The notes below the pieces were generated by a model. The model ran no database searches and was not told the DNA's origin. It saw only the letters and a program-made list of their open reading frames with translations. A stretch of 64,000 bases of DNA from Manduca sexta. Lineage: Eukaryota > Arthropoda > Insecta > Lepidoptera > Sphingidae. Where the stretch lies: NCBI RefSeq assembly GCF_014839805.1, contig NC_051123.1, forward strand, positions 11,390,727 through 11,454,726. Direction: 5' to 3'. This document shows, in pieces, positions 1 through 64,000 of this stretch (its first letter is position 1; the number at the start of each line of letters is the position of its first letter). Position numbers and translations under genes: made by a program.

Positions 1-154
1 CTCACTTCACAAAGCTAGTAAGAAAACGAATGATGCTTGTTTACTTCGTGCGAAATTGCTTTTACACAATCGGCCATAATCTATGACAACTTACAAATGT
101 TGTAAAGAATATTTGGCGTACTTTAATGCCTATTGACTTCATTACTCTAATAGC

Positions 155-448
155 ATCTAACCTGTAACAATGCATACCGCTATATACTTATGCATCCCTG
201 GTGCTCAACGTAGGGTAAGCAACGTGACGTTTCCCGCCACCAATCTACAACGTGAGGGCGGGGCGGACAGGCACGTTCATAATATTTATTTATTTATAAT
301 AATATTTATTTATTTATATTATATATGGTAAGGTATCCAGTGGGTATACTGAATGAAAGCTGGCGCTACAGTTGCGCTAAAATGTTATCTCCAACATTAG
401 ACGCCGCTGCAAGCTTATGTACCCCTGGTACTCAATGCAAGTTTTCAC
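155..448 (-). repeat. Array elements R155-228 and R383-448
   Basis: Two copies of the 70-bp element in R orientation. The first reads ...CCTGTAAC...TTATGCATCCCTGGTGC...AACGTGAC and lies inside the left inverted-repeat arm. The second is weaker, with CTTATGTACCCCTGGTAC conserved and the CACGT end decayed. Confidence 0.65.
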
Positions 449-1129
449 TTGTTGTCTCAATGCCGTTCGTGGATTGTTGTTAATTTTTACTACCACACCC
501 GATTCTGCCCTTTTCTTAATTGATTTTCTTAATATCATTAGTACGAAATTCATTTTGACTGAAAAATTGTATATTTCTAGAAACTGTTTATATTATTAAT
601 TTGTTGAACACTATCGGAATATTTATAGTATTCTAATATTCTATTATTATGTGGCGCCGTATTTGTTTTAGATGTTCTGTTGCATAGCGCCATCTTTGGT
701 AGAGCTATCGAGATTACAGGTCAAATGTATTGAATGAATTTATTGTCTGCTGGTAATTCGTAGGATGATTAAAATAAAAATTTAATTTTATATGTAATTA
801 CGATTCGCTCCTGATACGTTAAATAAGTTTTCATGTTCTCTGCTTCGTCCCTGACCTTGCGAAGCAGGGTTGGTTTACCTTCGCTCTTTCTTAAATTATA
901 AATTAATTTAAAAATAGTTAAAAAAATATTTATCTCCTTGAATTTATTATAACAAGACGTGTAGACATATTTCCTTTATTTACAATATTTTATAATGGGA
1001 CCCAAGTAGTCAGTCGCACTGAGTGCCCAAAATGCGATTGAATGTTATAAAATTTAAGTAGTGTAATTTGTAGTATATTGGAATATATACTACAAATAAC
1101 TGCATTCGATTCGTTTTTAATCTCCGCAA

Positions 1130-1740
1130 GTACGATCACATTTCTTCTTTCCGTTCGCAGTTAAATTGGCTCCCCATCCGCCAGCGCCGCTCGTTACGCG
1201 CGCTTACTACTCTCTATTCTCTCCTTAGGTCTCCTATACCTCCTACTTATCTATCTTCCAATTTTAGTTACCTTTGCGATGGGCATGATAGGAATTTGCG
1301 TTCGTCTACCAATCTTCTCCTGAAGTGTCCTTCGCACAGTTCTGATTTTGTTCACTCTTCCTTCGCTATCCAATCTATCCTTCTTTGGAACGCACTCCCG
1401 CTCGAAATCAGGTCGTCCTCAACACGGCTGGCTTTTAAAATGAGAGTTCGTCGATTGTTGCTGGCAGAAGTAGCAGATTCCTCTAATTGACTTATTAGTG
1501 TATTTATATATTTATTTATTTTTATATATGTATATATATGTATTTTTTTATATATATATCTATATATTTATATATGCGAGTATGTTTTAATTACATTTGT
1601 TTACTATTTCTCTTCTTATTTGTTTTTCACTTCTTTTATTATACACCTACCTCCGTCCTCTCTACACCACCCCAAGGTTGACTGGGAGAGAATGCCCATG
1701 GCATTAAGTCCGCCTGTATACCATGTGTACAAAGTGTTAA
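1130..1740 (+). pseudogene. Non-LTR retrotransposon 3' end (reverse transcriptase C-terminus)
   Basis: An open frame runs from about 1161 to the stop at 1488-1490 and begins LNWLPIRQRRSLRALTTLYS. This WLPIR..RR stretch and the later LLWNALPLEIR motif are typical of the extreme C-terminus of CR1/jockey-type LINE reverse transcriptases. AT-rich 3' sequence and an (AAATA)-type tail at about 1738-1785 follow. The catalytic domain is absent, so this is a 5'-truncated dead copy. It sits inside the inverted-repeat segment 1-2056. Confidence 0.75.
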
Positions 1741-1832
1741 TAAATAAATAAATAAATATAATATAAATAAATAAATATTTATGAACGTGCCTGTCCGCCC
1801 CGCCCTCACGTTGTAGATTGGTGGCGGGAAAC

Positions 1833-1906
1833 GTCACGTTGCTTACCCTACGTTGAGCACCAGGGGTGCATAAGTATATAGCGGTATGCATTGTTACAGG
1901 TTAGAT
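1833..1906 (+). repeat. Array element F1833 in right inverted-repeat arm
   Basis: GTCACGTTGCTTACC, then CACCAGGGGTGCATAAG, then TTGTTACAGGTTAGAT. It is the mirror copy of 155-228 across the inverted repeat. Confidence 0.7.
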
Positions 1907-2097
1907 GCTATTAGAGTAATAAAGTCAATAGGCATTAAAGTACGCGAAATATTCTTTACATTTGTAAGTTGTCATAGATTATGGCCGATTGCGTAAAAGC
2001 AATTTCGCACGAAGTAAACAAGCATCATTCGCTTTCTTACTAGCTTTGTGAAGTGAAAAACGGAAGTATGATTGAAAAAAATTGTCCTATTATTGTA

Positions 2098-2327
2098 ATA
2101 ATTTGCTTATCCTATCTATACATATTATAAACAAACACCCCTTTTCTGTGTGTCTATATGATATCAATTTTCTCAAAATGTACTGAACGGATTTTTATGA
2201 AATTTGGTATGGAAATATTTTAAGACGCTGGGAAGATATTACCTATTTTTCATTCCGAGACAATATATAGTGGCTCTTTTATCCCAGAATACATCTTCAC
2301 GCGGGCGAAGCCACGAGCAAAAGCTAG
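2098..2327 (+). mobile_element. Lep1/Helitron-like nonautonomous repeat
   Basis: Begins CTATCTATACATATTATAAA, contains ACTGAACGGATTTTTATGAA, and ends with GCGGGCGAAGCCACGAGCAA followed by AAGCTAGT. These are hallmarks of a very common lepidopteran repeat regarded as nonautonomous and Helitron-like; the family name is from memory. Confidence 0.6.
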
Positions 2328-2704
2328 TTTGCAATATAATCCAATGTATTAAAAAACTTTTCAAAAGTGTTAGCTTTTTGTAATTTATAGCCATAATTAT
2401 AATGTATAGATATCTAGCCAACAAATATTTTAATAAAGAAACTCAAACTTAAAATAAAAAACATCAAATTTGCATAAAGATTTGTAATACAGGTTGTCAC
2501 AGTCTATGTTGCAAAGTACCAACAGTGGAACACTAGTTCACATAAAGTAATTGCAATAATTTTATATTGTGTTGTCTCTACTACTGCAGATTACTACAAT
2601 CTGCTCATCACGTACTTTGGGAGTGTGGTCTCTGGCATGAAGAGCGCAATATCATGTTAAACAGTATGCAAATAACATCTGGGGTTGTATACTACATGGA
2701 CCTT

Positions 2705-2945
2705 GTTGAGACTAGACGGAATTTCCGTGCTTTCCGGCGTTTTGCCATGCCTATTGTAATCAAATCTAACAGCTCATGTGATAGGACCCCTTTCATTTAA
2801 TTTTATCCGTGGTGCTTTATAACTAGCTTATCTAGTTGTAAACGTCCCTATCCTTGAGGTTAAATCGCCTCCTTACATCATGATTTTGTCACCCGCATTG
2901 CTCTGGAGGGAAGTGGACAATTAATATTTCCAACTCCTCCCTATC
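2705..2945. repeat. Dispersed repeat shared with both palindrome arms
   Basis: About 220 bp starting at ACGGAATTTCCGTGCT is nearly identical to 20625-20840 and, inverted, to 24316-24535. It has no coding content that I recognise. The rest of 2330-3340 shows nothing else identifiable. Confidence 0.6.
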
Positions 2946-3339
2946 TTTCTATTTGATTAATTTCGTTGCGGGATAATGACATATTAGTTTTCCCTGAGAC
3001 TCGCCGAGCTTCACTGCTCGGTGTCATAAAATGCGTGCCACTGCTGATCCTGGCTTACAGGAGTTGTAGTGGTGGGTGTGAGGGCGGGAAAGTCTCTACT
3101 ATTGCAGAAGATCGATAGACGCTGCTATTAGAATTGTTAAACTGTTTTAAGGTTTGAAGCAATTTACTTACCTATTGTATAACATTTCGTAGTTGTATCT
3201 AAAATATTTTTAAAGGCCCGCAGCGTAGAAGCATTTAGCAGATAATAAAACGAGAGACAACAAAATATTTTCAGAGAGAAGTGGAACATTGTTTTGTGCA
3301 AATCGCTTAAACGTCACTGAAGTGATGCGGAAAACCCAT

Positions 3340-3416
3340 GTCCCGTTGTCAACCTGCACAAAGTACCAGGAGAACATGTACATTGTACAAGCAGGAATGC
3401 CAACTGCCATAAATAA
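3340..3416 (+). repeat. Array element F3340
   Basis: GTCCCGTTGTCAACC, TACCAGGAGAACATGTA, then ACTGCCATAAAT. The 30-40 bp before it (ACGTCACTGAAGTGATGCGG) recur before F7522, so these two belong to one subfamily. Confidence 0.65.
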
Positions 3417-3789
3417 AATAAAAGGTTTACTTACTAATAGAATATTATGATAATAAACTTCTTTACACGATGATCCTAATTTACCGGGACTCTGTCGCTG
3501 TAGTTGCAATTATTTTTACATCTTACATTATTTACATATCTAATTCATATTTTGTCACCTGTTCGATTATTTGCAACTTCTATTCACATTGAAATTTTGA
3601 TTTCGTTGCGAGATAAAAAGATTTCTTTAACTTTCCCAGTAATTCCCTGAGCTTCAGTATACAGTGCCATTAAATTGAGGTTGGGTGCGAAGGCAGGACG
3701 GGCCCCAACGAATTGTAGTTAACGTGACGGTAAAATATATACTTTAAAAATTATTTTAAGTATAAACACGTTGTATTTAAACTGGATAA

Positions 3790-3990
3790 TTGTGGGCGTG
3801 TCTTTGTAATGCGCATGCGTATTAGACTTTTACAGTACCTAGAACGTGTAGTTTAACTAACTGCATATTGTTAGTTTAAGCTACTGAAGGCATTGCTGGA
3901 TAGTCTCACTCTCTTATATTATCCTGGGATATTTTGTACCACTGAACGTTTATGATATCCTGGTGTTTAACATGAAATTATAAACATGAC
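3790..3990 (-). repeat. Array module: NRF-1-like core plus element R3930
   Basis: GGGCGTGTC precedes GCGCATGCGT at 3811-3820. About 110 bp later comes the R element (GTACCACTGAACG...TTATGATATCCTGGTGTTT...AACATGAC). It is collinear with 12660-12880, sharing GCATTGCTGGATAG and TATATTATCCTGGGATATTT. Confidence 0.65.
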
Positions 3991-4211
3991 TCGATATTTC
4001 GTCGACCTTCTCACACAAATGTAGTCTATCTCTTACTTCGCAGATATTTTTTCTACCTGACCTTAGTGGCCGCCTAAAATCTATAGGTTATACCAACCAA
4101 TATAGTATTTAAAATAAATAAATAAATATTTATAACTTTTGTTCGCCATTAGGTCCCCGTAAATGTTTTTATCGATTAATATAACTTTCTAATATTTAAT
4201 AATATCAACCA

Positions 4212-4515
4212 TTGTGTATTATATATTATTCCACTGCTGGGCGCGCGCCTTCTCTACTGCTGAGAGGGATTAGGCCTCAGTCCACCACGCTGGACTCGTG
4301 TGGATTGGTAGAGTTCTCACATCCTCAAAGTGCCTTTAGACAATTTCTCAGGTATGTAGGTTTCCTTAGCATGTTTTCCTTCACTGTTAAAGCATGCGTT
4401 AATTCACAAAGAATACACACATAACTTTAGAAAAGAAATATGTGCCCTTGGAATTTGACCTGCGGAAATTAGTTTCGGCAGTCCGTTCTACACCCAACTA
4501 GGTTATCGCCGCTTA
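4212..4515 (+). repeat. SINE-like lepidopteran dispersed repeat
   Basis: Contains the blocks CTCAGTCCACCACGCTGGAC, TTCTCAGGTATGTAGGTTTC, ACAAAGAATACACACATAA, GTGTGCCCTTGGAATTTGA-like sequence, and ACCCAACTAGGTTATCGCCG. A fuller copy is at 46565-46900, with fragments at 15420-15480, 53150-53320 (inverted) and 56820-56945 (inverted). This family is abundant in Lepidoptera. Confidence 0.65.
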
Positions 4516-4566
4516 CTGTTATGTACCTATTTGTACAATATTTTTATGATTATTGAGCTGAGCTGA

Positions 4567-4634
4567 GCTTATTCTCTACAGCTTTTAACATAATATTCTT
4601 ATGAGTATTATGTTAAAAGCTGTAGAGCATAAGC
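4567..4634. repeat. 29-bp stem hairpin
   Basis: 4567-4595 pairs with 4606-4634 with a single mismatch around a 10-nt loop. The inner arm reads CTACAGCTTTTAACATAATA. It could be a miRNA-like foldback or a MITE remnant; nothing flanking decides between them. Confidence 0.7.
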
Positions 4635-4752
4635 ATTTATGCCCCGCAGCGAGGTAAACTATGCACAAACTTAAAAATAGTGGAAGATCGCAAATACAGG
4701 CGTGATTAAACTTATGAAAATTGCAGGCTTGATGGGGCGTATCTTGTATATG

Positions 4753-4762
4753 ACGCATGCGC
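4753..4762 (-). promoter_or_regulatory. NRF-1-like core ACGCATGCGC
   Basis: GGGGCGTATC and TATATGACGCATGCGC show the same order of GC box, AT-rich stretch and core seen in other modules. No element copy was recognised about 105 bp downstream, so this may be a decayed module. Confidence 0.45.
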
Positions 4763-5259
4763 TGAAAACTTAACATAAACTCAAATTTTATCTTATAGTT
4801 TGTGTTTTTTTCCTACTTTTCTAACAAAATATTATGATGATACTACGTGTTTCCCGTTCCTGTTATTAAAAGTCTCTAGAACACTGTAGCGCCTTAAATA
4901 GCCATGTTCAAGGAGCCATCTGTACGTCATCTGTTGAAAAAATCGAATTAAACTTATATTATTTCCCACGGGAGCAAATTACCGGAATAAAAGTAGCCCA
5001 TGCGTTAAACCAAGACATGATCTATTTGTGTACTAAATTTAATGCAAATTCAATCAACTGCTTCTGCGTTTATATTTAACAAACATCCAAACATTTCTAC
5101 AAACCTTCACATTTATAATATTATAGAATATTAGAATTATTTTTTTATTAGAATTACGAGTCCAGTTCATCTTTTGGGTTAAAATTTGATCTTAATTTAT
5201 TTGTTTACATCTACACATGTTTACATACCAATCACTTTGAAGGGAGTGGCCTATGTCCC

Positions 5260-5437
5260 ACGCATGCGCTCTTCATAAGTATCGCCCACCGGTCATATAG
5301 TCTAACCATACAATGTTACGAATTTACGGAGTACTGAAAACAATGTTGGATATTGATCAAATATTTTACCCTGTGGCAGTTTCTACCACTGCAGAAACAT
5401 GCATCCCTGGTACTAAATGTCGAGTTTAGAACGTGAC
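5260..5437 (-). repeat. Array module: core 5260 plus element R5371
   Basis: ACGCATGCGC at 5260-5269 is followed about 100 bp later by CTGTGGCAGTTTCTACC, ATGCATCCCTGGTACTAAAT and AACGTGAC. The segment to about 5660 is collinear with 13230-13500, sharing ACCACTGCAGA and GAAATTTCGAACGTGCCGGC versus a diverged copy. Confidence 0.65.
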
Positions 5438-5952
5438 TCATTCCCACCCTGGGAGCAACATTATTTGAATCCCTCTCTCTCCCTGCCTAGGAGAATCTAG
5501 TGAATCTCTAGTGTTTCTTGTTTTATGTCAGTTGTAGTTATAACCTGTCACCTTTACCTCTATTCCATTAGTAATAAATAGACTGGAAGGCAAATAAATA
5601 AATAAAGGCAATAGAGACACGAAATTTCGAACGTGCCGGCAAACTAGTAGTAATTTATACATATGTTTATTTTTTTACACAGCACCCTTTTTTAGTAGAG
5701 TTATATTACCAGTATTATTATTAGTAATCTCGATAACTAATAAATTATTTCCGGTAATATTTCTCACGGAATAATTTAATAAAAAACGTTATTTTATATT
5801 TTATTACAATTCTGAATTAGTTTTTTTTAAATGTTGTGTCTAATTTGCAAGCCGAGGCTCCATGTGAAGCTTATTAAAGCAAGTTATACTTAATGTTAAG
5901 AGTTGTTAACATACCAGTAGTGGCACTATCCATTGAAAACAGGACAAAATTT

Positions 5953-6017
5953 TGTCTGTGAGATTCATAGCACTGCATGCTCATGCTCTCCTGATACGTA
6001 AAATAAGTTTTCACGTT
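5953..6017 (-). repeat. Degenerate array element R5953
   Basis: CTGTGAGATTCATAGCACTG, then GCTCTCCTGATACG, then TTTTCACG. A related stretch lies at 790-1020 (CGCTCCTGATACGTTAAAT). The two neighbourhoods are diverged duplicates, 790-1020 matching 5980-6262. Confidence 0.4.
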
Positions 6018-6562
6018 TCATCCCTGGCACAGAGAGCAGGGTTGTATTTACTTTCCTCTGCTCTCAAAAACGGATTTATGTCAAAAATTTAATTAAAGTG
6101 TGTAAAATTTAACTCATTAGACAATAATAGTCTTATCAATCGGTTGACTTTAAAATTCAAAATATTACGCATTGCATTTAATTATAATTTACGCAATACA
6201 AGTCGGACATACATTTTTTGGTTTCACATATTTTACAATGCTATGGGTGGTCCTAAGTGATCTTCATTTTAATTAATAATTATAGTTTTAAAACAGCTTG
6301 TTTGATGATTTCGTTATTAGATTGTATTTAAATCTTGCTGTCCCTATACTCACCCACCCTATCCGTGGACTGTCAACTGCTAAGCGGCTGCCGGCAACCC
6401 TTTGACAGCGACTTTCATGAAAATGAAATAAAGTTTTATTTTATTGAGCATAATTGACAACACACGACAATCTATGAGATACAACTTGGAGGATACAATT
6501 TATTTTCTGATTCTGAATTTGAAGAAATTCGTTACGTCAAAAATTTATTGGTGGCGGGAGAC

Positions 6563-6636
6563 GTCACGTTGCTTACTCTACGTTGAGTACCAGGGGAGCA
6601 CAGGCATGAAGTGGTGCGTATTGTTACAGGTTGGAT
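6563..6636 (+). repeat. Array element F6563
   Basis: GTCACGTTGCTTACTC, GAGTACCAGGGGAGCA, TTGTTACAGGTTGGAT. It is a close relative of F1833, and the homology continues to about 6710, so this is a lone copy of the 1-2056 arm. Confidence 0.65.
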
Positions 6637-7179
6637 ACCACCATAGTCAAATTAATAGGCATCGAAAGTACGCTAAATATCCTTTACAATATATTTGAGC
6701 TATCGCATTGGTAAATCGCATTCGTAATATTCGTCACGGCCCACGTACCTCAGATTTGGTCCATACTAGCTTTAAAGTCTGAAGAGACAAACGGAGGCGT
6801 GATTTTATTATAGCGTAGCGAAGAAGTTCCGAATATTCTTCAATATATTAAAAAACTTCATTAAAAAAAGCAGATTATAATTTTATAAAATACACGTAAA
6901 GAAACGAGCTTTTATTTACAAAATTCCGATTTGAATAGATAAGAGCGAAAAAAAAATTATGTGTTGGAACTGTGGTTAAGCTGATAACAACAAACACGTT
7001 AATAATTGTAATAGTTTTTGCTGCGTTGTCATTAAATCTGCTACAGGTCGATAGATGTCGCTGTTAAAGGATTTCCAAACCGTTTTCATGCAGGTTCGTT
7101 TTGACGGGGTTAATATAATATTATGTATATATACATAGATTTTATGCCATTCTAAGGAAAGGAGCTGTCCCGATGCTAC

Positions 7180-7300
7180 TCTGTGTCCATGGCGGTCGCA
7201 GTTGTTCCTCGATAATTGGGCTATCCAACAAACACTAAAACAATTTTACAATTTGTACCAGTAAGTAGTTCCTGAGATTAGCGCGTTCGATCAAATTCTT
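7180..7300 (+). mobile_element. Fragment of Helitron/LINE-tail-like repeat
   Basis: GGGCTATCCAACAAACAC, then GTAGTTCCTGAGATTAGCGC. The same phrases are found in the 38337-38706 tandem units. Only a fragment is preserved. Confidence 0.4.
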
Positions 7301-7521
7301 TTTACAAAATGGTAATTAGCTTAATATAATAAGTATAGAGAGATTCGCTTGCCGGTTGCAGACCGAAAACAATGAGTAAATTAGTTAGCTCGCGCATAGC
7401 TGAGATATTTTTTCATACTTGCGTGCAGACAAGTTAAGCTATGTTTCGTTAGCGAGCGAATCTAGCTTAACTTAACTCGTGACCGGCGGCATAAACGTCA
7501 CTGAAGTGACACGGACAACTT

Positions 7522-7593
7522 GTCACGTCGTCAACCGGCACAAAATACCAGGAGAACATGCACAAGCAGGAGTACTAACTGCCACAGGTTAAA
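7522..7593 (+). repeat. Array element F7522
   Basis: GTCACGTCGTCAACCGGC, ATACCAGGAGAACATGCA, ACTGCCACAGGTTAAA. A close relative of F3340 including the upstream GTCACTGAAGTGACACGG. Confidence 0.7.
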
Positions 7594-7979
7594 TAACTTT
7601 ATAATAATCGGTGGCCTAGAGCAACAGAAGACAGATAACTATCATCTGTTTCAATTATGCTGTGTATTTTAACAAAGAAGGTCGATGAATTATTTGGGTG
7701 AAGGTGAATATGTATGTGGAAGGGACAAAAACAGAGGGTTTTTACAAGGTCAAAGAAGCAGCTGGCGCGAATAAAATGAGAAGTTTAAAACAGACAGTAA
7801 TCAATGTGTGTTATAAAATGCGTTTGATGTCCATTTTTAAAAAGATCTATATTTTAGACAATTATATGACTAGCATAATTTATAAATACTGAAATAAAAG
7901 ACACAAGATAAATAAATATACATACCATAGGTACACAGAGTTTATTAATTTCTTCGCTGAGTGGAACCGAAAAGCTTAT

Positions 7980-8050
7980 GTCACGTTGTCAAGCTACAGA
8001 AAATACCAGGAAAGCATAAAAATATTGGAGGACAAGTGTGTATTCCCATT
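7980..8050 (+). repeat. Array element F7980 (3' end decayed)
   Basis: GTCACGTTGTCAAGC and AATACCAGGAAAGCATAA are clear; the ACAGATTAA block is not. A lone TTTAATCTGTGAC half-element lies near 8128. Confidence 0.6.
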
Positions 8051-8394
8051 GAGGGGGCAGTGGCCACAGAATGATTTATTTAGGCACTAAGATCTGCAGT
8101 AATAAACAAAAGCTGGCTTAGAATATTTAATCTGTGACTCCCCAAATCGATAGCACCGTTGGAGCGCTCGCAGTGACATCGATCGGAGAGTAGCAGGAAC
8201 TTATGAAGACAACAAACCGATGGCTCCTACGAATATAATCGTATCCCACAATTTTGAGGTTTTTACTTTTTTGTGTTTTCTAAATGATCTAGATGAGTTC
8301 CATGAACTGTGTAAATTTGAAAGTCAAATATTGAAAATTAATTATTTTAGATTTCCGTTTTCTATCGTATGTTGTTTTTGCATGCGACGTAACT

Positions 8395-8515
8395 GATCGT
8401 ATTTACTTTGGCCACATTTTACGGGGGAGAAAGGTCAAGCGTCGCGCGTCGTATGTATCACTTACCGGTCGATACGTTGAGCATACGCATGTTCTAACCT
8501 AAAATATTAGTTTAA
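8395..8515 (+). pseudogene. Possible LINE reverse-transcriptase scrap
   Basis: One frame reads YFGHILRGRKVK, which resembles the FGHI.RG region near the C-terminus of some LINE reverse transcriptases. It is very short and could be chance. Otherwise 8050-9050 shows nothing identifiable. Confidence 0.25.
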
Positions 8516-9057
8516 CTTGATGTGAGCATTATAGATTGGTTCTACAAGAAATACGTAATGACATATTTCTACCTATCAAGAAATATTTACGAACACAAAA
8601 ACTCTGTGTAATTTGCTTGTGGATTGGTTTAAAATGACGACAATATTTGTAACGCTGTAAATAAAATGTAGAGGATCATTGCATTTCAAACAATTACACT
8701 GAAAACAGGCTATTGGGTAAGTCTTTTGAATTATATTTGTAATATTTACGCAGTTTATTATAAAATACAATTTTTAGTAATGCCTATTAATCAAATCAAG
8801 TAAGAATATTGTTAGTAGCACATACGATTATGTACGTTGTTTTTGTTTTTAAAATTATATCGCATGTAACACATACATTTTTTTACATCGATCATTATCG
8901 AAAGTTATTTATCGTATCTAATACATGCAATATTTTACTTAGTTCGCACTTAATATAATTTACGTCGCTCTATCTCTTATCGTAACTATCAATACAATAG
9001 TATACATGGAACTCTACAAAAATAATGCTGTCTTATGTCAGTTTTTTAATGTTTCAG

Positions 9058-9191
9058 TCTCTCCGTTACCAGCCAGGGCCGACCTTATTGAAATTTCAGC
9101 CCTTTCTGAACTCTCGGGCGAAGATTTTGAAAGTATATCACCAACATTAACGACTTTAACTACTTGTGATATTATCTATGAGGTTATTTAA
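9058..9191 (+). CDS. Candidate terminal coding exon, unknown product
   Basis: A strong acceptor (pyrimidine run plus TTTCAG ending at 9057) opens a 133-nt frame ending TAA at 9189-9191. The encoded tail is acidic and Ser/Thr-rich: it starts SPLPARADLIEISALSEL and ends CDIIYEVI. The open frame continues upstream to an ATG at 9006, so a splice is not strictly required. I do not recognise it, and no upstream exon was found. It may be the 3' end of a gene or a TE-derived gene, or chance. Confidence 0.25.
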
Positions 9192-9453
9192 AAATTCGGT
9201 ATTATTATTATTATTTTATTATTGATGGATTTTGTATGGTGATTGTTTTTCTCCATACAAAGTAAATGAGATGAATCATGTAAATTTTCTTGATTTTAAG
9301 TTGACGCTACAAGATAAAAATTGGTGAAAAATTTTGCAGGGTAATACTGTTCTGTGGTCTAAGATTAAAGAATTAAAACTACTAGCCTTAATATCATTCT
9401 ACATAAATATGACTGATGAACAGAAGTATATGACAATTGTTCATACCATAATT

Positions 9454-9740
9454 CTACTCATAGGGGTAGAGAGAGACTACGGATTGCCATTTTGAAAGAT
9501 GCTGATATACTTCTCTCGCATTCTCCACCTTCATCAATCTTTTCATGCATTCCCACCGGTTCCGGGTACTTTTGACCTGACCTATACTAAGAATGTCAGA
9601 TATCTGACATTCAAAGGTACGATGCAGTCGACCCCTATCAGCTCTTCCATCCACATTCGCCTTATAGACAGTCTTTGTCAGTCTCTTATCATCCATCCTC
9701 TTCAAATGCCCAAACCACCTTAGACCGTATGTAAATTGTG
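9454..9740 (-). pseudogene. Non-LTR retrotransposon C-terminal fragment
   Basis: The minus-strand frame contains LRWFGHLKRMDDKRLTKTVY, then a RADRGR..RTF stretch and GQVKSTRNRWECMKRLM. This is the familiar C-terminal tail of a lepidopteran LINE (WFGH..RM..RLTK, followed by a basic GR-rich linker). Upstream catalytic parts are missing, so the copy is truncated. Confidence 0.7.
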
Positions 9741-10639
9741 ACGAAAATGAATACCCGACGTCGACAACAAAACAACGTTTCTGTAAATCCAATTTACTAC
9801 AATACATTGGCCATACATTAAGCGAAAAAAATGATTTGATTAGTCTTTGTACTAGTGGTGTCATTTCAAAAATTCACCACAGTTTTTGCAAAAGCCTTTC
9901 CTTAGAACCTTCATCCTCTCGATATCGAGAGAGAGACTTATAAGAAGGATTCAGAATAAGACATCATTATCTTCTCAAACCGTTATAGAAGATACCAATT
10001 GTTCCTTATAACGGTTACGAGATCTCTTTTATTCTTGATTTTAAGATTATCTTAAGTACAGTAAATCATGTGATACTAATCCTTGACACTTAAAATGATA
10101 TGTAATTATTATTTAATTTTTATTTTACACTTTCTATACGTAAAATGTGTAAAAGGCATTCTCTACCAGCTAACATCTGTGTGATGGAGTCGTGAAGGCA
10201 ATAAAGATAAGTGTAAAAAAAATATAATATGGGATGAATAAAACTATAACTACACGGACATACATATGTTAAGCAACAGCAGTAGAACCTTAGCTTTGGA
10301 TGCAAAACGATTCGTGGTCGTCATAATATGGAGTGAGAGTGCATTCCGGAGAAGAATGGATTGATTTGCAAAGGAAGAGGTGAGTAAAGTCGAAATTGTG
10401 AGAGGGACACTTAACTAGAAGATTGTTTGAGGAGCGAAGATTTTTATTATGAGTACTACTTAGGTACTGGAATTGAGAAGGTAATTAGGAAGGAGACTTG
10501 GGATGTGAAAGTATAGAGAAAGTGTAGTGAGTGCCCGCAAAGAACGGCGTTGACGTATGGGCAGCCATTTCAACTGTGAGCGGTAGAGGGACACATGGTC
10601 ATATTTACGGAGATTCAAAATTAATCGAATGCAGTTATT

Positions 10640-10824
10640 CAGGAAAATGAAAATGAAAATGAAATGAGGAGGCAGTCAAGTTCATTGAATTGGTCTGCAT
10701 TCAGATCAAAATAGCACGCATCACCGTAGTCTATTATAGAAAAGATAAGGGATTGTACAGGCATTGCCTTAGTTTTGATAGGGAGAAAGTTTTTCAAACG
10801 ATAAAGACCACGCAAAGTACTCAT
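10640..10824 (-). pseudogene. Non-LTR reverse-transcriptase fragment
   Basis: The minus frame reads TLRGLYRLKNFLPIKTKAM followed by VQSLIFSIIDYGDACYFDLN. This matches the thumb-side region of CR1/jockey-type reverse transcriptases that normally lies just upstream of the WLPIR motif seen at 1161. A simple GAAAAT repeat follows. The preceding 10100-10640 shows no coding sequence I recognise. Confidence 0.65.
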
Positions 10825-10899
10825 AACGTACTGGCAAACAGAGTTTATTATGTTATGTTTTGTATAATATTAAATAAGCTTTTAAATGATTTTAGATAG

Positions 10900-11930
10900 C
10901 CATTATTACTACTTTTACGGGTTAATGTTCCTCATGAAAGTTACCTACTAAATTTTTCTTATAATGACTGTTAAAACCTAATTTATAAAAAGATTATTAC
11001 GTAAATTGTCATGCTCAATTATAATACTACCCATCTATACATAATAAATATCTAGTATATAAATTAAACTTTTATACCTAGATGTCATTGTGTGATTCTA
11101 GAAAATTAAGGGTAATGAAAGGGTCACTTTGTTTATTTAAGATAACATTAAGTTCCTTGTTTCATGTACGTAAGTAAAAAAAATTACCTATACATTTGTT
11201 ACATACATTTCAACTTGTATACCCAGAAAAAAACGAGAAATTGTGTGTTTATTTCATAATTATCTTTGGCTATTTATTACTGTGTAAGAATAGTACCCAC
11301 CTAAATACTTTATAATAAATATAACTTTTAATTTACTGTTTTGATTTAAACCTATTTTAACTATTAAAAATCCGGCTTATGCAATATAATATTACAATAT
11401 AAATACATTTTTGATCACCTAATCATCACATACACTAATCAAGTAAGTTTACAATGTACGCAGTTAATTATGGCATGTATGTGTTACGTCTCAATTTTAC
11501 TTTAATAAGATCACTGTATACTACCGTAACTTTTATATACGATATTTCTATAAAAATATAAGTAGGCGTAAAAAATCGTAAGTAGCACTTACTATTTTTT
11601 TACCATATGCATATCCAACAGAAATAATCGTAACTGCAATATTTAAAAAACTACAAATAATTAATACTTTATTCCTACTCTATATTGGGCCTCCCTAGAT
11701 CATCTATGCATAGATTAAATTTCAAAACAAAAGGGTTAAAATTAACGATACGGTGCAAGAAAACACCTTTAAAGCTTTGTCCTGAAAAAAGTGCAAAACA
11801 AACATACGATTATATACGTAGGAGCCATCGAAACCTCCTATTAGAAAGAATAGACACATTATATTTTCGACAATTTTACTACTCCCCTATTGACTGAAAT
11901 ATTCGAACTTTATTTATACTGAAATAAAAC
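10900..11930. other. AT-rich intergenic stretch, nothing identified
   Basis: No array elements, no credible coding frame and no recognised repeat. The 70-codon frame at 11685-11897 has no family resemblance I can name. Confidence 0.5.
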
Positions 11931-11934
11931 TACC

Positions 11935-12095
11935 TTTTGAATTTTATCACGGGTTTTTTGAATTATAATTTTTCCCGACGTTTCGAAGGCTTTGCAACCT
12001 TCATGATCACGGGTGAGGAGGGGGACTGACCAAAATTGTTTTATATCGATGTCTAACATTCGTGTAAACATAAGAAATTATTATTATGACTTTTC
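11935..12095. repeat. Dispersed repeat with CCCGACGTTTCGAAGG block
   Basis: The phrases CCCGACGTTTCGAAGGCTTT and CTTCATGATCACGGG are common in lepidopteran intergenic DNA. The right edge (ACATTCGTGTAAACATAAGA) recurs at 41571-41605. Confidence 0.45.
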
Positions 12096-12196
12096 TTTAG
12101 TCGACCCTAATCATTTTCGCCATTTACACCGCTTAACATAAAGCAGGGGATTTCATTAAGCTTCTGATAACAATTCTGCATAGCTCACGTATTATT

Positions 12197-12263
12197 CTCG
12201 GACAGTGTGCACCGGTACAAGCTTATGCAGTCCTGGTATTCCACATTGAATTAAAAACGTGAC
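12197..12263 (-). repeat. Array element R12197
   Basis: GGACAGTGTGCACCGG, CTTATGCAGTCCTGGTATTC, AAAACGTGAC. No core was found beside it. Confidence 0.65.
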
Positions 12264-12697
12264 TCGATGTCCACCACCGAGTGTCACATTCAATCCTTTT
12301 TTTTGCAGCTGTAAATTGCAATAGTTAGTAATAATATCTATATAATGTAAATTGATGTAGACGAACTGAGAATTTCCAAAACACAAGAAGAAGAAGAAGA
12401 TACATGTAATAAAGTTCCAATGGTTTCAATTTTATTTTGGTTTTGTGCAGTAAATTATACATAGAGACGAAATCCGTCTGTCATGAAATCTGTACGTTCG
12501 AAAAATCATTTACGCAAGCTTAAATAAATACATTTTATGTCCTGTAACTCGGTGGCTGAGCTACACAAAATCGAATTCTGAAGTGTAGATTGTCATATAT
12601 TATATACATCACTATATACTACTTTAAAATATATTTTAGGTTATAATGAATTGTGTTTATTTAAACTGTGGGCAACTTGTTGGCCTGCTTTTGTACT

Positions 12698-12875
12698 ACG
12701 CATGCGTACTAGACTTTCAGTACCAAGCCCGTATAGTTTAACTAACCGCATATTGTTTGTTTAAACTACTGAGAGCATTGCTGGATAGCGTCGCTCTATT
12801 ATATTATCCTGGGATATTTTATACCTCTGTACATCTATGCATGCCTGGTACTAAAGATCGGGTACCAAACGTGAT
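12698..12875 (-). repeat. Array module: palindromic core plus R12809
   Basis: The perfect palindrome ACGCATGCGT at 12698-12707 is followed about 100 bp later by an R element with CTATGCATGCCTGGTACTAA and AAACGTGAT. It is a diverged duplicate of the 3790-3990 module. Confidence 0.65.
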
Positions 12876-12941
12876 TCGAAATTTCCATCTCCCTCAAATC
12901 CCAATTTTCCCACTCATCAATCACTAAAGTTTGGGAATGTT

Positions 12942-12944
<3 letters not shown>

Positions 12945-12988
<44 letters not shown>
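12945..12988. repeat. (TA)n microsatellite
   Basis: About 20 uninterrupted TA dinucleotides. Confidence 0.95.
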
Positions 12989-12989
<1 letters not shown>

Positions 12990-13140
12990 AAAAATATTTT
13001 CAAGAAAAATTAAAAAAAAAATCATAATATTACGACGTATCTAGTCCGGTCGGGTTACTTGAATTAAAATTTTAAGATAAATTTCATTTCTTTGTATTTA
13101 TTTCCCTTTTTACTTGGCAAACTTTGGGTGTAATTTGCCC

Positions 13141-13314
13141 ACTACGCATACGAACGTTGCCATATGCGTCGACAGCTTTAGCATTAATATGCCCGGTATT
13201 CATGAAGTAAATAATACATACAAAGTTTCTCTCAAACAATTTGTTTCCTGTGGTAGTTTCTACCACTGCAGATATATGCATCCCTGGTACTAAATGTCGA
13301 GGCCGAAACGTGAC
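13141..13314 (-). repeat. Array module with decayed core plus R13247
   Basis: ACGCATACGA near 13143 occupies the core position. R13247 reads CCTGTGGTAGTTTCTACC, ATGCATCCCTGGTACTAAAT, AAACGTGAC. It is a duplicate of the 5260-5437 module. Confidence 0.6.
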
Positions 13315-14063
13315 TCATTCATATTCTGCAGACTATTTGTCCCCTTCCCCTCCTCCTCTGCCTAGCAGACGCCGCCCCAGATAAGAGAATCACTGTAACT
13401 CTAGTTATAGTTAAAATCATGTCAGGTTAACGTATTCTATTAGAATGGACTATAAAATAAAGGCACACCATGAAATTCCGAACAGGCTGGCATAATTGTG
13501 TCGACATACGAGGGATAATCATCACCTATAGTCGCCGCTATCTGAGTGCCGCTCTACTTACCAACATTTCCAGATGAGTGAGTCACTTTGTAATAATCTC
13601 CTTAAATATATAGCAAAAGAAAAGAGAATTCATAAAAAAAAATCTAGGGTGGACTTCTTAAAATTTATCTTTAATTTTATTTTATCCCTAAACTAGAATT
13701 ACGCAGCACTGAATAACGAAGCTTAGAGGTAAGAATGACATTCTTAAAAAAATACACGAATCTAAAGAACTTTTAAACTGCGCAATTTCGTATTATTTTG
13801 TCTTATAAGTATTTTAATTTAAACACTCTCTTCAGTTGGACTCTATCGTGTTATAAATCTGTATATACACGCCAAGACAAAAGTTTAGACATCTTGTTAA
13901 GAATTAAACGGAATAATTAAACGGAAGGAGGGTTTTAAATTTAAGAATAGTTACAAGTTTATATGGAGAAGAAAAGCAGAAAGCTTATATTTTTATAAAG
14001 TATGTATTAGAATTATAACAAAATTGATTGGCAGTGTGAACGGGCGCGTGGTATTTATTACTT

Positions 14064-14239
14064 ACGCAGGCGCAATACAAATTTTCAACACCATCAATAT
14101 AGTTCAAAGAAATTGCAAAGAGTTTATTCGCATTCGGGAACGAACTTCACATTTATGTTGTTCTAATATTTACCCTGTGACAATGTATACCATCAAATAT
14201 GAATACTCTCCTGGTAGTAAGATTCAACTTGCACGTGAT
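14064..14239 (-). repeat. Array module: core 14064 plus R14168
   Basis: GGTATTTATTACTT precedes ACGCAGGCGC at 14064-14073. The R element follows 104 bp from core start to element start (ACCCTGTGACAATG, TATGAATACTCTCCTGGTAG, TGCACGTGAT). A 122-codon frame across it is not conserved in sister modules and is treated as chance. Confidence 0.65.
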
Positions 14240-14410
14240 CTCTGCCTCCATCCAATAAATCCCAAAGGCCACGGTGGTTGGACCACGAAAGTGAAAGGAC
14301 AGGAGGCGGGAAATCGTGGAATTATTTCTGCAATAATCATCCCAGAAGAAGTGAAATCTCCCGAATGCGGAGGGAGAGGTCCTCTAATCTGAGGTCTGAA
14401 CCAAGAATAA

Positions 14411-14482
14411 GTAACACGTGCAAAGTGACTGTAAGCACTAGGAGTGCATAAACACACGTAAGTTTGATAGGTCACAGATTAA
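14411..14482 (+). repeat. Array element F14411
   Basis: GTAACACGTGCAAAG, CACTAGGAGTGCATAAA, GTCACAGATTAAG. It lies back-to-back (divergent) with R14168 across about 170 bp of non-array DNA. Confidence 0.7.
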
Positions 14483-15589
14483 GTTGTGAGCATCAAATAG
14501 ATGCACAGATAAGCTAGTACGTAAAACGTACGTAAACGTAAGTAGACAAAAATTTATTTAGTTTTTATGTACATTTATGTAGTTTTTTTTTACTTAGGTT
14601 ACAAAGTATTGTACAGAAAAAGAGTTTTTAATTCGACGAAGTAATTTGTCAGTTTAAGTGTTGCCAGAGCTACAGGAATTTTCTAGTTATGAGGCAAGTA
14701 TCAATATCTCTATAAAGACATTTACAAGTTTATTTGTAAATTAATAAGTATTCAATAGAGATTGATTTGTGTAATATAACCACCGTTGTTTCGCGCAAAA
14801 TTATCGCTCATTTATATTCGTGAAAGAGAACTGATGCTACAGAATGAAATAATAGTATTTATAGGTTTGAACTTAATATTGAATAGACAAAAATAAGAGT
14901 TTTGGAGGTAACCTAAGCTCATATATCAATTAAATAGTATAAAGAATTCAAACAATATATCATAAAACTGACCCGTTTAATAGGCAACATTTATGCGTTT
15001 ACGCGTTTATGCGTTTGAATTGAAAATCCTAGTATGGTAGTATTAAAAAATGGTGTGTTTATTATTTACTATTACTACTTAGCTTCTGAAAAGATAAAAT
15101 TGTCAAAGTTTAATTTTACTAGAGATTAAGAGATGAACTATTCAGACATTTGCACTATTTGACTATGCAGCGTGTTAGTGAATTCAAACTTTTTAGGGAG
15201 AACAATAATAATGCTTATAATAATTGTGAGGAGATTCCTCGTTTTGAATCCCTAACCGCCGGTGGCCTGGGTCTTGAGCTTCGTCATTGGAGGGTCATTA
15301 TTTTTTTTATATATTTTTATATGCATGTTTTTTTTTTAAATGTATATGTAAAAATGTAAAAAAAAAATACCTTTAAAATAAAGAGAATTGACCATGCTTA
15401 TAATAATATAATATCAGCACTGTATTATAATTATATACTGTCCCAATGTTGGGCACGGGCTTTCTCTACTATTAATAATGCTTGGTTTCTACAAATGCAA
15501 CTCTTCATTATATATCACAGCATAGGATAGTTCAGTGGATATAATTTGCTGATGTGCCGAAAGATCTAACGCAGCATCGTTGGAGTATT

Positions 15590-15655
15590 TGATCTGTGAC
15601 AATAGACATTACTATTTGTCTATGGGATCCTGGTGTTTAAAACTAATCTTCACCT
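15590..15655 (-). repeat. Array element R15590
   Basis: GATCTGTGACAATAGAC, CTATGGGATCCTGGTGTTT; the CACGT end is lost. A SINE-like fragment (CCCAATGTTGGGCACGGGC) lies upstream at 15420-15480. Confidence 0.5.
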
Positions 15656-16223
15656 GTCTGGGTCCGTCCCAGGGGGATTGGGAAAACAAAAGAACCCTGA
15701 TTGATATATATAATTCCTATTATTATTATCTTTTAACACGCTTTTATTAGCTTGGGTTGTATCTATGTATGTATGTATGTAACGGAATCTTTGAGCTCAA
15801 TTTTCACCAATTTCCAGAAATCTGATTAATTTGAAACTTTACACACGTATCAAGGACCGATGACAATGCAATAATTTGATAAGAGTTTCCCATTATCCTT
15901 ATTATAGTTATTCTGTGTACCTGCATTTTAACAAACTTAATATATTTTTAAGGAAACTTTTACAGCAAAACATCGTTTTTATTACATATTCAGTGGATTT
16001 TTTATGTATTATACGTGTATGGCGTCTTCTTTATCTTAATATGACGGCAAGCGGTATGTATATAGGAACATAAAAAACGTAATTATTTTTGCGTAGAATA
16101 AATGGAAAATCAATTAACGTTTATTGCAATAAAGAGTTCTTAATTATAATGATACTTTGCAAAGCATTAACATTACATTACAGAAATTCAATCTGTATAT
16201 TTCTTTATATTTATGCACTCCTG

Positions 16224-16297
16224 ATCACGTTTGGGGTTCGATCTCTAGTACCAGGAATGCATAGGTATGCAAAGTTGTGCACTGCCATAGGTGTAGT
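16224..16297 (+). repeat. Array element F16224 overlapping an R half-element
   Basis: ATCACGTTTGGGG, TAGTACCAGGAATGCATAGG, CACTGCCATAGGTG. Immediately left, TTATGCACTCCTGATCACG is a truncated R half, so the two fuse at the CACGT end. Confidence 0.55.
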
Positions 16298-16854
16298 AAA
16301 TATTAGTTTAGTAAAACGGGAATCAACGATTTTCAGTAGTAAAATAAAGCTCTTGCGACATTTTACTTACTAGCAATATAATTTCATAGCCAAGAAAAGC
16401 GACAATGCAACATTAATTATACATGTATAAAAAATATTATTAACGTAAAATGTAATTTTTAAAGGATTTCAGCTTTATGAGATAAGGCTACGTAATTGAC
16501 AAAAACAATAGTTTTGCTTGTATTACAGTTTAAACCGTACAATCGGATATATTTTTATATTCGATCCAGCCATTGGATGGTACGATATTGTTGTCATTGG
16601 TTAACTATCTAAATTCAAATCCTTAGTTAGTTTCTACTTATTTGGATTAATATTTTCATATTCTCTTGTGGTTTATACATATAAACTCTTTTAATACGTA
16701 AGGCTAATTATAGTCTACATAGCTGGAAGGCTCTATAGGTCTATTTTAAATGTAGTGATTGCTCTACCGCAAATCTTTTACGTAGCTCGCAGTCCTGCCA
16801 GCCACGTTGCAAATTTTCTCACTCTCTCAAAGATTGTTTGTATGGAAAGGTGGC

Positions 16855-17219
16855 GTAACACGTGTACCAAAACAATTGGTACAAGGGTTACATAAGTGTA
16901 CATGACTTTGTGTTACCATAGGTTAGGAGGTTTCATACTGGCTAGAATACATGAACGAACTAAAATTGAATGTCATGTTCCTAAGCTGTGGTACCAAGTT
17001 ATTAAACTGATAGTTTGGAATGGGCGTGTCTTATTTAGGTAACACGCAGGCGCTCTACTACTGTTCGAAATAGACAACACAGAGTGAAAAAATTGAATAC
17101 GTTTCGTCGATATCCTGGAAGTGACGCTACATTATTGCCAATCTGATATTTATTCTGTGACCGTGCATGCCATCTCATAATATGATCTCCTGGTATTAGT
17201 ATTCAGTTTGCACGTGTTC
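16855..17219 (-). repeat. Complete array unit (F16855, core 17044, R17148)
   Basis: F partner GTAACACGTGTACC...TGTTACCATAGGTTAGG; then GGGCGTGTCTTATTTAGGTA, core ACGCAGGCGC at 17044-17053, and main element R17148 (TTCTGTGACCGTGC, ATATGATCTCCTGGTATTAG, TGCACGTGTT). It has the same 365-375 bp layout as 19748-20119, 22227-22598 and 25034-25404. Confidence 0.7.
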
Positions 17220-17836
17220 AGCTGCGTTGTTGTTTGTTACTCTTGCTTGACACTCAATTTCAATTTTAGAAATCCCAAAACTTGAATGTACGCTACACTA
17301 GCGTATGATTTTACTCGATCGAAGTAGAATTTAAGGGAACTAAATGAAATCGACAATCTCGAATAAATTTTGGTACTTTTGACGGGATTTTTTTTCACAT
17401 TACCGAGTCGTGTTGAAATAGTGTTTGAAATGTGATTTAGAAAGTTGACTTTTGGTGTTCGATACGTTATTATAACTTTGTAAACTAAAAAATATGACGC
17501 GATTGGTACTAGTTTATAATATATTGGAAAAATCATATTAATATAGATACAATTCAGAAGTCGCATTTAAGAAATTCGCTATAAGATAATACTTATTCTC
17601 AATACCCATCGAAACTGTTTCTCCGTGAAATAAATGTAACACACGCGACGTATCAACCCCATTTCAGATTTATAATAGTAGTAAACAAAAACAGTTCACA
17701 CTTGTCACCTACTGTTTTATCCAAAAAGGTATAAAGCTTCTTGGTTTTATCCAACAGCTGGCGTTGCTAGAGCTTCATTCAACATCATTGATTTTTCGAA
17801 GAGTAAGCTATATTACATCTCTCTCATTACTTATTT

Positions 17837-18011
17837 ACGCAGGCGCCCTGGGATCACGTTGAGATTACACAGTTTGGAAATATTACGTTTAGCTACCTCA
17901 TGCTACTTGAAGAAGTGCCACGTGTCGTTGCAATAGTGTTTAATCTGTGACACTGTACACCGCTGCAGACTTATGGACTCCTAGTGTTTGACACGAAGTT
18001 ATAAACGTGAC
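17837..18011 (-). repeat. Array module: core 17837 plus R17940
   Basis: ACGCAGGCGCCCTGGGATCA starts the module. 103 bp after the core start comes TTAATCTGTGACACTG, CTTATGGACTCCTAGTGTTT, AAACGTGACG. Sisters are 21679-21750, 23407-23479 and 27622-27796, all with CCTAGTGTTTG in place of CCTGGT. Confidence 0.7.
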
Positions 18012-18246
18012 GTCGTTTCCCGCGCTTAATTAATCTTAGTTAACTAAAGTGAAGAAATTATTTTTTCGGCGACAAGAACACATGGCCACGTTGGATTCTA
18101 AAAAATCCACTATTCAAATAAAAAATGACACGTGTAAAAAATGGCACGGTCAGTACGTTACAACTGTTGCAATACATTTAGACTTAAATTATGGTTTAAC
18201 GACTTTAGTAATTAATGTATGTTAAAACCAAAATATTTAGAAATAG

Positions 18247-18378
18247 CAGTGCTCCAATTATATGATATAACTAATGATAATTTTCATTAATAATAAAAAA
18301 CAATGTTGTGTGCTCCAATTGTATGAAAATTATATTCGTAATGATATTTTTTATTAATAATAAAACAATGTTGTTCAT
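18247..18378. repeat. Imperfect tandem duplication (~65-70 bp x 2)
   Basis: Two adjacent copies share GTGCTCCAATT, TTCATTAATAATAAA-like sequence and CAATGTTGTG. The rest of 18011-18945 shows nothing else identifiable. Confidence 0.55.
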
Positions 18379-18944
18379 TAATTTCCCATGGAACACTAAT
18401 TGTATATATCTTGTATTTAAAAGTCTCATACTATTTACTTAAAAGGTTTATTATTTGTTTTCGCTTCTCCTGAAAAATAGTCATCTATATTCTACATTTA
18501 TAAGTGCTGCGATAATCCGCAAACAATATTAAAACGGCGTACGTAGCGCCCCCGCACCATCTGGATCCGTTGTAGCTGCGTAGCGGCTAGCGGAGCAGCT
18601 GTAGCCGTTATAACACTGCCATCTAGTAGCGAAAGATCCATATAATTCGATTCATATCAGTAATTTCGTAATTCATGTCAAATCTAATTATCATTAGAAC
18701 GATTTGTAAATTGCATTTATGCATATAAATAGGTCTACATATATGTTACGTGGGGTTTTCCTTTCGGGATACTTCACCTTTGGCCACTGCTGCCGCCAAT
18801 TGTTCATAGAGGTTCTATTGAAATTCATAGTATAAATGTGAATAAATGTAATAAACGACAGGTTATGCTTATGATATAATCATTATTCTACTATACTTTT
18901 TACACTGATAATTATTCTCAATTCTGTACCATTAGGAAATAATT

Positions 18945-19017
18945 TATTCTGTGGTAGTGTATTTTTCTGCATCCACATGAGTTTCTGGTGTTTCGCGTAG
19001 ATTGATAACGACATGAC
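18945..19017 (-). repeat. Array element R18945
   Basis: TTCTGTGGTAGTGT, CACATGAGTTTCTGGTGTTT, GATAACGACATGAC. Diverged but with correct spacing. Confidence 0.55.
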
Positions 19018-19359
19018 TGAACCAATATGCAGGCAACGCGATGTAAGTTTGTTGCCTGCACTGCACAATGATATGCCTTTATTACGTCATTATTTTTTCA
19101 TGTATTTAAAAAATGCCCTGGGCGGGGTTCATCTCGAAGTACAATACTAATAATAATAATTTAAGAAATTGCTGAGAAAACCCTACTTTTTGATTTTTAT
19201 CGATCTCTAACTTGTAGTGTGTTTTCCTGTAGACAATTTCCTTTTGGGTTGATATGGGCTGTAGCCATATTTAACATGAAAGCCAACAAATAAAATATTA
19301 GTAAAAGAAATGGTTTAGATAATAACTTGTACTTGGACATATTCATTTTACACGGAATA

Positions 19360-19673
19360 GTCCATAAAATAAATTTCAGGACATTTTGGTGCATATTTTG
19401 CGTAAACAAGTCTCTGAAAGCTGAACACGTGCAAACTGATTTTCAATACCAGGAAACCATAACGTAGCGATGGCATACGCTGTTACAGTTTAAATATCGG
19501 AACAGCATAAATGTAGCGTCACATTCAGATTGTGAACGAAAAGTATACAGTTTCTTTACTCTGTGTTGTTGGTTTCAGGAAACTGTAGTGCGCCTGCGTC
19601 ATACATACACGCCCCTTCCCACACCTTCGATTTCAGTAAAAACTTGATACCACAGTTTAGGAACATAACTATC
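19360..19673 (+). repeat. 314-bp direct repeat, copy 1 (carries F19424 and core 19590)
   Basis: Nearly identical to 22163-22476, offset 2803 bp; one difference was noticed (AAAAGTATAC versus AAACGTATAC). It contains F19424-19493 (CACGTGCAAACTG, AATACCAGGAAACCATAAC, TGTTACAGTTTAAAT) and core GCGCCTGCGT at 19590-19599, followed by CATACATACACGCCCC. Confidence 0.85.
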
Positions 19674-19747
19674 CAAAATTGGCCAAATTAGTCATAGGGG
19701 TTTTTTATTTATTATGTACGGAAACAGTCTGAATACGGGAAGGCGGC

Positions 19748-20119
19748 GTAACACGTGCAACATAACAATCGATACCAGGGGAGCATGAAGAAGTACATGA
19801 GTTTGTAGTGTCACAGATTGGGCGGTTTCATACTGACTAGCCAGTACACAAGAACAGACTCAAATGGAATGTTATGTTCCTAACCTGTGGTATCAAGCTA
19901 TTTACTGAAAAGCGAAGGTGTGAGAAGGGGCGTATATTTATGACGCAGGCGCACTACAGTTTCCTGAAACCAACAACACAGAGTAAAGAAACTGTATACG
20001 TTTCGTTCACAATCTGAATGTGGCGCTACATTTATGCTGTTCCGATATTTAAACTGTAACAGCGTATGCCATTGCTACGTTATGGTCACCTGGTATTAAA
20101 ATTCAGTTTGCACGTGTTC
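19748..20119 (-). repeat. Complete array unit in left arm (F19748, core 19943, R20048)
   Basis: GTAACACGTGCAACA, GATACCAGGGGAGCATGAAG, GTCACAGATTGGG; core ACGCAGGCGC at 19943-19952 preceded by GGGGCGTATATTTATG; main element R20048 with AAACTGTAACAGCG, TTATGGTCACCTGGTATTAA, TGCACGTGTT. Confidence 0.75.
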
Positions 20120-20968
20120 AGCTGTCAGAACTGTTTTTTTCATTGCATCCGTAATTTTCTTTATTCATAATTGTTGCCATCAAAGATTCTAAATTTTATT
20201 TTTTATTTACTCTGTGTGATAAGTGAAAATGTCCACCATGTATATGAAAATATCTTTCTAAATTATTTTATTAGGTGTTTTTATTCTTAAAATTTTGGTT
20301 AATTCATGTTAATTTTATTTAGAACTGAGGTCGACGTAGAAAACGTCAAGCTGAAAACCCACTACAAGTTGAGATCGATAAAGAGTCAAAGATAAAGTCT
20401 AATCCTCTGGTCTTTTCTCTATAATTTATAGACGAAGATTACCTACTACATAATGAATGTGGCCACTCTATCCTCTGATAACTGGGACCATGTCTAGCAA
20501 GTAACAAGTAATCTGGAGACACATACCGTCGTAAGTCACTGTGCTAGTCAGACACAATGAAAAATTTTCCATTGTTGCAATTTCTTTTTCACGGCTTTGT
20601 ACTATCTCTTGCCTGATACTAAACGGAATTTCCGTGCTCTCCGGCCTTTTGGCATGCCTATTGTAATCAAATCTAACAGCTCATGTGATAGGACCTTTTC
20701 TTTTAATTTTATCCGTGGTGCTTTATAACTAGCTTATCTAGTTGTAAACGTCCCTATCCTTGAGGTTAAATCGCCTCCTTAGTTCATTATTTTGTTTCTC
20801 GCTTTATTATGGAGGGAAGTGGACAATTAATATTTCCAATTTTACTTCAAACTCCTTCATATCTTACTTTGATCAAAATCATTTCAGGTTACACACAGCG
20901 CTAGTGTTTTCAAAAATTCACGGAGCGTTACTGCCTCAGTTTACTTGTTAATGAGCATACGCAGAGCA

Positions 20969-21041
20969 TACTTAGATACCTACGCTCCCAGAGGAAATTC
21001 TGACTTGGATCCAGATGTCTTAATCACTCAACCACGACTGC
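20969..21041 (-). pseudogene. tRNA-Ser remnant, left arm
   Basis: The minus strand starts GCAGTCGTGGTTGAGTGATT and later has CCTCTGGGAGCGTAGGT, matching the 5' half and variable/T region of insect tRNA-Ser. The T-loop and 3' acceptor stem have decayed. Mirror copy at 24111-24183. Confidence 0.6.
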
Positions 21042-21127
21042 TATAGATTACAATTTTTTTTTAACAATATGCAGCGTCAGAGACTCCTGGGACTTGTTTT
21101 TTTATAATAGTATGGATTTATAAGCTA

Positions 21128-21430
21128 CTAGCGACCCGCCCCGGCTTCGCACGGGTGCATTGCTGATACTAATTACACTACATAAAAACTGTGAACATTG
21201 TATATAAAAACATAGTGGCCCGCTCTGGCTTCGCACGGGTATAACATAACAAAATAACAGTATTTCTCCACTATTTAATGGATGTTATTATACATATAAA
21301 CCTTCCTCTTGAATCACTCTATCTATTAAAACCGCATCAAAATCCGTTGCGTAGTTTAAAGATTTAAGCAAACAAAGGGACATAGGGACAGAGAAAGTGA
21401 CTTTGTTTTATACTATGTAGTGAAGAAAAA
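21128..21430 (-). mobile_element. Lepidopteran Lep1/Helitron-like repeat, left arm
   Basis: ACTAGCGACCCGCCCCGGCT, CTTCGCACGGG (twice), CCTTCCTCTTGAATCACTCT, AAATCCGTTGCGTAGTTTAA and GACTTTGTTTTATACTATGT are stock phrases of a very abundant lepidopteran repeat. Mirror copy at about 23745-24030. Confidence 0.65.
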
Positions 21431-21678
21431 CATTAAAACATACATGTTACTGGCATTCATGTCAACTTCTAACTAGACGATAAAAATTCCCTTGCTAGCG
21501 CTCTATTGTTAAAAAAAAATATAAATATGATTTCAAAGCCATATTAAGGGTCTTTCTTTTTTTTCAATCAGGCGGCAGGCACCCTGGGGTAACATTCAAA
21601 TCACACAGCTTAAAAGTATTACAAGTAACTCCCCGTGCTACTGAAATTAGTGCAACATGTCCTTTCCTTGCACTAATG

Positions 21679-21750
21679 TTCAATCTGTGACAATGCACAA
21701 CGCTGCAGACTTATGGACTCCTAGTGTTTGGCACGAAGTTCAAACGTGAC
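21679..21750 (-). repeat. Array element R21679 (left arm)
   Basis: TCAATCTGTGACAATG, CTTATGGACTCCTAGTGTTT, CAAACGTGACG. About 105 bp upstream GGCGGCAGGCACCCTGGGG is a decayed core. Mirror copy F23407. Confidence 0.7.
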
Positions 21751-22162
21751 GTCGCGTCGTTTCTCACGTTATTTTCTTTTCTTTATTCCATTTTCCCTGA
21801 AGTTTATTTTTTTAAAAATAAATTAATTCATCCATTTTTTTGTATGGCAAAATATTACTGTGACTGACTGACTGTTTTACTGTAACTATGAAAGTTAAAT
21901 ACGAAGGTAGGAATGGACCAGCGCTCGGCCTCGCTCATCTCAATCGAGATGAAGTTATCAATCAGTCAACCCGAACTTCTGGAAAGCGTAAGGATGAAAG
22001 AGTATTCACAGTACAAATTGTCACAGACTAAGAATTGAAAGCATATTCCAGTATAGAAAACAGTTTTAAAAACCGCTACAGCGACAGTCGGCACCAAAAT
22101 GAGAGGAATCTTCCTGGCAAAGAATTATATTTTTTTTAATTGACATTTATATACACCAAAAT

Positions 22163-22476
22163 GTCCATAAAATAAATTTCAGGACATTTTGGTGCATATT
22201 TTGCGTAAACAAGTCTCTGAAAGCTGAACACGTGCAAACTGATTTTCAATACCAGGAAACCATAACGTAGCGATGGCATACGCTGTTACAGTTTAAATAT
22301 CGGAACAGCATAAATGTAGCGTCACATTCAGATTGTGAACGAAACGTATACAGTTTCTTTACTCTGTGTTGTTGGTTTCAGGAAACTGTAGTGCGCCTGC
22401 GTCATACATACACGCCCCTTCCCACACCTTCGATTTCAGTAAAAACTTGATACCACAGTTTAGGAACATAACTATC
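22163..22476 (+). repeat. 314-bp direct repeat, copy 2, in palindrome spacer
   Basis: Duplicate of 19360-19673. Together they flank the left arm, so the palindrome spacer begins with a copy of the DNA just outside that arm. Confidence 0.85.
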
Positions 22477-22598
22477 AATTTGATTTCGTCGTTGTGTACT
22501 TGCTGGCAAGTCAGTATGAAACTTCCCAATCTGTGACACTACAAGCTCATGTACACTTGTGTTCCCCTGGTAACCACTATTATGTTGCACGTGTTACG
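22227..22598 (+). repeat. Complete array unit in spacer (F22227, core 22393, R22527)
   Basis: Main element F22227, core GCGCCTGCGT at 22393-22402 with CATACATACACGCCCC, partner R22527 (CAATCTGTGACACTAC, TTCCCCTGGTAACC, TGCACGTGTTACGCC). The partner lacks the usual ATG before CCTGGT. Confidence 0.7.
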
Positions 22599-23406
22599 CC
22601 GCTTTCCCGTTTATTGTGAAAACTTTCTTCGACACACACGTAACTCATGAAATTCATAGAAGTTTTATTATAATTAATTTATGTAATATTTATTCAGCGT
22701 CTTTTTACGTAATACGTATAGTTCATTGATGAAATTTTAATTGTCTCACACGACGACATCTGGCGAGCTTAGAATTATTGGCCACTCGTTAAAAATCATT
22801 TTAAGGCCCTATATAAAATGTTAAAATATAATTAGTGTATTTAGCGTTTTTACTTATACGTATATTTCATTGGTGAAATTTTAATTATCCCACACGACTA
22901 AAACGTAGTGATTATATTCCTCTTTGCACACGACGGATTCCCACGCGACATCTGGCGAGATTCAGAATTCAAAGGCCCTTCGTTTTAAATTATGTCACGG
23001 CCCTATATAAATGTCAATTAAAAAAAATATAATTCTTTGCCAGGAAGAGCCCTCTCATTTTGGTGCCGACTGTCGCTGTAGCGGTTTTTAAAACTGTTTT
23101 CTATACTGGAATATGCTTTCAATTCTTAGTCTGTGACAATTTGTACTGTGAATACTCTTTCATCCTTACGCTTTCCAGAAGTTCGGGTTGACTGATTGAT
23201 AACTTCATCTCGATTGAGATGAGCGAGGCCGAGCGCTGGTCCATTCCTACCTTCGTATTTAACTTTCATAGTTACAGTAAAACAGTCAGTCAGTCACAGT
23301 AATATTTTGCCATACAAAAAAATGGATGAATTAATTTATTTTTAAAAAAATAAACTTCAGGGAAAATGGAATAAAGAAAAGAAAATAACGTGAGAAACGA
23401 CGCGAC

Positions 23407-23479
23407 GTCACGTTTGAACTTCGTGCCAAACACTAGGAGTCCATAAGTCTGCAGCGTTGTGCATTGTCACAGATTGAAC
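23407..23479 (+). repeat. Array element F23407 (right arm)
   Basis: Mirror of R21679: GTCACGTTTGAAC, CACTAGGAGTCCATAAG, GTCACAGATTGA. Confidence 0.7.
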
Positions 23480-24110
23480 ATTAGTGCAAGGAAAGGACAT
23501 GTTGCACTAATTTCAGTAGCACGGGGAGTTACTTGTAATACTTTTAAGCTGTGTGATTTGAATGTTACCCCAGGGTGCCTGCCGCCTGATTGAAAAAAAA
23601 GAAAGACCCTTAATATGGCTTTGAAATCATATTTATATTTTTTTTTAACAATAGAGCGCTAGCAAGGGAATTTTTTTCGTCTAGTTAGAAGTTGACATGA
23701 ATGCCAGTAACATGTATGTTTTAATGTTTTTCTTCACTACATAGTATAAAACAAAGTCACTTTCTCTGTCCCTATGTCCCTTTGTTTGCTTAAATCTTTA
23801 AACTACGCAACGGATTTTGATGCGGTTTTAATAGATAGAGTGATTCAAGAGGAAGGTTTATATGTATAATAACATCCATTAAATAGTGGAGAAATACTGT
23901 TATTTTGTTATGTTATACCCGTGCGAAGCCAGAGCGGGCCACTATGTTTTTATATACAATGTTCACAGTTTTTATGTAGTGTAATTAGTATCAGCAATGC
24001 ACCCGTGCGAAGCCGGGGCGGGTCGCTAGTAGCTTATAAATCCATACTATTATAAAAACAAGTCCCAGGAGTCTCTGACGCTGCATATTGTTAAAAAATT
24101 GTAATCTATA

Positions 24111-24183
24111 GCAGTCGTGGTTGAGTGATTAAGACATCTGGATCCAAGTCAGAATTTCCTCTGGGAGCGTAGGTATCTAAGTA
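24111..24183 (+). pseudogene. tRNA-Ser remnant, right arm
   Basis: GCAGTCGTGGTTGAGTGATT at the 5' end and CCTCTGGGAGCGTAGGT near the 3' end; the sequence then diverges where the T-loop should be. A related upstream base context (CTATAGCAGTCG versus CGATAGCAGTCG at 30131) hints that the tRNA belongs to a dispersed repeat. Confidence 0.6.
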
Positions 24184-25033
24184 TGCTCTGCGTATGCTCA
24201 TTAACAAGTAAACTGAGGCAGTAACGCTCCGTGAATTTTTGAAAACACTAGCGCTGTGTGTAACCTGAAATGATTTTGATCAAAGTAAGATATGAAGGAG
24301 TTTGAAGTAAAATTGGAAATATTAATTGTCCACTTCCCTCCATAATAAAGCGAGAAACAAAATAATGAACTAAGGAGGCGATTTAACCTCAAGGATAGGG
24401 ACGTTTACAACTAGATAAGCTAGTTATAAAGCACCACGGATAAAATTAAAAGAAAAGGTCCTATCACATGAGCTGTTAGATTTGATTACAATAGGCATGC
24501 CAAAAGGCCGGAGAGCACGGAAATTCCGTTTAGTATCAGGCAAGAGATAGTACAAAGCCGTGAAAAAGAAATTGCAACAATGGAAAATTTTTCATTGTGT
24601 CTGACTAGCACAGTGACTTACGACGGTATGTGTCTCCAGATTACTTGTTACTTGCTAGACATGGTCCCAGTTATCAGAGGATAGAGTGGCCACATTCATT
24701 ATGTAGTAGGTAATCTTCGTCTATAAATTATAGAGAAAAGACCAGAGGATTAGACTTTATCTTTGACTCTTTATCGATCTCAACTTGTAGTGGGTTTTCA
24801 GCTTGACGTTTTCTACGTCGACCTCAGTTCTAAATAAAATTAACATGAATTAACCAAAATTTTAAGAATAAAAACACCTAATAAAATAATTTAGAAAGAT
24901 ATTTTCATATACATGGTGGACATTTTCACTTATCACACAGAGTAAATAAAAAATAAAATTTAGAATCTTTGATGGCAACAATTATGAATAAAGAAAATTA
25001 CGGATGCAATGAAAAAAACAGTTCTGACAGCTG

Positions 25034-25404
25034 AACACGTGCAAACTGAATTTTAATACCAGGTGACCATAACGTAGCAATGGCATACGCTGTTACAGTT
25101 TAAATATCGGAACAGCATAAATGTAGCGCCACATTCAGATTGTGAACGAAACGTATACAGTTTCTTTACTCTGTGTTGTTGGTTTCAGGAAACTGTAGTG
25201 CGCCTGCGTCATAAATATACGCCCCTTCTCACACCTTCGCTTTTCAGTAAATAGCTTGATACCACAGGTTAGGAACATAACATTCCATTTGAGTCTGTTC
25301 TTGTGTACTGGCTAGTCAGTATGAAACCGCCCAATCTGTGACACTACAAACTCATGTACTTCTTCATGCTCCCCTGGTATCGATTGTTATGTTGCACGTG
25401 TTAC
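25034..25404 (+). repeat. Complete array unit (F25034, core 25200, R25332)
   Basis: Mirror of 19748-20119. F25034: ACACGTGCAAACTG, AATACCAGGTGACCATAA, TGTTACAGTTTAAAT; core GCGCCTGCGT at 25200-25209 then CATAAATATACGCCCC; R25332: CAATCTGTGACACTAC, TTCATGCTCCCCTGGTATCG, TGCACGTGTTACGCC. Confidence 0.75.
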
Positions 25405-25617
25405 GCCGCCTTCCCGTATTCAGACTGTTTCCGTACATAATAAATAAAAAACCCCTATGACTAATTTGGCCACCTTTCCCACGCGACATCGTAAGACTTT
25501 TTATATTAGCCCTCACCTCAGAACAATGACAAGCATAGAAGTAACACTATGACATTTGAGCGTACTCTGTCTTAGACAGCAAGAAATTTAATTGTGTTGC
25601 GATCCCTTCTGACATCT

Positions 25618-25964
25618 TATCGATATCGATAAATGCTTTGTCTATCGGCTATGGTAAATTCACAGACCTGCTAAAATAAACACTTTTCGGTCAGTCAACT
25701 ACAAGCCGTTGCAAATTGCTATTTTAGATAGAGGCTAAAAAAGATATCAAAACCCTGATTTGGTATTCAAGTACCAAAACATCACTACAACATACCAATA
25801 TCATTCACACAAAAATGGTCTAGCATTTAGATTATTAAATTAAGAAAATGTTAGAAATTTCGGAAGGAATGGAAACCGCTGTAACAAACAAGAAATCGGC
25901 CGGAATTTCGTCTAGGAGAAAGCCAGTACGCAGTAAGGGATTAAAAGATACCCAAGAGGTGTGA
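25618..25964 (+). promoter_or_regulatory. Candidate promoter and first coding exon, unknown gene
   Basis: A double DRE-like site TATCGATATCGATA (25618-25631) lies about 60 bp before an arthropod-initiator-like TCAGTC (25691-25696). At 25848 an ATG opens 38 codons to TGA (25962-25964). The peptide begins MLEISEGMETAVTNKKSAG, then is very basic (SSRRKPVRSKGLK). A possible donor GT at 25959 would make it a first exon. I do not recognise it. It overlaps the leftward path of the THAP remnant, on the other strand. It could be a real gene start or chance. Confidence 0.3.
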
Positions 25965-26044
25965 TTTGACAAAAGCTACTAAAATGGGACAGTAAAATTA
26001 AAACACACCGGTATCATTCATGTCACATATGTTTGATAACTTAT

Positions 26045-26609
26045 TTCAATGTTAATAAAACTTTGTCGAAATGCTAAGAGCAAACACGGTGCTGTTTTTT
26101 CAATGCCAATTGGGACGAGCTATGGAAACGATCCATTTTTGCCTCATAGCATCATCTGTAGGGAATCTGCAATGAAACACATTGTATGAAACACACTATG
26201 AAAATCAGATAGTTTCCTCGATCCCAGCCTTCGCGCACGGTTTCCAAGTGGCTTTTACCACTACACCACCATACATTGAAAGTAAAAGGCAATTTATTCA
26301 AAATAGTAAACTACAATATACTAACATCTATGTTATCGACAGAATATGCAGCACAACACTATTGACCACGACTACGTAAATTGGTAAAAATGAAAAATAC
26401 TTAATAATGACTGGATCGAATGGCCAACAGCAGATTATAATATGACTACAGCATAATAAAGTATAATTAATAACACTTTTTGCACTTATATACAGGGTTT
26501 AAGCAAATATATTCGATTTTTTGTTTACTCACCGATGGAAGCTGATGATTTCAGTTTCATTTTCTTTACGAGAAGAATGAGATTTACACCCCACAATAAC
26601 GCAGGCCAT
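26045..26609 (-). pseudogene. THAP zinc-finger gene remnant (two exons, broken)
   Basis: Exon 1 (26609-26533) starts MACVIVGCKSHSSRK and ends SFH plus two bases before a perfect GTGAGT donor. Exon 2 begins at 26166 after TTCATTGCAG; the phase joins to give R then FPTDDAMRQKWIVSIARPNW. This is the THAP pattern: C-x4-C near the N-terminus, SFHRFP, a KW..., then NW. After the NW a one-base shift is needed to continue with KKQHRVCS, an in-frame TAG, and HFDKVLL, where THAP proteins have the CS.HF pair. Two lesions therefore break the C2CH domain. THAP domains occur in host DNA-binding proteins and in P-element transposases; which applies here is unclear. The intron is 366 bp. Confidence 0.6.
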
Positions 26610-27270
26610 TGCTTGTTCCTAGGGCTATATTTTACCGCTTTATCACTGTGTATTTATTAAAATTAACAACAAAAATATTACAAAACATGTAGCCACTTTT
26701 GAAAAGCACGCACTGAAGTATAACATAACTAAATTGTGTGGGCGCGTTTGTGACATTGTTTGGGATTGGCAAGTTGGAACATTTGACATTTTATTTGCTT
26801 TTTAATTTGGCATCATAAAGAGGACCAAAGGTAACCATTTGGTTATTTTAAAGTGTACGCAAGCCGACCTTAGCAACATAATATTTGTCTCGTTCTTTTC
26901 AACGGTTTTGGCCTATTTGAAAAAATAGGATAAGTATATGAGGGTAATTTAGATTCCTTCTATGCTTGTTCTTATTCTGAGGCCCTCACATTATGTCCTC
27001 ATTCACTCTGTGTCAATGAAATAATTTGACACGGGCCAATGATACTACGTCTTGAAAACAATTGCCGCGTATCTTATTTATTTTAAGGATAAATATCAAT
27101 GGAAAAATATTGTATTTTATATTTTTTTCTTTTCAATCTTAACGTCGCCATCTGTAGGTGTTTGCACTTAGGTGCGGCATTACATTTTCTATATTGTCGT
27201 TTGAACGCATTGGAATGGTTAGGACTTCCCACTGAAATGATAAAGCATCTCTGCGTACGGTTAATTTTTT
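26610..27270. other. Non-array gap, nothing identified
   Basis: Together with 25471-26610 this is the longest stretch free of array elements between 12 and 43 kb. No RNA gene, repeat or coding exon was recognised beyond the entries above. Confidence 0.45.
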
Positions 27271-27342
27271 TTAGTCTGTAAAGAATGTGAACTCCTATAT
27301 CCTCATGCATTCCTGGTCCTACGCGTTGACTGACAACGTGAC
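27271..27342 (-). repeat. Array element R27271
   Basis: TAGTCTGTAAAG, CTCATGCATTCCTGGTCC, GACTGACAACGTGAC. Confidence 0.6.
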
Positions 27343-27621
27343 TTTATGCTAAGTGAGTCTGAAGGAGCGTTCGCAATCAATCTGTCTCATTTAAAAAGTG
27401 TAAGAGCGAAAAATGAATAAATATTTGCCACTTTTTGTAGTAGGCAGGACATTTAGAAGACTGAGATTGGAGGAAACCTGTTATTTGTTAAGGGAAGCAG
27501 CTTAATGATAATTTATTTGTGAAGGGGAAATTTCAATAAACAACAAATAATAATATTATGATAGGTTTTGATCAAAAAATTACCCTTGTAGATCTTGACT
27601 CAAAATGGCGCGGTGAGCGAC

Positions 27622-27796
27622 GTCACCTTTGTAACCCCGAGCCGAACACTAGGAGTCCATAAGCTTAAAGTAGTGTGCATTATCACAGATTAAACACTGG
27701 TGCAACGTCACATGGCACTACTCTCAGTACCATAATCCCGCTAATTGTAATATTTCTAAGCTGTGTGATCTGAAGGAGATCCCAGGGCGCCTGCGT
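27622..27796 (+). repeat. Array module: F27622 plus core 27787
   Basis: GTCACCTTTGTAACC, CACTAGGAGTCCATAAG, TCACAGATTAAAC; then core GCGCCTGCGT at 27787-27796 followed by AAGTAATGAGAGAGATG, as in the 17837 module inverted (CTCTCATTACTTATTT). Confidence 0.7.
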
Positions 27797-28473
27797 AAGT
27801 AATGAGAGAGATGTAATATGGCTTACCCTTCAAAAAATCAATGAGGTTGTTGAATAGCCACTTCCTCTAAGTGTTGAATGAAGCGCTAGCAACGCCAACT
27901 GTTGCTGAAACTGCCGGTGCCATGTATGAGTATGGGCTGTACATCACGTCAGTAACATTTACTTCACGGAAAAACGTTTTTAACCGGTTTTGGACAAAAT
28001 AACTAATTATATTGTGTACTCCTTGGCTTGTATTACATAATAATACACATAGGTTAATGTATTGATTTGAAATTTCTCAGATAGATGGCGCTGGTATGGT
28101 ATAGATGGCGCAATAGGCAAGCTAAAGTGGTTTAGGGACTTTGGTAACGAGAAAGGCTTTTCACGTGGGCCAAACCGGCGATTTGATAGCGTAGCACGTA
28201 TTCTCTTCTTTTACCAGCCGGCAATCCCGTTTGGAGTTTCAATGGTGTCAATGGTATAAGAACAATATACATAAAGAACTTATATGTGGTCGTCGGGTAA
28301 ACACCTATCTATCTCCAATTAATGTAAAAATCCCGCCAAGAGAACAATAATCTACGAATTAATTTAGTTCCTTTAAATTCCATTGTGATCGAATAAAATC
28401 TGGCGCTAGTGTTGTAGTGTTCAGGATTATGGAATCAAGTTTTCTAAATTTGAAATCGAGTGAAACCCAGCTG

Positions 28474-29215
28474 AACACGTGCAAACTGAATTCTAGTACC
28501 AGGAGAGCATGTTGTGAGATGGTATGCACTGCTAAAGAGTGAAGATTAGAGCGGAATTACTCTTGGATCGCTTCCAGAATGTGAACGAAACCCATGAAAT
28601 TTGTCTAATTTGTCTTATGTATTTCAAATGGTGGTAGTGTGCCTGCGTGTTACCTAAATAAGACACGCCCCTTCCTAACTTGGAAATTTCAAAAGCATTT
28701 AATTAATTGTTAAATGTAAAAAGATATCATGAAGAGCTAGAGTTGCTGGCTCTCTCTGTAGAAAACATTTCTAACTCGTACAAGTCAGGTAAGTTTTTGA
28801 AATCTAAAAACTCAAACAAATTTTGTATCTCCACCAAAGTAGTCGAAGTTCACAAAACAACTTTTGACTAAGTAGGTAATATTTAATATGTTCTGCCAAA
28901 AATATAACGACTGGCTCAACGAATTCGATGATTCATTAAATTATATTTCAAAGTCAACATTCCTACAGATCTTTTAGCTCATTAACTAATTAAAAAAACC
29001 GGAAAAAAATATATAAAATTATTAATATATTCATAGTTTTTATCACTATGATACGGTAGTGAAAGCAAAACATTTGCTAATTGTAAGTACTCGCACTCGT
29101 GATCAAACTTTAAGTAAGTTGTGCATCTATCTAATTGCTCACAACTTAATCTGTGGCATGTCAAAACTCATGTGTACTCATGCACCCCTAGTGTTTGTAG
29201 CCACTTTACACGTGT
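28474..29215 (+). repeat. Array unit: F28474, variant core 28639, R29146
   Basis: F28474: CACGTGCAAACTGAATT, GTACCAGGAGAGCATG; variant core GTGCCTGCGT at 28639-28648, then GTTACCTAAATAAGACACG and CCCC. R29146: TTAATCTGTGGCATG, CTCATGCACCCCTAGTGTTT, TACACGTGTC. Confidence 0.65.
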
Positions 29216-29540
29216 CATTCCTTGGTTTAAATCGTTCAGACAGATTTTTCCTGAATTCAGGAGGAGCATGTTCTAGAGACATAATTTCTGCCGGGATTAT
29301 ATTATTCTTGCAACCAAAGATGTAATAATAAAAAAGAATTATAATTTTACGGTGAGATTGTGATAAAAAAAATACTAGATAAGACAATAGAAAATAGCAC
29401 TGCCAACAACGAATAAATCTCAGATAACCTTAAAAACCGAGGAAAAAAACACACAAAACATTATTAGAATAAGAAAAAAAACAATTTAAAACCCTTATAT
29501 ATCCGATTTGCGTGGCCCCTTTCACTTTGATTACAGCATT

Positions 29541-29606
29541 TGAGTAAATTGTACCATTATAGTACCAGGAGAACATTACTGTAAGATCACTGGGACAGGG
29601 TATAAT
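29541..29606 (+). repeat. Degenerate array element F29541
   Basis: AGTACCAGGAGAACATTA and TGGGACAGGGTATAAT are kept; the CACGT end is lost. Downstream TTTCTTTAGGTTGTGTTG and GGCGCCCT match the inner parts of the 25034 unit. Confidence 0.5.
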
Positions 29607-30014
29607 ATATTAGAGCAACATAAATGTAGAGTCGGTTGCAGAATGCAAATTAACTTTTGCTATTTCTTTAGGTTGTGTTGATGGCGCCCTATTGTTGTGC
29701 GTTTGGGTACTACTTTGAGCTATAACTAACTAACTTAACTTAACTTAGTACTATAGTTTACGCATACTATATTTATTTAGTGAGTTGAATTGGACCTTCG
29801 TTTTGTGGAGGCTTCTTTAAAAGGGTGATTGCGACAGCGAATTCTCGTCGTAATGCCTTAGTTTTAAGTCTTAGAAGCACAGCACGAATTAATTAAAACC
29901 TCTCGTTTTGGAGGTCAAGGGCCACTTTGGTTCGCTGAGCCAACAGAGTAAGTAGTAACCTCTGGACAAGCCAGATTCGAGAAAATCGTTTTACAAAAAA
30001 AAAAACAACACTAT

Positions 30015-30080
30015 TTAAGTATTGCCCGACCTGGGACTCGAACATAACACTGTAACCACAGATCATATGCGCTGCCGCTA
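30015..30080 (-). repeat. Possible tRNA-related SINE fragment with B-box-like motif
   Basis: The minus strand reads GTTCGAGTCCCAGGTCGGGC, a B-box-like sequence, followed by a poly(T) run on the same strand. Short and degenerate. Confidence 0.35.
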
Positions 30081-30136
30081 TTCCAAGGAGCAAATAGGAT
30101 TGAACACTGGTTATTAACTTTGCTGCAATACCGATA

Positions 30137-30202
30137 GCAGTCGTGGCCGATTCAAATCAAAGTTCTCTCTGGGAGCGTAGGTTCGAATCCTACCGACTGT
30201 AC
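30137..30202 (+). pseudogene. tRNA-Ser remnant lacking the anticodon arm
   Basis: GCAGTCGTGGCCGA at the 5' end; CTCTGGGAGCGTAGGTTCGA, then ATCCTACCGACTGT, at the 3' end. Acceptor, variable and T-arm are well preserved and would pair, but about 17 nt spanning the D-arm/anticodon region are missing, so it cannot decode. Confidence 0.7.
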
Positions 30203-30479
30203 CAAACAAGATAATAACCAACCTTTTTGGATTTTCTACCCTTCAAATATTCAAAGTTTATCCTATAAGTCACTAATGCAGCTCTTTTAATGCAGGAGGG
30301 CAAACACGTTTTTATAATTTCGAGCGGTATAAAATGGCGATTCTTAGGAAATACTAATGTATTTAACCCGTGACGAATTTCATCAAGTAGAAAGTGCCGG
30401 ACGACTTTATTTTTAAACATATTATGTTTGCGTTTTACGAATTATGAATGAAATTAAATAAAAAAATATCTAAACATAT

Positions 30480-31067
30480 CGACACAAGTTAAGACGATAG
30501 GGTCCTGTGCGATATTTTGGAATAGTGCCATCTCGTGTGCGTACCCATGAGCGGGATATGACCGGGAAGCTACGGTAGACGCTGTTCTTCGGTGCGCGGG
30601 GTGACATCACTAGCGTAAACTGGATAAAAGCAGAGTCCCGCTTTGTTTACCCCATACAAGATAAGTTCTAAATAATTTATGTTAGGCCGCACAAACGAAC
30701 AAGCATGTCACTTGTGATAAATGTTGATGTCTCGAGTACGGAGATCATCAGTGTATCGACCGCGTCTGAATGTTAACTAATAATTAACGTTCTAGTGGGT
30801 TTTCCGTAAGATAAATATTTTGAACACACATATAACGTAGGGTAGATACAAGATTTTGACAAAATTAACGTAATAAGAGGCATTTTACGAGTATCAAACA
30901 AAAAAGTTAAGTTAAAAGTAAAAGTGCAATATTTTAATAATTCATAAAATATTTTACTTTTCATTCATCCGTTTACGTTTATTTTATAAAAAACGCGCGG
31001 TATTGCGAAGTTGAAGTGCAGAACACAATTACTATGACGTTAAATAAATAATACAGTTTTTGAAATT
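30480..31067. other. Intergenic stretch, nothing identified
   Basis: A GC-richer patch at 30500-30660 shows no open frame with family resemblance. The rest is AT-rich. Confidence 0.4.
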
Positions 31068-31243
31068 GAACACGTGTAAACTGATATTTAATACCAGGAA
31101 AGCATACTAGTACTTTGGTTTGCGCTGTCACAGATTGAATATCAGACGAGCATAAGTGTTGCGTCGCTCCAAGAATGTGAACATAACGCATGCAATTTCT
31201 TTAATCTGTTTTGTCACCTCAGGGTTTTGTGGTGCGCCTGCGT
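31068..31243 (+). repeat. Array module: F31068 plus core 31234
   Basis: CACGTGTAAACTGA, AATACCAGGAAAGCATAC, TGTCACAGATTGAAT; core GCGCCTGCGT at 31234-31243 then GATAAATAACACACGGCCCG. It lies only about 255 bp upstream of the first detected CRAL-TRIO exon. No R partner is seen before the gene. Confidence 0.7.
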
Positions 31244-31497
31244 GATAAATAACACACGGCCCGCCTCTTCCTGTCTTCGCTTTTCAGGATGTACCTTATA
31301 TTACAGTCTTAAGCTTACAGTGTAGAAAGATCACATCCAACTCTAGTTTGTTTTGTAATAATGCTTTTACTGAAGCCGTGATATCTATTATGAGTAGGTT
31401 TATTTCTATTTTGACAAGCTCATCACACACCCAATATCTCTAAAGTGGATTCTGCTAAAATTATGTCATGGTTTTATATATCATGCTTTTGTCCTAG

Positions 31498-32493
31498 AGC
31501 GGTGCTCATGACCGTCGACTTATGGCAGTACGAAGAAGGCACGTGGCCAGGGTTCGTGATCATCATTGACTTGGATAAAGTCACGCTGTCGCATATCACC
31601 AGGCTTGACGTACAGACGGTGCAGCAGTTCCTTTATTACCTGCAGGTAATTCAGAAATTGAGTAATTGAGAAATCTTCTAGAAATTTATGACTTTTCTTT
31701 GTATTTATTTAATTAGTAGACCTAATATAATATTAAGGAACAAATCACCGAATTTACAGATTTACTGCCTAAATTGGGCCACCATTTCAGCAGGAATACT
31801 GAATTGTACTTTGTATTTTTTTTTATTTCATATGCACTTATCATTTGCAGGAAGCCATGCTGGTGAAGCTTAAAGGTCTGCACTTCCTCAACGCACCTTC
31901 ATTTATGGATCGTCTGATGATGATCCTGCGGCCGTTCATGAAGAAAGAGCTCCTAGATATGCTGTCCATCCACCAGGTCGGCTCCAAAACCCTGGACAAA
32001 TTCGTGCCAATGGAAGCTTTGCCTAAAGAGGCTGGGGGGCAGTACAAGGATTTCCATACAGCCCAAGGTAATATTATTAAAAGGTATAGACTATTCTTAT
32101 TTTGAAAATGGTTATCATCCTGCACGAATAAAAATTATATATTAAGAATGAATTCAACATAATTAATTGTCTATAATTAGGTGTATACTTAAATGATGCT
32201 AGAATAAAAGTTAAATGTTTTCTTTTAAGTACAAAAGCAACTGAGGAGTATATTTATGTTAATTGTATTGAAAATCCAACTTAATACGACCAATTTCAAA
32301 GTGTTTTTTTTATAATGAAAACTCTTCACTCTTTTCAGCTGACATACTAGCGAAAATAAAAGGCAGTCCCTCATTCTTCGCGGAAGAAAACAAGAAGAGA
32401 GTAAAAGAAACAGTTCGTCCGGGCAAACCGAAGACCATCACCGACATCTTCGGAGGTGTCGAAGGATCCTTTAAGAAATTGGAAATTGATTAA
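31498..32493 (+). CDS. CRAL-TRIO lipid-binding protein, 3' half (three exons)
   Basis: Exons 31498-31645, 31851-32067 and 32339-32493 splice in phase with GT/AG borders and encode 172 residues to a TAA. Exon A has AVLMTVDLWQYEEGTWPG and a VQQFLYYLQ end; exon B has LKGLHFLNAPSFMD, MKKELLDML and VPMEALPKEAGG; exon C ends RPGKPKTITDIFGGVEGSF then KKLEID. These are the lipid-binding CRAL-TRIO core and the characteristic insect C-terminus. Family members (alpha-TTP/clavesin/pinta-like) are cytosolic carriers of hydrophobic ligands. The CRAL-TRIO N-terminal helices and the first half of the core are missing: no matching exons were found upstream among array elements. Either the 5' exons lie beyond the window, with the array in an intron, or the gene is 5'-truncated. 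Exon A begins with one base completing a codon, the same phase as in the paralogue at 47-50 kb. Confidence 0.88.
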
Positions 32494-33493
32494 TTGACTG
32501 TTACATTTGGGTATTTGTAAAATATAAATGTATCCGCCATATTTCGGCTGTGTCTTCTTTTATACAGAAACTAAAAAATTTGTTTTATCAAATTACACAG
32601 CCTGTATAATTGTTTGGGTTAGTTGAAAATTTCCTTCAAAGCTTTCCTATATTTTACTGCTTGTCTATAATGTGAAATTTTAAGGGGTATGATAATATTA
32701 TTCATACTTATCTACTGCACTTATTTTATGTGTAATATTTAGATGATTTTTATAATTATAATAATAAAAAAATTAAGAAATTTCGTAAGTGAGATTAATT
32801 TGAAATAATTTTGATAACGACAGTATGCAATTTTTGACATTTGAATTTTTTTTGTAAAATCTGTATTAAAATATATTTTTATTTAAGTTAAATTTGAAAA
32901 ATACGCAAATGAAGAAGGTATTTTTTTTTGTATTGTTTTAGTTGTTAATTGCTTATTGTTATGTGTAATAAAAAGTGTTACAGTTTTCACGTGTTTGCTT
33001 TAAAACTACGGATTAATTTGGTTGATCATGGGACTCTACACAAGCGACTCCGACTACCTGCTTAGAATCGAGGAAACAAGTATTCAACTATGTATTTAAT
33101 AACCAGCGAATGGCAATATTGACTCAAAAAGAGATCACCTAATGGCTAAACCCCTTTCAAATTTCACATACAAGTATTCCTCACATGTAGCGTCTGTTCA
33201 AGAAAATTCACACAGGTTACATTCTAATTTATAATCTAATAGTGGATTACATAAACTCAAGTATACTGGACTTATGGAAACGTCCGTTCAACACGTTCAA
33301 ATTTGATTAATTCTCGAAAATTGAATGAAAAAATGTAATTTATTTAAAATTGAATTTGATTTAATATTGTAAAATTGTTTTCAAATAACTCCCACACTCG
33401 ACGTAGTTTGTCATGTGGGGGTAATAAGTAAAGATGGAACAGTTTTATCTATATAACGAGAACTATAACAGGACTTGTCTGAGCAGTACTCCA

Positions 33494-33564
33494 TTACAAA
33501 TTTGTGTCTTGCGTTCCTCTTTGTCTTTATGTACTCCTGGTGATTATCGGGAATTGACAACGTG
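33494..33564 (-). repeat. Array element R33494
   Basis: CTTTATGTACTCCTGGTGAT and AATTGACAACGTGGA; the CTGTG block has decayed. It is the first of the GTCACGTTGTCAA-type run that continues to 43.75 kb. 32500-33490 holds the 3' region of the CRAL-TRIO gene and nothing else identified. Confidence 0.55.
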
Positions 33565-34254
33565 GAGCTCTCCCACCGCATCAGTGACAACCATCCTTGT
33601 ACTACGTATTGTATGTACATAGATAAGATTTCCGTGAGCTGGCAATGTAACAGGGGATGATTTCCCAATTCAGCGCGCTAATTTTATAGCATAAAAATAA
33701 TATTTCCTTTAGTAGTGTTGTAAACAATAATTTAATGTTGCAACATGGCGTTGTTGCATTATTGTTTTGCGAAAATAGACAGCATAAAGACATAAATTGT
33801 TACAAATTGATTTACCGATAATTATCCTTGACAATCAATAACATCAATGGAACGCCTGCAGTTTCATCAGTAGGCGGACTAAGTAGTAGGAACTTATTAA
33901 GATGATGAAAATGTGGTGTAGAATGCATAAGGCAAGCGTCCTGTGTCAAGCTAACATATATATTTCATATTAAGAAAATGCTAATTGGATTTTTATTAAT
34001 AAAATATTTTTTTGTAGTAAGTAATTGGTTTCATCTGCGGGGACACTGGTTACAACAACAGCAGCTATTATATTATTTATACAATTGTCAATGCCTTCAT
34101 ATATTTTGTGTTCATCAGTCAGGTTGTCTCCTAGTATTATGTAAATAATATTTTATTTTATTGGCCTGAAATAAACGTTTTCAGTACCGTTTAAATTTAT
34201 TTATTTGCAAAATTACACACGCAACCGAACGAGCGTTCAGTCTCACTCGCTCAA

Positions 34255-35059
34255 GTCACGTTGTCAATCGACGAAAAACACCGGGAGTGCATGAGGATGT
34301 AAGAGGACAAATTGCCACAGATTAAATATTTTAGTTATATGCAGGTCATTGAATAGCCAGTGGCCCCGTAAATTGTTCAATCAATTCATTTAACCTGCAT
34401 GCATAGTAGTAGAAAACTCTACGATAAATCGATGGTGTAACTGATGGTGCGGCTACAGCTACAGAGAATTGGAATACTGCCACGTATTGATGCTACGGCG
34501 CTACGAACATATAAAAATAAAAACTTTTTTGAGCGTTCCTTCAGTTTTAGATAATGAAATCCTTGAATTAAATTAATATGGAAATATTTCATGGAAATTA
34601 AATGTTTGTTACTTGCATTCCATGGGTTTTACGAAATTTTTTAAGATTAAATAAGTTTGTAAAACTGTGAGCAGACACTAGCAGTCACGGTAGGTATTTA
34701 TGAGGAAAATATGAATGATCTAGCCAAGTTCCAGTATAATGTAGTTCACACAAAGATTTAGCTCGCGAATTATCCTTCGTATTTTTTTTTCCTCAACAAA
34801 AGTCAAACTGTCATTGTCCAAAATAAAGTTGTAAGAATTTTATTATACTAGTGCAGGATTTGACGTGTCTATGTGCCAAAAATATTACGTTATATATGGC
34901 GTTACGAACGTTTTCGTAGCATCGTTACAGATTGTATGCGTTGGTGCAGCTGTTAGTTGTCTACTGATTTGTGCAGCGTCATAAAACTGCAATCTGTGGC
35001 ATTCTGTTATCCTACACCCTCATGCACTCCTGGTATTGCAGGCCCATTAACAATGTGAT
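34255..35059. repeat. Convergent array pair F34255 / R34990
   Basis: F: GTCACGTTGTCAATCGACG, CACCGGGAGTGCATGAGG, TGCCACAGATTAAAT. R: GCAATCTGTGGCATTC, CTCATGCACTCCTGGTATTG, TTAACAATGTGAT. Aligned head to tail the two are ungapped over about 70 bp and roughly two-thirds identical; the 660 bp between them are unrelated to other units. Confidence 0.75.
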
Positions 35060-35141
35060 CGGCGATGGCCAGCCCCCTATAAACAACAAAAAAAGCATTC
35101 TTCATTTAAAATTTTTCCAAGGATTGCCCTCAATAGTTTTC

Positions 35142-35995
35142 GCACGTTGTCAATTGACGCTAAACAACCAGGGATGCATGAGTATGTAGATGTACAGAAT
35201 GCAACAGACTAAATAATTATGAGAGCGTTTTTCACAAGAGTTATCAGCAGATAGCTATCAACTGCTTCAATAAATACAAACTATGGTCCTATTAAAGCTA
35301 TCATGTTACCGGCTAGCAGCCCCATCGGTCATAAAAGTTAGTAGCGTGTGTTTTTCATGGAATTCGTAATACCAGTAGTATCAATTAACAACGGTTACGT
35401 AGAAAAATGAATTAGGAGGTCCTAAAGTTGAAATAAAATGTTTAATTTTAGGCTGGAAATCATTAGTGACCATAATAACAACGAAATCAAAGAATAATTT
35501 GTACCAAAATATAGACAGTGGTGTTCAGAACAGTTCGAAACGCTATAACGCCATCGACTCGCGAAACACCCATGAAAATAAATTAAATCACAGTTGAATA
35601 TATTTTAAAAATATAGTGACCGTGTATAATAATGATGAAATATATTCATCTGTTGCCTTTTGTACTCCTACAGGGTTATGCGCTTCTGGTAATTCACGTC
35701 GATTGTAAACGTGACCGTAGCTTTCCGAGGTCGGAGCGCTGTTTGGAGCCAGCCTTTCCGGAGGAGTGATAAAACGAACGCTCAAGCTCGAATATCTAAA
35801 AAAGTGGCGCCAAAATAGAGCCAGCGCAGCTGCAAGCGTGTACCACAGCGTTATCGCAACTCGAAAATTTATTGATAGAAACACAGAACTACAAAATAAA
35901 AAAAAAATCTATTATTCCATTAATTTTAAATTCTTACGTTACGTATCCTAAGCCCTTATATACTTCTGGCGGTTCATGTTGGTGGAAAATGTGAA
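35142..35995. repeat. Array elements F35142, R35646 and degenerate R35933
   Basis: F35142: GCACGTTGTCAATTGACG, ACCAGGGATGCATGAG, GCAACAGACTAAAT. R35646: ATCTGTTGCC, GTTATGCGCTTCTGGTAATT, GTAAACGTGACC then GTAGCTTTCCGAGG. R35933: TATACTTCTGGCGGTTC, a decayed tandem R copy. Confidence 0.65.
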
Positions 35996-36093
35996 GGGCG
36001 AAGTTTTCTTTCGAGCCAGCTTGAATAACCGCGAAGCTTTCTTTCACTGATCGATCGATCTTACAACACCGCCACGCCGTCGGTGGTGGCTCA

Positions 36094-36592
36094 TGTCATG
36101 TTACCAGTTAAAGCAAAATACTAAGAGTATATGGAGGGGTAAGAGTAGTTTATATCACAGAGTAAATAAATTATGGAGTTTAAAAACAGGCATTGAATGA
36201 AAATATACCGTAGTAACCATAATATTATAATTCAGTGATTATAGGATATAGAAAAAAGTGTCAGTTACTTAAATCATTTTTTGTGCGTACAAATTTAAGT
36301 AAGCTGTATTTTTTATTCGGAGTTTACCACCGGTGAAGGTCTTAAAGAAAACGCTTGCACTGATACTAGTAATAATAATGGCGGCGCAGATCCATTGCGA
36401 TAATTTTTTTCAACGGCGTCATCGATTATCTAATGTGATAGAAATAGCTTAAAATTATTGCAATAGTTCCTAGCTTTCTTCTGCATGCTAATTCCACAAC
36501 ATATTCCAGAATTATTATTATATGTCTTGTGACATTGTAGACTCCTACCCCCTCATGCTCTCCTGTTATTTCGCCTCGTTTGACAACGTGAC
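36094..36592. repeat. Convergent array pair F36094 / R36524
   Basis: F: GTCATGTTACCAG, AATACTAAGAGTATATGG, ATCACAGAGTAAAT. R: CTTGTGACATTGTAG, CTCATGCTCTCCTGTTATTT, TTTGACAACGTGACTC followed by GAGCCTTCCGAG. Confidence 0.65.
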
Positions 36593-37010
36593 TCGAGCCT
36601 TCCGAGTGTCTGGCGCGAATGCTCATTGAAGCCGTTATGGATTGATACTACCACCACCTAGGAATTGCTTACTTAGAATATTCTAAATAACGCGACTGGT
36701 GGTAAGTCGATATCGTTTAATTTTGAAAACATCAAATTTAATCCAAAAACCAACGCATCAGTGACGTGTATTTTGTGCGACATACTTAGCACACTGATTC
36801 TCGTATCCATAGTGAAATTGTTACTCGTTTTTATTTGTATATTGTTTTCTACTAGAAAAGGTACAGACTTACAGGTACGCTGTTACGGACCCTGGCACTA
36901 ATACTGTTTTTTGTAGTTACTGTTACCGAAATCGGCGCGGTTACTGTTATTGTGTAAGGTACTTGAAGAACAGCGGCCTTATTCTCTATCCCGCACGTTA
37001 TTTTGACAGT

Positions 37011-37092
37011 GTATAATAGTGTAAACGTATTACACTATTATACGCGTTTACATATTATTATCATACACTTATTCTGTATGATAGTGTAAACG
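37011..37092. repeat. Two adjacent short inverted repeats
   Basis: GTATAATAGTGTAA (37011-37024) pairs with 37030-37043, and ATCATACA with TGTATGAT a little further on; GATAGTGTAAACGCG then echoes the first arm. Probably a MITE scrap. Confidence 0.5.
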
Positions 37093-37141
37093 CGTTCGGG
37101 CCCTGCTTATCCAAATAGGAAGTTAGTTTAGCCAGTTTCAA

Positions 37142-37806
37142 GTCACGTTGTAAGTCGACGCAGTATACTAAGAGTACATGAACATATAGGGGTAGGGACA
37201 GTTGGCATAGAATAAATTGTAATGATGTTCTGCTCTACAAAATTTGTCAGTATAGAAGAAACCACTGCTGTGATAAATTAAACTATCTTATTTATATCTG
37301 TGAATCGACGGAGCTGCAAGGCTTGCAATGGTAATGAAAATGGTAGCGATGCGGCCTTCGCTAGTTCAATGAATAGCGACTGCAGTGTATATATGATACT
37401 TTTCAAATGGATAGACAACATTATGAGTATTTTGTTTTATTGTAGCCATATTAAGGCCCCAAGATAAATATTATCTTCACTGATTTATGGTGTTGATGTT
37501 CACTAAATATTAAATTAGATCTTGATTCATAGTTTTTGTTCTCAGTATTATTCTTACATAGATAATCGAAACAAGTAGTTGTTAGTGTGCATTTTTAAAA
37601 CATTTGTTGCTATCATTTGAAGTTCTAGTAGTGCTATAAGCTGTTCTGTTTAATAATAATCGAACACACAGCTTAAATTATTTGATATAGTTTTGAATTG
37701 TCTACTGAAGACCCGGATAGGAAAGTGTATCATAAATTCGTTTATTGCATTCAGTACTCCATAATCACCATGCTCTCTTGGTATATGACGTCGGTTGAAA
37801 ACGTGA
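37142..37806. repeat. Convergent array pair F37142 / R37738
   Basis: F: GTCACGTTGTAAGTCGACG, ATACTAAGAGTACATGAA. R: ACCATGCTCTCTTGGTATAT, GGTTGAAAACGTGACC then AGAGTCTTTCAAGAG. Confidence 0.65.
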
Positions 37807-37849
37807 CCAGAGTCTTTCAAGAGTTTCGATGCTTCTTCATTAATTCACA

Positions 37850-37850
37850 T

Positions 37851-37913
<63 letters not shown>
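37850..37913. repeat. (CA)n microsatellite
   Basis: About 30 CA dinucleotides. Confidence 0.97.
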
Positions 37914-37914
<1 letters not shown>

Positions 37915-38029
37915 TTCTTTGTCATTTTCCTATTTACTTCTGAGAATTTTAGACTAGCAATTACTAACTAATTATTTTTAATTGAATTTCGGGGCTTATT
38001 AGTGTTTGAGTTATTTGTTAATTTATAAA

Positions 38030-38760
38030 TAACTAGCTTTTCAGCCTAAAGTTTTCCGTTATAAAAGTAGTAGTTTCCCGGGAGCCTATGTTCTTCCCAG
38101 GTTCTCAAACTGTCTCCATACAAAATTTCATCTTAATACGTTGGGTAGTTTTTGAGTTTAACACGTTCAGGCAGACAGATGCAGCGGGGGACTTTGTTTT
38201 ATAATATATTTTTTGGACCTTTTTAAGAAGAACAATCCCGTCACACATTATTGTTGCATAACTTTAACCGTTTACGCAGCGCACGCAACGGAAGCTCTCA
38301 AAACTAATAATTTTTCCCCGTTTTTGCAACATGTTTCATTACTGCTCCGCTCCTATTGGTCATAGCGTGATGATATATAGCCTATAGCGCTCCACAAATA
38401 AAGGGCTATCCAACGCAAAAAAAATTTTTCAGTTTGGACCGGTAGTTCCTGAGATTAGCCATTACTGCTCCGCTCCTATTGGGTATAGCGTGATGATATA
38501 TAGCCTACAGCACTTCAGGAACAAAGGGCTATCCAACGCAAAAATAATTTTTCAGTTTGGACCGGTAGTTCCTGAGATTAGCCATTACTGCTCCGCTCCT
38601 ATTGGGTATAGCGTGATGATATATAGCCTATAGCACTCCACGAACAAAGGGCTATCCAACGAAAAAATAATTTTTCAGTTTGGACCGGTAGTTCCTGAGA
38701 TTAGCGCGTTCAAACAAACAAACAAACTCTTCAGCTTTATATAATAGTATATATAGATAA
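38030..38760. mobile_element. Helitron/LINE-tail-like repeat with internal 123-bp triplication
   Basis: Starts ACTAGCTTTTCAGCC, with GGGAGCCTATGTTCTTCCCA and CTCCATACAAAATTTCATC, stock phrases of lepidopteran dispersed repeats. It then contains three tandem 123-bp units from 38337, 38460 and 38583, each running from ATTACTGCTCCGCTCC to TTCCTGAGATTAG. The end is GCGCGTTCAAACAAACAAAC and TATATAATAGTATA. Confidence 0.6.
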
Positions 38761-39048
38761 TAGTCTGATTATTTTTATATGAGTAGTTTCGATGCTCTAT
38801 TTTCTTATTACATGAAATGAACGTATAGAGGCAATGTTATTTAGGCAACCATGTACTATTTAAAATACTTGTTTATTTTTTTTTTGATATATTATATAGC
38901 GTTATACCAATAGCTTATAATTAATGCTATGAATTTGTAAATAATTTTAATAGTGTTTTATCAACAAGTCTCTTCTTGCAATGGAGCTTGAATGTAGATA
39001 AAGTTAATCAAATTCACTGGCGGAATCGTACAGCATTATTTATTACAA

Positions 39049-39300
39049 CTAAGAATATTTAAAGTGAGAATGTTGTCTACTTATTCCTCCAAATCCATGC
39101 CCGATCCCAGTGTTTTGAGCTGGATTCTCAAAGTGATAGGATATTTTTACTACTGGGCGGCGTTTTCGCGATTTGAAATCTTGGTGACTTGGGACATACA
39201 TATTATGGACTTTGCGATCTTTGTTTTGCGGACGCGCGTCTAACGCTACTCTGAACAGAGGGTGGTCTTTAGGCTCCTCGATAGCTTCGCTTTCAGTCAC
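39049..39300 (-). other. 83-codon orphan frame starting inside an array element
   Basis: The minus frame opens at the GTGAC end of F39296 and encodes a basic, Pro-rich peptide (SHQDFKSRKRRPVVKI; ends GGISRQHSHFKYS). Composition is more protein-like than other frames in the array, but no family is recognised and the frame is not shared by sister elements. Probably chance. Confidence 0.15.
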
Positions 39301-39367
39301 GTTTTCAATCTACGCGAATCATTAGGAGTGCATCAGAACGAGGAGTTCGAAATATCACAGATTAAAC
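39296..39367 (+). repeat. Array element F39296
   Basis: GTCACGTTTTCAATCTACG, ATTAGGAGTGCATCAG, TATCACAGATTAAAC, preceded by AGCTTCGCTTTCA, the mirror of the AGAGCTTTCCGAG tail of R copies. Confidence 0.65.
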
Positions 39368-40092
39368 TATGATCTTGCTATCTATGAGGGTTCATGAGTA
39401 TACAATTGAAAATGCACCCTATAAATTTATGCTAGGGCAATACAGCTTAAACGTGTTGGAATAGTTTGCACTCTACACTGTTCATCCTTATAGCACAATA
39501 TTTATAAATATTACCGTCTGTATTAGTTACTTCTGCGACCTTCTGTATTCCTATTATAGTATTTATACCGATTGGAAACGACTGGAGCTGTGCGCTTTGA
39601 TGTTGTCCAACGATGGCAGATTGTTCTCAAATGAATGATGACTGTAATGAAATGTTTGTTGTCCGTGACAAATTCAAAATGTTTAGGAATAAGTTTAATA
39701 ATAACGTTTGTATTGTTCGTACGATGTTCCTAGCACTGTGAGGGGGTCGACACATCACATACGCGCACTTGTTAGTTAGTCACTTTGCAGCATCTAAGGG
39801 GTCGGCACGCAGCTGACGAGGTCGGCGCGTCGTCAACACACAGATACCTGATCTACAAAGTTTATACGGACCACTTCGTGCGCGACTCCAACTCGCACAT
39901 CTCTGGTTTTTTCATTTAATCAGTTCACTGAATGCATAATGAATAGTTTGTAAAACTATTGTTCTAAAATAAAGGAGATTCCCACGTTGAGGGTCCATCA
40001 TCATCGTGTACGTTAATGATTAGAAAAACAAAAATTCTTATTTGTTCACTGTATCTGCCACAATGTATCTTGCACGTACAGTCGGTCAATGC

Positions 40093-40133
40093 ATATCACT
40101 CAGAATAATGCTAGTCATTGTTCTGAGTGATAT
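40093..40133. repeat. 13-bp stem, 15-nt loop hairpin
   Basis: ATATCACTCAGAA (40093-40105) pairs perfectly with TTCTGAGTGATAT (40121-40133). Confidence 0.75.
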
Positions 40134-40247
40134 CAATAACCAAATTTTTTTAACCCATCGGCGACGGTTCTTGCTAATTGCTAAATACAACTTTATTTCT
40201 GTATGGCCTCTGCCGTTAGATAGAATAAGAAAGAGGAAATATTTTAT

Positions 40248-41144
40248 GGTTAAGAAGTTATTAATGCAGAATACCAGGAATTCACGAAGATGCAGGAGTA
40301 CCATGTAGCCACAGATTAAGTATAATTGTTATGGAACCCAATGCTCAAAATCTATCAGTAGTAGGTATTATCTATCAGTAGAAATAGTATTTGTTTGGAC
40401 TCTAATATAATCAATTTCAAATATTTATAGCGGCATTGGTAAAGTATGTTTTCATGTATTGTCCAAAATAATACCTATATATTAGTGACGACGAAGAATA
40501 GCACCTCCATAACACAGGTAATTTTGCTTACTTCGATTATAAAATAATTTTCTTCTGTTTCATAATTTCATTTCTTAATTGTGTTCGCACTGCCAGAAAA
40601 ACGCTCGTCCAAACACTCAGAAATATAAGTTCTGGATTAGGTCTAACATTTTTTTAATATTAAAGATACCTCATTTTTTCTTTAGTTTGGACCTCAGTTG
40701 GACAAACATATACCATTTTTTTAAGCGACACCTGTAGTTTGCTCTTTGAATTTCTATATTTATATCAAAATAATTATGACATTCTGTATATAGGTATAAT
40801 CGATTTCAATAGGGATTAGATGTTGCAGTGTTCAGTCTAAAAAGGTCACTTATACAAAACATTTAAATGCATTTTAGTAAACTAATTCATAAATTATTAT
40901 CAGTATACGAAAATCAATTAATAAAAAAAATCTTAAGGTGAAGTAGTATTCAAATATTTTATAATGCCAACTCATTATTGATTTTGAAATCTGAATAAAA
41001 AACAGGTAAAATAACCATACCGGAGCGGTCTGTGGAATACTGGCAACTATTCTGCTGTTGATTCAAATATAATGTAATCTATAGCACGCTGAACTCCTAT
41101 ATTCTTATGCACTTCTGGTATTTTGGTTCGTTTTACAACGTGAC
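40248..41144. repeat. Convergent array pair F40248 / R41073
   Basis: F: AATACCAGGAATTCACGAAG, TAGCCACAGATTAAG; the CACGT end is lost. R: GTAATCTATAGCACG, CTTATGCACTTCTGGTATTT, TTTTACAACGTGACG. The interior is AT-rich and otherwise featureless. Confidence 0.6.
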
Positions 41145-41261
41145 GTGGCCGCCAGGGGGCTGGTCAATTCGCGAATCTAGCTCGTTAATTAAATACGAAA
41201 ATTCAGTTTTGAGCTCATGACGTCAATGGTTTTTGGATAGAAAAGATAAAAAAAAACAGCG

Positions 41262-41464
41262 GTCACGTTACCAATTGGTGAGAAATTCCAGGATTGCATG
41301 AGAGGATTTAGGAGCACAGATTGCAACAGATTAAATTATATTGATAGGTTGTATTGTATAAATTATCAGTGTAACCAAATTTGTTCTATAAAATTCGATC
41401 TGCTGCATTTTGTACTTCCAAGTCTTATGTAATCCTGGTCATTTACATATAATGACAACGTGAC
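41262..41464. repeat. Closely spaced array pair F41262 / R41396
   Basis: F: GTCACGTTACCAATTGG, TTCCAGGATTGCATGAG, GCAACAGATTAAAT. R: GATCTGCTGCATTTTG, CTTATGTAATCCTGGTCATT, AATGACAACGTGACTCC. Only about 60 bp separate the pair, so it could fold into a hairpin. Confidence 0.65.
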
Positions 41465-42184
41465 TCCATATTGGGGATTCACTTGCATTCAATGTTTATT
41501 ATTATGGCTACAATTAGTAGCCCCGTCTGTGCCATGTATGCGCCCCATGTCTTTTCTGTGTGGCCCGCGCGTAACATTCGCGTAAACATAAGAAATCATT
41601 AAATAAACCGATCACTTAGGATTACAGGCGACGGTGGCCACTCACAAACGGTTATGCGTTCTACACAATCGTGCATGCCCGTACTCACTTATCATGTTTC
41701 TTCGTGTGATTTTGATTACGACGACGGGGGCCGAATAGGTACCTTATAAATAAATTAATATTAACTGGTCTCCTATCAGGGGACCAATGGGCACTTGAAT
41801 AGGTGATGAATCTACAACTTTTATTCTAGGGTACGAGTTTTAGGGGACGAGTGGGTCCGAGACCGATAATAATGAACAAGGGCAGTACAGCTATGACGGA
41901 ATGCTTTGAATACTGGGCTAAGCCTCTTGGAAAATAATTAAATAGTAACACAGAATGACAATCACTATGCTCAAATTGTTACAGGAGTTGCGTAGCAGTC
42001 GTGCCTGTGAGAAATATCTAAAATGTCTGAGACACTGTTTAATTGGTAGAACACAAGCATGCAAGTATTACACTTGCAACGCAACTAATAATTACGAGAA
42101 AAGTGGTAATCTGTTGGAGCAAGGTCCGAGGAGTTCGGTGGATGTCGCAGGCATTCCAATTGCAGATCCTTTAGTTTAGCGACT

Positions 42185-42772
42185 GTCTGCTGTACAATGT
42201 GGATTCAGCTATTGCAACGTCCTCCTTTGATTATTGTACAGGAACCATTTTTCATCACAGGTAATGATTCGATTTAAAATCCCTTTATTATCATGTCAGT
42301 TGAGCAATGTAACGCAGCATGCAACGCGTGTTTGCTGGCTTAATTTACTCAATTCATGAGAAAACCACCTTTCAAGTTTTTTGACTTTCCCGATTGGCTT
42401 GAAGTGGATAAAAACACCTCATCACTCACATCCAAGCCTGTAGCCAACTCTGAAGTAGTTTGGGATTGATCCGCTTCCACAATAACCTTTAATTCCTCAT
42501 TATCTACCTTGGTCTCTGGCCGTTCACTGGGCTTGTTCCGAAGGTCGAAATTTCTAGAACGAAAACATTGGAACAAAAAAAGTACCGTGTTTTTTTGGAC
42601 CACCAGCGCCATGCATATCGTTAATTTTTAGAGCTGTTTCTGCAGCACTGGTGCCGGGATGGAACTCACACTCGTAATTATAGCGATATTTCATGTTTTC
42701 CATTCCAAAGAAAAACTGATCAGGAAAAATAAAAGACTGTTTTCGATACTCAAACGTATCAGTTAAATGCAT
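42185..42772 (-). pseudogene. mariner-type transposase remnant
   Basis: The minus strand in two frames gives EFHPGTSAAETALKIND, then QCFRSRNFDLRNKP.., DNEELKVIVEADQSQTTSEL and ATGLDVS. This is the order of the N-terminal helix-turn-helix pair of mariner transposases. Further on RIITCDEKWFLYNN matches the first catalytic-Asp motif (usually TGDEKW). Frame shifts and stops break it, and the later catalytic residues are not found. The left boundary is approximate. Confidence 0.75.
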
Positions 42773-43086
42773 TTATGAATTTGATTTTGGAAATCATACC
42801 CAAAGAGGAGATATTTCAGATCAAAGTGGCCAATACGACAAAACGCCAATTTCATTAATATAAAGGACATAACTAATATAATATTTTTCGTATCAAGCAA
42901 AAAACAAAAAATATTTATAACATTAGCGCTCGATATCACTTAGCAAGCAAAGCAGCATGGAAAATGGAAAATCTGATCTATTTCTTTAGTGACTTTTTAT
43001 TTCTTAAATTTTTGTTAGAGATTCTGTAATTTCGTCCGATAATTTGATAGCAGCAAGTAACAAACACGCCCCTCTGTTTCTCTCTG

Positions 43087-43323
43087 GTCACGTGTTGAAT
43101 CGACATGGAATATCGGGAGTACATGGGGATGTAGGAGTATATTTGTAAAATAGTTTTATTTCAAAGCATTGCAATTGGGAATACAGTGTAAATTTATTGA
43201 AGCCATAGTTAGCTGTATATCGACAGTATATCCGAAAAACATTAGAGAGTTATTTAATCTGTGATGGCGTGAGCTCCTACAGTCTCATATGTTCCTGGTG
43301 ATTCATGTTTATGAAAAACGTGA
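43087..43323. repeat. Array pair F43087 / R43252
   Basis: F: GTCACGTGTTGAATCGACA, TATCGGGAGTACATGGGG. R: ATTTAATCTGTGATGG, CTCATATGTTCCTGGTGATT, AAAACGTGACCAGAGCTTTC. Confidence 0.65.
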
Positions 43324-43679
43324 CCAGAGCTTTCTGAATGAGAGAGCACTTCAATTAATACGCATGTATATGTGTATACTCGTGGTGTGTGCCGATCAGC
43401 TGATTTGCTGATATTAATTATAGATAAAAAATAATCATAATATTTTAAACTCAAGATCCACACATAAGGATAAAAAATATTTATGGATGCACTGTCAAAG
43501 TTCTTTAAAAGAAAAAGATATGAGGGATTCCATAAGGCTGTGTTTAGCCTTCCGGAAACTTCACTCATCAAACGAAATAGTAAGTTGTCATGTAATTTTG
43601 TTTTTTCGAAAATATTAAATGTTTTTCAAAAGGTGTTACCAGTTAGACTGATTACTTTTGTGCAGCACCGTACCGTAAC

Positions 43680-43750
43680 AATTTTTAGTAAGTTTGGTAC
43701 TTCCACTTCCTTATGTGTTCCTAGTATTTTATGTTCACTGACAACGTGAC
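43680..43750 (-). repeat. Last array element R43680
   Basis: CTTATGTGTTCCTAGTATTT, CACTGACAACGTGACC, then TGTGTTTTCAGATGG. No further copies are seen to the right in the remaining 20 kb. Confidence 0.6.
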
Positions 43751-44192
43751 CTGTGTTTTCAGATGGCGGATGCCGGATGAGCCAGATTTATATGGAAGAA
43801 AATTGACAATATCTTAGAAATTAAGATTTGACCTTAATTTGCTTTTTTAATATTCTTTATATCTCTTTATTTTGATACCGACGCAACCAACTTTTTTTAT
43901 CATGGTACTTTAGCGGCGTAAAGGTAGACACCACTGTAAAGGAACAGATGGTTATGTTCCTCCAGTTGTGTCACTGCATCGATCCTCTTGCAGTTCCGGC
44001 GATGTTGACAAGATGGCGGTATATGCACTAACTGTACCGCCACATCATAACCTTGTCGATGAGGCAGCGACCACCTATATCAAAATAAAATAAAGGCAAC
44101 TAGGAGTAAACTGAACTGTTTTATTAATTGCTCAACCGTAGAGATATACAAATTTTCGTTCGACACTCAATGCTGTATAGCATTAGCATATA

Positions 44193-44248
44193 CTTAGCAA
44201 GTATACGCTCCGGCTGTGCATTCACAGCCGGAGCGTATACTTGCTAAG
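44193..44248. repeat. Perfect 26-bp hairpin with 4-nt loop
   Basis: 44193-44218 pairs perfectly with 44223-44248 around CATT; the stem includes AGTATACGCTCCGGCTGTG. It is followed by GCAGCCAATAGGAGC (CCAAT-like) and, at about 44330, GGCCGCATGCGCGC (NRF-1-like) in a CpG-richer patch. An 82-bp stretch downstream has a weak open frame (to 44515) that I do not recognise. Confidence 0.85.
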
Positions 44249-44514
44249 GCAGCCAATAGGAGCAAAGCTAGCGGGCTTGCATGGGCACGATGATATGCGG
44301 CGTCACTGTCGCAGTTGTCGGAAGATCGCAGGCCGCATGCGCGCAGCTGTTATACAAATACCGAGGCGACGCACGTGGACCAATACTTAATAGTGGAGCG
44401 TCTGCGCTCGATGCGCGATGATGTTAGTATGCTGCTACAGTACCATAGTGCATACTTTCTGTATCTTTTTATGCAATTGACAAATGACATTAGAAAACCG
44501 CTCACCTTGAGGTA

Positions 44515-44665
44515 GTCGCTCGCCTGGTAGGCGATACCACTGCCCATAAGGAGTATCAGGACCAACTAAAACTTTGGATTACTAAGTATTACATGGCACT
44601 CTACTGTCCTCACCCTAAGACATAAAGCGTTAAGTTATGCCCAATAAAACTGGCTATAATGTCCA
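44515..44665. repeat. Diverged copy of the GTAAGCGATACGAC dispersed repeat
   Basis: CGCCTGGTAGGCGATACCAC, ATTACTAAGTATTACATGGC and CACTCTACTG resemble the families at 47283-47590 and 50572-50765. Between here and 45575 nothing else was identified. Confidence 0.45.
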
Positions 44666-45577
44666 TAAAACATAATTGCGCTACCATTATACTGTTAAAC
44701 TAATCCAAGCAGACTATAGTATACTAAAACCTAACTTTCTTAAAAATTTACCTGAGAAAAGGATTGGTATTCGAAACCTGCCTATGATAGGGCAGACAAT
44801 GTCAACTTTGTTAGAATCATCGAACATCTAAAAATCGTTTCGATCTTTGGCGATACCATCTCGCTGTGTCTCGTGTATATCATTAATGTACACGTGATAT
44901 CCAGATTAATATTCTAAGCCAAGATTATCTGCACGGAAGCTAGAAAAAACTGTTTTACGATTCTAAACTACGAACACATTGCAAATTGTTTGAAGTACAT
45001 TGTTTTATTTTTAAGTACTTTATGCTAATAACACTCATAGTTGATTGTTCGTTTGTGTACAATTGTGTGTCGTGTGTGTAAAATTATATATAAATATGAA
45101 TCTTTTGGACTACAGAGACTCCTAATAATAAAGTCATATACGTACGCGCGGGAAGCCTTACTCGTACATTCAGTTAAAACTTAAAGTCGTAATTTCCATT
45201 TGAATAACATTAGTCAAAGTCATAGAAGAAAAAAACAAATTTCCCATCATGTGCGCACAATTTGCAGAGTTGAGTGCACAATCAGTTTCGAAGATAATTC
45301 TGTTGGAGTAACACATGTAATACTTTTTTCTGAATCCGAAGATCAATGTAAGTAAATTTGAGCCATTTTATTGTGTTTTTCATCATACTTATCTATTTGA
45401 AAAGATATAACACTGGCTTATCACTATATATAATAAAAATATTAGTGATACAACAAATCGGATATACTTGGTGGGTATTTCTAAAGAAAGTGGTGGCTGA
45501 AAATGTATCCAGAAAATTAACAATGACTTGAGCGATTATTGACTTTACCATATAGTGGTACCTATAAGTAAACGATA

Positions 45578-45954
45578 GGGTATTTGATTATTTTTAGAAC
45601 TTTTATAAAATATACGTCATATAGATTTTAAAACAGAAGAAATTATTGAAATCTGGTAAAAAATCCACAATTTATAAACCATTGAAATTTAGTAGGAAGC
45701 GTGAGTGGCGAAAAACAGAAAAGGGACGAAATACTTGCATGTGACGTTAGCGGGCATTACGATGCGTGTGAAAGAAGGAGATGGGGCGATATCCTCGACC
45801 CACACCCACTCCTGCACGTAACAATATTTGAAATTTGAATTATTAACTCATTTCTAATCAAATTTTAATGTTGTCTTCACAGAAGGATTTTTCTTTTGTA
45901 CTAATTGCTGTTACATATTATACAATGCACAAAATCAAACATAGTCAAATACCC
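45578..45954. mobile_element. MITE with GGGTATTTGA terminal repeats and TA duplication
   Basis: The left end GGGTATTTGATTAT and right end (reverse complement) GGGTATTTGACTAT are flanked by TA on both sides, as in Tc1/mariner-type insertions. The interior has GAAATTATTGAAATC and GACGTTAGCGGG. A diverged copy is at 49396-49754. Confidence 0.6.
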
Positions 45955-46564
45955 TATTGGACTTGATTTACTTTTATAAAAGAGAAGTGCAACCGGTCCT
46001 AAAAATACAATTGAATGACTTTATGAATTTGTTTGACTTTCGTATTATCTTGAAATTAAATGGATAAGCCGCTAATGAATTTGCCAAAGACATAGATAGT
46101 GACCTTTGGTCTTTTCAACCCCACCTTGAACCAAATGGTTCAGAAACTCATAATTTTGTCGTACAATTAACCTGTAATAGTTTTGACCATACGTGTGCCC
46201 TTCTAATATTAATATTACAAGGTTAATAGTCTGGCCGGCATAAATGTGTCAACCATCCGTGGATATATTTATTTCTTGTTGGTTGATATGTTTTTTGCCT
46301 TCACTTAATATCAGGTGCAGTGAAGCCATTTTGCCGTTCCATCAATAAAAAAAGACTAAGCCCTACTTTTACCATTTTCCTGGATTCGTTCAGAATGGCT
46401 GTTTATTCCGGGAAAGAACTTTCACAGAAACTATGAAAAAGCTATCCAGCCAATTAAATATTATGGCATTGTTACTATCTAAGCCTAAGCACACGTGGTG
46501 TCTCGTAATGCGAGAAATTAATCACCTCTTATCATCTTTAAAAACTAGTTAATAATAATAATAA

Positions 46565-46900
46565 TTATATCAGCCCTATATTATACACTGTCCCACTACT
46601 GCGCTCGAGTCTCCTCTACTACTGGGAGGGATAAGACCTTAGTCCACCACGCTGTCTTACTGCGAATTGCCAGGATTCACACACCTTTAATATACCTATA
46701 GAGAACTTCTCAGGTATGCCGGTTTCCTTACGATGTTTTCCGTCACCGTTAAAGGAAGCGATTATTAAGAGCGATCATTCACAAAGAATACACACATAAT
46801 TATGGAAACGTCAGAAGTGTGTGCCCTTGGAATTTGAACTTGCGGGCATTCATATCAGCATTTCGTTTCACACCCAACTAGGTTGTCGCCGCTTAAAGAC
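46565..46900 (+). repeat. SINE-like lepidopteran dispersed repeat (fuller copy)
   Basis: CTGTCCCACTACTGCGCTCG, CTTAGTCCACCACGCTGTC, AGAGAACTTCTCAGGTATGC, AAGAATACACACATAATTAT, GTGTGTGCCCTTGGAATTTG, ACCCAACTAGGTTGTCGCCG. It ends about 135 bp upstream of the CRAL-TRIO start codon. Confidence 0.7.
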
Positions 46901-47034
46901 TAGTTATAAACATAGAAATCATTGAAGCTAATGTTAATTGGTTTTCCCACAGAATCAAGACAAACCATTTTAAACTTGATACATTTTTCTCCGATTTTAG
47001 TATACCGTGATTGCGTTTCATATTCATCAGAAGC

Positions 47035-49914
47035 ATGGAGAAGTACGTCGTGAACAGATTTCCTTTACAAGACGAGTACAAGAAGCAGACAGGGATCAGT
47101 CCGCAGGACATCGCCAGGCTGCGACAGTGGCTCGCCACGCAGCCGCATCTGCCACAAGACGTCACAGGTAAATTCCGATCTTGAGCATCATCGGTAAACG
47201 CCTCAAAGTAACATTTTTTGCATATTGTTACCGAGTGTGTTACGTAAAGTTAATACATGTAAAACGCTACGCATTTTTTTATTTCTTTGTATGACGAGAC
47301 GAGCTTGCCGTTCGCCTGAAGGTAAGCGATACGACTAACGACAAACCGTAGAAACACCATCCAACACCTTGAATTACAAAGTATTGTTTGGTATTCTACT
47401 GCGCTCGCAATCCTGAGACATGATAAGTTAAGTCTTATTATATCCAGTAGGTACACTGGCTACAATGTTCTTCAAACCGGAACACAACAGTGAATACACG
47501 CTGCTGCTTGGCGGCAGTAAGAGACATTGCGGTGGTACCTACCCAGGCGGACTTTCACAAAGAGAGACTTAACATTACGCATGCATTGCCCCATTAACTC
47601 AAGTAGCTACACGTGTTGCACCGTCAGCAGGAAGTGACCACCAGTGACGACAATTGGAGCACATACCACCTCATCAACCACGCCGCATTCGTGGTCTAGC
47701 ATCGAACGATTATCGACATAGTTTAATTAGTTGTAATTGATAATATTATAATTTTGTATTTTAAATTATATTTCGTATTTAATATTTTTTTTGCGATCAA
47801 CGGCTGTGAACTCATGTAGTAATTTGTGACTGTTGATTGCACAATACAAATAAAAATAATTATGTGTCACCGTGTATTATCACACGTAGTTTTTCTTTCT
47901 AAGAGGATCCACGTATATCTTTGTATCGATGGCTCCAGACATTATATTGATGATATATTTGCAGATCTGGATCTAATCCTCGTATACCACTGCTGCAACC
48001 GCAGCACGGAGATGTCCAAGCAGGTCGTCGACCTGCACTTCACGCTGCGGTCGTTATTCACCAAGCTTTTCAAAGACCGCTTCTATGACGATCGGATAGA
48101 AAATATACTCAACTTAATGTAAGTTACCCGCTCACTGAAGCTAAAGCTTTTGTTTCATTATTTATGACTCTATTACCATTTACTGGCCGTAATTCCAGAG
48201 TCAGAGTTGTGGGACTACTTTGACCTAATCTTTAGCCATCGCGAATTTGAACTGGTTTTAATTCTAATATTAAATATCAGTTGTCTTGACCAAATCGAGT
48301 TCATTATTGGATCGAAATTAGAATTACGTATACGATCGAGTATTTGTGTGGCCTGTGATACACCAAAAGTACCTACGGTAAATTAACATGTGCAATTTTA
48401 ATATCTGAGTCGAAAACATTTCATATATCTTAAATTGTTAATATTGAGGGGAGCTCATATAATTAAATAACGATTGTATTTTTCAAGATATTTAAATAGT
48501 ATAACACTACGGCAGAATAAGTACATTGTCTTTGTTTCGGGTATTTATTACCAACGAAAAAAGAAATGCCGTAAAACTTCAAAGTTCCAATCGGGCAGAG
48601 ATTGACAAAATGTAATGCTATCGAGCAATAAAATGCAGTAAGTATATTAATGCTATCGTTTACGTATAATTTAATATCTCGATGCCAACCCTAAATTTCA
48701 AACAGAAACGAATGTTTAGGTATAGATGAGATAAACGCAATATCAGTTTGCTCGATATCGGAGTAGACTCGAGAACTCAGCAAGGTAGTCGTGAATATTA
48801 TTACTTAGTTAATATATCCATTGCAGATTAATCAAGCCTCTTCAATTGCGAACGAAGGAGGGATACACCGTTTTGTACACATGCTTCCTTGATACGGACC
48901 CCAAGAAATTTGTCTTCGCTGAAACTATCAAGTAAGTCGTATTTTCGATAATATTCCAATAAAATAAGCGGAATAACTCGATGCACTTTGTATTAAACTG
49001 CAAACCGACCGAACAAATAAAAAACCTGACATAGTAGCATGTCGTGTCGTGCGTACATGTCTTTGTATTAAGTTAGACAGGCCGGTATAATTTTAACGAC
49101 TATGTACAGATCGTCTCTTGTTTTTTTATACTATCAGCTCCAAAAGTAATGTGATTTATTACAAATATGCAGTAACGGATGCTTTATAGAAAGGAAGGAC
49201 CAACTTCTGGTTACAAGAAAGACTAGCAAAAGAAAGACGACCAGGAGAGACCTGATGATAAAAAATTAGTAGCGTTAATGGGCACCTAAATCAACCTTTA
49301 GCTAGGAAGAATAGGAAAGAGGAAAGAAATAAGTCTTGGACATTTCTTTCTATTGATAATACTAGGGAGGATAAACTTTCTCGAACCTGGTAACAGGGTA
49401 CCGGACTCATTTTTGTTCTTAACTATTACCAAATATTTACATAACATTACACAGAAGGAATTATTAAAATCCCGTAAAAAATCAACAAGTTATAAGTCTT
49501 TGAAGTTCGGTGGAAGGGGTAATTAACAAGAAATATAAAAGAGACGAAATACCCACATGTGACGTCATCGGGAATTAAAGAAAGAGATGAAGCGATATCC
49601 CCACATCGCGCCCATTTCTGCACATTACAATATTTTAAATATGAATTACTCGCTCATTTTTTAACCAATTTTTATGCAGGTTTTGCAGGAGTTTTTGTTT
49701 TTCTTATTATTAACATATAGAATAATGTACAAAATCAAGCATAGGCCGGCCCCCTATTCTTTCCAGGTCAGTCCTTATGCTAATCGATCTGTGGCAGTTT
49801 GAAGAAGGCACATGGCCTGGCTTTATAATCATCTTTGATCTGGCGGGCATGAAACTTGGACATCTCTCCAAAATAGATTTGCACGTCATGCAGCAGTTTT
49901 TGTTTTACTTGCAG
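47035..49914 (+). CDS. CRAL-TRIO lipid-binding protein, 5' half (four exons)
   Basis: Exons 47035-47167, 47965-48118, 48827-48931 and 49767-49914 join with GT/AG borders and matching phases into 540 nt, 180 codons, no stop. Residues 1-44 start MEKYVVNRFPLQDEYKKQTG and have ARLRQWLATQPHLP, the CRAL-TRIO N-terminal helix. DLDLILVYHCCN..EMSKQVVDLHFTLRSL is the helical linker. LIKPLQLRTKEGYTVLYTCF opens the lipid-binding core, and SVLMLIDLWQFEEGTWPGF ends exon 4 before a GTAAGG donor. The family carries hydrophobic ligands such as retinoids or tocopherols. The following exons (LKG..FLNAP onward), seen in the paralogue at 31.5 kb, were not found between 49915 and 54900, so the gene is 3'-incomplete or its last exons are very diverged or relocated. 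ATG 47037 context is AAGC-ATG-G. Confidence 0.88.
47283..47590. repeat. Dispersed lepidopteran repeat in CRAL-TRIO intron 1
   Basis: GAGCTTGCCGTTCGCCTGAA, GGTAAGCGATACGAC, TTACAAAGTATTGTTTGGTA, GCTGCTTGGCGGCAGTAAG and GTGGTACCTACCCAGGCGGA are familiar phrases of an abundant repeat. A second copy is at 50572-50765. Confidence 0.6.
49396..49754. mobile_element. Diverged MITE abutting CRAL-TRIO exon 4
   Basis: Collinear with 45578-45954 (GAAGGAATTATTAAAATCCC, GAGACGAAATACCCACATG, CAAAATCAAGCATAG). Its right tip CCCCCTATT lies 10-15 bp before the exon 4 acceptor, so the splice acceptor tract CCCCCTATTCTTTCCAG partly comes from the element. Confidence 0.5.
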
Positions 49915-50109
49915 GTAAGGTTTATAGAAACTCATTGAGATTTATTCATGGACTTACACGATGATTATTTCATTTAAAGCGTGTTAGCACCTCAGTGAAC
50001 TTGTGAAACAATAAATGTCCTAAATCAATAAAAATTAATATCATGACCAATAAAATAAAATAAAAAATTGAATTAGTTTAAACGGTATTTAAAGATGAGA
50101 ATTATAAAA

Positions 50110-50335
50110 CTTTTTATAACGGGTACATCTCCGAAGAAAGGGTGCAGATATTGCACTCACATTTAAACAAAAAAAACACACACATCACGCATTTATCCCC
50201 GTAAGGGCATGCAGAGGCGCAATTAGGGCACCCACTTTTCACCAAGTTTATGCCGTCCCATGATGTGATAGGGGCGAGCCTATCGCCATATTGGGCACAA
50301 ATTCCAGACTCCGGGCTGATACTGAGCATATTCAA
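50110..50335 (-). repeat. Dispersed repeat (56570 family, inverted)
   Basis: CACTTTTCACCAAGTTTATG, CCGTCCCATGATGTGATAGG, GGCGAGCCTATCGCCATAT, AGACTCCGGGCTGATAC: the reverse complement of the family at 56560-56760; another relative lies at 53480-53760. Confidence 0.55.
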
Positions 50336-50571
50336 ACAACTTAACTTTAGTGATAGAGGCCAAGCTTAACGCTTTATTGTCTTCTACTAAATAAATTCTT
50401 AATAAACAGATACCGGTCAGTTTAGCAAAATAAAAATGCGTCGAGGTCTGTATGGCGTAGATGAGAACTGAGAACATATTTTTTTATTCATTCCCATAGA
50501 GTGTTAAATCTCATTTATTACACGTATGTGTCCTGCTGTTTGCAAAACTAGGATATATGCTTTGAATGTCG

Positions 50572-50765
50572 AGACGAGCTTGCCGTTCGCTTGATGGTAA
50601 GCGATACGACCGACCTTTAACAGCAGAAAACCATCCCACACCTTCAATTACAAAGTATTATTTGGTATTCCACTGCGCTCGCCATACTAAGACATGAGAT
50701 AAGTCTTATTATGTCCAGTAGTGACACAGGCAACAATGTCCTTCAAACCAGAACACAACAGTGTT
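50572..50765. repeat. Dispersed lepidopteran repeat, second copy
   Basis: GAGCTTGCCGTTCGCTTGAT, GGTAAGCGATACGACC, TTACAAAGTATTATTTGGTA, GTCCTTCAAACCAGAACACA; same orientation as 47283-47590. Confidence 0.6.
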
Positions 50766-50769
50766 TATT

Positions 50770-52600
50770 GTATGAAATAAAACCACACCGGATAATCTGA
50801 TCGGTTTCTCAGTCCATATAAAAGACTAGATAGTAAATTTAATGAATATCTTTACAATATCTCTATTGTAGACAGCATTTTTCTTATTAAAAATAATAGT
50901 ATGAACTTAAATAAAACATCATAAGTGCTGGGGTATAAAATTACAACAAATATTAATAAAATAATGAGTAAATTTGGAAACGAACTCATGATTTGAAGCA
51001 CATACATTGTCGAACGAATCGTCGAGTTTTATAAAATTGTCGATAGCTTTGCACGAGGCTGTTCCACATTAATGAAATAAATCTGATGAATATAATAATA
51101 ATAATAAAATTGTTTATATTATTTAAATATAGTAAAATGTCTATTGGTAAATGCTTTTTTAATCCGTTAAGTATTTACAATGATCTAGTGATTAAGAAAT
51201 CTCGAAATTGTATATTGGTAATATAGATTGAATCACAATTCTTGAAGCACACTGAAGTTTCCAAGGAAGGTACTCTGGTTCGAATAATATTATAAATTAT
51301 TAAAATCGTTCCCAATAATACAAGAGAAGATCAAAAACATAGCAAGTAAGCGAAACGATTTCATCAGTGCAGTTTCAATTGTAATAACTAGCACTTTATA
51401 AACTTTTATGAAGAATGCTTCTCTTTCCCATGTTGATTTTACATTAAATATAATATGTATTATATTAAAAGTTCTTCGACAGGCTTCACTGCATCTTTAT
51501 ATGGATAATATTTTGTCGTTTCAAAATCTTCAGAACTTAAATCATTGCCTCTATATTCGAAGTCATGCCGGTTTTTTGGTAATTTTCTTAACGTTTAATC
51601 ATTTGTAGCTCTGTCTTCGTTTGTAGCAAAATCACTCCAGGCTAAAACTATGTTAGATTCAACATAACCGTTAATTGTAACGTTGTCTATATGCGTTAAA
51701 ACTTTAGTTATTATAACGAGTTTGTTTTAGTTTGTTATAAAATCACTGTGGCCTCTTCTAGTTGCTATACTTTGTCGAGTATAATATATGCCAACAACTA
51801 CAATTTATTCACAGCCATCTTATACAATGTTAAACCGGTTACTAAAAACCTCAAAGGAAATATATTTTACAAAGATAATGTGGTTCAGTAATGGTTTATA
51901 CAATGACTTAGGTATAGTGTTACTTCCCACGATTTATTTTGTTAAGACAGACACTTAATTTAACCCACTGCGCCTGTTGGTAAGCAGAAAAGTCCACATA
52001 AAGTGTGTCGACACCCACTACAACATGTCCCCTGCCTTTCGTAAACAATTACGTTATAATTCTGCATTGATAACCTTTCGGAATAAGACGTGAGCTTATG
52101 TACAGTCAGCCGGAAAAGTAACTGAACAAATAAAATTTTTCATATCGCCTATATATGTTCATTACAATTTAAAAATTTTATGAAGTAAAGTGAATTCCTT
52201 TTATTTATTTTAGTGAAGATAAAAAATGGTTTGAACACAAAATGTAAATGCGATTTGAAGTTTGGTGACTGTAGATTGAATTACTTACGGTTCGCTGGTA
52301 TCCTGAAATGGGTGGGTAGAGATGCTTCTGAAGCTACTACGTTTTGATGAGCTTATTTATACGTCATTGTGTAATGTAATAGCAAGCCCATTACGTAGAA
52401 ATGTCAATTAGGGTAAAATAAAGAGTTTATAGAAACGAAAAAAAAAAATATTTTTGAGAATTTCAGGATGTAGATGATACGGGATATAATAACATCAAAA
52501 TTTGAATGACGCTGTATTAATAATTTCATAGATGTCCCTCGTACAATAAGTCGAGCTAACTAGTTTAATCATTTAATTTTATAAAAATCTATAATAAATC
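50770..52600. other. Intergenic stretch, no confident feature
   Basis: AT-rich. A 41-codon minus-strand frame near 51600-51472 (includes NDLSSEDFETTKYYPYKDA) reads protein-like but has no family match I can name. No exon resembling the missing CRAL-TRIO 3' exons was seen. Confidence 0.4.
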
Positions 52601-52602
52601 TA

Positions 52603-52775
52603 TACTAATATTTTAAAGCTGAAAAGTTATTTGTTTATTTGAACGCGCTAATCTCAGGAACTATTAAACTTTGATTTTCATTAATAGGAAGCAACATTAC
52701 TCCCGAGTCCTATAAGCTAGTTTTTATTCCGGAAAATCTTTTTCACGCGGGCAGAGCTGTAGGAAAAAACTAATA
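52603..52775 (-). mobile_element. Lep1/Helitron-like repeat
   Basis: TATACTAATATTTTAAAGCT, GAACGCGCTAATCTCAGGAA, TTTTCACGCGGGCAGAGC. Related to 54135-54330 and to the end of the 38-kb element. Confidence 0.55.
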
Positions 52776-53149
52776 TGTAATCAAAATGGAAACGAAATAT
52801 ATATAAATTATAATTACCATATTTTTTTTTATTACAATACGTATTAATTGCGTAAATTTTTGGAGGTAGACGTCAAGGTTACGTTATTTTTGTCCAAGTT
52901 GTCATTTAGGGTTCAACGCCACAACCCATATAATGCTAGTTAGTTTAATTCAAAGACGATCCTGACAACTGCCGATCAACTATGAAGTTCAGATATACAT
53001 AGTTATATCTTGACAAACTACATATAATGTAAAATGTAAATGCCAAGCATTTTTTATTTTATTTGGTGAAATTATTAAGTGCACTATAGCCTAAAAGTCT
53101 GGGAATGTAATCGCCTGCCGATAAGAATGTCCGCATTGGTAAGGTATAT

Positions 53150-53320
53150 GAAAAACGCACAACGCCAGCGTGGTGGACTAAGGCTCCTTAAATCCTCTCA
53201 GTAATAGCGGAAACTCGTTCCCCCTCCCGGCCTTCGTCGCTGACGTGAAACCTTTTAAAAAAACAATCCACTCAGTAGTAGAGGAGATCTGTGCCCGGCA
53301 GTAGGCAGTATGGAAGACAA
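53150..53320 (-). repeat. SINE-like repeat fragment, inverted
   Basis: CAGCGTGGTGGACTAAGG and CAGTAGTAGAGGAGATCTGT are the reverse complement of the 4212 and 46565 family. Confidence 0.5.
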
Positions 53321-53479
53321 GGCTTACAATAGAGAACCTATTGGACTTTGTACCTAGAATAATCGATGTGTTTACAAACCCTCACGTTATAAAATAATCT
53401 TTTATAAGGCATTCAAAACGTATGTTGTTAAGTTCAACCTATAAGCAGTTTTGCTGGTGGTAGAATATATTTTATATCC

Positions 53480-53760
53480 GCTCGGATAGCGAGTACCGTA
53501 CACCAGGTTTTAAAACTCGCCATAGTGGCCCACGTAAGTGTGTCGCGTTCCGGGATCAGCCTGTGTATGTCTGCGTCCGACAGGGCTGCATAATTATGTC
53601 GATGGGTAATCATTTCTCGTCAGTCGACATTCTATAGGACCCCACTACACTTACCATCAGGTGTAGTGGAGTCACTTTGTCGTGCACTAACTAAGTGCAC
53701 CAATTGCGCCTCTGCCCGCCCCTTCGGAATAAAAGATGTGGGTGTGCGTATTTTACATAT
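53480..53760. repeat. Dispersed repeat related to 56570 family
   Basis: CCATAGTGGCCCACGTAAGT, ACCATCAGGTGTAGTGGAG, GCGCCTCTGCCCGCCCCTTC, AAAAGATGTGGGTGTG. Confidence 0.5.
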
Positions 53761-54134
53761 CCTTGCCTTGTTATCCGGGGTACAACTGTTGCGGTTCAAT
53801 GTACATTAGATCTTTTGTACCTACTTTGGACAATTTCATTTTTTTGTAACAATTACTATTGACAACCATTTTGACTATTAATACAATGTATTTTCGTTAA
53901 GGCTTGCAGATTCGGTCAAAAACAATAGATTTTGAGCCATTAAGCCCTATCCGGGACTCAATAGGTTTCAAGAAATTTAACATTTATTGAATTTAAGGAT
54001 AAAACTCTTACCTGACCAAATAAATTCCAAAAATGAAATAAAAAACTGCTTGCTTTATGGTGATTAGGATTTTTTGTTGTTTTCGAGTATTTAACATTTT
54101 AAAAATCAGAAATAAAGTCCTCGAATTTGAATTT

Positions 54135-54330
54135 GAATCTATACAAATATCATAAAGCTGAAGAGTTTGTTTGTTTGATAAACACGCCAATCTCAGGAAA
54201 TATCAAACTGATTTTGTATTTTTTCGACTATGCGGAAGCAAAATTACTCCTGTGTTGTGGCTATTGTTTATCCCAACTTTTTATGATTTTTTTCCACGCG
54301 GGCTTGGTCGCAAGCGGAAACAAGTAAACA
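54135..54330 (+). mobile_element. Lep1/Helitron-like repeat
   Basis: TCTATACAAATATCATAAAG, GCCAATCTCAGGAAATATC, TTTCCACGCGGGCTTGGTCG, AAGCGGAAACAAGTA. Confidence 0.55.
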
Positions 54331-54888
54331 ATAAAATGTAAAATGAATACGGTACGTATGAAATTATAGCCCTAAATCTATCAAATTCCTATATTGAGTA
54401 TATGTAGGAAAATACTGTCATAGGTATAATATCCCAATGCAACTCTCATCACCTATTTTTTAACGGTCATAGTCTCAAAAACTCTCCGAAGTACAACAGG
54501 TTTATATATGATTATTATCACACATGTGCCGGCTATTCTTTAACAGCGTGTGCGACGACCATTTATAGCATTCACAAAAAACCATTATTCTAATTTATTC
54601 AATAAATGTCGAAGTACATTAGGACCTGTTTCATAACTTCTGAGTAAATACTACTCGTCACATAAATGTATAAGCCGACCAAATACAAAAGTCACACTCT
54701 AATCGAAGCTCCCAAATAAAGGGTGATAAAATTATTCCTATCAATATTACCTGTATAATACGACAACTGTTAAGTTAATTCTCATCATGTTTTACATGAT
54801 AAATCTGCATAAATTTATATTCTATTCGTACTCAATGAAATTGCCACACATCCTAAAATCGTGACGTTAATTCATATTATCATAAGGA

Positions 54889-54928
54889 TATTTATATCAA
54901 CGGGCGGTGTCAAACGATTTAGTTTCAA
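54889..54928 (+). promoter_or_regulatory. Probable core promoter of first SDR gene
   Basis: TATA-like TATTTATATC at 54889-54898 lies about 60 bp before the start codon; initiator-like TTTCAATTT about 30 bp later would leave a 5' leader of roughly 30-35 nt. Confidence 0.45.
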
Positions 54929-54956
54929 TTTGTGTCTTGTGTGTTACGTTTGAGCG

Positions 54957-55709
54957 ATGAGCTTCTCTGGGAAAGTGGTGATGATGACCGGAGGTAGCTC
55001 TGGTATTGGTGCGGCTACGGCTCTAGCCTTTGGTAGAGAAGGAGCCCGCGTCGCCATCGTTGGCAGAAACCAAGCAAAACTGGCTAGCGTCGCTGCCACC
55101 TTCACTGGCCTGCCACAACCGCTAATAATAGCTGCTGACATTGCTGACAACAACCAAGCTTCAACTATAATACAAAGAACTATCAAAGAGTTCGGAAAAC
55201 TTGACGTTCTCGTCAACAACGCAGGGATGTCTCATAACGGAAGCATTCTTGAAGGAAACCTCATGGCAGCTTACGATAACGTAATGGCAACGAATCTACG
55301 AGCGCCGATCCACCTGACAACCCTTGCAGCACCACATTTAATCAAAGCGAAAGGGAATATCATTAACGTATCGAGCATATTAGGGTTGACAACTACTCCG
55401 ATGCACGTTTTGATGGCATATTCTATTTCGAAGGCCGCGTTAAATCAATTCTCAAAAGCCGCAGCCCTAGAGTTAGCCCCCCATGGTGTTAGGGTGAACA
55501 TCATCTCTCCAGGACCGGTGAAGACTGAGATTCTAGAGACCAACAACTTTCCAGGAACATGGGACGATTTCCAGAAGTTGACAGCTTTGAACAGGGTCGC
55601 AAAAGTTGAAGAGATAGCTGACCTGATGTTGTTCCTGGCGAGTGATAAAGCTAAAAGTGTTACCGGAGCCAATTATGTATCGGATAATGGAATGCTTTTG
55701 AGAGTATAA
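54957..55709 (+). CDS. Classical short-chain dehydrogenase/reductase, FabG-like (SDR-A)
   Basis: Intronless, 250 residues, the usual size for classical SDRs. Rossmann-fold TGGSSGIG at 11-18, acidic D61 in AADI, NNAG at 87-90, N113, catalytic S140 in NVSS, Y155 and K159 in YSISK, SPGPVKT at 184-190. The full Asn-Ser-Tyr-Lys tetrad is present, so an active NAD(P)-dependent oxidoreductase is expected; arginine at 37 in VGRN suggests NADP(H). No signal peptide or membrane segment, so cytosolic. The substrate cannot be told: FabG-like insect SDRs include enzymes on steroids, retinoids and fatty carbonyls. First of four paralogues; possible poly(A) signal ATTAAA at 55798. Confidence 0.95.
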   Translation: MSFSGKVVMMTGGSSGIGAATALAFGREGARVAIVGRNQAKLASVAATFTGLPQPLIIAADIADNNQASTIIQRTIKEFGKLDVLVNNAGMSHNGSILEGNLMAAYDNVMATNLRAPIHLTTLAAPHLIKAKGNIINVSSILGLTTTPMHVLMAYSISKAALNQFSKAAALELAPHGVRVNIISPGPVKTEILETNNFPGTWDDFQKLTALNRVAKVEEIADLMLFLASDKAKSVTGANYVSDNGMLLRV

Positions 55710-55797
55710 TTATGTTAGTGTATTTAGATAATTTAAAACTTGTATGGGTTACTGAAATTTCTTGAATGAGACAAATAGAAATTATATAATAATTATA

Positions 55798-57324
55798 ATT
55801 AAAGGGATGTTTATTGATAGTTTCTCAGCCGCCACCAAACCTATACCGGCTCGGATGTGGTATAAAATTATAGTAGGTACCAACAATAATAGTTAATACC
55901 CGTCTGAGATTATCAAGTTATATTGTTTATAATCTTGAGACTGTGTGACTGAGCGTTATTTCATAACGCCTGAGTGAATACTACCCGCCAAATTAAATAT
56001 AACATGAACAAATACAGGAGTAATTAATATATACAGTCCTAAATGTTCCAATGGGTACTTTTATCATTAGCTGTGTAATATAATAATTTTTGTTGATGAC
56101 ATATTCGGAAGTATGTTCCTCACGCACAGCGATCACAACGCCATGTAATGCTTATTAATCCAAATCGAAAGTTGTAGCTAATAATCTTGCGCAGGCGCAT
56201 AAGAGTTAGTGACCTTGATGTATTGCTGTTTATTTGTATAAAAACTTAGCGTAAGCGTGTATCCTCACCGTAGATATCAAGTTACATAGTATAATAACAT
56301 GAGATTTATTTGTTTTTGGTAAATGTTTTAAATGCTAAGAGGGAGGCTCACAAAGAGCTTCTATGCAATATGTAGCATATTGTCCTAATGTTAATATGCG
56401 TTTATCTTCGATTTGTATATATATCAATGTCAAAAAAACTTACGTAACTTTTACTATGCTTCGAAATAATATGTTAATTAACTAATGTTCTACTTTCTGA
56501 CTTCCTCGGTTGTAATACTTTTTATCATTGCTTGTTGCTGAGATCTCGGGTTAGATCCCCTTGTTGGGTAAAGTGCTATTGGGTTTTTATGTATCAGCCC
56601 AGAGTCTGGAATTTTCGGCCGGATATGGCGATAGGTTCGCCCCCTAACACATAATGGGACGGAATACACATGGCGGAAAGTGGGTGTACAAGTTGCGCCT
56701 CCGCTTACCCCTTCGGGGATAAAAGGTGTGAGTATCTGTGTCCGTGTTTTACTTACATTATCGAACTGTTGTGTAACAACAACATTACCAACTTCCTTCA
56801 TATGACATAATTATTTAGCTCCGTTTATATCAACTAGTGGACGATAACCTAGTTGGGTATGGAACGGACTGCCGAAATGAATCTCTTCAAGTTCAATACC
56901 CAACGCACACACCTCTGACTTTTCGAAGTTATGTGTATTTTTTAAGATAAGGCTGAAGATAAAGGTTGATATACAAATCAGACAATTGTAGGCTTTTTCA
57001 TTCAAAAGTCCTACCAAGTTACTTGGAATAAGAATTGGTACTCAATATAACGATAGTCACATGATAAATGCGGCTTTATATATTTTTTCATATTAAATCC
57101 ATTACCAATAAAAAAAGCTTTATTAAAAACATTACATACTATCAGTTTTTATTTAGATCGTATGATATTTTTCGTTTTGTTCGCGCCGAGACTTCAAGGT
57201 TACATCACACGCGTAATTGTAGTACAAATATAGCTTATCTCGTGACATCAATAAATGTTGGTTCATAATGTACATCAAATGCTCTATTAGTATTCATTCG
57301 GAGTTGGAACTCGACGGCCGAGTT
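55798..57324. other. SDR-A/SDR-B intergenic region with repeats
   Basis: Holds a dispersed repeat at about 56560-56760 (ATTTTCGGCCGGATATGGCG, TAATGGGACGGAATACAC, TGCGCCTCCGCTTACCCCTT) and an inverted SINE-like fragment at 56820-56945 (AACCTAGTTGGGTATGGAAC). One GCGCAGGCGC-like site near 56190 has no array element beside it. Confidence 0.5.
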
Positions 57325-58071
57325 ATGAGTTTTTCTGATAAAGTTGTTTTAGTGACGGGCGGGAGTTCGGGTATAGGAGCGGCGACAGCGATCGCATTCG
57401 CAAAAGAAGGTGCCAAAGTAGCCATTGTTGGTAGAAACGAAGAAAAACTAGCAGCCACAGCGGCTGCTTGCGGTGACAACGCACTTGTACTCCGCGCTGA
57501 CATATCCGATGAAAAGCAAGCTGTCGATTTAGTGAAGCGTACTATTGACACGTTCGGCAAACTCGATATCCTCGTCAACAATGCTGGGATATCTCGACAA
57601 GCCTGTCTTCTTCAAGGTAATATCTTGCAAGTCTACGATGAGGTGATGAATACCAATCTTAGAGCAGTGTTCCATCTTACGAGCCTCGCAGCACCACACC
57701 TAATTAAGACCAAAGGGAGTGTGGTGAATATTTCTAGTGTTGGAGGAACGGCTGCACCAACAGTACCCATGTTCATGACTTACAGTGTGTCCAAAGCTGG
57801 TCTAAACCATTTTACAAAGGCCGCTGCTGCAGAACTGGCGCCTCACGGAGTAAGGGTCAACGCAATAAGCCCTGGACCTGTCAAAACTGATATTATAGAA
57901 AACTCAGGCTTCCCCGTAACCTGGGACAGGTTTAGAGAGATGACAGCATTGAACAGGGTGGCTGAACCTGAGGAGATAGCGGATTTGGTGATGTTCTTGG
58001 CGAGTGACAAAGCTAGAAGCATTACTGGGTCCAACTATTTTTCGGACAATGGAATACTTATAAAGAAATAA
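57325..58071 (+). CDS. Classical SDR, FabG-like (SDR-B)
   Basis: Intronless, 248 residues from the ATG at 57325, which matches the MSFS start of all sisters; an in-frame ATG 57 nt upstream at 57268 would add 19 unrelated residues and is less likely. TGGSSGIG 11-18, VGRN with R37, ADI at 58-60, NNAG 85-88, N111, S138 in NISS, Y153 and K157 in YSVSK, SPGPVKT 182-188. Full catalytic tetrad, so probably active. Residues run close to SDR-A throughout, showing recent duplication. The poly(A) signal AATAAA (58071-58076) overlaps the stop codon by one base. Confidence 0.95.
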   Translation: MSFSDKVVLVTGGSSGIGAATAIAFAKEGAKVAIVGRNEEKLAATAAACGDNALVLRADISDEKQAVDLVKRTIDTFGKLDILVNNAGISRQACLLQGNILQVYDEVMNTNLRAVFHLTSLAAPHLIKTKGSVVNISSVGGTAAPTVPMFMTYSVSKAGLNHFTKAAAAELAPHGVRVNAISPGPVKTDIIENSGFPVTWDRFREMTALNRVAEPEEIADLVMFLASDKARSITGSNYFSDNGILIKK

Positions 58072-58076
58072 ATAAA
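58071..58076 (+). terminator. Poly(A) signal overlapping the SDR-B stop codon
   Basis: AATAAA begins at the last base of the TAA stop; a second AATAAA lies about 45 bp further on (near 58119). Confidence 0.5.
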
Positions 58077-58920
58077 GATAATATAATCTATATTTTATTG
58101 TTCGTGTGCTGTGAAGTCAATAAATGATTAGGCTATGTTTGTTCAACCGATAAGGGTGTTCACAACGTAGACCGTTATAGTTTAAAGTGCACACAACATC
58201 GATATCAATAAAGATTAAATCAGTTTGCCAGAATTCAACAATTATTATTGAGTAATTCGGCGTTAATTTTCCATCGCGACATTACGACTTTGCGTTACAC
58301 TTAGTATTTCTTATCATTTATCATTATTTATGATTAGCTATAATAAACAGTCCTATAAAATGAATTATTAGTTTTTTTTATTATAGTCTTACAAGATGGT
58401 AATATAATGTTTTTGGAATCTACAGATAATATTTGTATTATATTGTGGGGTTAAGAGCCTTTCGGAGTTGATACGTACCGCTACTAATTGTGTTGTGAAT
58501 ATCAAGGTCACTGTCCTGTTTGGTTGTTGTTCAGCAGTGATAATTAAATCTCAGTATTATAATTTTTTAACTGGTTTGGTTGGTTATTAATTCTCGTTTT
58601 TCATACTTGTTATTGTGTTTGCAAAAAATATTGTATATAATTTGGTAAAAAAAAGACAATAGCTATATTTTAAAGTGTCTATGATGTATTTTATTTTACG
58701 AATAGCATTGAAATTGATCAGCCATGCGAAAGTAAATTAATACTCGCAGTAGAGATACCCACAATCAGCTAAATTACTTCGTCGCATTCGGTTTAATAAA
58801 AATTTTGGCCGTGATCATCAATAAACGTACGATCTACTAATTAAAGGAACAGCATAATTGGATTAGTTGAAAATTGAATTAGTTTAAAAATAATTACTCT
58901 AGGAACGGTTTTGTCTAGAG

Positions 58921-59128
58921 CAGCGGTCGTCAACACATGGCCCGCGAACGTTCTGTTTGTGGCCCGTGATTGTTTTGTAATAAGGCTTAAACATCAAAAT
59001 AAATGCATTAAATTAAGAGTAAGCGCATCTAAAGCAGGGTTTCGAGGTTTAATGTTATACGTATGGCCCGCCTTTAGTTAATTTTGCCCCCTTATGGCCC
59101 TTTCTCACCAAAATATTGCCGACCGCTG
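58921..59128. mobile_element. hAT-type MITE, 208 bp, with 8-bp target-site duplication
   Basis: Left end CAGCGGTCGTCAA and right end TTGCCGACCGCTG are inverted repeats of 13 bp with one mismatch. The element is flanked on both sides by GTCTAGAG (58913-58920 and 59129-59136), the 8-bp duplication diagnostic for hAT transposons. No transposase. Confidence 0.92.
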
Positions 59129-59136
59129 GTCTAGAG

Positions 59137-59739
59137 CATTCACCTGCCTTTTTGCTTTCGCGAAGAAAATGTGTTTTTTTTTATAATTATTGTCCATCCT
59201 AAGGGAATGACTGGACGGATATGTTAGTCACTAGCCTTATTGCTCGGTGTTGGGCCGCCCTGAAAGATGGATAGCGTCTAGCGACCGCTGAAAAGTCTCT
59301 GGCATTATGTACAGCCGTATGTATGGAAATACTAGCTAAAACTCCGCGGTGACCATCTTCAGGGCATTTGAAACGGCTGTGGGTTTTACTAGCCGAAGGT
59401 GAGGTATCCTTGCCTCGTGGATGTGTAAGTTTGGGTATAAATATACAAGCAGTATAGAAATGGGTACCGTCTCAACCTTTATTTAACAGTTACTAAGCTT
59501 TTATACGCTAACGTACATTTGGTACACGGAAAACTTATGTAGTAGATGCTATTGCTTTTGGTATGATGTTATTGTCAGAAAGTCATTGTCAAATGTCGTT
59601 TCGTTTGTCAATTCCCATTTCTTCCTTAAGAACTCAGACACAATACCTCTAAAATGTTAGATAAGCGAATTTTTATTTTCCAGCTGTTTATGGAGAATTA
59701 AAAAAATTCAGATTTTAATGGTCATTATAATAAAAAAAA
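59137..59739. other. SDR-B/SDR-C convergent intergenic region
   Basis: This region lies between the + pair and the - pair of SDR genes, whose 3' ends face each other. No coding sequence or named repeat was recognised besides the MITE entry. Confidence 0.4.
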
Positions 59740-60462
59740 TTATTTAAATGACATTCCGTTATCGGTCACATAATTAGAACCAGTAACACTTTTAGCTTTA
59801 TCACTCGCTACAAACATAATTAAATCAGCGATCTCTTCGGGCTCTACAATTCTCTTCAAAGCCGTCATCGCTTCTAACTTCGGTTTGGAGTATCCTCCAA
59901 TGTCTAACATGTGAGTGTTGACGATCCCTGGGCTAATGGCATTGACCCTTACTCCATATGGCGCTAGTTCCAAAGCAGCGGCCTTCGTAAAATGGTTTAG
60001 ACCAGCTTTAGAAATATAATAGGGTATGAAAGCCGGTTCTGACGGTATCATAATACCTCCAATGCTTGAAATATTGATGATGTTGCCTTTAGTTTTGATT
60101 AAATGAGGAGCTGCTAATCTGGTTAGGTGGACCGCTGCTCGAAGGTTTGTGGCCATTACTTCGTCGTACGCTTGGAGGAAGTTGTCTTGGAGTAACCTTG
60201 CTTGATTTAGCACCGCAGCATTATTTACGAGTATGTCGAGTTTACCAAACTTTTCCAGAGTGCGCTGCATTACTGTGACAGCTTGGTTTTCGTGTGATAT
60301 GTCATTTCGTAGTTCTAGAACGTTCCCATTATGATCTACTTTGCTCTTGTTTCTATCAACGATGACTACCTTCGCACCTTCTTTAGCAAAGGCTAGGGCT
60401 GTTGCTGCCCCGATACCAGCTCCACCTCCTGTTATCAACACAACTTTGTGAGCAAAACTCAT
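59740..60462 (-). CDS. Classical SDR, FabG-like, variant (SDR-C)
   Basis: Intronless, 240 residues. TGGGAGIG 11-18, VDRN (Asp in place of Gly36 of the sisters, which in SDRs tends to favour NAD(H) over NADP(H)), NNAA at 80-83 in place of NNAG, N106 region ATNLR, S133 in NISS, Y148 and K152 in YYISK, SPGIVNT 178-184. It is about 8-10 residues shorter than its sisters: the segment after VDRNKSK has lost roughly seven residues of the helix, and two more are missing before the EAMTALKR stretch. The catalytic Ser-Tyr-Lys are kept, so activity is possible with altered cofactor preference. Opposite strand to SDR-A/B, same strand as SDR-D. Confidence 0.93.
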   Translation of the reverse strand: MSFAHKVVLITGGGAGIGAATALAFAKEGAKVVIVDRNKSKVDHNGNVLELRNDISHENQAVTVMQRTLEKFGKLDILVNNAAVLNQARLLQDNFLQAYDEVMATNLRAAVHLTRLAAPHLIKTKGNIINISSIGGIMIPSEPAFIPYYISKAGLNHFTKAAALELAPYGVRVNAISPGIVNTHMLDIGGYSKPKLEAMTALKRIVEPEEIADLIMFVASDKAKSVTGSNYVTDNGMSFK

Positions 60463-60469
60463 GGCTGTT

Positions 60470-61440
60470 CGAATACTAAATAAATACTAAGTTTTCGCGC
60501 GTCGGTCTTTTATTTAATATCAGCAGTTATTCATCGTAAAGTTAGCATTAGTGAAGGCCACACAGTTTTAATGCAATAGGGTTGCTACTTCCAATGTGTC
60601 GGATTCTGTATCCAAAATGCTAATAATGTAGTGAGCGTTAACTCGATGTTATGAGAAATGATATTTATTTCGTCGACGAATACACGGTCATGTCTTGTAG
60701 TGTTTTAGAAATAAATACTTATTTATCTTTGCTACTTACTGTTTATAGCTAATTGTTTCATTTACTGATATTTTGTATAAAAACTAAATATGGATAATTT
60801 ATCAAACGTGTTTATGTCATAACACATAATGCAAATTTGTGTTAAAATGTATTATAGATCGCGTTTTATCATGGCAGGGGTACAAATATTGCAGTTAAAC
60901 TTAAGGTATGAAGGGTAGAGGCAATAAAAACCATCTTATATGGTGATGTTATTGTCATCAAAATTTTAAATGTTAGTATGTCACATATAATTTATAATTA
61001 TTATTTGAAATTGTACAGTCTTGAGCCATTGTGATCATTATAACAATTAATTAGTGATATGTTTGTAATAAATTATACTTAATTAACGTAATTGTCACAA
61101 ATATTATTTATGGAAATTAATGTATATTGTTTATTGTGGATCGTCTAATTGACCTAATGGTAACGTAGAAAGCAACTGAAGAGAGCGGCTTGCGCGTCTC
61201 ATTATATGAAAAAATATTTGCTTGTATCATTTAAACAGTAACGGTTTATTGACTGACTATTTTATTGAATATCTCGTGATTACTAACTCAGTAGGATATT
61301 GTACGATTCTTTAACAGAAAACCGAGGTGATCATCAGTCTTGTTTCAATTAATCTCTTCCCATCCCCAAATTGTTCATCATAATAATTAAAAGAAGAGTC
61401 AGAATAACATCAATAGAAATAAACAAAACAAAATTCCAAA
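60470..61440. other. SDR-C upstream region, nothing else identified
   Basis: AT-rich; includes the 5' flank of SDR-C. No repeat or RNA gene recognised. Confidence 0.4.
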
Positions 61441-61850
61441 ACACTCCCAATAAATATAAAAAAAATAAACTGGTATGGACGAGACATATTTTATGGAAGG
61501 AGCAGGTAAAAAGGACTACTAAGATCACAGAGTGGTATCCAAGGATAGGAAGAGTTAAGGGCAAGCAATTTAGGCGTTGGGTGGATGGTATTAAAAAAGT
61601 AGCAGGCTATGTGGTCCCGCATAGCAATAGATGGAAAAGAGTATAAATCTTTAAAAGTGGCCTTCATTGAAAGACTGGCTGTATAACAATCAGACCCGCC
61701 GATTGGCGATATTGTAGTGATAATATTATAGATAACTAAATTTAAAGCTTAGTTAATAATTATATAGCTTCATTAGAATATAAAGTAATTTAATTTGTAA
61801 AGTTAATTAAGATAAAGGGAGGAGCAATAAAGGCTTATTTTATTTATTAT
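61440..61850 (+). pseudogene. RTE-type LINE 3' fragment
   Basis: The frame reads ITEWYPRIGRVKGKQFRRWV then DGIKKVAG, the standard C-terminal tail of lepidopteran LINE endonuclease-reverse transcriptases (TEWYPR...RP.RRW.D.IKK.AG). The sequence continues through a stop to a simple TTTATT tail near 61840. Catalytic domains are absent. Confidence 0.7.
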
Positions 61851-62108
61851 TAATAATGCACCCATAAACGATACCTATGTGGATTACAGTGTGTGGATAT
61901 TATCAAGATAGAACGTAGAGATCTTACTACTTATACCAACTATTACTATACCTGGAGATAAAAGGAATAAGTAAAGTAAATTGGACGTAATGTTATTGCT
62001 TTGAAAAACACTAATGGCGGAGAAGTGACATTTTTGCTTTCTATAAGACACACTTCCAATTTGCATGTTCATGTAAAGATTTTTAAATTAAAAAACAACA
62101 GATAATAG

Positions 62109-62114
62109 TTTATT
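62109..62114 (-). terminator. Poly(A) signal overlapping the SDR-D stop codon
   Basis: On the minus strand GAAATAAAC: AATAAA overlaps the TAA stop, the same arrangement as in SDR-B, suggesting inheritance from the common duplicated ancestor. Confidence 0.5.
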
Positions 62115-62859
62115 TCAATAACATTCCATTGTCAATCACGTAGTTACAGCCAGTGATGCTCTTCGCCTTGTCACTGGCCAGGAACAGAATTAGATCTGCT
62201 AACTCATCTGGCTCCGACACTCTGTTCAAAGCGGTAAGCTTCTGGAAATCCTCCCAGGTCGCAGACGTGCCAATCGAATCCAGAATATCAGTCCTCACAG
62301 GCCCTGGGCTAATGACGTTGACCCTCACTCCATGAGGCGCTAGTTCAAGCGCAGCGCCTTTAGTAAAGTGGATTAGACCAGCCTTCGACACCGAACTTGC
62401 TAGGAAGCTCAGATCGGAAGGTGGTATGACACCAACTACGCTGGCCATGTTAATAATGTTCCCCTTAGTCTTAATAAGATGTGGTGTTGCGAGGGTTGTC
62501 AGATGGATAGCTGCACGAAGGTTCGTGGCTAGTACCTCATCGTATGCAGCGAGGAGGTTCCCTTGAAGAACAGTGGCAGGTCTGGATATTCCAGCATTAT
62601 TGACTAAGACGTCCAGCTTGCCAAAGTGATCAATAGTCTTTTGTATTAAAGACGCCGCTTGGTGATCATCAGAGACGTCAGCGCTTATAGTAAGAGGAGT
62701 ATGAAGACCAGCAAATTTTGCAGCGACCTTTTCTACCTTCTCATGGCTTCTGCCTACGATGACTACCTTAGCGCCCTCCCGAGCGAATGCCAAAGCTGTT
62801 GCCGCTCCTATGCCGGAGCTGCTGCCGGTCACCAACACAACTTTGTCACTAAAACTCAT
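62110..62859 (-). CDS. Classical SDR lacking the catalytic tyrosine (SDR-D)
   Basis: Intronless, 249 residues. TGSSSGIG 11-18, VGRS with R37, SADV at 59-62, NNAG 87-90, N113, S140 in NMAS. At the catalytic position the sequence is LASSVSKAG: K159 is kept, but residue 155 is Ser (codon AGT) where SDR-A has Tyr. SPGPVRT 184-190 is intact. The frame is clean and otherwise strongly conserved, so this does not look like a decaying pseudogene. Without the proton-donating Tyr, normal SDR catalysis is unlikely; a ligand-binding, regulatory or changed activity is possible. Nearest sister in sequence is SDR-A (IHLTTLA, TWEDFQKLTALNRV). Confidence 0.95.
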   Translation of the reverse strand: MSFSDKVVLVTGSSSGIGAATALAFAREGAKVVIVGRSHEKVEKVAAKFAGLHTPLTISADVSDDHQAASLIQKTIDHFGKLDVLVNNAGISRPATVLQGNLLAAYDEVLATNLRAAIHLTTLATPHLIKTKGNIINMASVVGVIPPSDLSFLASSVSKAGLIHFTKGAALELAPHGVRVNVISPGPVRTDILDSIGTSATWEDFQKLTALNRVSEPDELADLILFLASDKAKSITGCNYVIDNGMLLK

Positions 62860-62879
62860 CGCTTAAGCGATCCGTGTGA

Positions 62880-64000
62880 ACACTAAAGGAGTACTGCCGT
62901 ATTTATGCAAGATAAAAATTATCTTGACAGGCGCGTGAAGACTAAACATTTTATGTGTAATATTTATCGTAGTGTTATTTGAACTTTTTATAGTAAGTTA
63001 TAAAGTACCTATTCTATTGCTGATTGCTGGATACACATTCCATTAGTTTAGCAGTACAACTACTCAGCATTGGGGATATGGAACAATTGATTGTTTACAA
63101 ATTACAATGGAGAATAAATAAGTATAATTAGTTGGAGGGGTAATCTGTTTATGAAAAGTTTTTAGGATTCCGTATCGATAGAAACGGAATTTGGATACGA
63201 AGTCGAATGGAACCCTATCAGTAATCGTAAACCAATTATTTGTATTTGACTGTCTAACCGACATTGAATGGGATCATATTTTGAATCGTACAACATAGCA
63301 GATTGTAATTTTCAAAAAGTATGTCTATACCATCTGGTAATTTTTATATCTATACTAAGAAACATTATAAAAAAAAGAGAACGCGCTAATAAAACATGTG
63401 ATTATCGAAGGATATTTATAAAAACCCCTTAAATAAGTAAATAAAGTATTAACGACGTTCTAGGCATGTGTGCGAGTCGCACTCAGACAGATTTGTTTGG
63501 ACCAGTGTAATTGTATGACAAGAAAAGATCCTTTTAACATCGCGTTTATTTCAGTTCTAATTTTTTTATTACTGTTAATGTGTCAAAAATATAACCGCGA
63601 TTACGAACTTATCTTATATCGTTTGTGGAATGTAGTTAATACTTGATTTTACAAAATGATATTTTTTGCCCAGTGAGATATTGTAGTAGGAATTTTATTT
63701 CAAATATTCTTTTCACACTTCTTTTACCTAGAATTCGCAATGGTTTTGTGCGTAGGTATTACAATTCCTGTTACCTTTTGATTTACTTAAAACGCTAGTT
63801 TAATTTTAACGATTCTGTTTACACCATGCCTATTATAAAGGAAAATTGTCCAATCACATAAAAGTAAACCATAAAATAAATTGCAACCTGTCGAAATACA
63901 CCTCACACACTTTTAACCTAATTTAAAAACAAATTTTATATTGTAATTTTTAATTTACCTATATTATAATTTATTCTCCAATTAAAATTACGATTTAAAA
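62880..64000. other. SDR-D upstream region to window end
   Basis: AT-rich intergenic DNA. No array elements, RNA genes, recognised repeats or coding exons. Confidence 0.45.

Follow-up and report, generated by a model that had tools for sequence, protein, structure and literature searches.

What kind of element is the noncoding module of about 170 bp whose copies, in both orientations, are packed into 44 kb of the 64 kb window of Manduca sexta DNA analyzed here (the window being the whole stretch of 64,000 nucleotides)? Profile searches identified 58 units, 27 on the plus strand and 31 on the minus strand, between positions 81 and 43757 (Table 1). The initial annotation had proposed about 54 copies in two orientations, which proved correct and somewhat understated. 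The first search used an iterative nhmmer profile grown from nine seed copies and returned 55 matches with E<0.05, all within 158-43750; just three matches lay to the right of 43750, each with E above 3. The 70-bp nhmmer profile gave 51 matches at 20 bits or more and 52 at 15 bits or more, and 50 dinucleotide shuffles gave none at 15 bits (top score 12.5). The total of 58 was obtained with an extended profile and takes in two partial copies, one a duplicate of the other, plus a weak copy placed back-to-back with its neighbor; 55 units score at least 15 bits and three score below this, a level reached by no match in the last 20 kb of the window or in 50 shuffled windows. With the extended profile the top score on shuffled sequence was 6.8 bits, and no match with E<1 was found at 43.8-64 kb. 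In cross-validation, a model of the 27 copies left of 33 kb recovered 15 of 18 right-side units (E<1e-3), and a model of 17 right-side copies recovered 17 of 40 left-side units, two of them recent duplicates of other matches. No description of the array was found in a literature search, which covered few subscription papers and is weak evidence of novelty. From sequence features we tentatively interpret the units as regulatory modules of a promoter-like kind, which may serve small noncoding transcription units, with a probability of roughly 0.35.

The conserved unit comprises GTCACGTT (or AACACGTG), ACCAGGAGTGCAT, CACAGATTAAAT, TCAGTA and then an inverted TTTAA.CTGTG, in that order, and conservation in the extended profile spans about 170 bp rather than the 70 bp first assigned to it. 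The near-constant spacing noted earlier was recovered: among 46 units measured from ACC to the T of TAA, 27 have an offset of 43 and 18 one of 37-67, and in one the offset is missing. The AACACGTGCAAACTG variant marks subfamilies with a spacing of 24 between the first and second blocks, while other units have 25 or 26 (24, 25 and 26 were recognized in 9, 19 and 11 units, respectively). Within the first block, CACGT[GT] is present in 41 of the 58 units and the chorion hexamer TCACGT in 27. Among 45 units, the bases 15-44 beyond the 70-bp part contain TCAGT 15 times against about 1.8 expected, and TCAGTA 11 times against 0.5; these counts, like the fold, spacing and distance-similarity analyses, exclude recent duplicates and weak copies. 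An inverted copy of the third block appears at about +121 to +135 (z 6.3), as measured in the 41 units that have no facing neighbor close by. A palindrome of the whole unit was rejected, as a mirrored inverted partner exists for the third block only; no inverted partner was found for the second block, where z reached 2.5 at most, and the first block, which is close to a palindrome, matches its own inverse in place and again at +49.

Table 1 Units of the array in the M. sexta window.
Feature	Position	Strand	Profile	Score (bits)
unit	81-233	-	extended	68.0
unit	347-443	-	extended	29.6
unit, near-copy of 81-233 unit	1829-1976	+	extended	62.7
degenerate unit	2471-2580	+	extended	15.1
unit	3332-3433	+	extended	38.9
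unit	3830-3997	-	extended	62.1
unit	5275-5442	-	extended	74.9
unit	5870-6013	-	extended	40.2
unit	6558-6721	+	extended	69.2
unit	7517-7686	+	extended	85.5
unit	7972-8154	+	extended	55.8
unit	12115-12271	-	extended	68.3
unit	12724-12879	-	extended	66.0
unit	13169-13318	-	extended	50.0
unit, CACGTG subfamily	14075-14246	-	extended	63.1
unit	14407-14488	+	extended	37.9
unit	15501-15647	-	extended	40.3
weak back-to-back partial unit	16173-16224	-		8.6
unit	16223-16362	+	extended	59.1
left unit, composite 16841-17224	16850-17015	+	extended	33.5
right unit, composite 16841-17224	17048-17217	-	extended	70.0
unit	17850-18018	-	extended	88.6
unit	18888-19010	-	extended	49.8
unit, CACGTG subfamily	19425-19583	+	extended	62.7
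left unit, composite 19734-20129	19743-19903	+	extended	44.4
right unit, composite 19734-20129	19959-20117	-	extended	60.1
unit	21586-21755	-	extended	83.1
partial unit	21981-22031	+	70-bp	14.0
unit, composite 22216-22610	22228-22386	+	extended	63.2
unit, composite 22216-22610	22439-22604	-	extended	43.6
partial unit, duplicate of 21981-22031	23126-23176	-	70-bp	14.0
unit, duplicate of 21586-21755	23402-23571	+	extended	
unit, duplicate of 19959-20117	25035-25193	+	extended	
unit, duplicate of 19743-19903	25249-25409	-	extended	
unit	27187-27347	-	extended	53.7
unit	27617-27787	+	extended	87.3
unit, CACGTG subfamily	28475-28644	+	extended	60.2
unit	29054-29219	-	extended	39.4
degenerate unit	29558-29695	+	extended	22.0
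unit, CACGTG subfamily	31070-31217	+	extended	65.8
unit	33434-33564	-	extended	36.3
unit, best score	34248-34416	+	extended	89.2
unit	34903-35059	-	extended	65.2
unit	35143-35293	+	extended	74.3
unit	35577-35723	-	extended	56.3
unit	36086-36250	+	extended	32.9
unit	36419-36600	-	extended	77.1
unit	37138-37308	+	extended	66.3
unit	37651-37814	-	extended	68.1
unit	39295-39459	+	extended	64.5
degenerate unit	39426-39580	-	extended	18.9
unit	40264-40382	+	extended	43.4
unit	40988-41152	-	extended	76.7
unit, 212-bp palindromic pair 41257-41469	41257-41413	+	extended	61.9
unit, 212-bp palindromic pair 41257-41469	41315-41469	-	extended	50.8
unit	43082-43247	+	extended	40.5
unit	43169-43331	-	extended	75.4
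array's last unit	43610-43757	-	extended	43.1

The claim that the blocks have stayed recognizable while their flanks diverged was corroborated within sister copies, where conserved columns mismatch less than unconserved ones. Over 13 sister pairs, mismatches were counted in 140 of 675 comparisons in columns conserved in other clades versus 239 of 625 in unconserved columns, and 12 of the 13 pairs had fewer mismatches in the conserved columns (two sister groups were left out, 41262/41464, which overlap, and 16251/33566, one of which is very weak). A stricter test on nine close pairs gave 67/451 versus 96/432, and six close pairs without shared members gave 44/306 versus 61/296 (P 0.053). Slower change of the conserved columns is clear in distant sister pairs and borderline in the closest; when the 13-pair test was restricted to the part beyond 70 bp the difference was not significant (P 0.18).

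Some of the copies are recent duplicates (19680-22153 and 25472-23004 are 99.7% identical), so the 58 units are not mutually independent, and the tree of units includes four such duplicates. Units become less similar the farther apart they lie in the array (Mantel P 0.0002), and this holds when one copy per sister clade is kept. Relatedness tracks position, a pattern of local birth like that of a gene cluster; the array would be an old group of directional cis-regulatory modules, each about 170 bp long, that expands locally. Local duplication commonly builds clusters of genes; regulatory modules clustered nearly without recognizable genes and preserved amid diverging surroundings are in our judgment uncommon.

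Orientation bears on a possible though doubtful alternative, an old non-autonomous MITE-like family in which the units would be long, complex, inward-facing ends, putatively bound by transposase, each facing pair would be one element, and the cluster would reflect an insertion trap or local hopping. Alternation of forward and reverse units, also claimed earlier, stands at 34-44 kb, where 16 of the 17 units alternate perfectly (the 17 form 16 runs; shuffle P 0.0005), as expected of such ends, and fails array-wide: P is 0.04 over all 58 units and 0.39 at 12-34 kb, and orientation runs at 0-12 kb are below expectation. Composites about 385-395 bp long, bounded by a unit on either side, occur at 16841-17224, 19734-20129 and 22216-22610, with a recent duplicate at 25023-25417; unrelated flanks begin at a nearly identical place in each composite, and the palindromic pairs 41257-41469 and 43082-43331 resemble fold-back elements. 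Against this, facing neighbors are no more alike (identity 0.611, 17 pairs) than diverging (0.607, 17) or tandem ones (0.611, 20), and at 34-44 kb there is a slight excess at most (0.533 for 8 facing pairs, 0.511 for 7 diverging pairs and 0.499 for all 72 opposite pairs). The longest flanking direct repeat averaged 5.5 bp versus 5.2 bp in 500 control pairings, most copies being diverged, and one 8-bp flanking match (16857/17218) was seen in the 17 pairs examined. The outer 10-16 bp differ between the two composite ends; a Pfam scan of 30 ORFs, of which 28 lie at 1-43.8 kb, gave no transposase domain over the threshold; and the 20 kb that follow the array contain no family match with E<1. Because facing neighbors are no more alike, target-site duplications show no clear excess and relatedness is positional, ordinary TIR transposons are disfavored; the earlier suggestion of old transposon termini is weakened on the same grounds and keeps its place through the sharp edges of the composites. 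With lepidopteran MITEs and Helitrons (e.g. PMC9033116, PMC3789558) the array shares short noncoding repeats, facing pairs and sharp-edged composites, and it differs, at least from MITEs, in its lack of a clear target-site duplication excess, its facing ends that are hardly more alike than others, its confinement to 44 kb of the 64 kb seen and its positional relatedness. If the units are mobile-element ends, the graveyard is unusually dense and confined.

A second alternative, that the units are pseudogene tails of a lost multicopy gene, was prompted by one frame of the 70-bp part, whose translation runs to ...PG.H...V....ATD stop. This frame is open throughout the consensus, with the stop exactly at the end of strong conservation, and in 16 of 46 units the terminal codon is the first stop encountered. 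However, six stops were observed versus 8.0 expected in column-shuffled units (P 0.24, 27 units), the terminal stop showed no excess (19 versus 18.4 shuffled), pN/pS was 1.04 with the second codon position the most variable, and the frame of the first block is inconstant given spacings of 24, 25 or 26. Having failed the stop, frame and substitution tests, a coding relic is close to refuted and highly improbable. An RNA hairpin, miRNA or hpRNA was rejected, as fold tests gave no overall signal: RNAalifold returned 0.0 on 44 units, and mean fold z ranged from -0.46 to 0.05 over four stretches in 49 units, the strongest deviation being that of the whole unit (-0.46, standard error 0.20). The third and fifth blocks are inverted with respect to each other, but no longer conserved stem was seen, and Rfam gave no match on the units at gathering score, the weak ones lying far below threshold. 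A viral origin was also rejected, a 36-letter degenerate pattern having no match; in IMG/VR, 25 stretches carry a 15-mer, the best scoring 13.7 bits on the 70-bp profile, about that of the 15-mer alone.

Under the promoter-module reading, proteins would bind at near-fixed spacing, at the E-box-like GTCACGTT or AACACGTG and then at ACCAGGAGTGCAT, and further at two inverted CACAG.TTAAA sites on either side of TCAGTA. Each module would act as a small RNA polymerase II promoter with its start around TCAGTA, roughly 105 bp from the beginning of the unit, and its product would be a short noncoding transcript; the modules of the 34-44 kb stretch face each other pairwise. TCAGT is described as an arthropod initiator motif in PMC1876469. 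Counting against a promoter, 34-41 bp separate the AT-rich box from the A of TCAGTA downstream, more than the canonical TATA distance, and intact TCAGT at +92 to +122 is found in a minority of units (just 16 of 58). No consistent downstream peak of polyadenylation signals or splice donors was found, constraint among recent copies is modest, and the sharp-edged composites resemble mobile DNA. Both the regulatory array and the many small transcription units suggested in the initial annotation would fit the observations. Should the units initiate transcription, an insect model would have at one locus dozens of naturally occurring variants of a single promoter and a candidate factory for noncoding RNA.

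In its strongest form, which seems rather improbable, the proposal would make the locus home to no fewer than 58 autonomous transcription units, all tiny and noncoding and each started by its own version of the common 170-bp promoter. These units would arise and be lost locally, and facing pairs might supply small or double-stranded RNA. In Caenorhabditis elegans, 21U-RNA loci are clustered and have one upstream motif per tiny transcription unit. The array likewise would hold many clustered small noncoding loci putatively sharing one promoter motif, but its motif is much longer and any 21-nt product would be hypothetical.

To the right of the array lie CRAL-TRIO exons (47.0-49.9 kb) and an SDR cluster (55-63 kb), and an unlikely alternative takes the units as untranscribed sites that a protein with an architectural or silencing role, such as a multi-zinc-finger factor, would bind in an insulator or enhancer cluster near these adjoining genes. 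Multiple blocks at near-fixed spacing in a directional, noncoding, local array are consistent with this, whereas a start site would account better than an insulator for TCAGTA being enriched at a near-fixed distance, and, to our knowledge, 58 sites in 44 kb far exceeds known boundary elements.

Finally, the array was compared with the silkmoth chorion locus, whose shared bidirectional promoters carry the TCACGT hexamer and where a non-chorion insert carries other genes, according to PMC4639761. A chorion locus was rejected, with no chorion family found by Pfam in 30 ORFs (28 at 1-43.8 kb, one at 46.9 kb and one SDR); none of 70 stop-to-stop ORFs of 75 or more amino acids, inspected by eye, was rich in Gly or Cys. 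Unlike the chorion locus as described there, the array has no recognized gene between most modules, and its neighbors are CRAL-TRIO and SDR genes. The likeness to chorion promoters in that account is drawn from the hexamer (27 of the 58 units). Like the locus so described, the array is a large lepidopteran cluster in two orientations, with putatively promoter-like modules and local duplication.

When scanned with an nhmmer profile built from nine seeds, the window gave 55 matches at E<0.05, all of them left of 43.75 kb, bearing out the initial annotation of an array of about 54 copies. Fifty-two matches in the window scored at least 15 bits, against none in any of 50 shuffles. The probability of finding all 55 in the left 68% of the window is 8e-10 if they are independent, which they are not, because some are duplicates. 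An extended profile model, spanning -15 to +190, gave scores of up to 89 bits and added three degenerate copies (2471+, 29558+ and 39580-). The final count, which covers the window only, is 58 units (27 on the + strand and 31 on the - strand), three of which score below 15 bits. When units were split at 33 kb for cross-training, 15/18 and 17/40 of those on the opposite side were recovered. The array starts at the window's left edge, which is touched by an inverted duplication of 96% (2-322 and 1740-2056), so the array may continue there.

The blocks of the proposed two-block, 70-bp element were retained, but not its size, since conservation in the extended model reaches about +165. The spacing from block 1 to block 2 is 24, 25 or 26, and that from block 2 to block 3 is constant in 27 of 46 units. 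Block 5 is block 3 inverted (z 6.3); no partners of blocks 1 and 2 were found at the mirrored position. Some subfamilies carry CGC[CA]TGCG near +165; within a single 15-bp bin over 45 units it occurs 9 times where 0.13 would be expected. Mean identity across 25 aligned pairs was 78-86% in the three blocks of the 70-bp part, 70-71% in the spacers between blocks, 64-72% from +72 to +240 and 53-57% upstream of -12. BLAST alignments between diverged units started mostly 0-35 bp upstream of block 1; the 17218-/28474+ pair shares about 150-170 bp further upstream, and recent duplications share longer sequence still. Further downstream, 255-300 bases past the 70-bp part, TATAAA/TTAAAT/TATATA was counted 13, 13 and 8 times per 15-bp bin in 45 pooled units (3.0 expected), an excess perhaps due to one or two microsatellites.

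Features of the window, and blocks of the roughly 170-bp unit (block positions are relative to the unit)
Feature	Position	Strand	Sequence or content
Block 1	0-14		GTCACGTT.TCAA, or AACACGTG
Block 2	26-42		ACCAGGAGTGCATAAG
Block 3	57-74		TGTCACAGATTAAATA
Block 4	near +105		TCAGTA
Block 5	near +130-145		CAAT..TTTAA.CTGTG
CRAL-TRIO exons	31496-32490, inside array	+	from about residue 131 (last exons only)
CRAL-TRIO exons	47050-49914	+	about residues 5-180 (first exons only)
SDR cluster	54954-62862	both	four ORFs of about 250 aa each; two of four searched

In the tests made, a coding function was rejected: pN/pS was 1.04, stop codons were as frequent as after column shuffling, and variation was highest at the second codon position. 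Within the same limits, folded RNA and viral origin were rejected too. No chorion genes were present among the scanned ORFs.

For each of 13 sister pairs, conserved columns were defined from all other clades. Mismatches numbered 140/675 in conserved and 239/625 in unconserved columns, the bias going the same way in 12 of the 13 pairs, a comparison to be read knowing that profile detection favours copies with intact blocks. The difference was significant within the first 70 bp (P 0.0002) and not beyond it (P 0.18). Gap-free stretches of pairwise alignments from nine close pairs, some sharing members, gave 67/451 versus 96/432 (P 0.005); six pairs without shared members gave P 0.053. Constraint on individual copies is thus suggested, not proven.

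A tree of 54 rows had long terminal branches, with a median of 0.43 changes per column, and did not separate units by orientation. Similarity dropped with distance along the array (Mantel r 0.21, P 0.0002, 46 units), also with one unit per sister clade (r 0.26, P 0.0002, 33 units). Recent changes to the array have been local. One is an inverted duplication of 2.47 kb (19680-22153 and 23004-25472; 99.7% identity, spacer of about 850 bp), which either arose very recently or is an artefact of the assembly. In addition, a composite made of two facing units occurs three times with sharp edges and acts like a moving piece; together with the alternation of facing pairs at 34-44 kb, this is what the units would show as transposon ends. 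Against that identity, which we rate slightly less probable than promoter-like modules, facing ends are hardly more similar, outer ends differ, no excess of target duplications was seen at units, and both the units and their relatedness are locally confined.

We tentatively favour promoter-like modules, with a probability of roughly 0.35, based on the sequence features of the units: an E-box-like first block (41 of 58 units), TCAGT(A) at a near-fixed distance in several clades, and local evolution resembling that of a gene cluster. Against this, the box-to-initiator distance, 34-41 bp by our count, is too long for TATA, and TCAGT is intact in only 16 of 58 units. That the units might instead form a protein-binding architecture seems slightly less probable than either of these identities.

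Both CRAL-TRIO exon sets are incomplete in the window, being partial and complementary; the left set is preceded by a unit at a distance of about 280 bp. The SDR-cluster ORF at 57223-58068 matches O3G_MSEX005493 (100% identity over 88% of the query). ORFs 1074-1487 and 9457-9873, which by eye we take to resemble LINE reverse transcriptase fragments, had no Pfam match above threshold. A marginal tRNA match at 30137-30201 (+; 29.8 bits, threshold 29) was not called by ARAGORN. A 123-bp repeat stands in three tandem copies at 38337-38705, and fragments related to it occur at 7218-7295 and at 52.6 and 54.2 kb.
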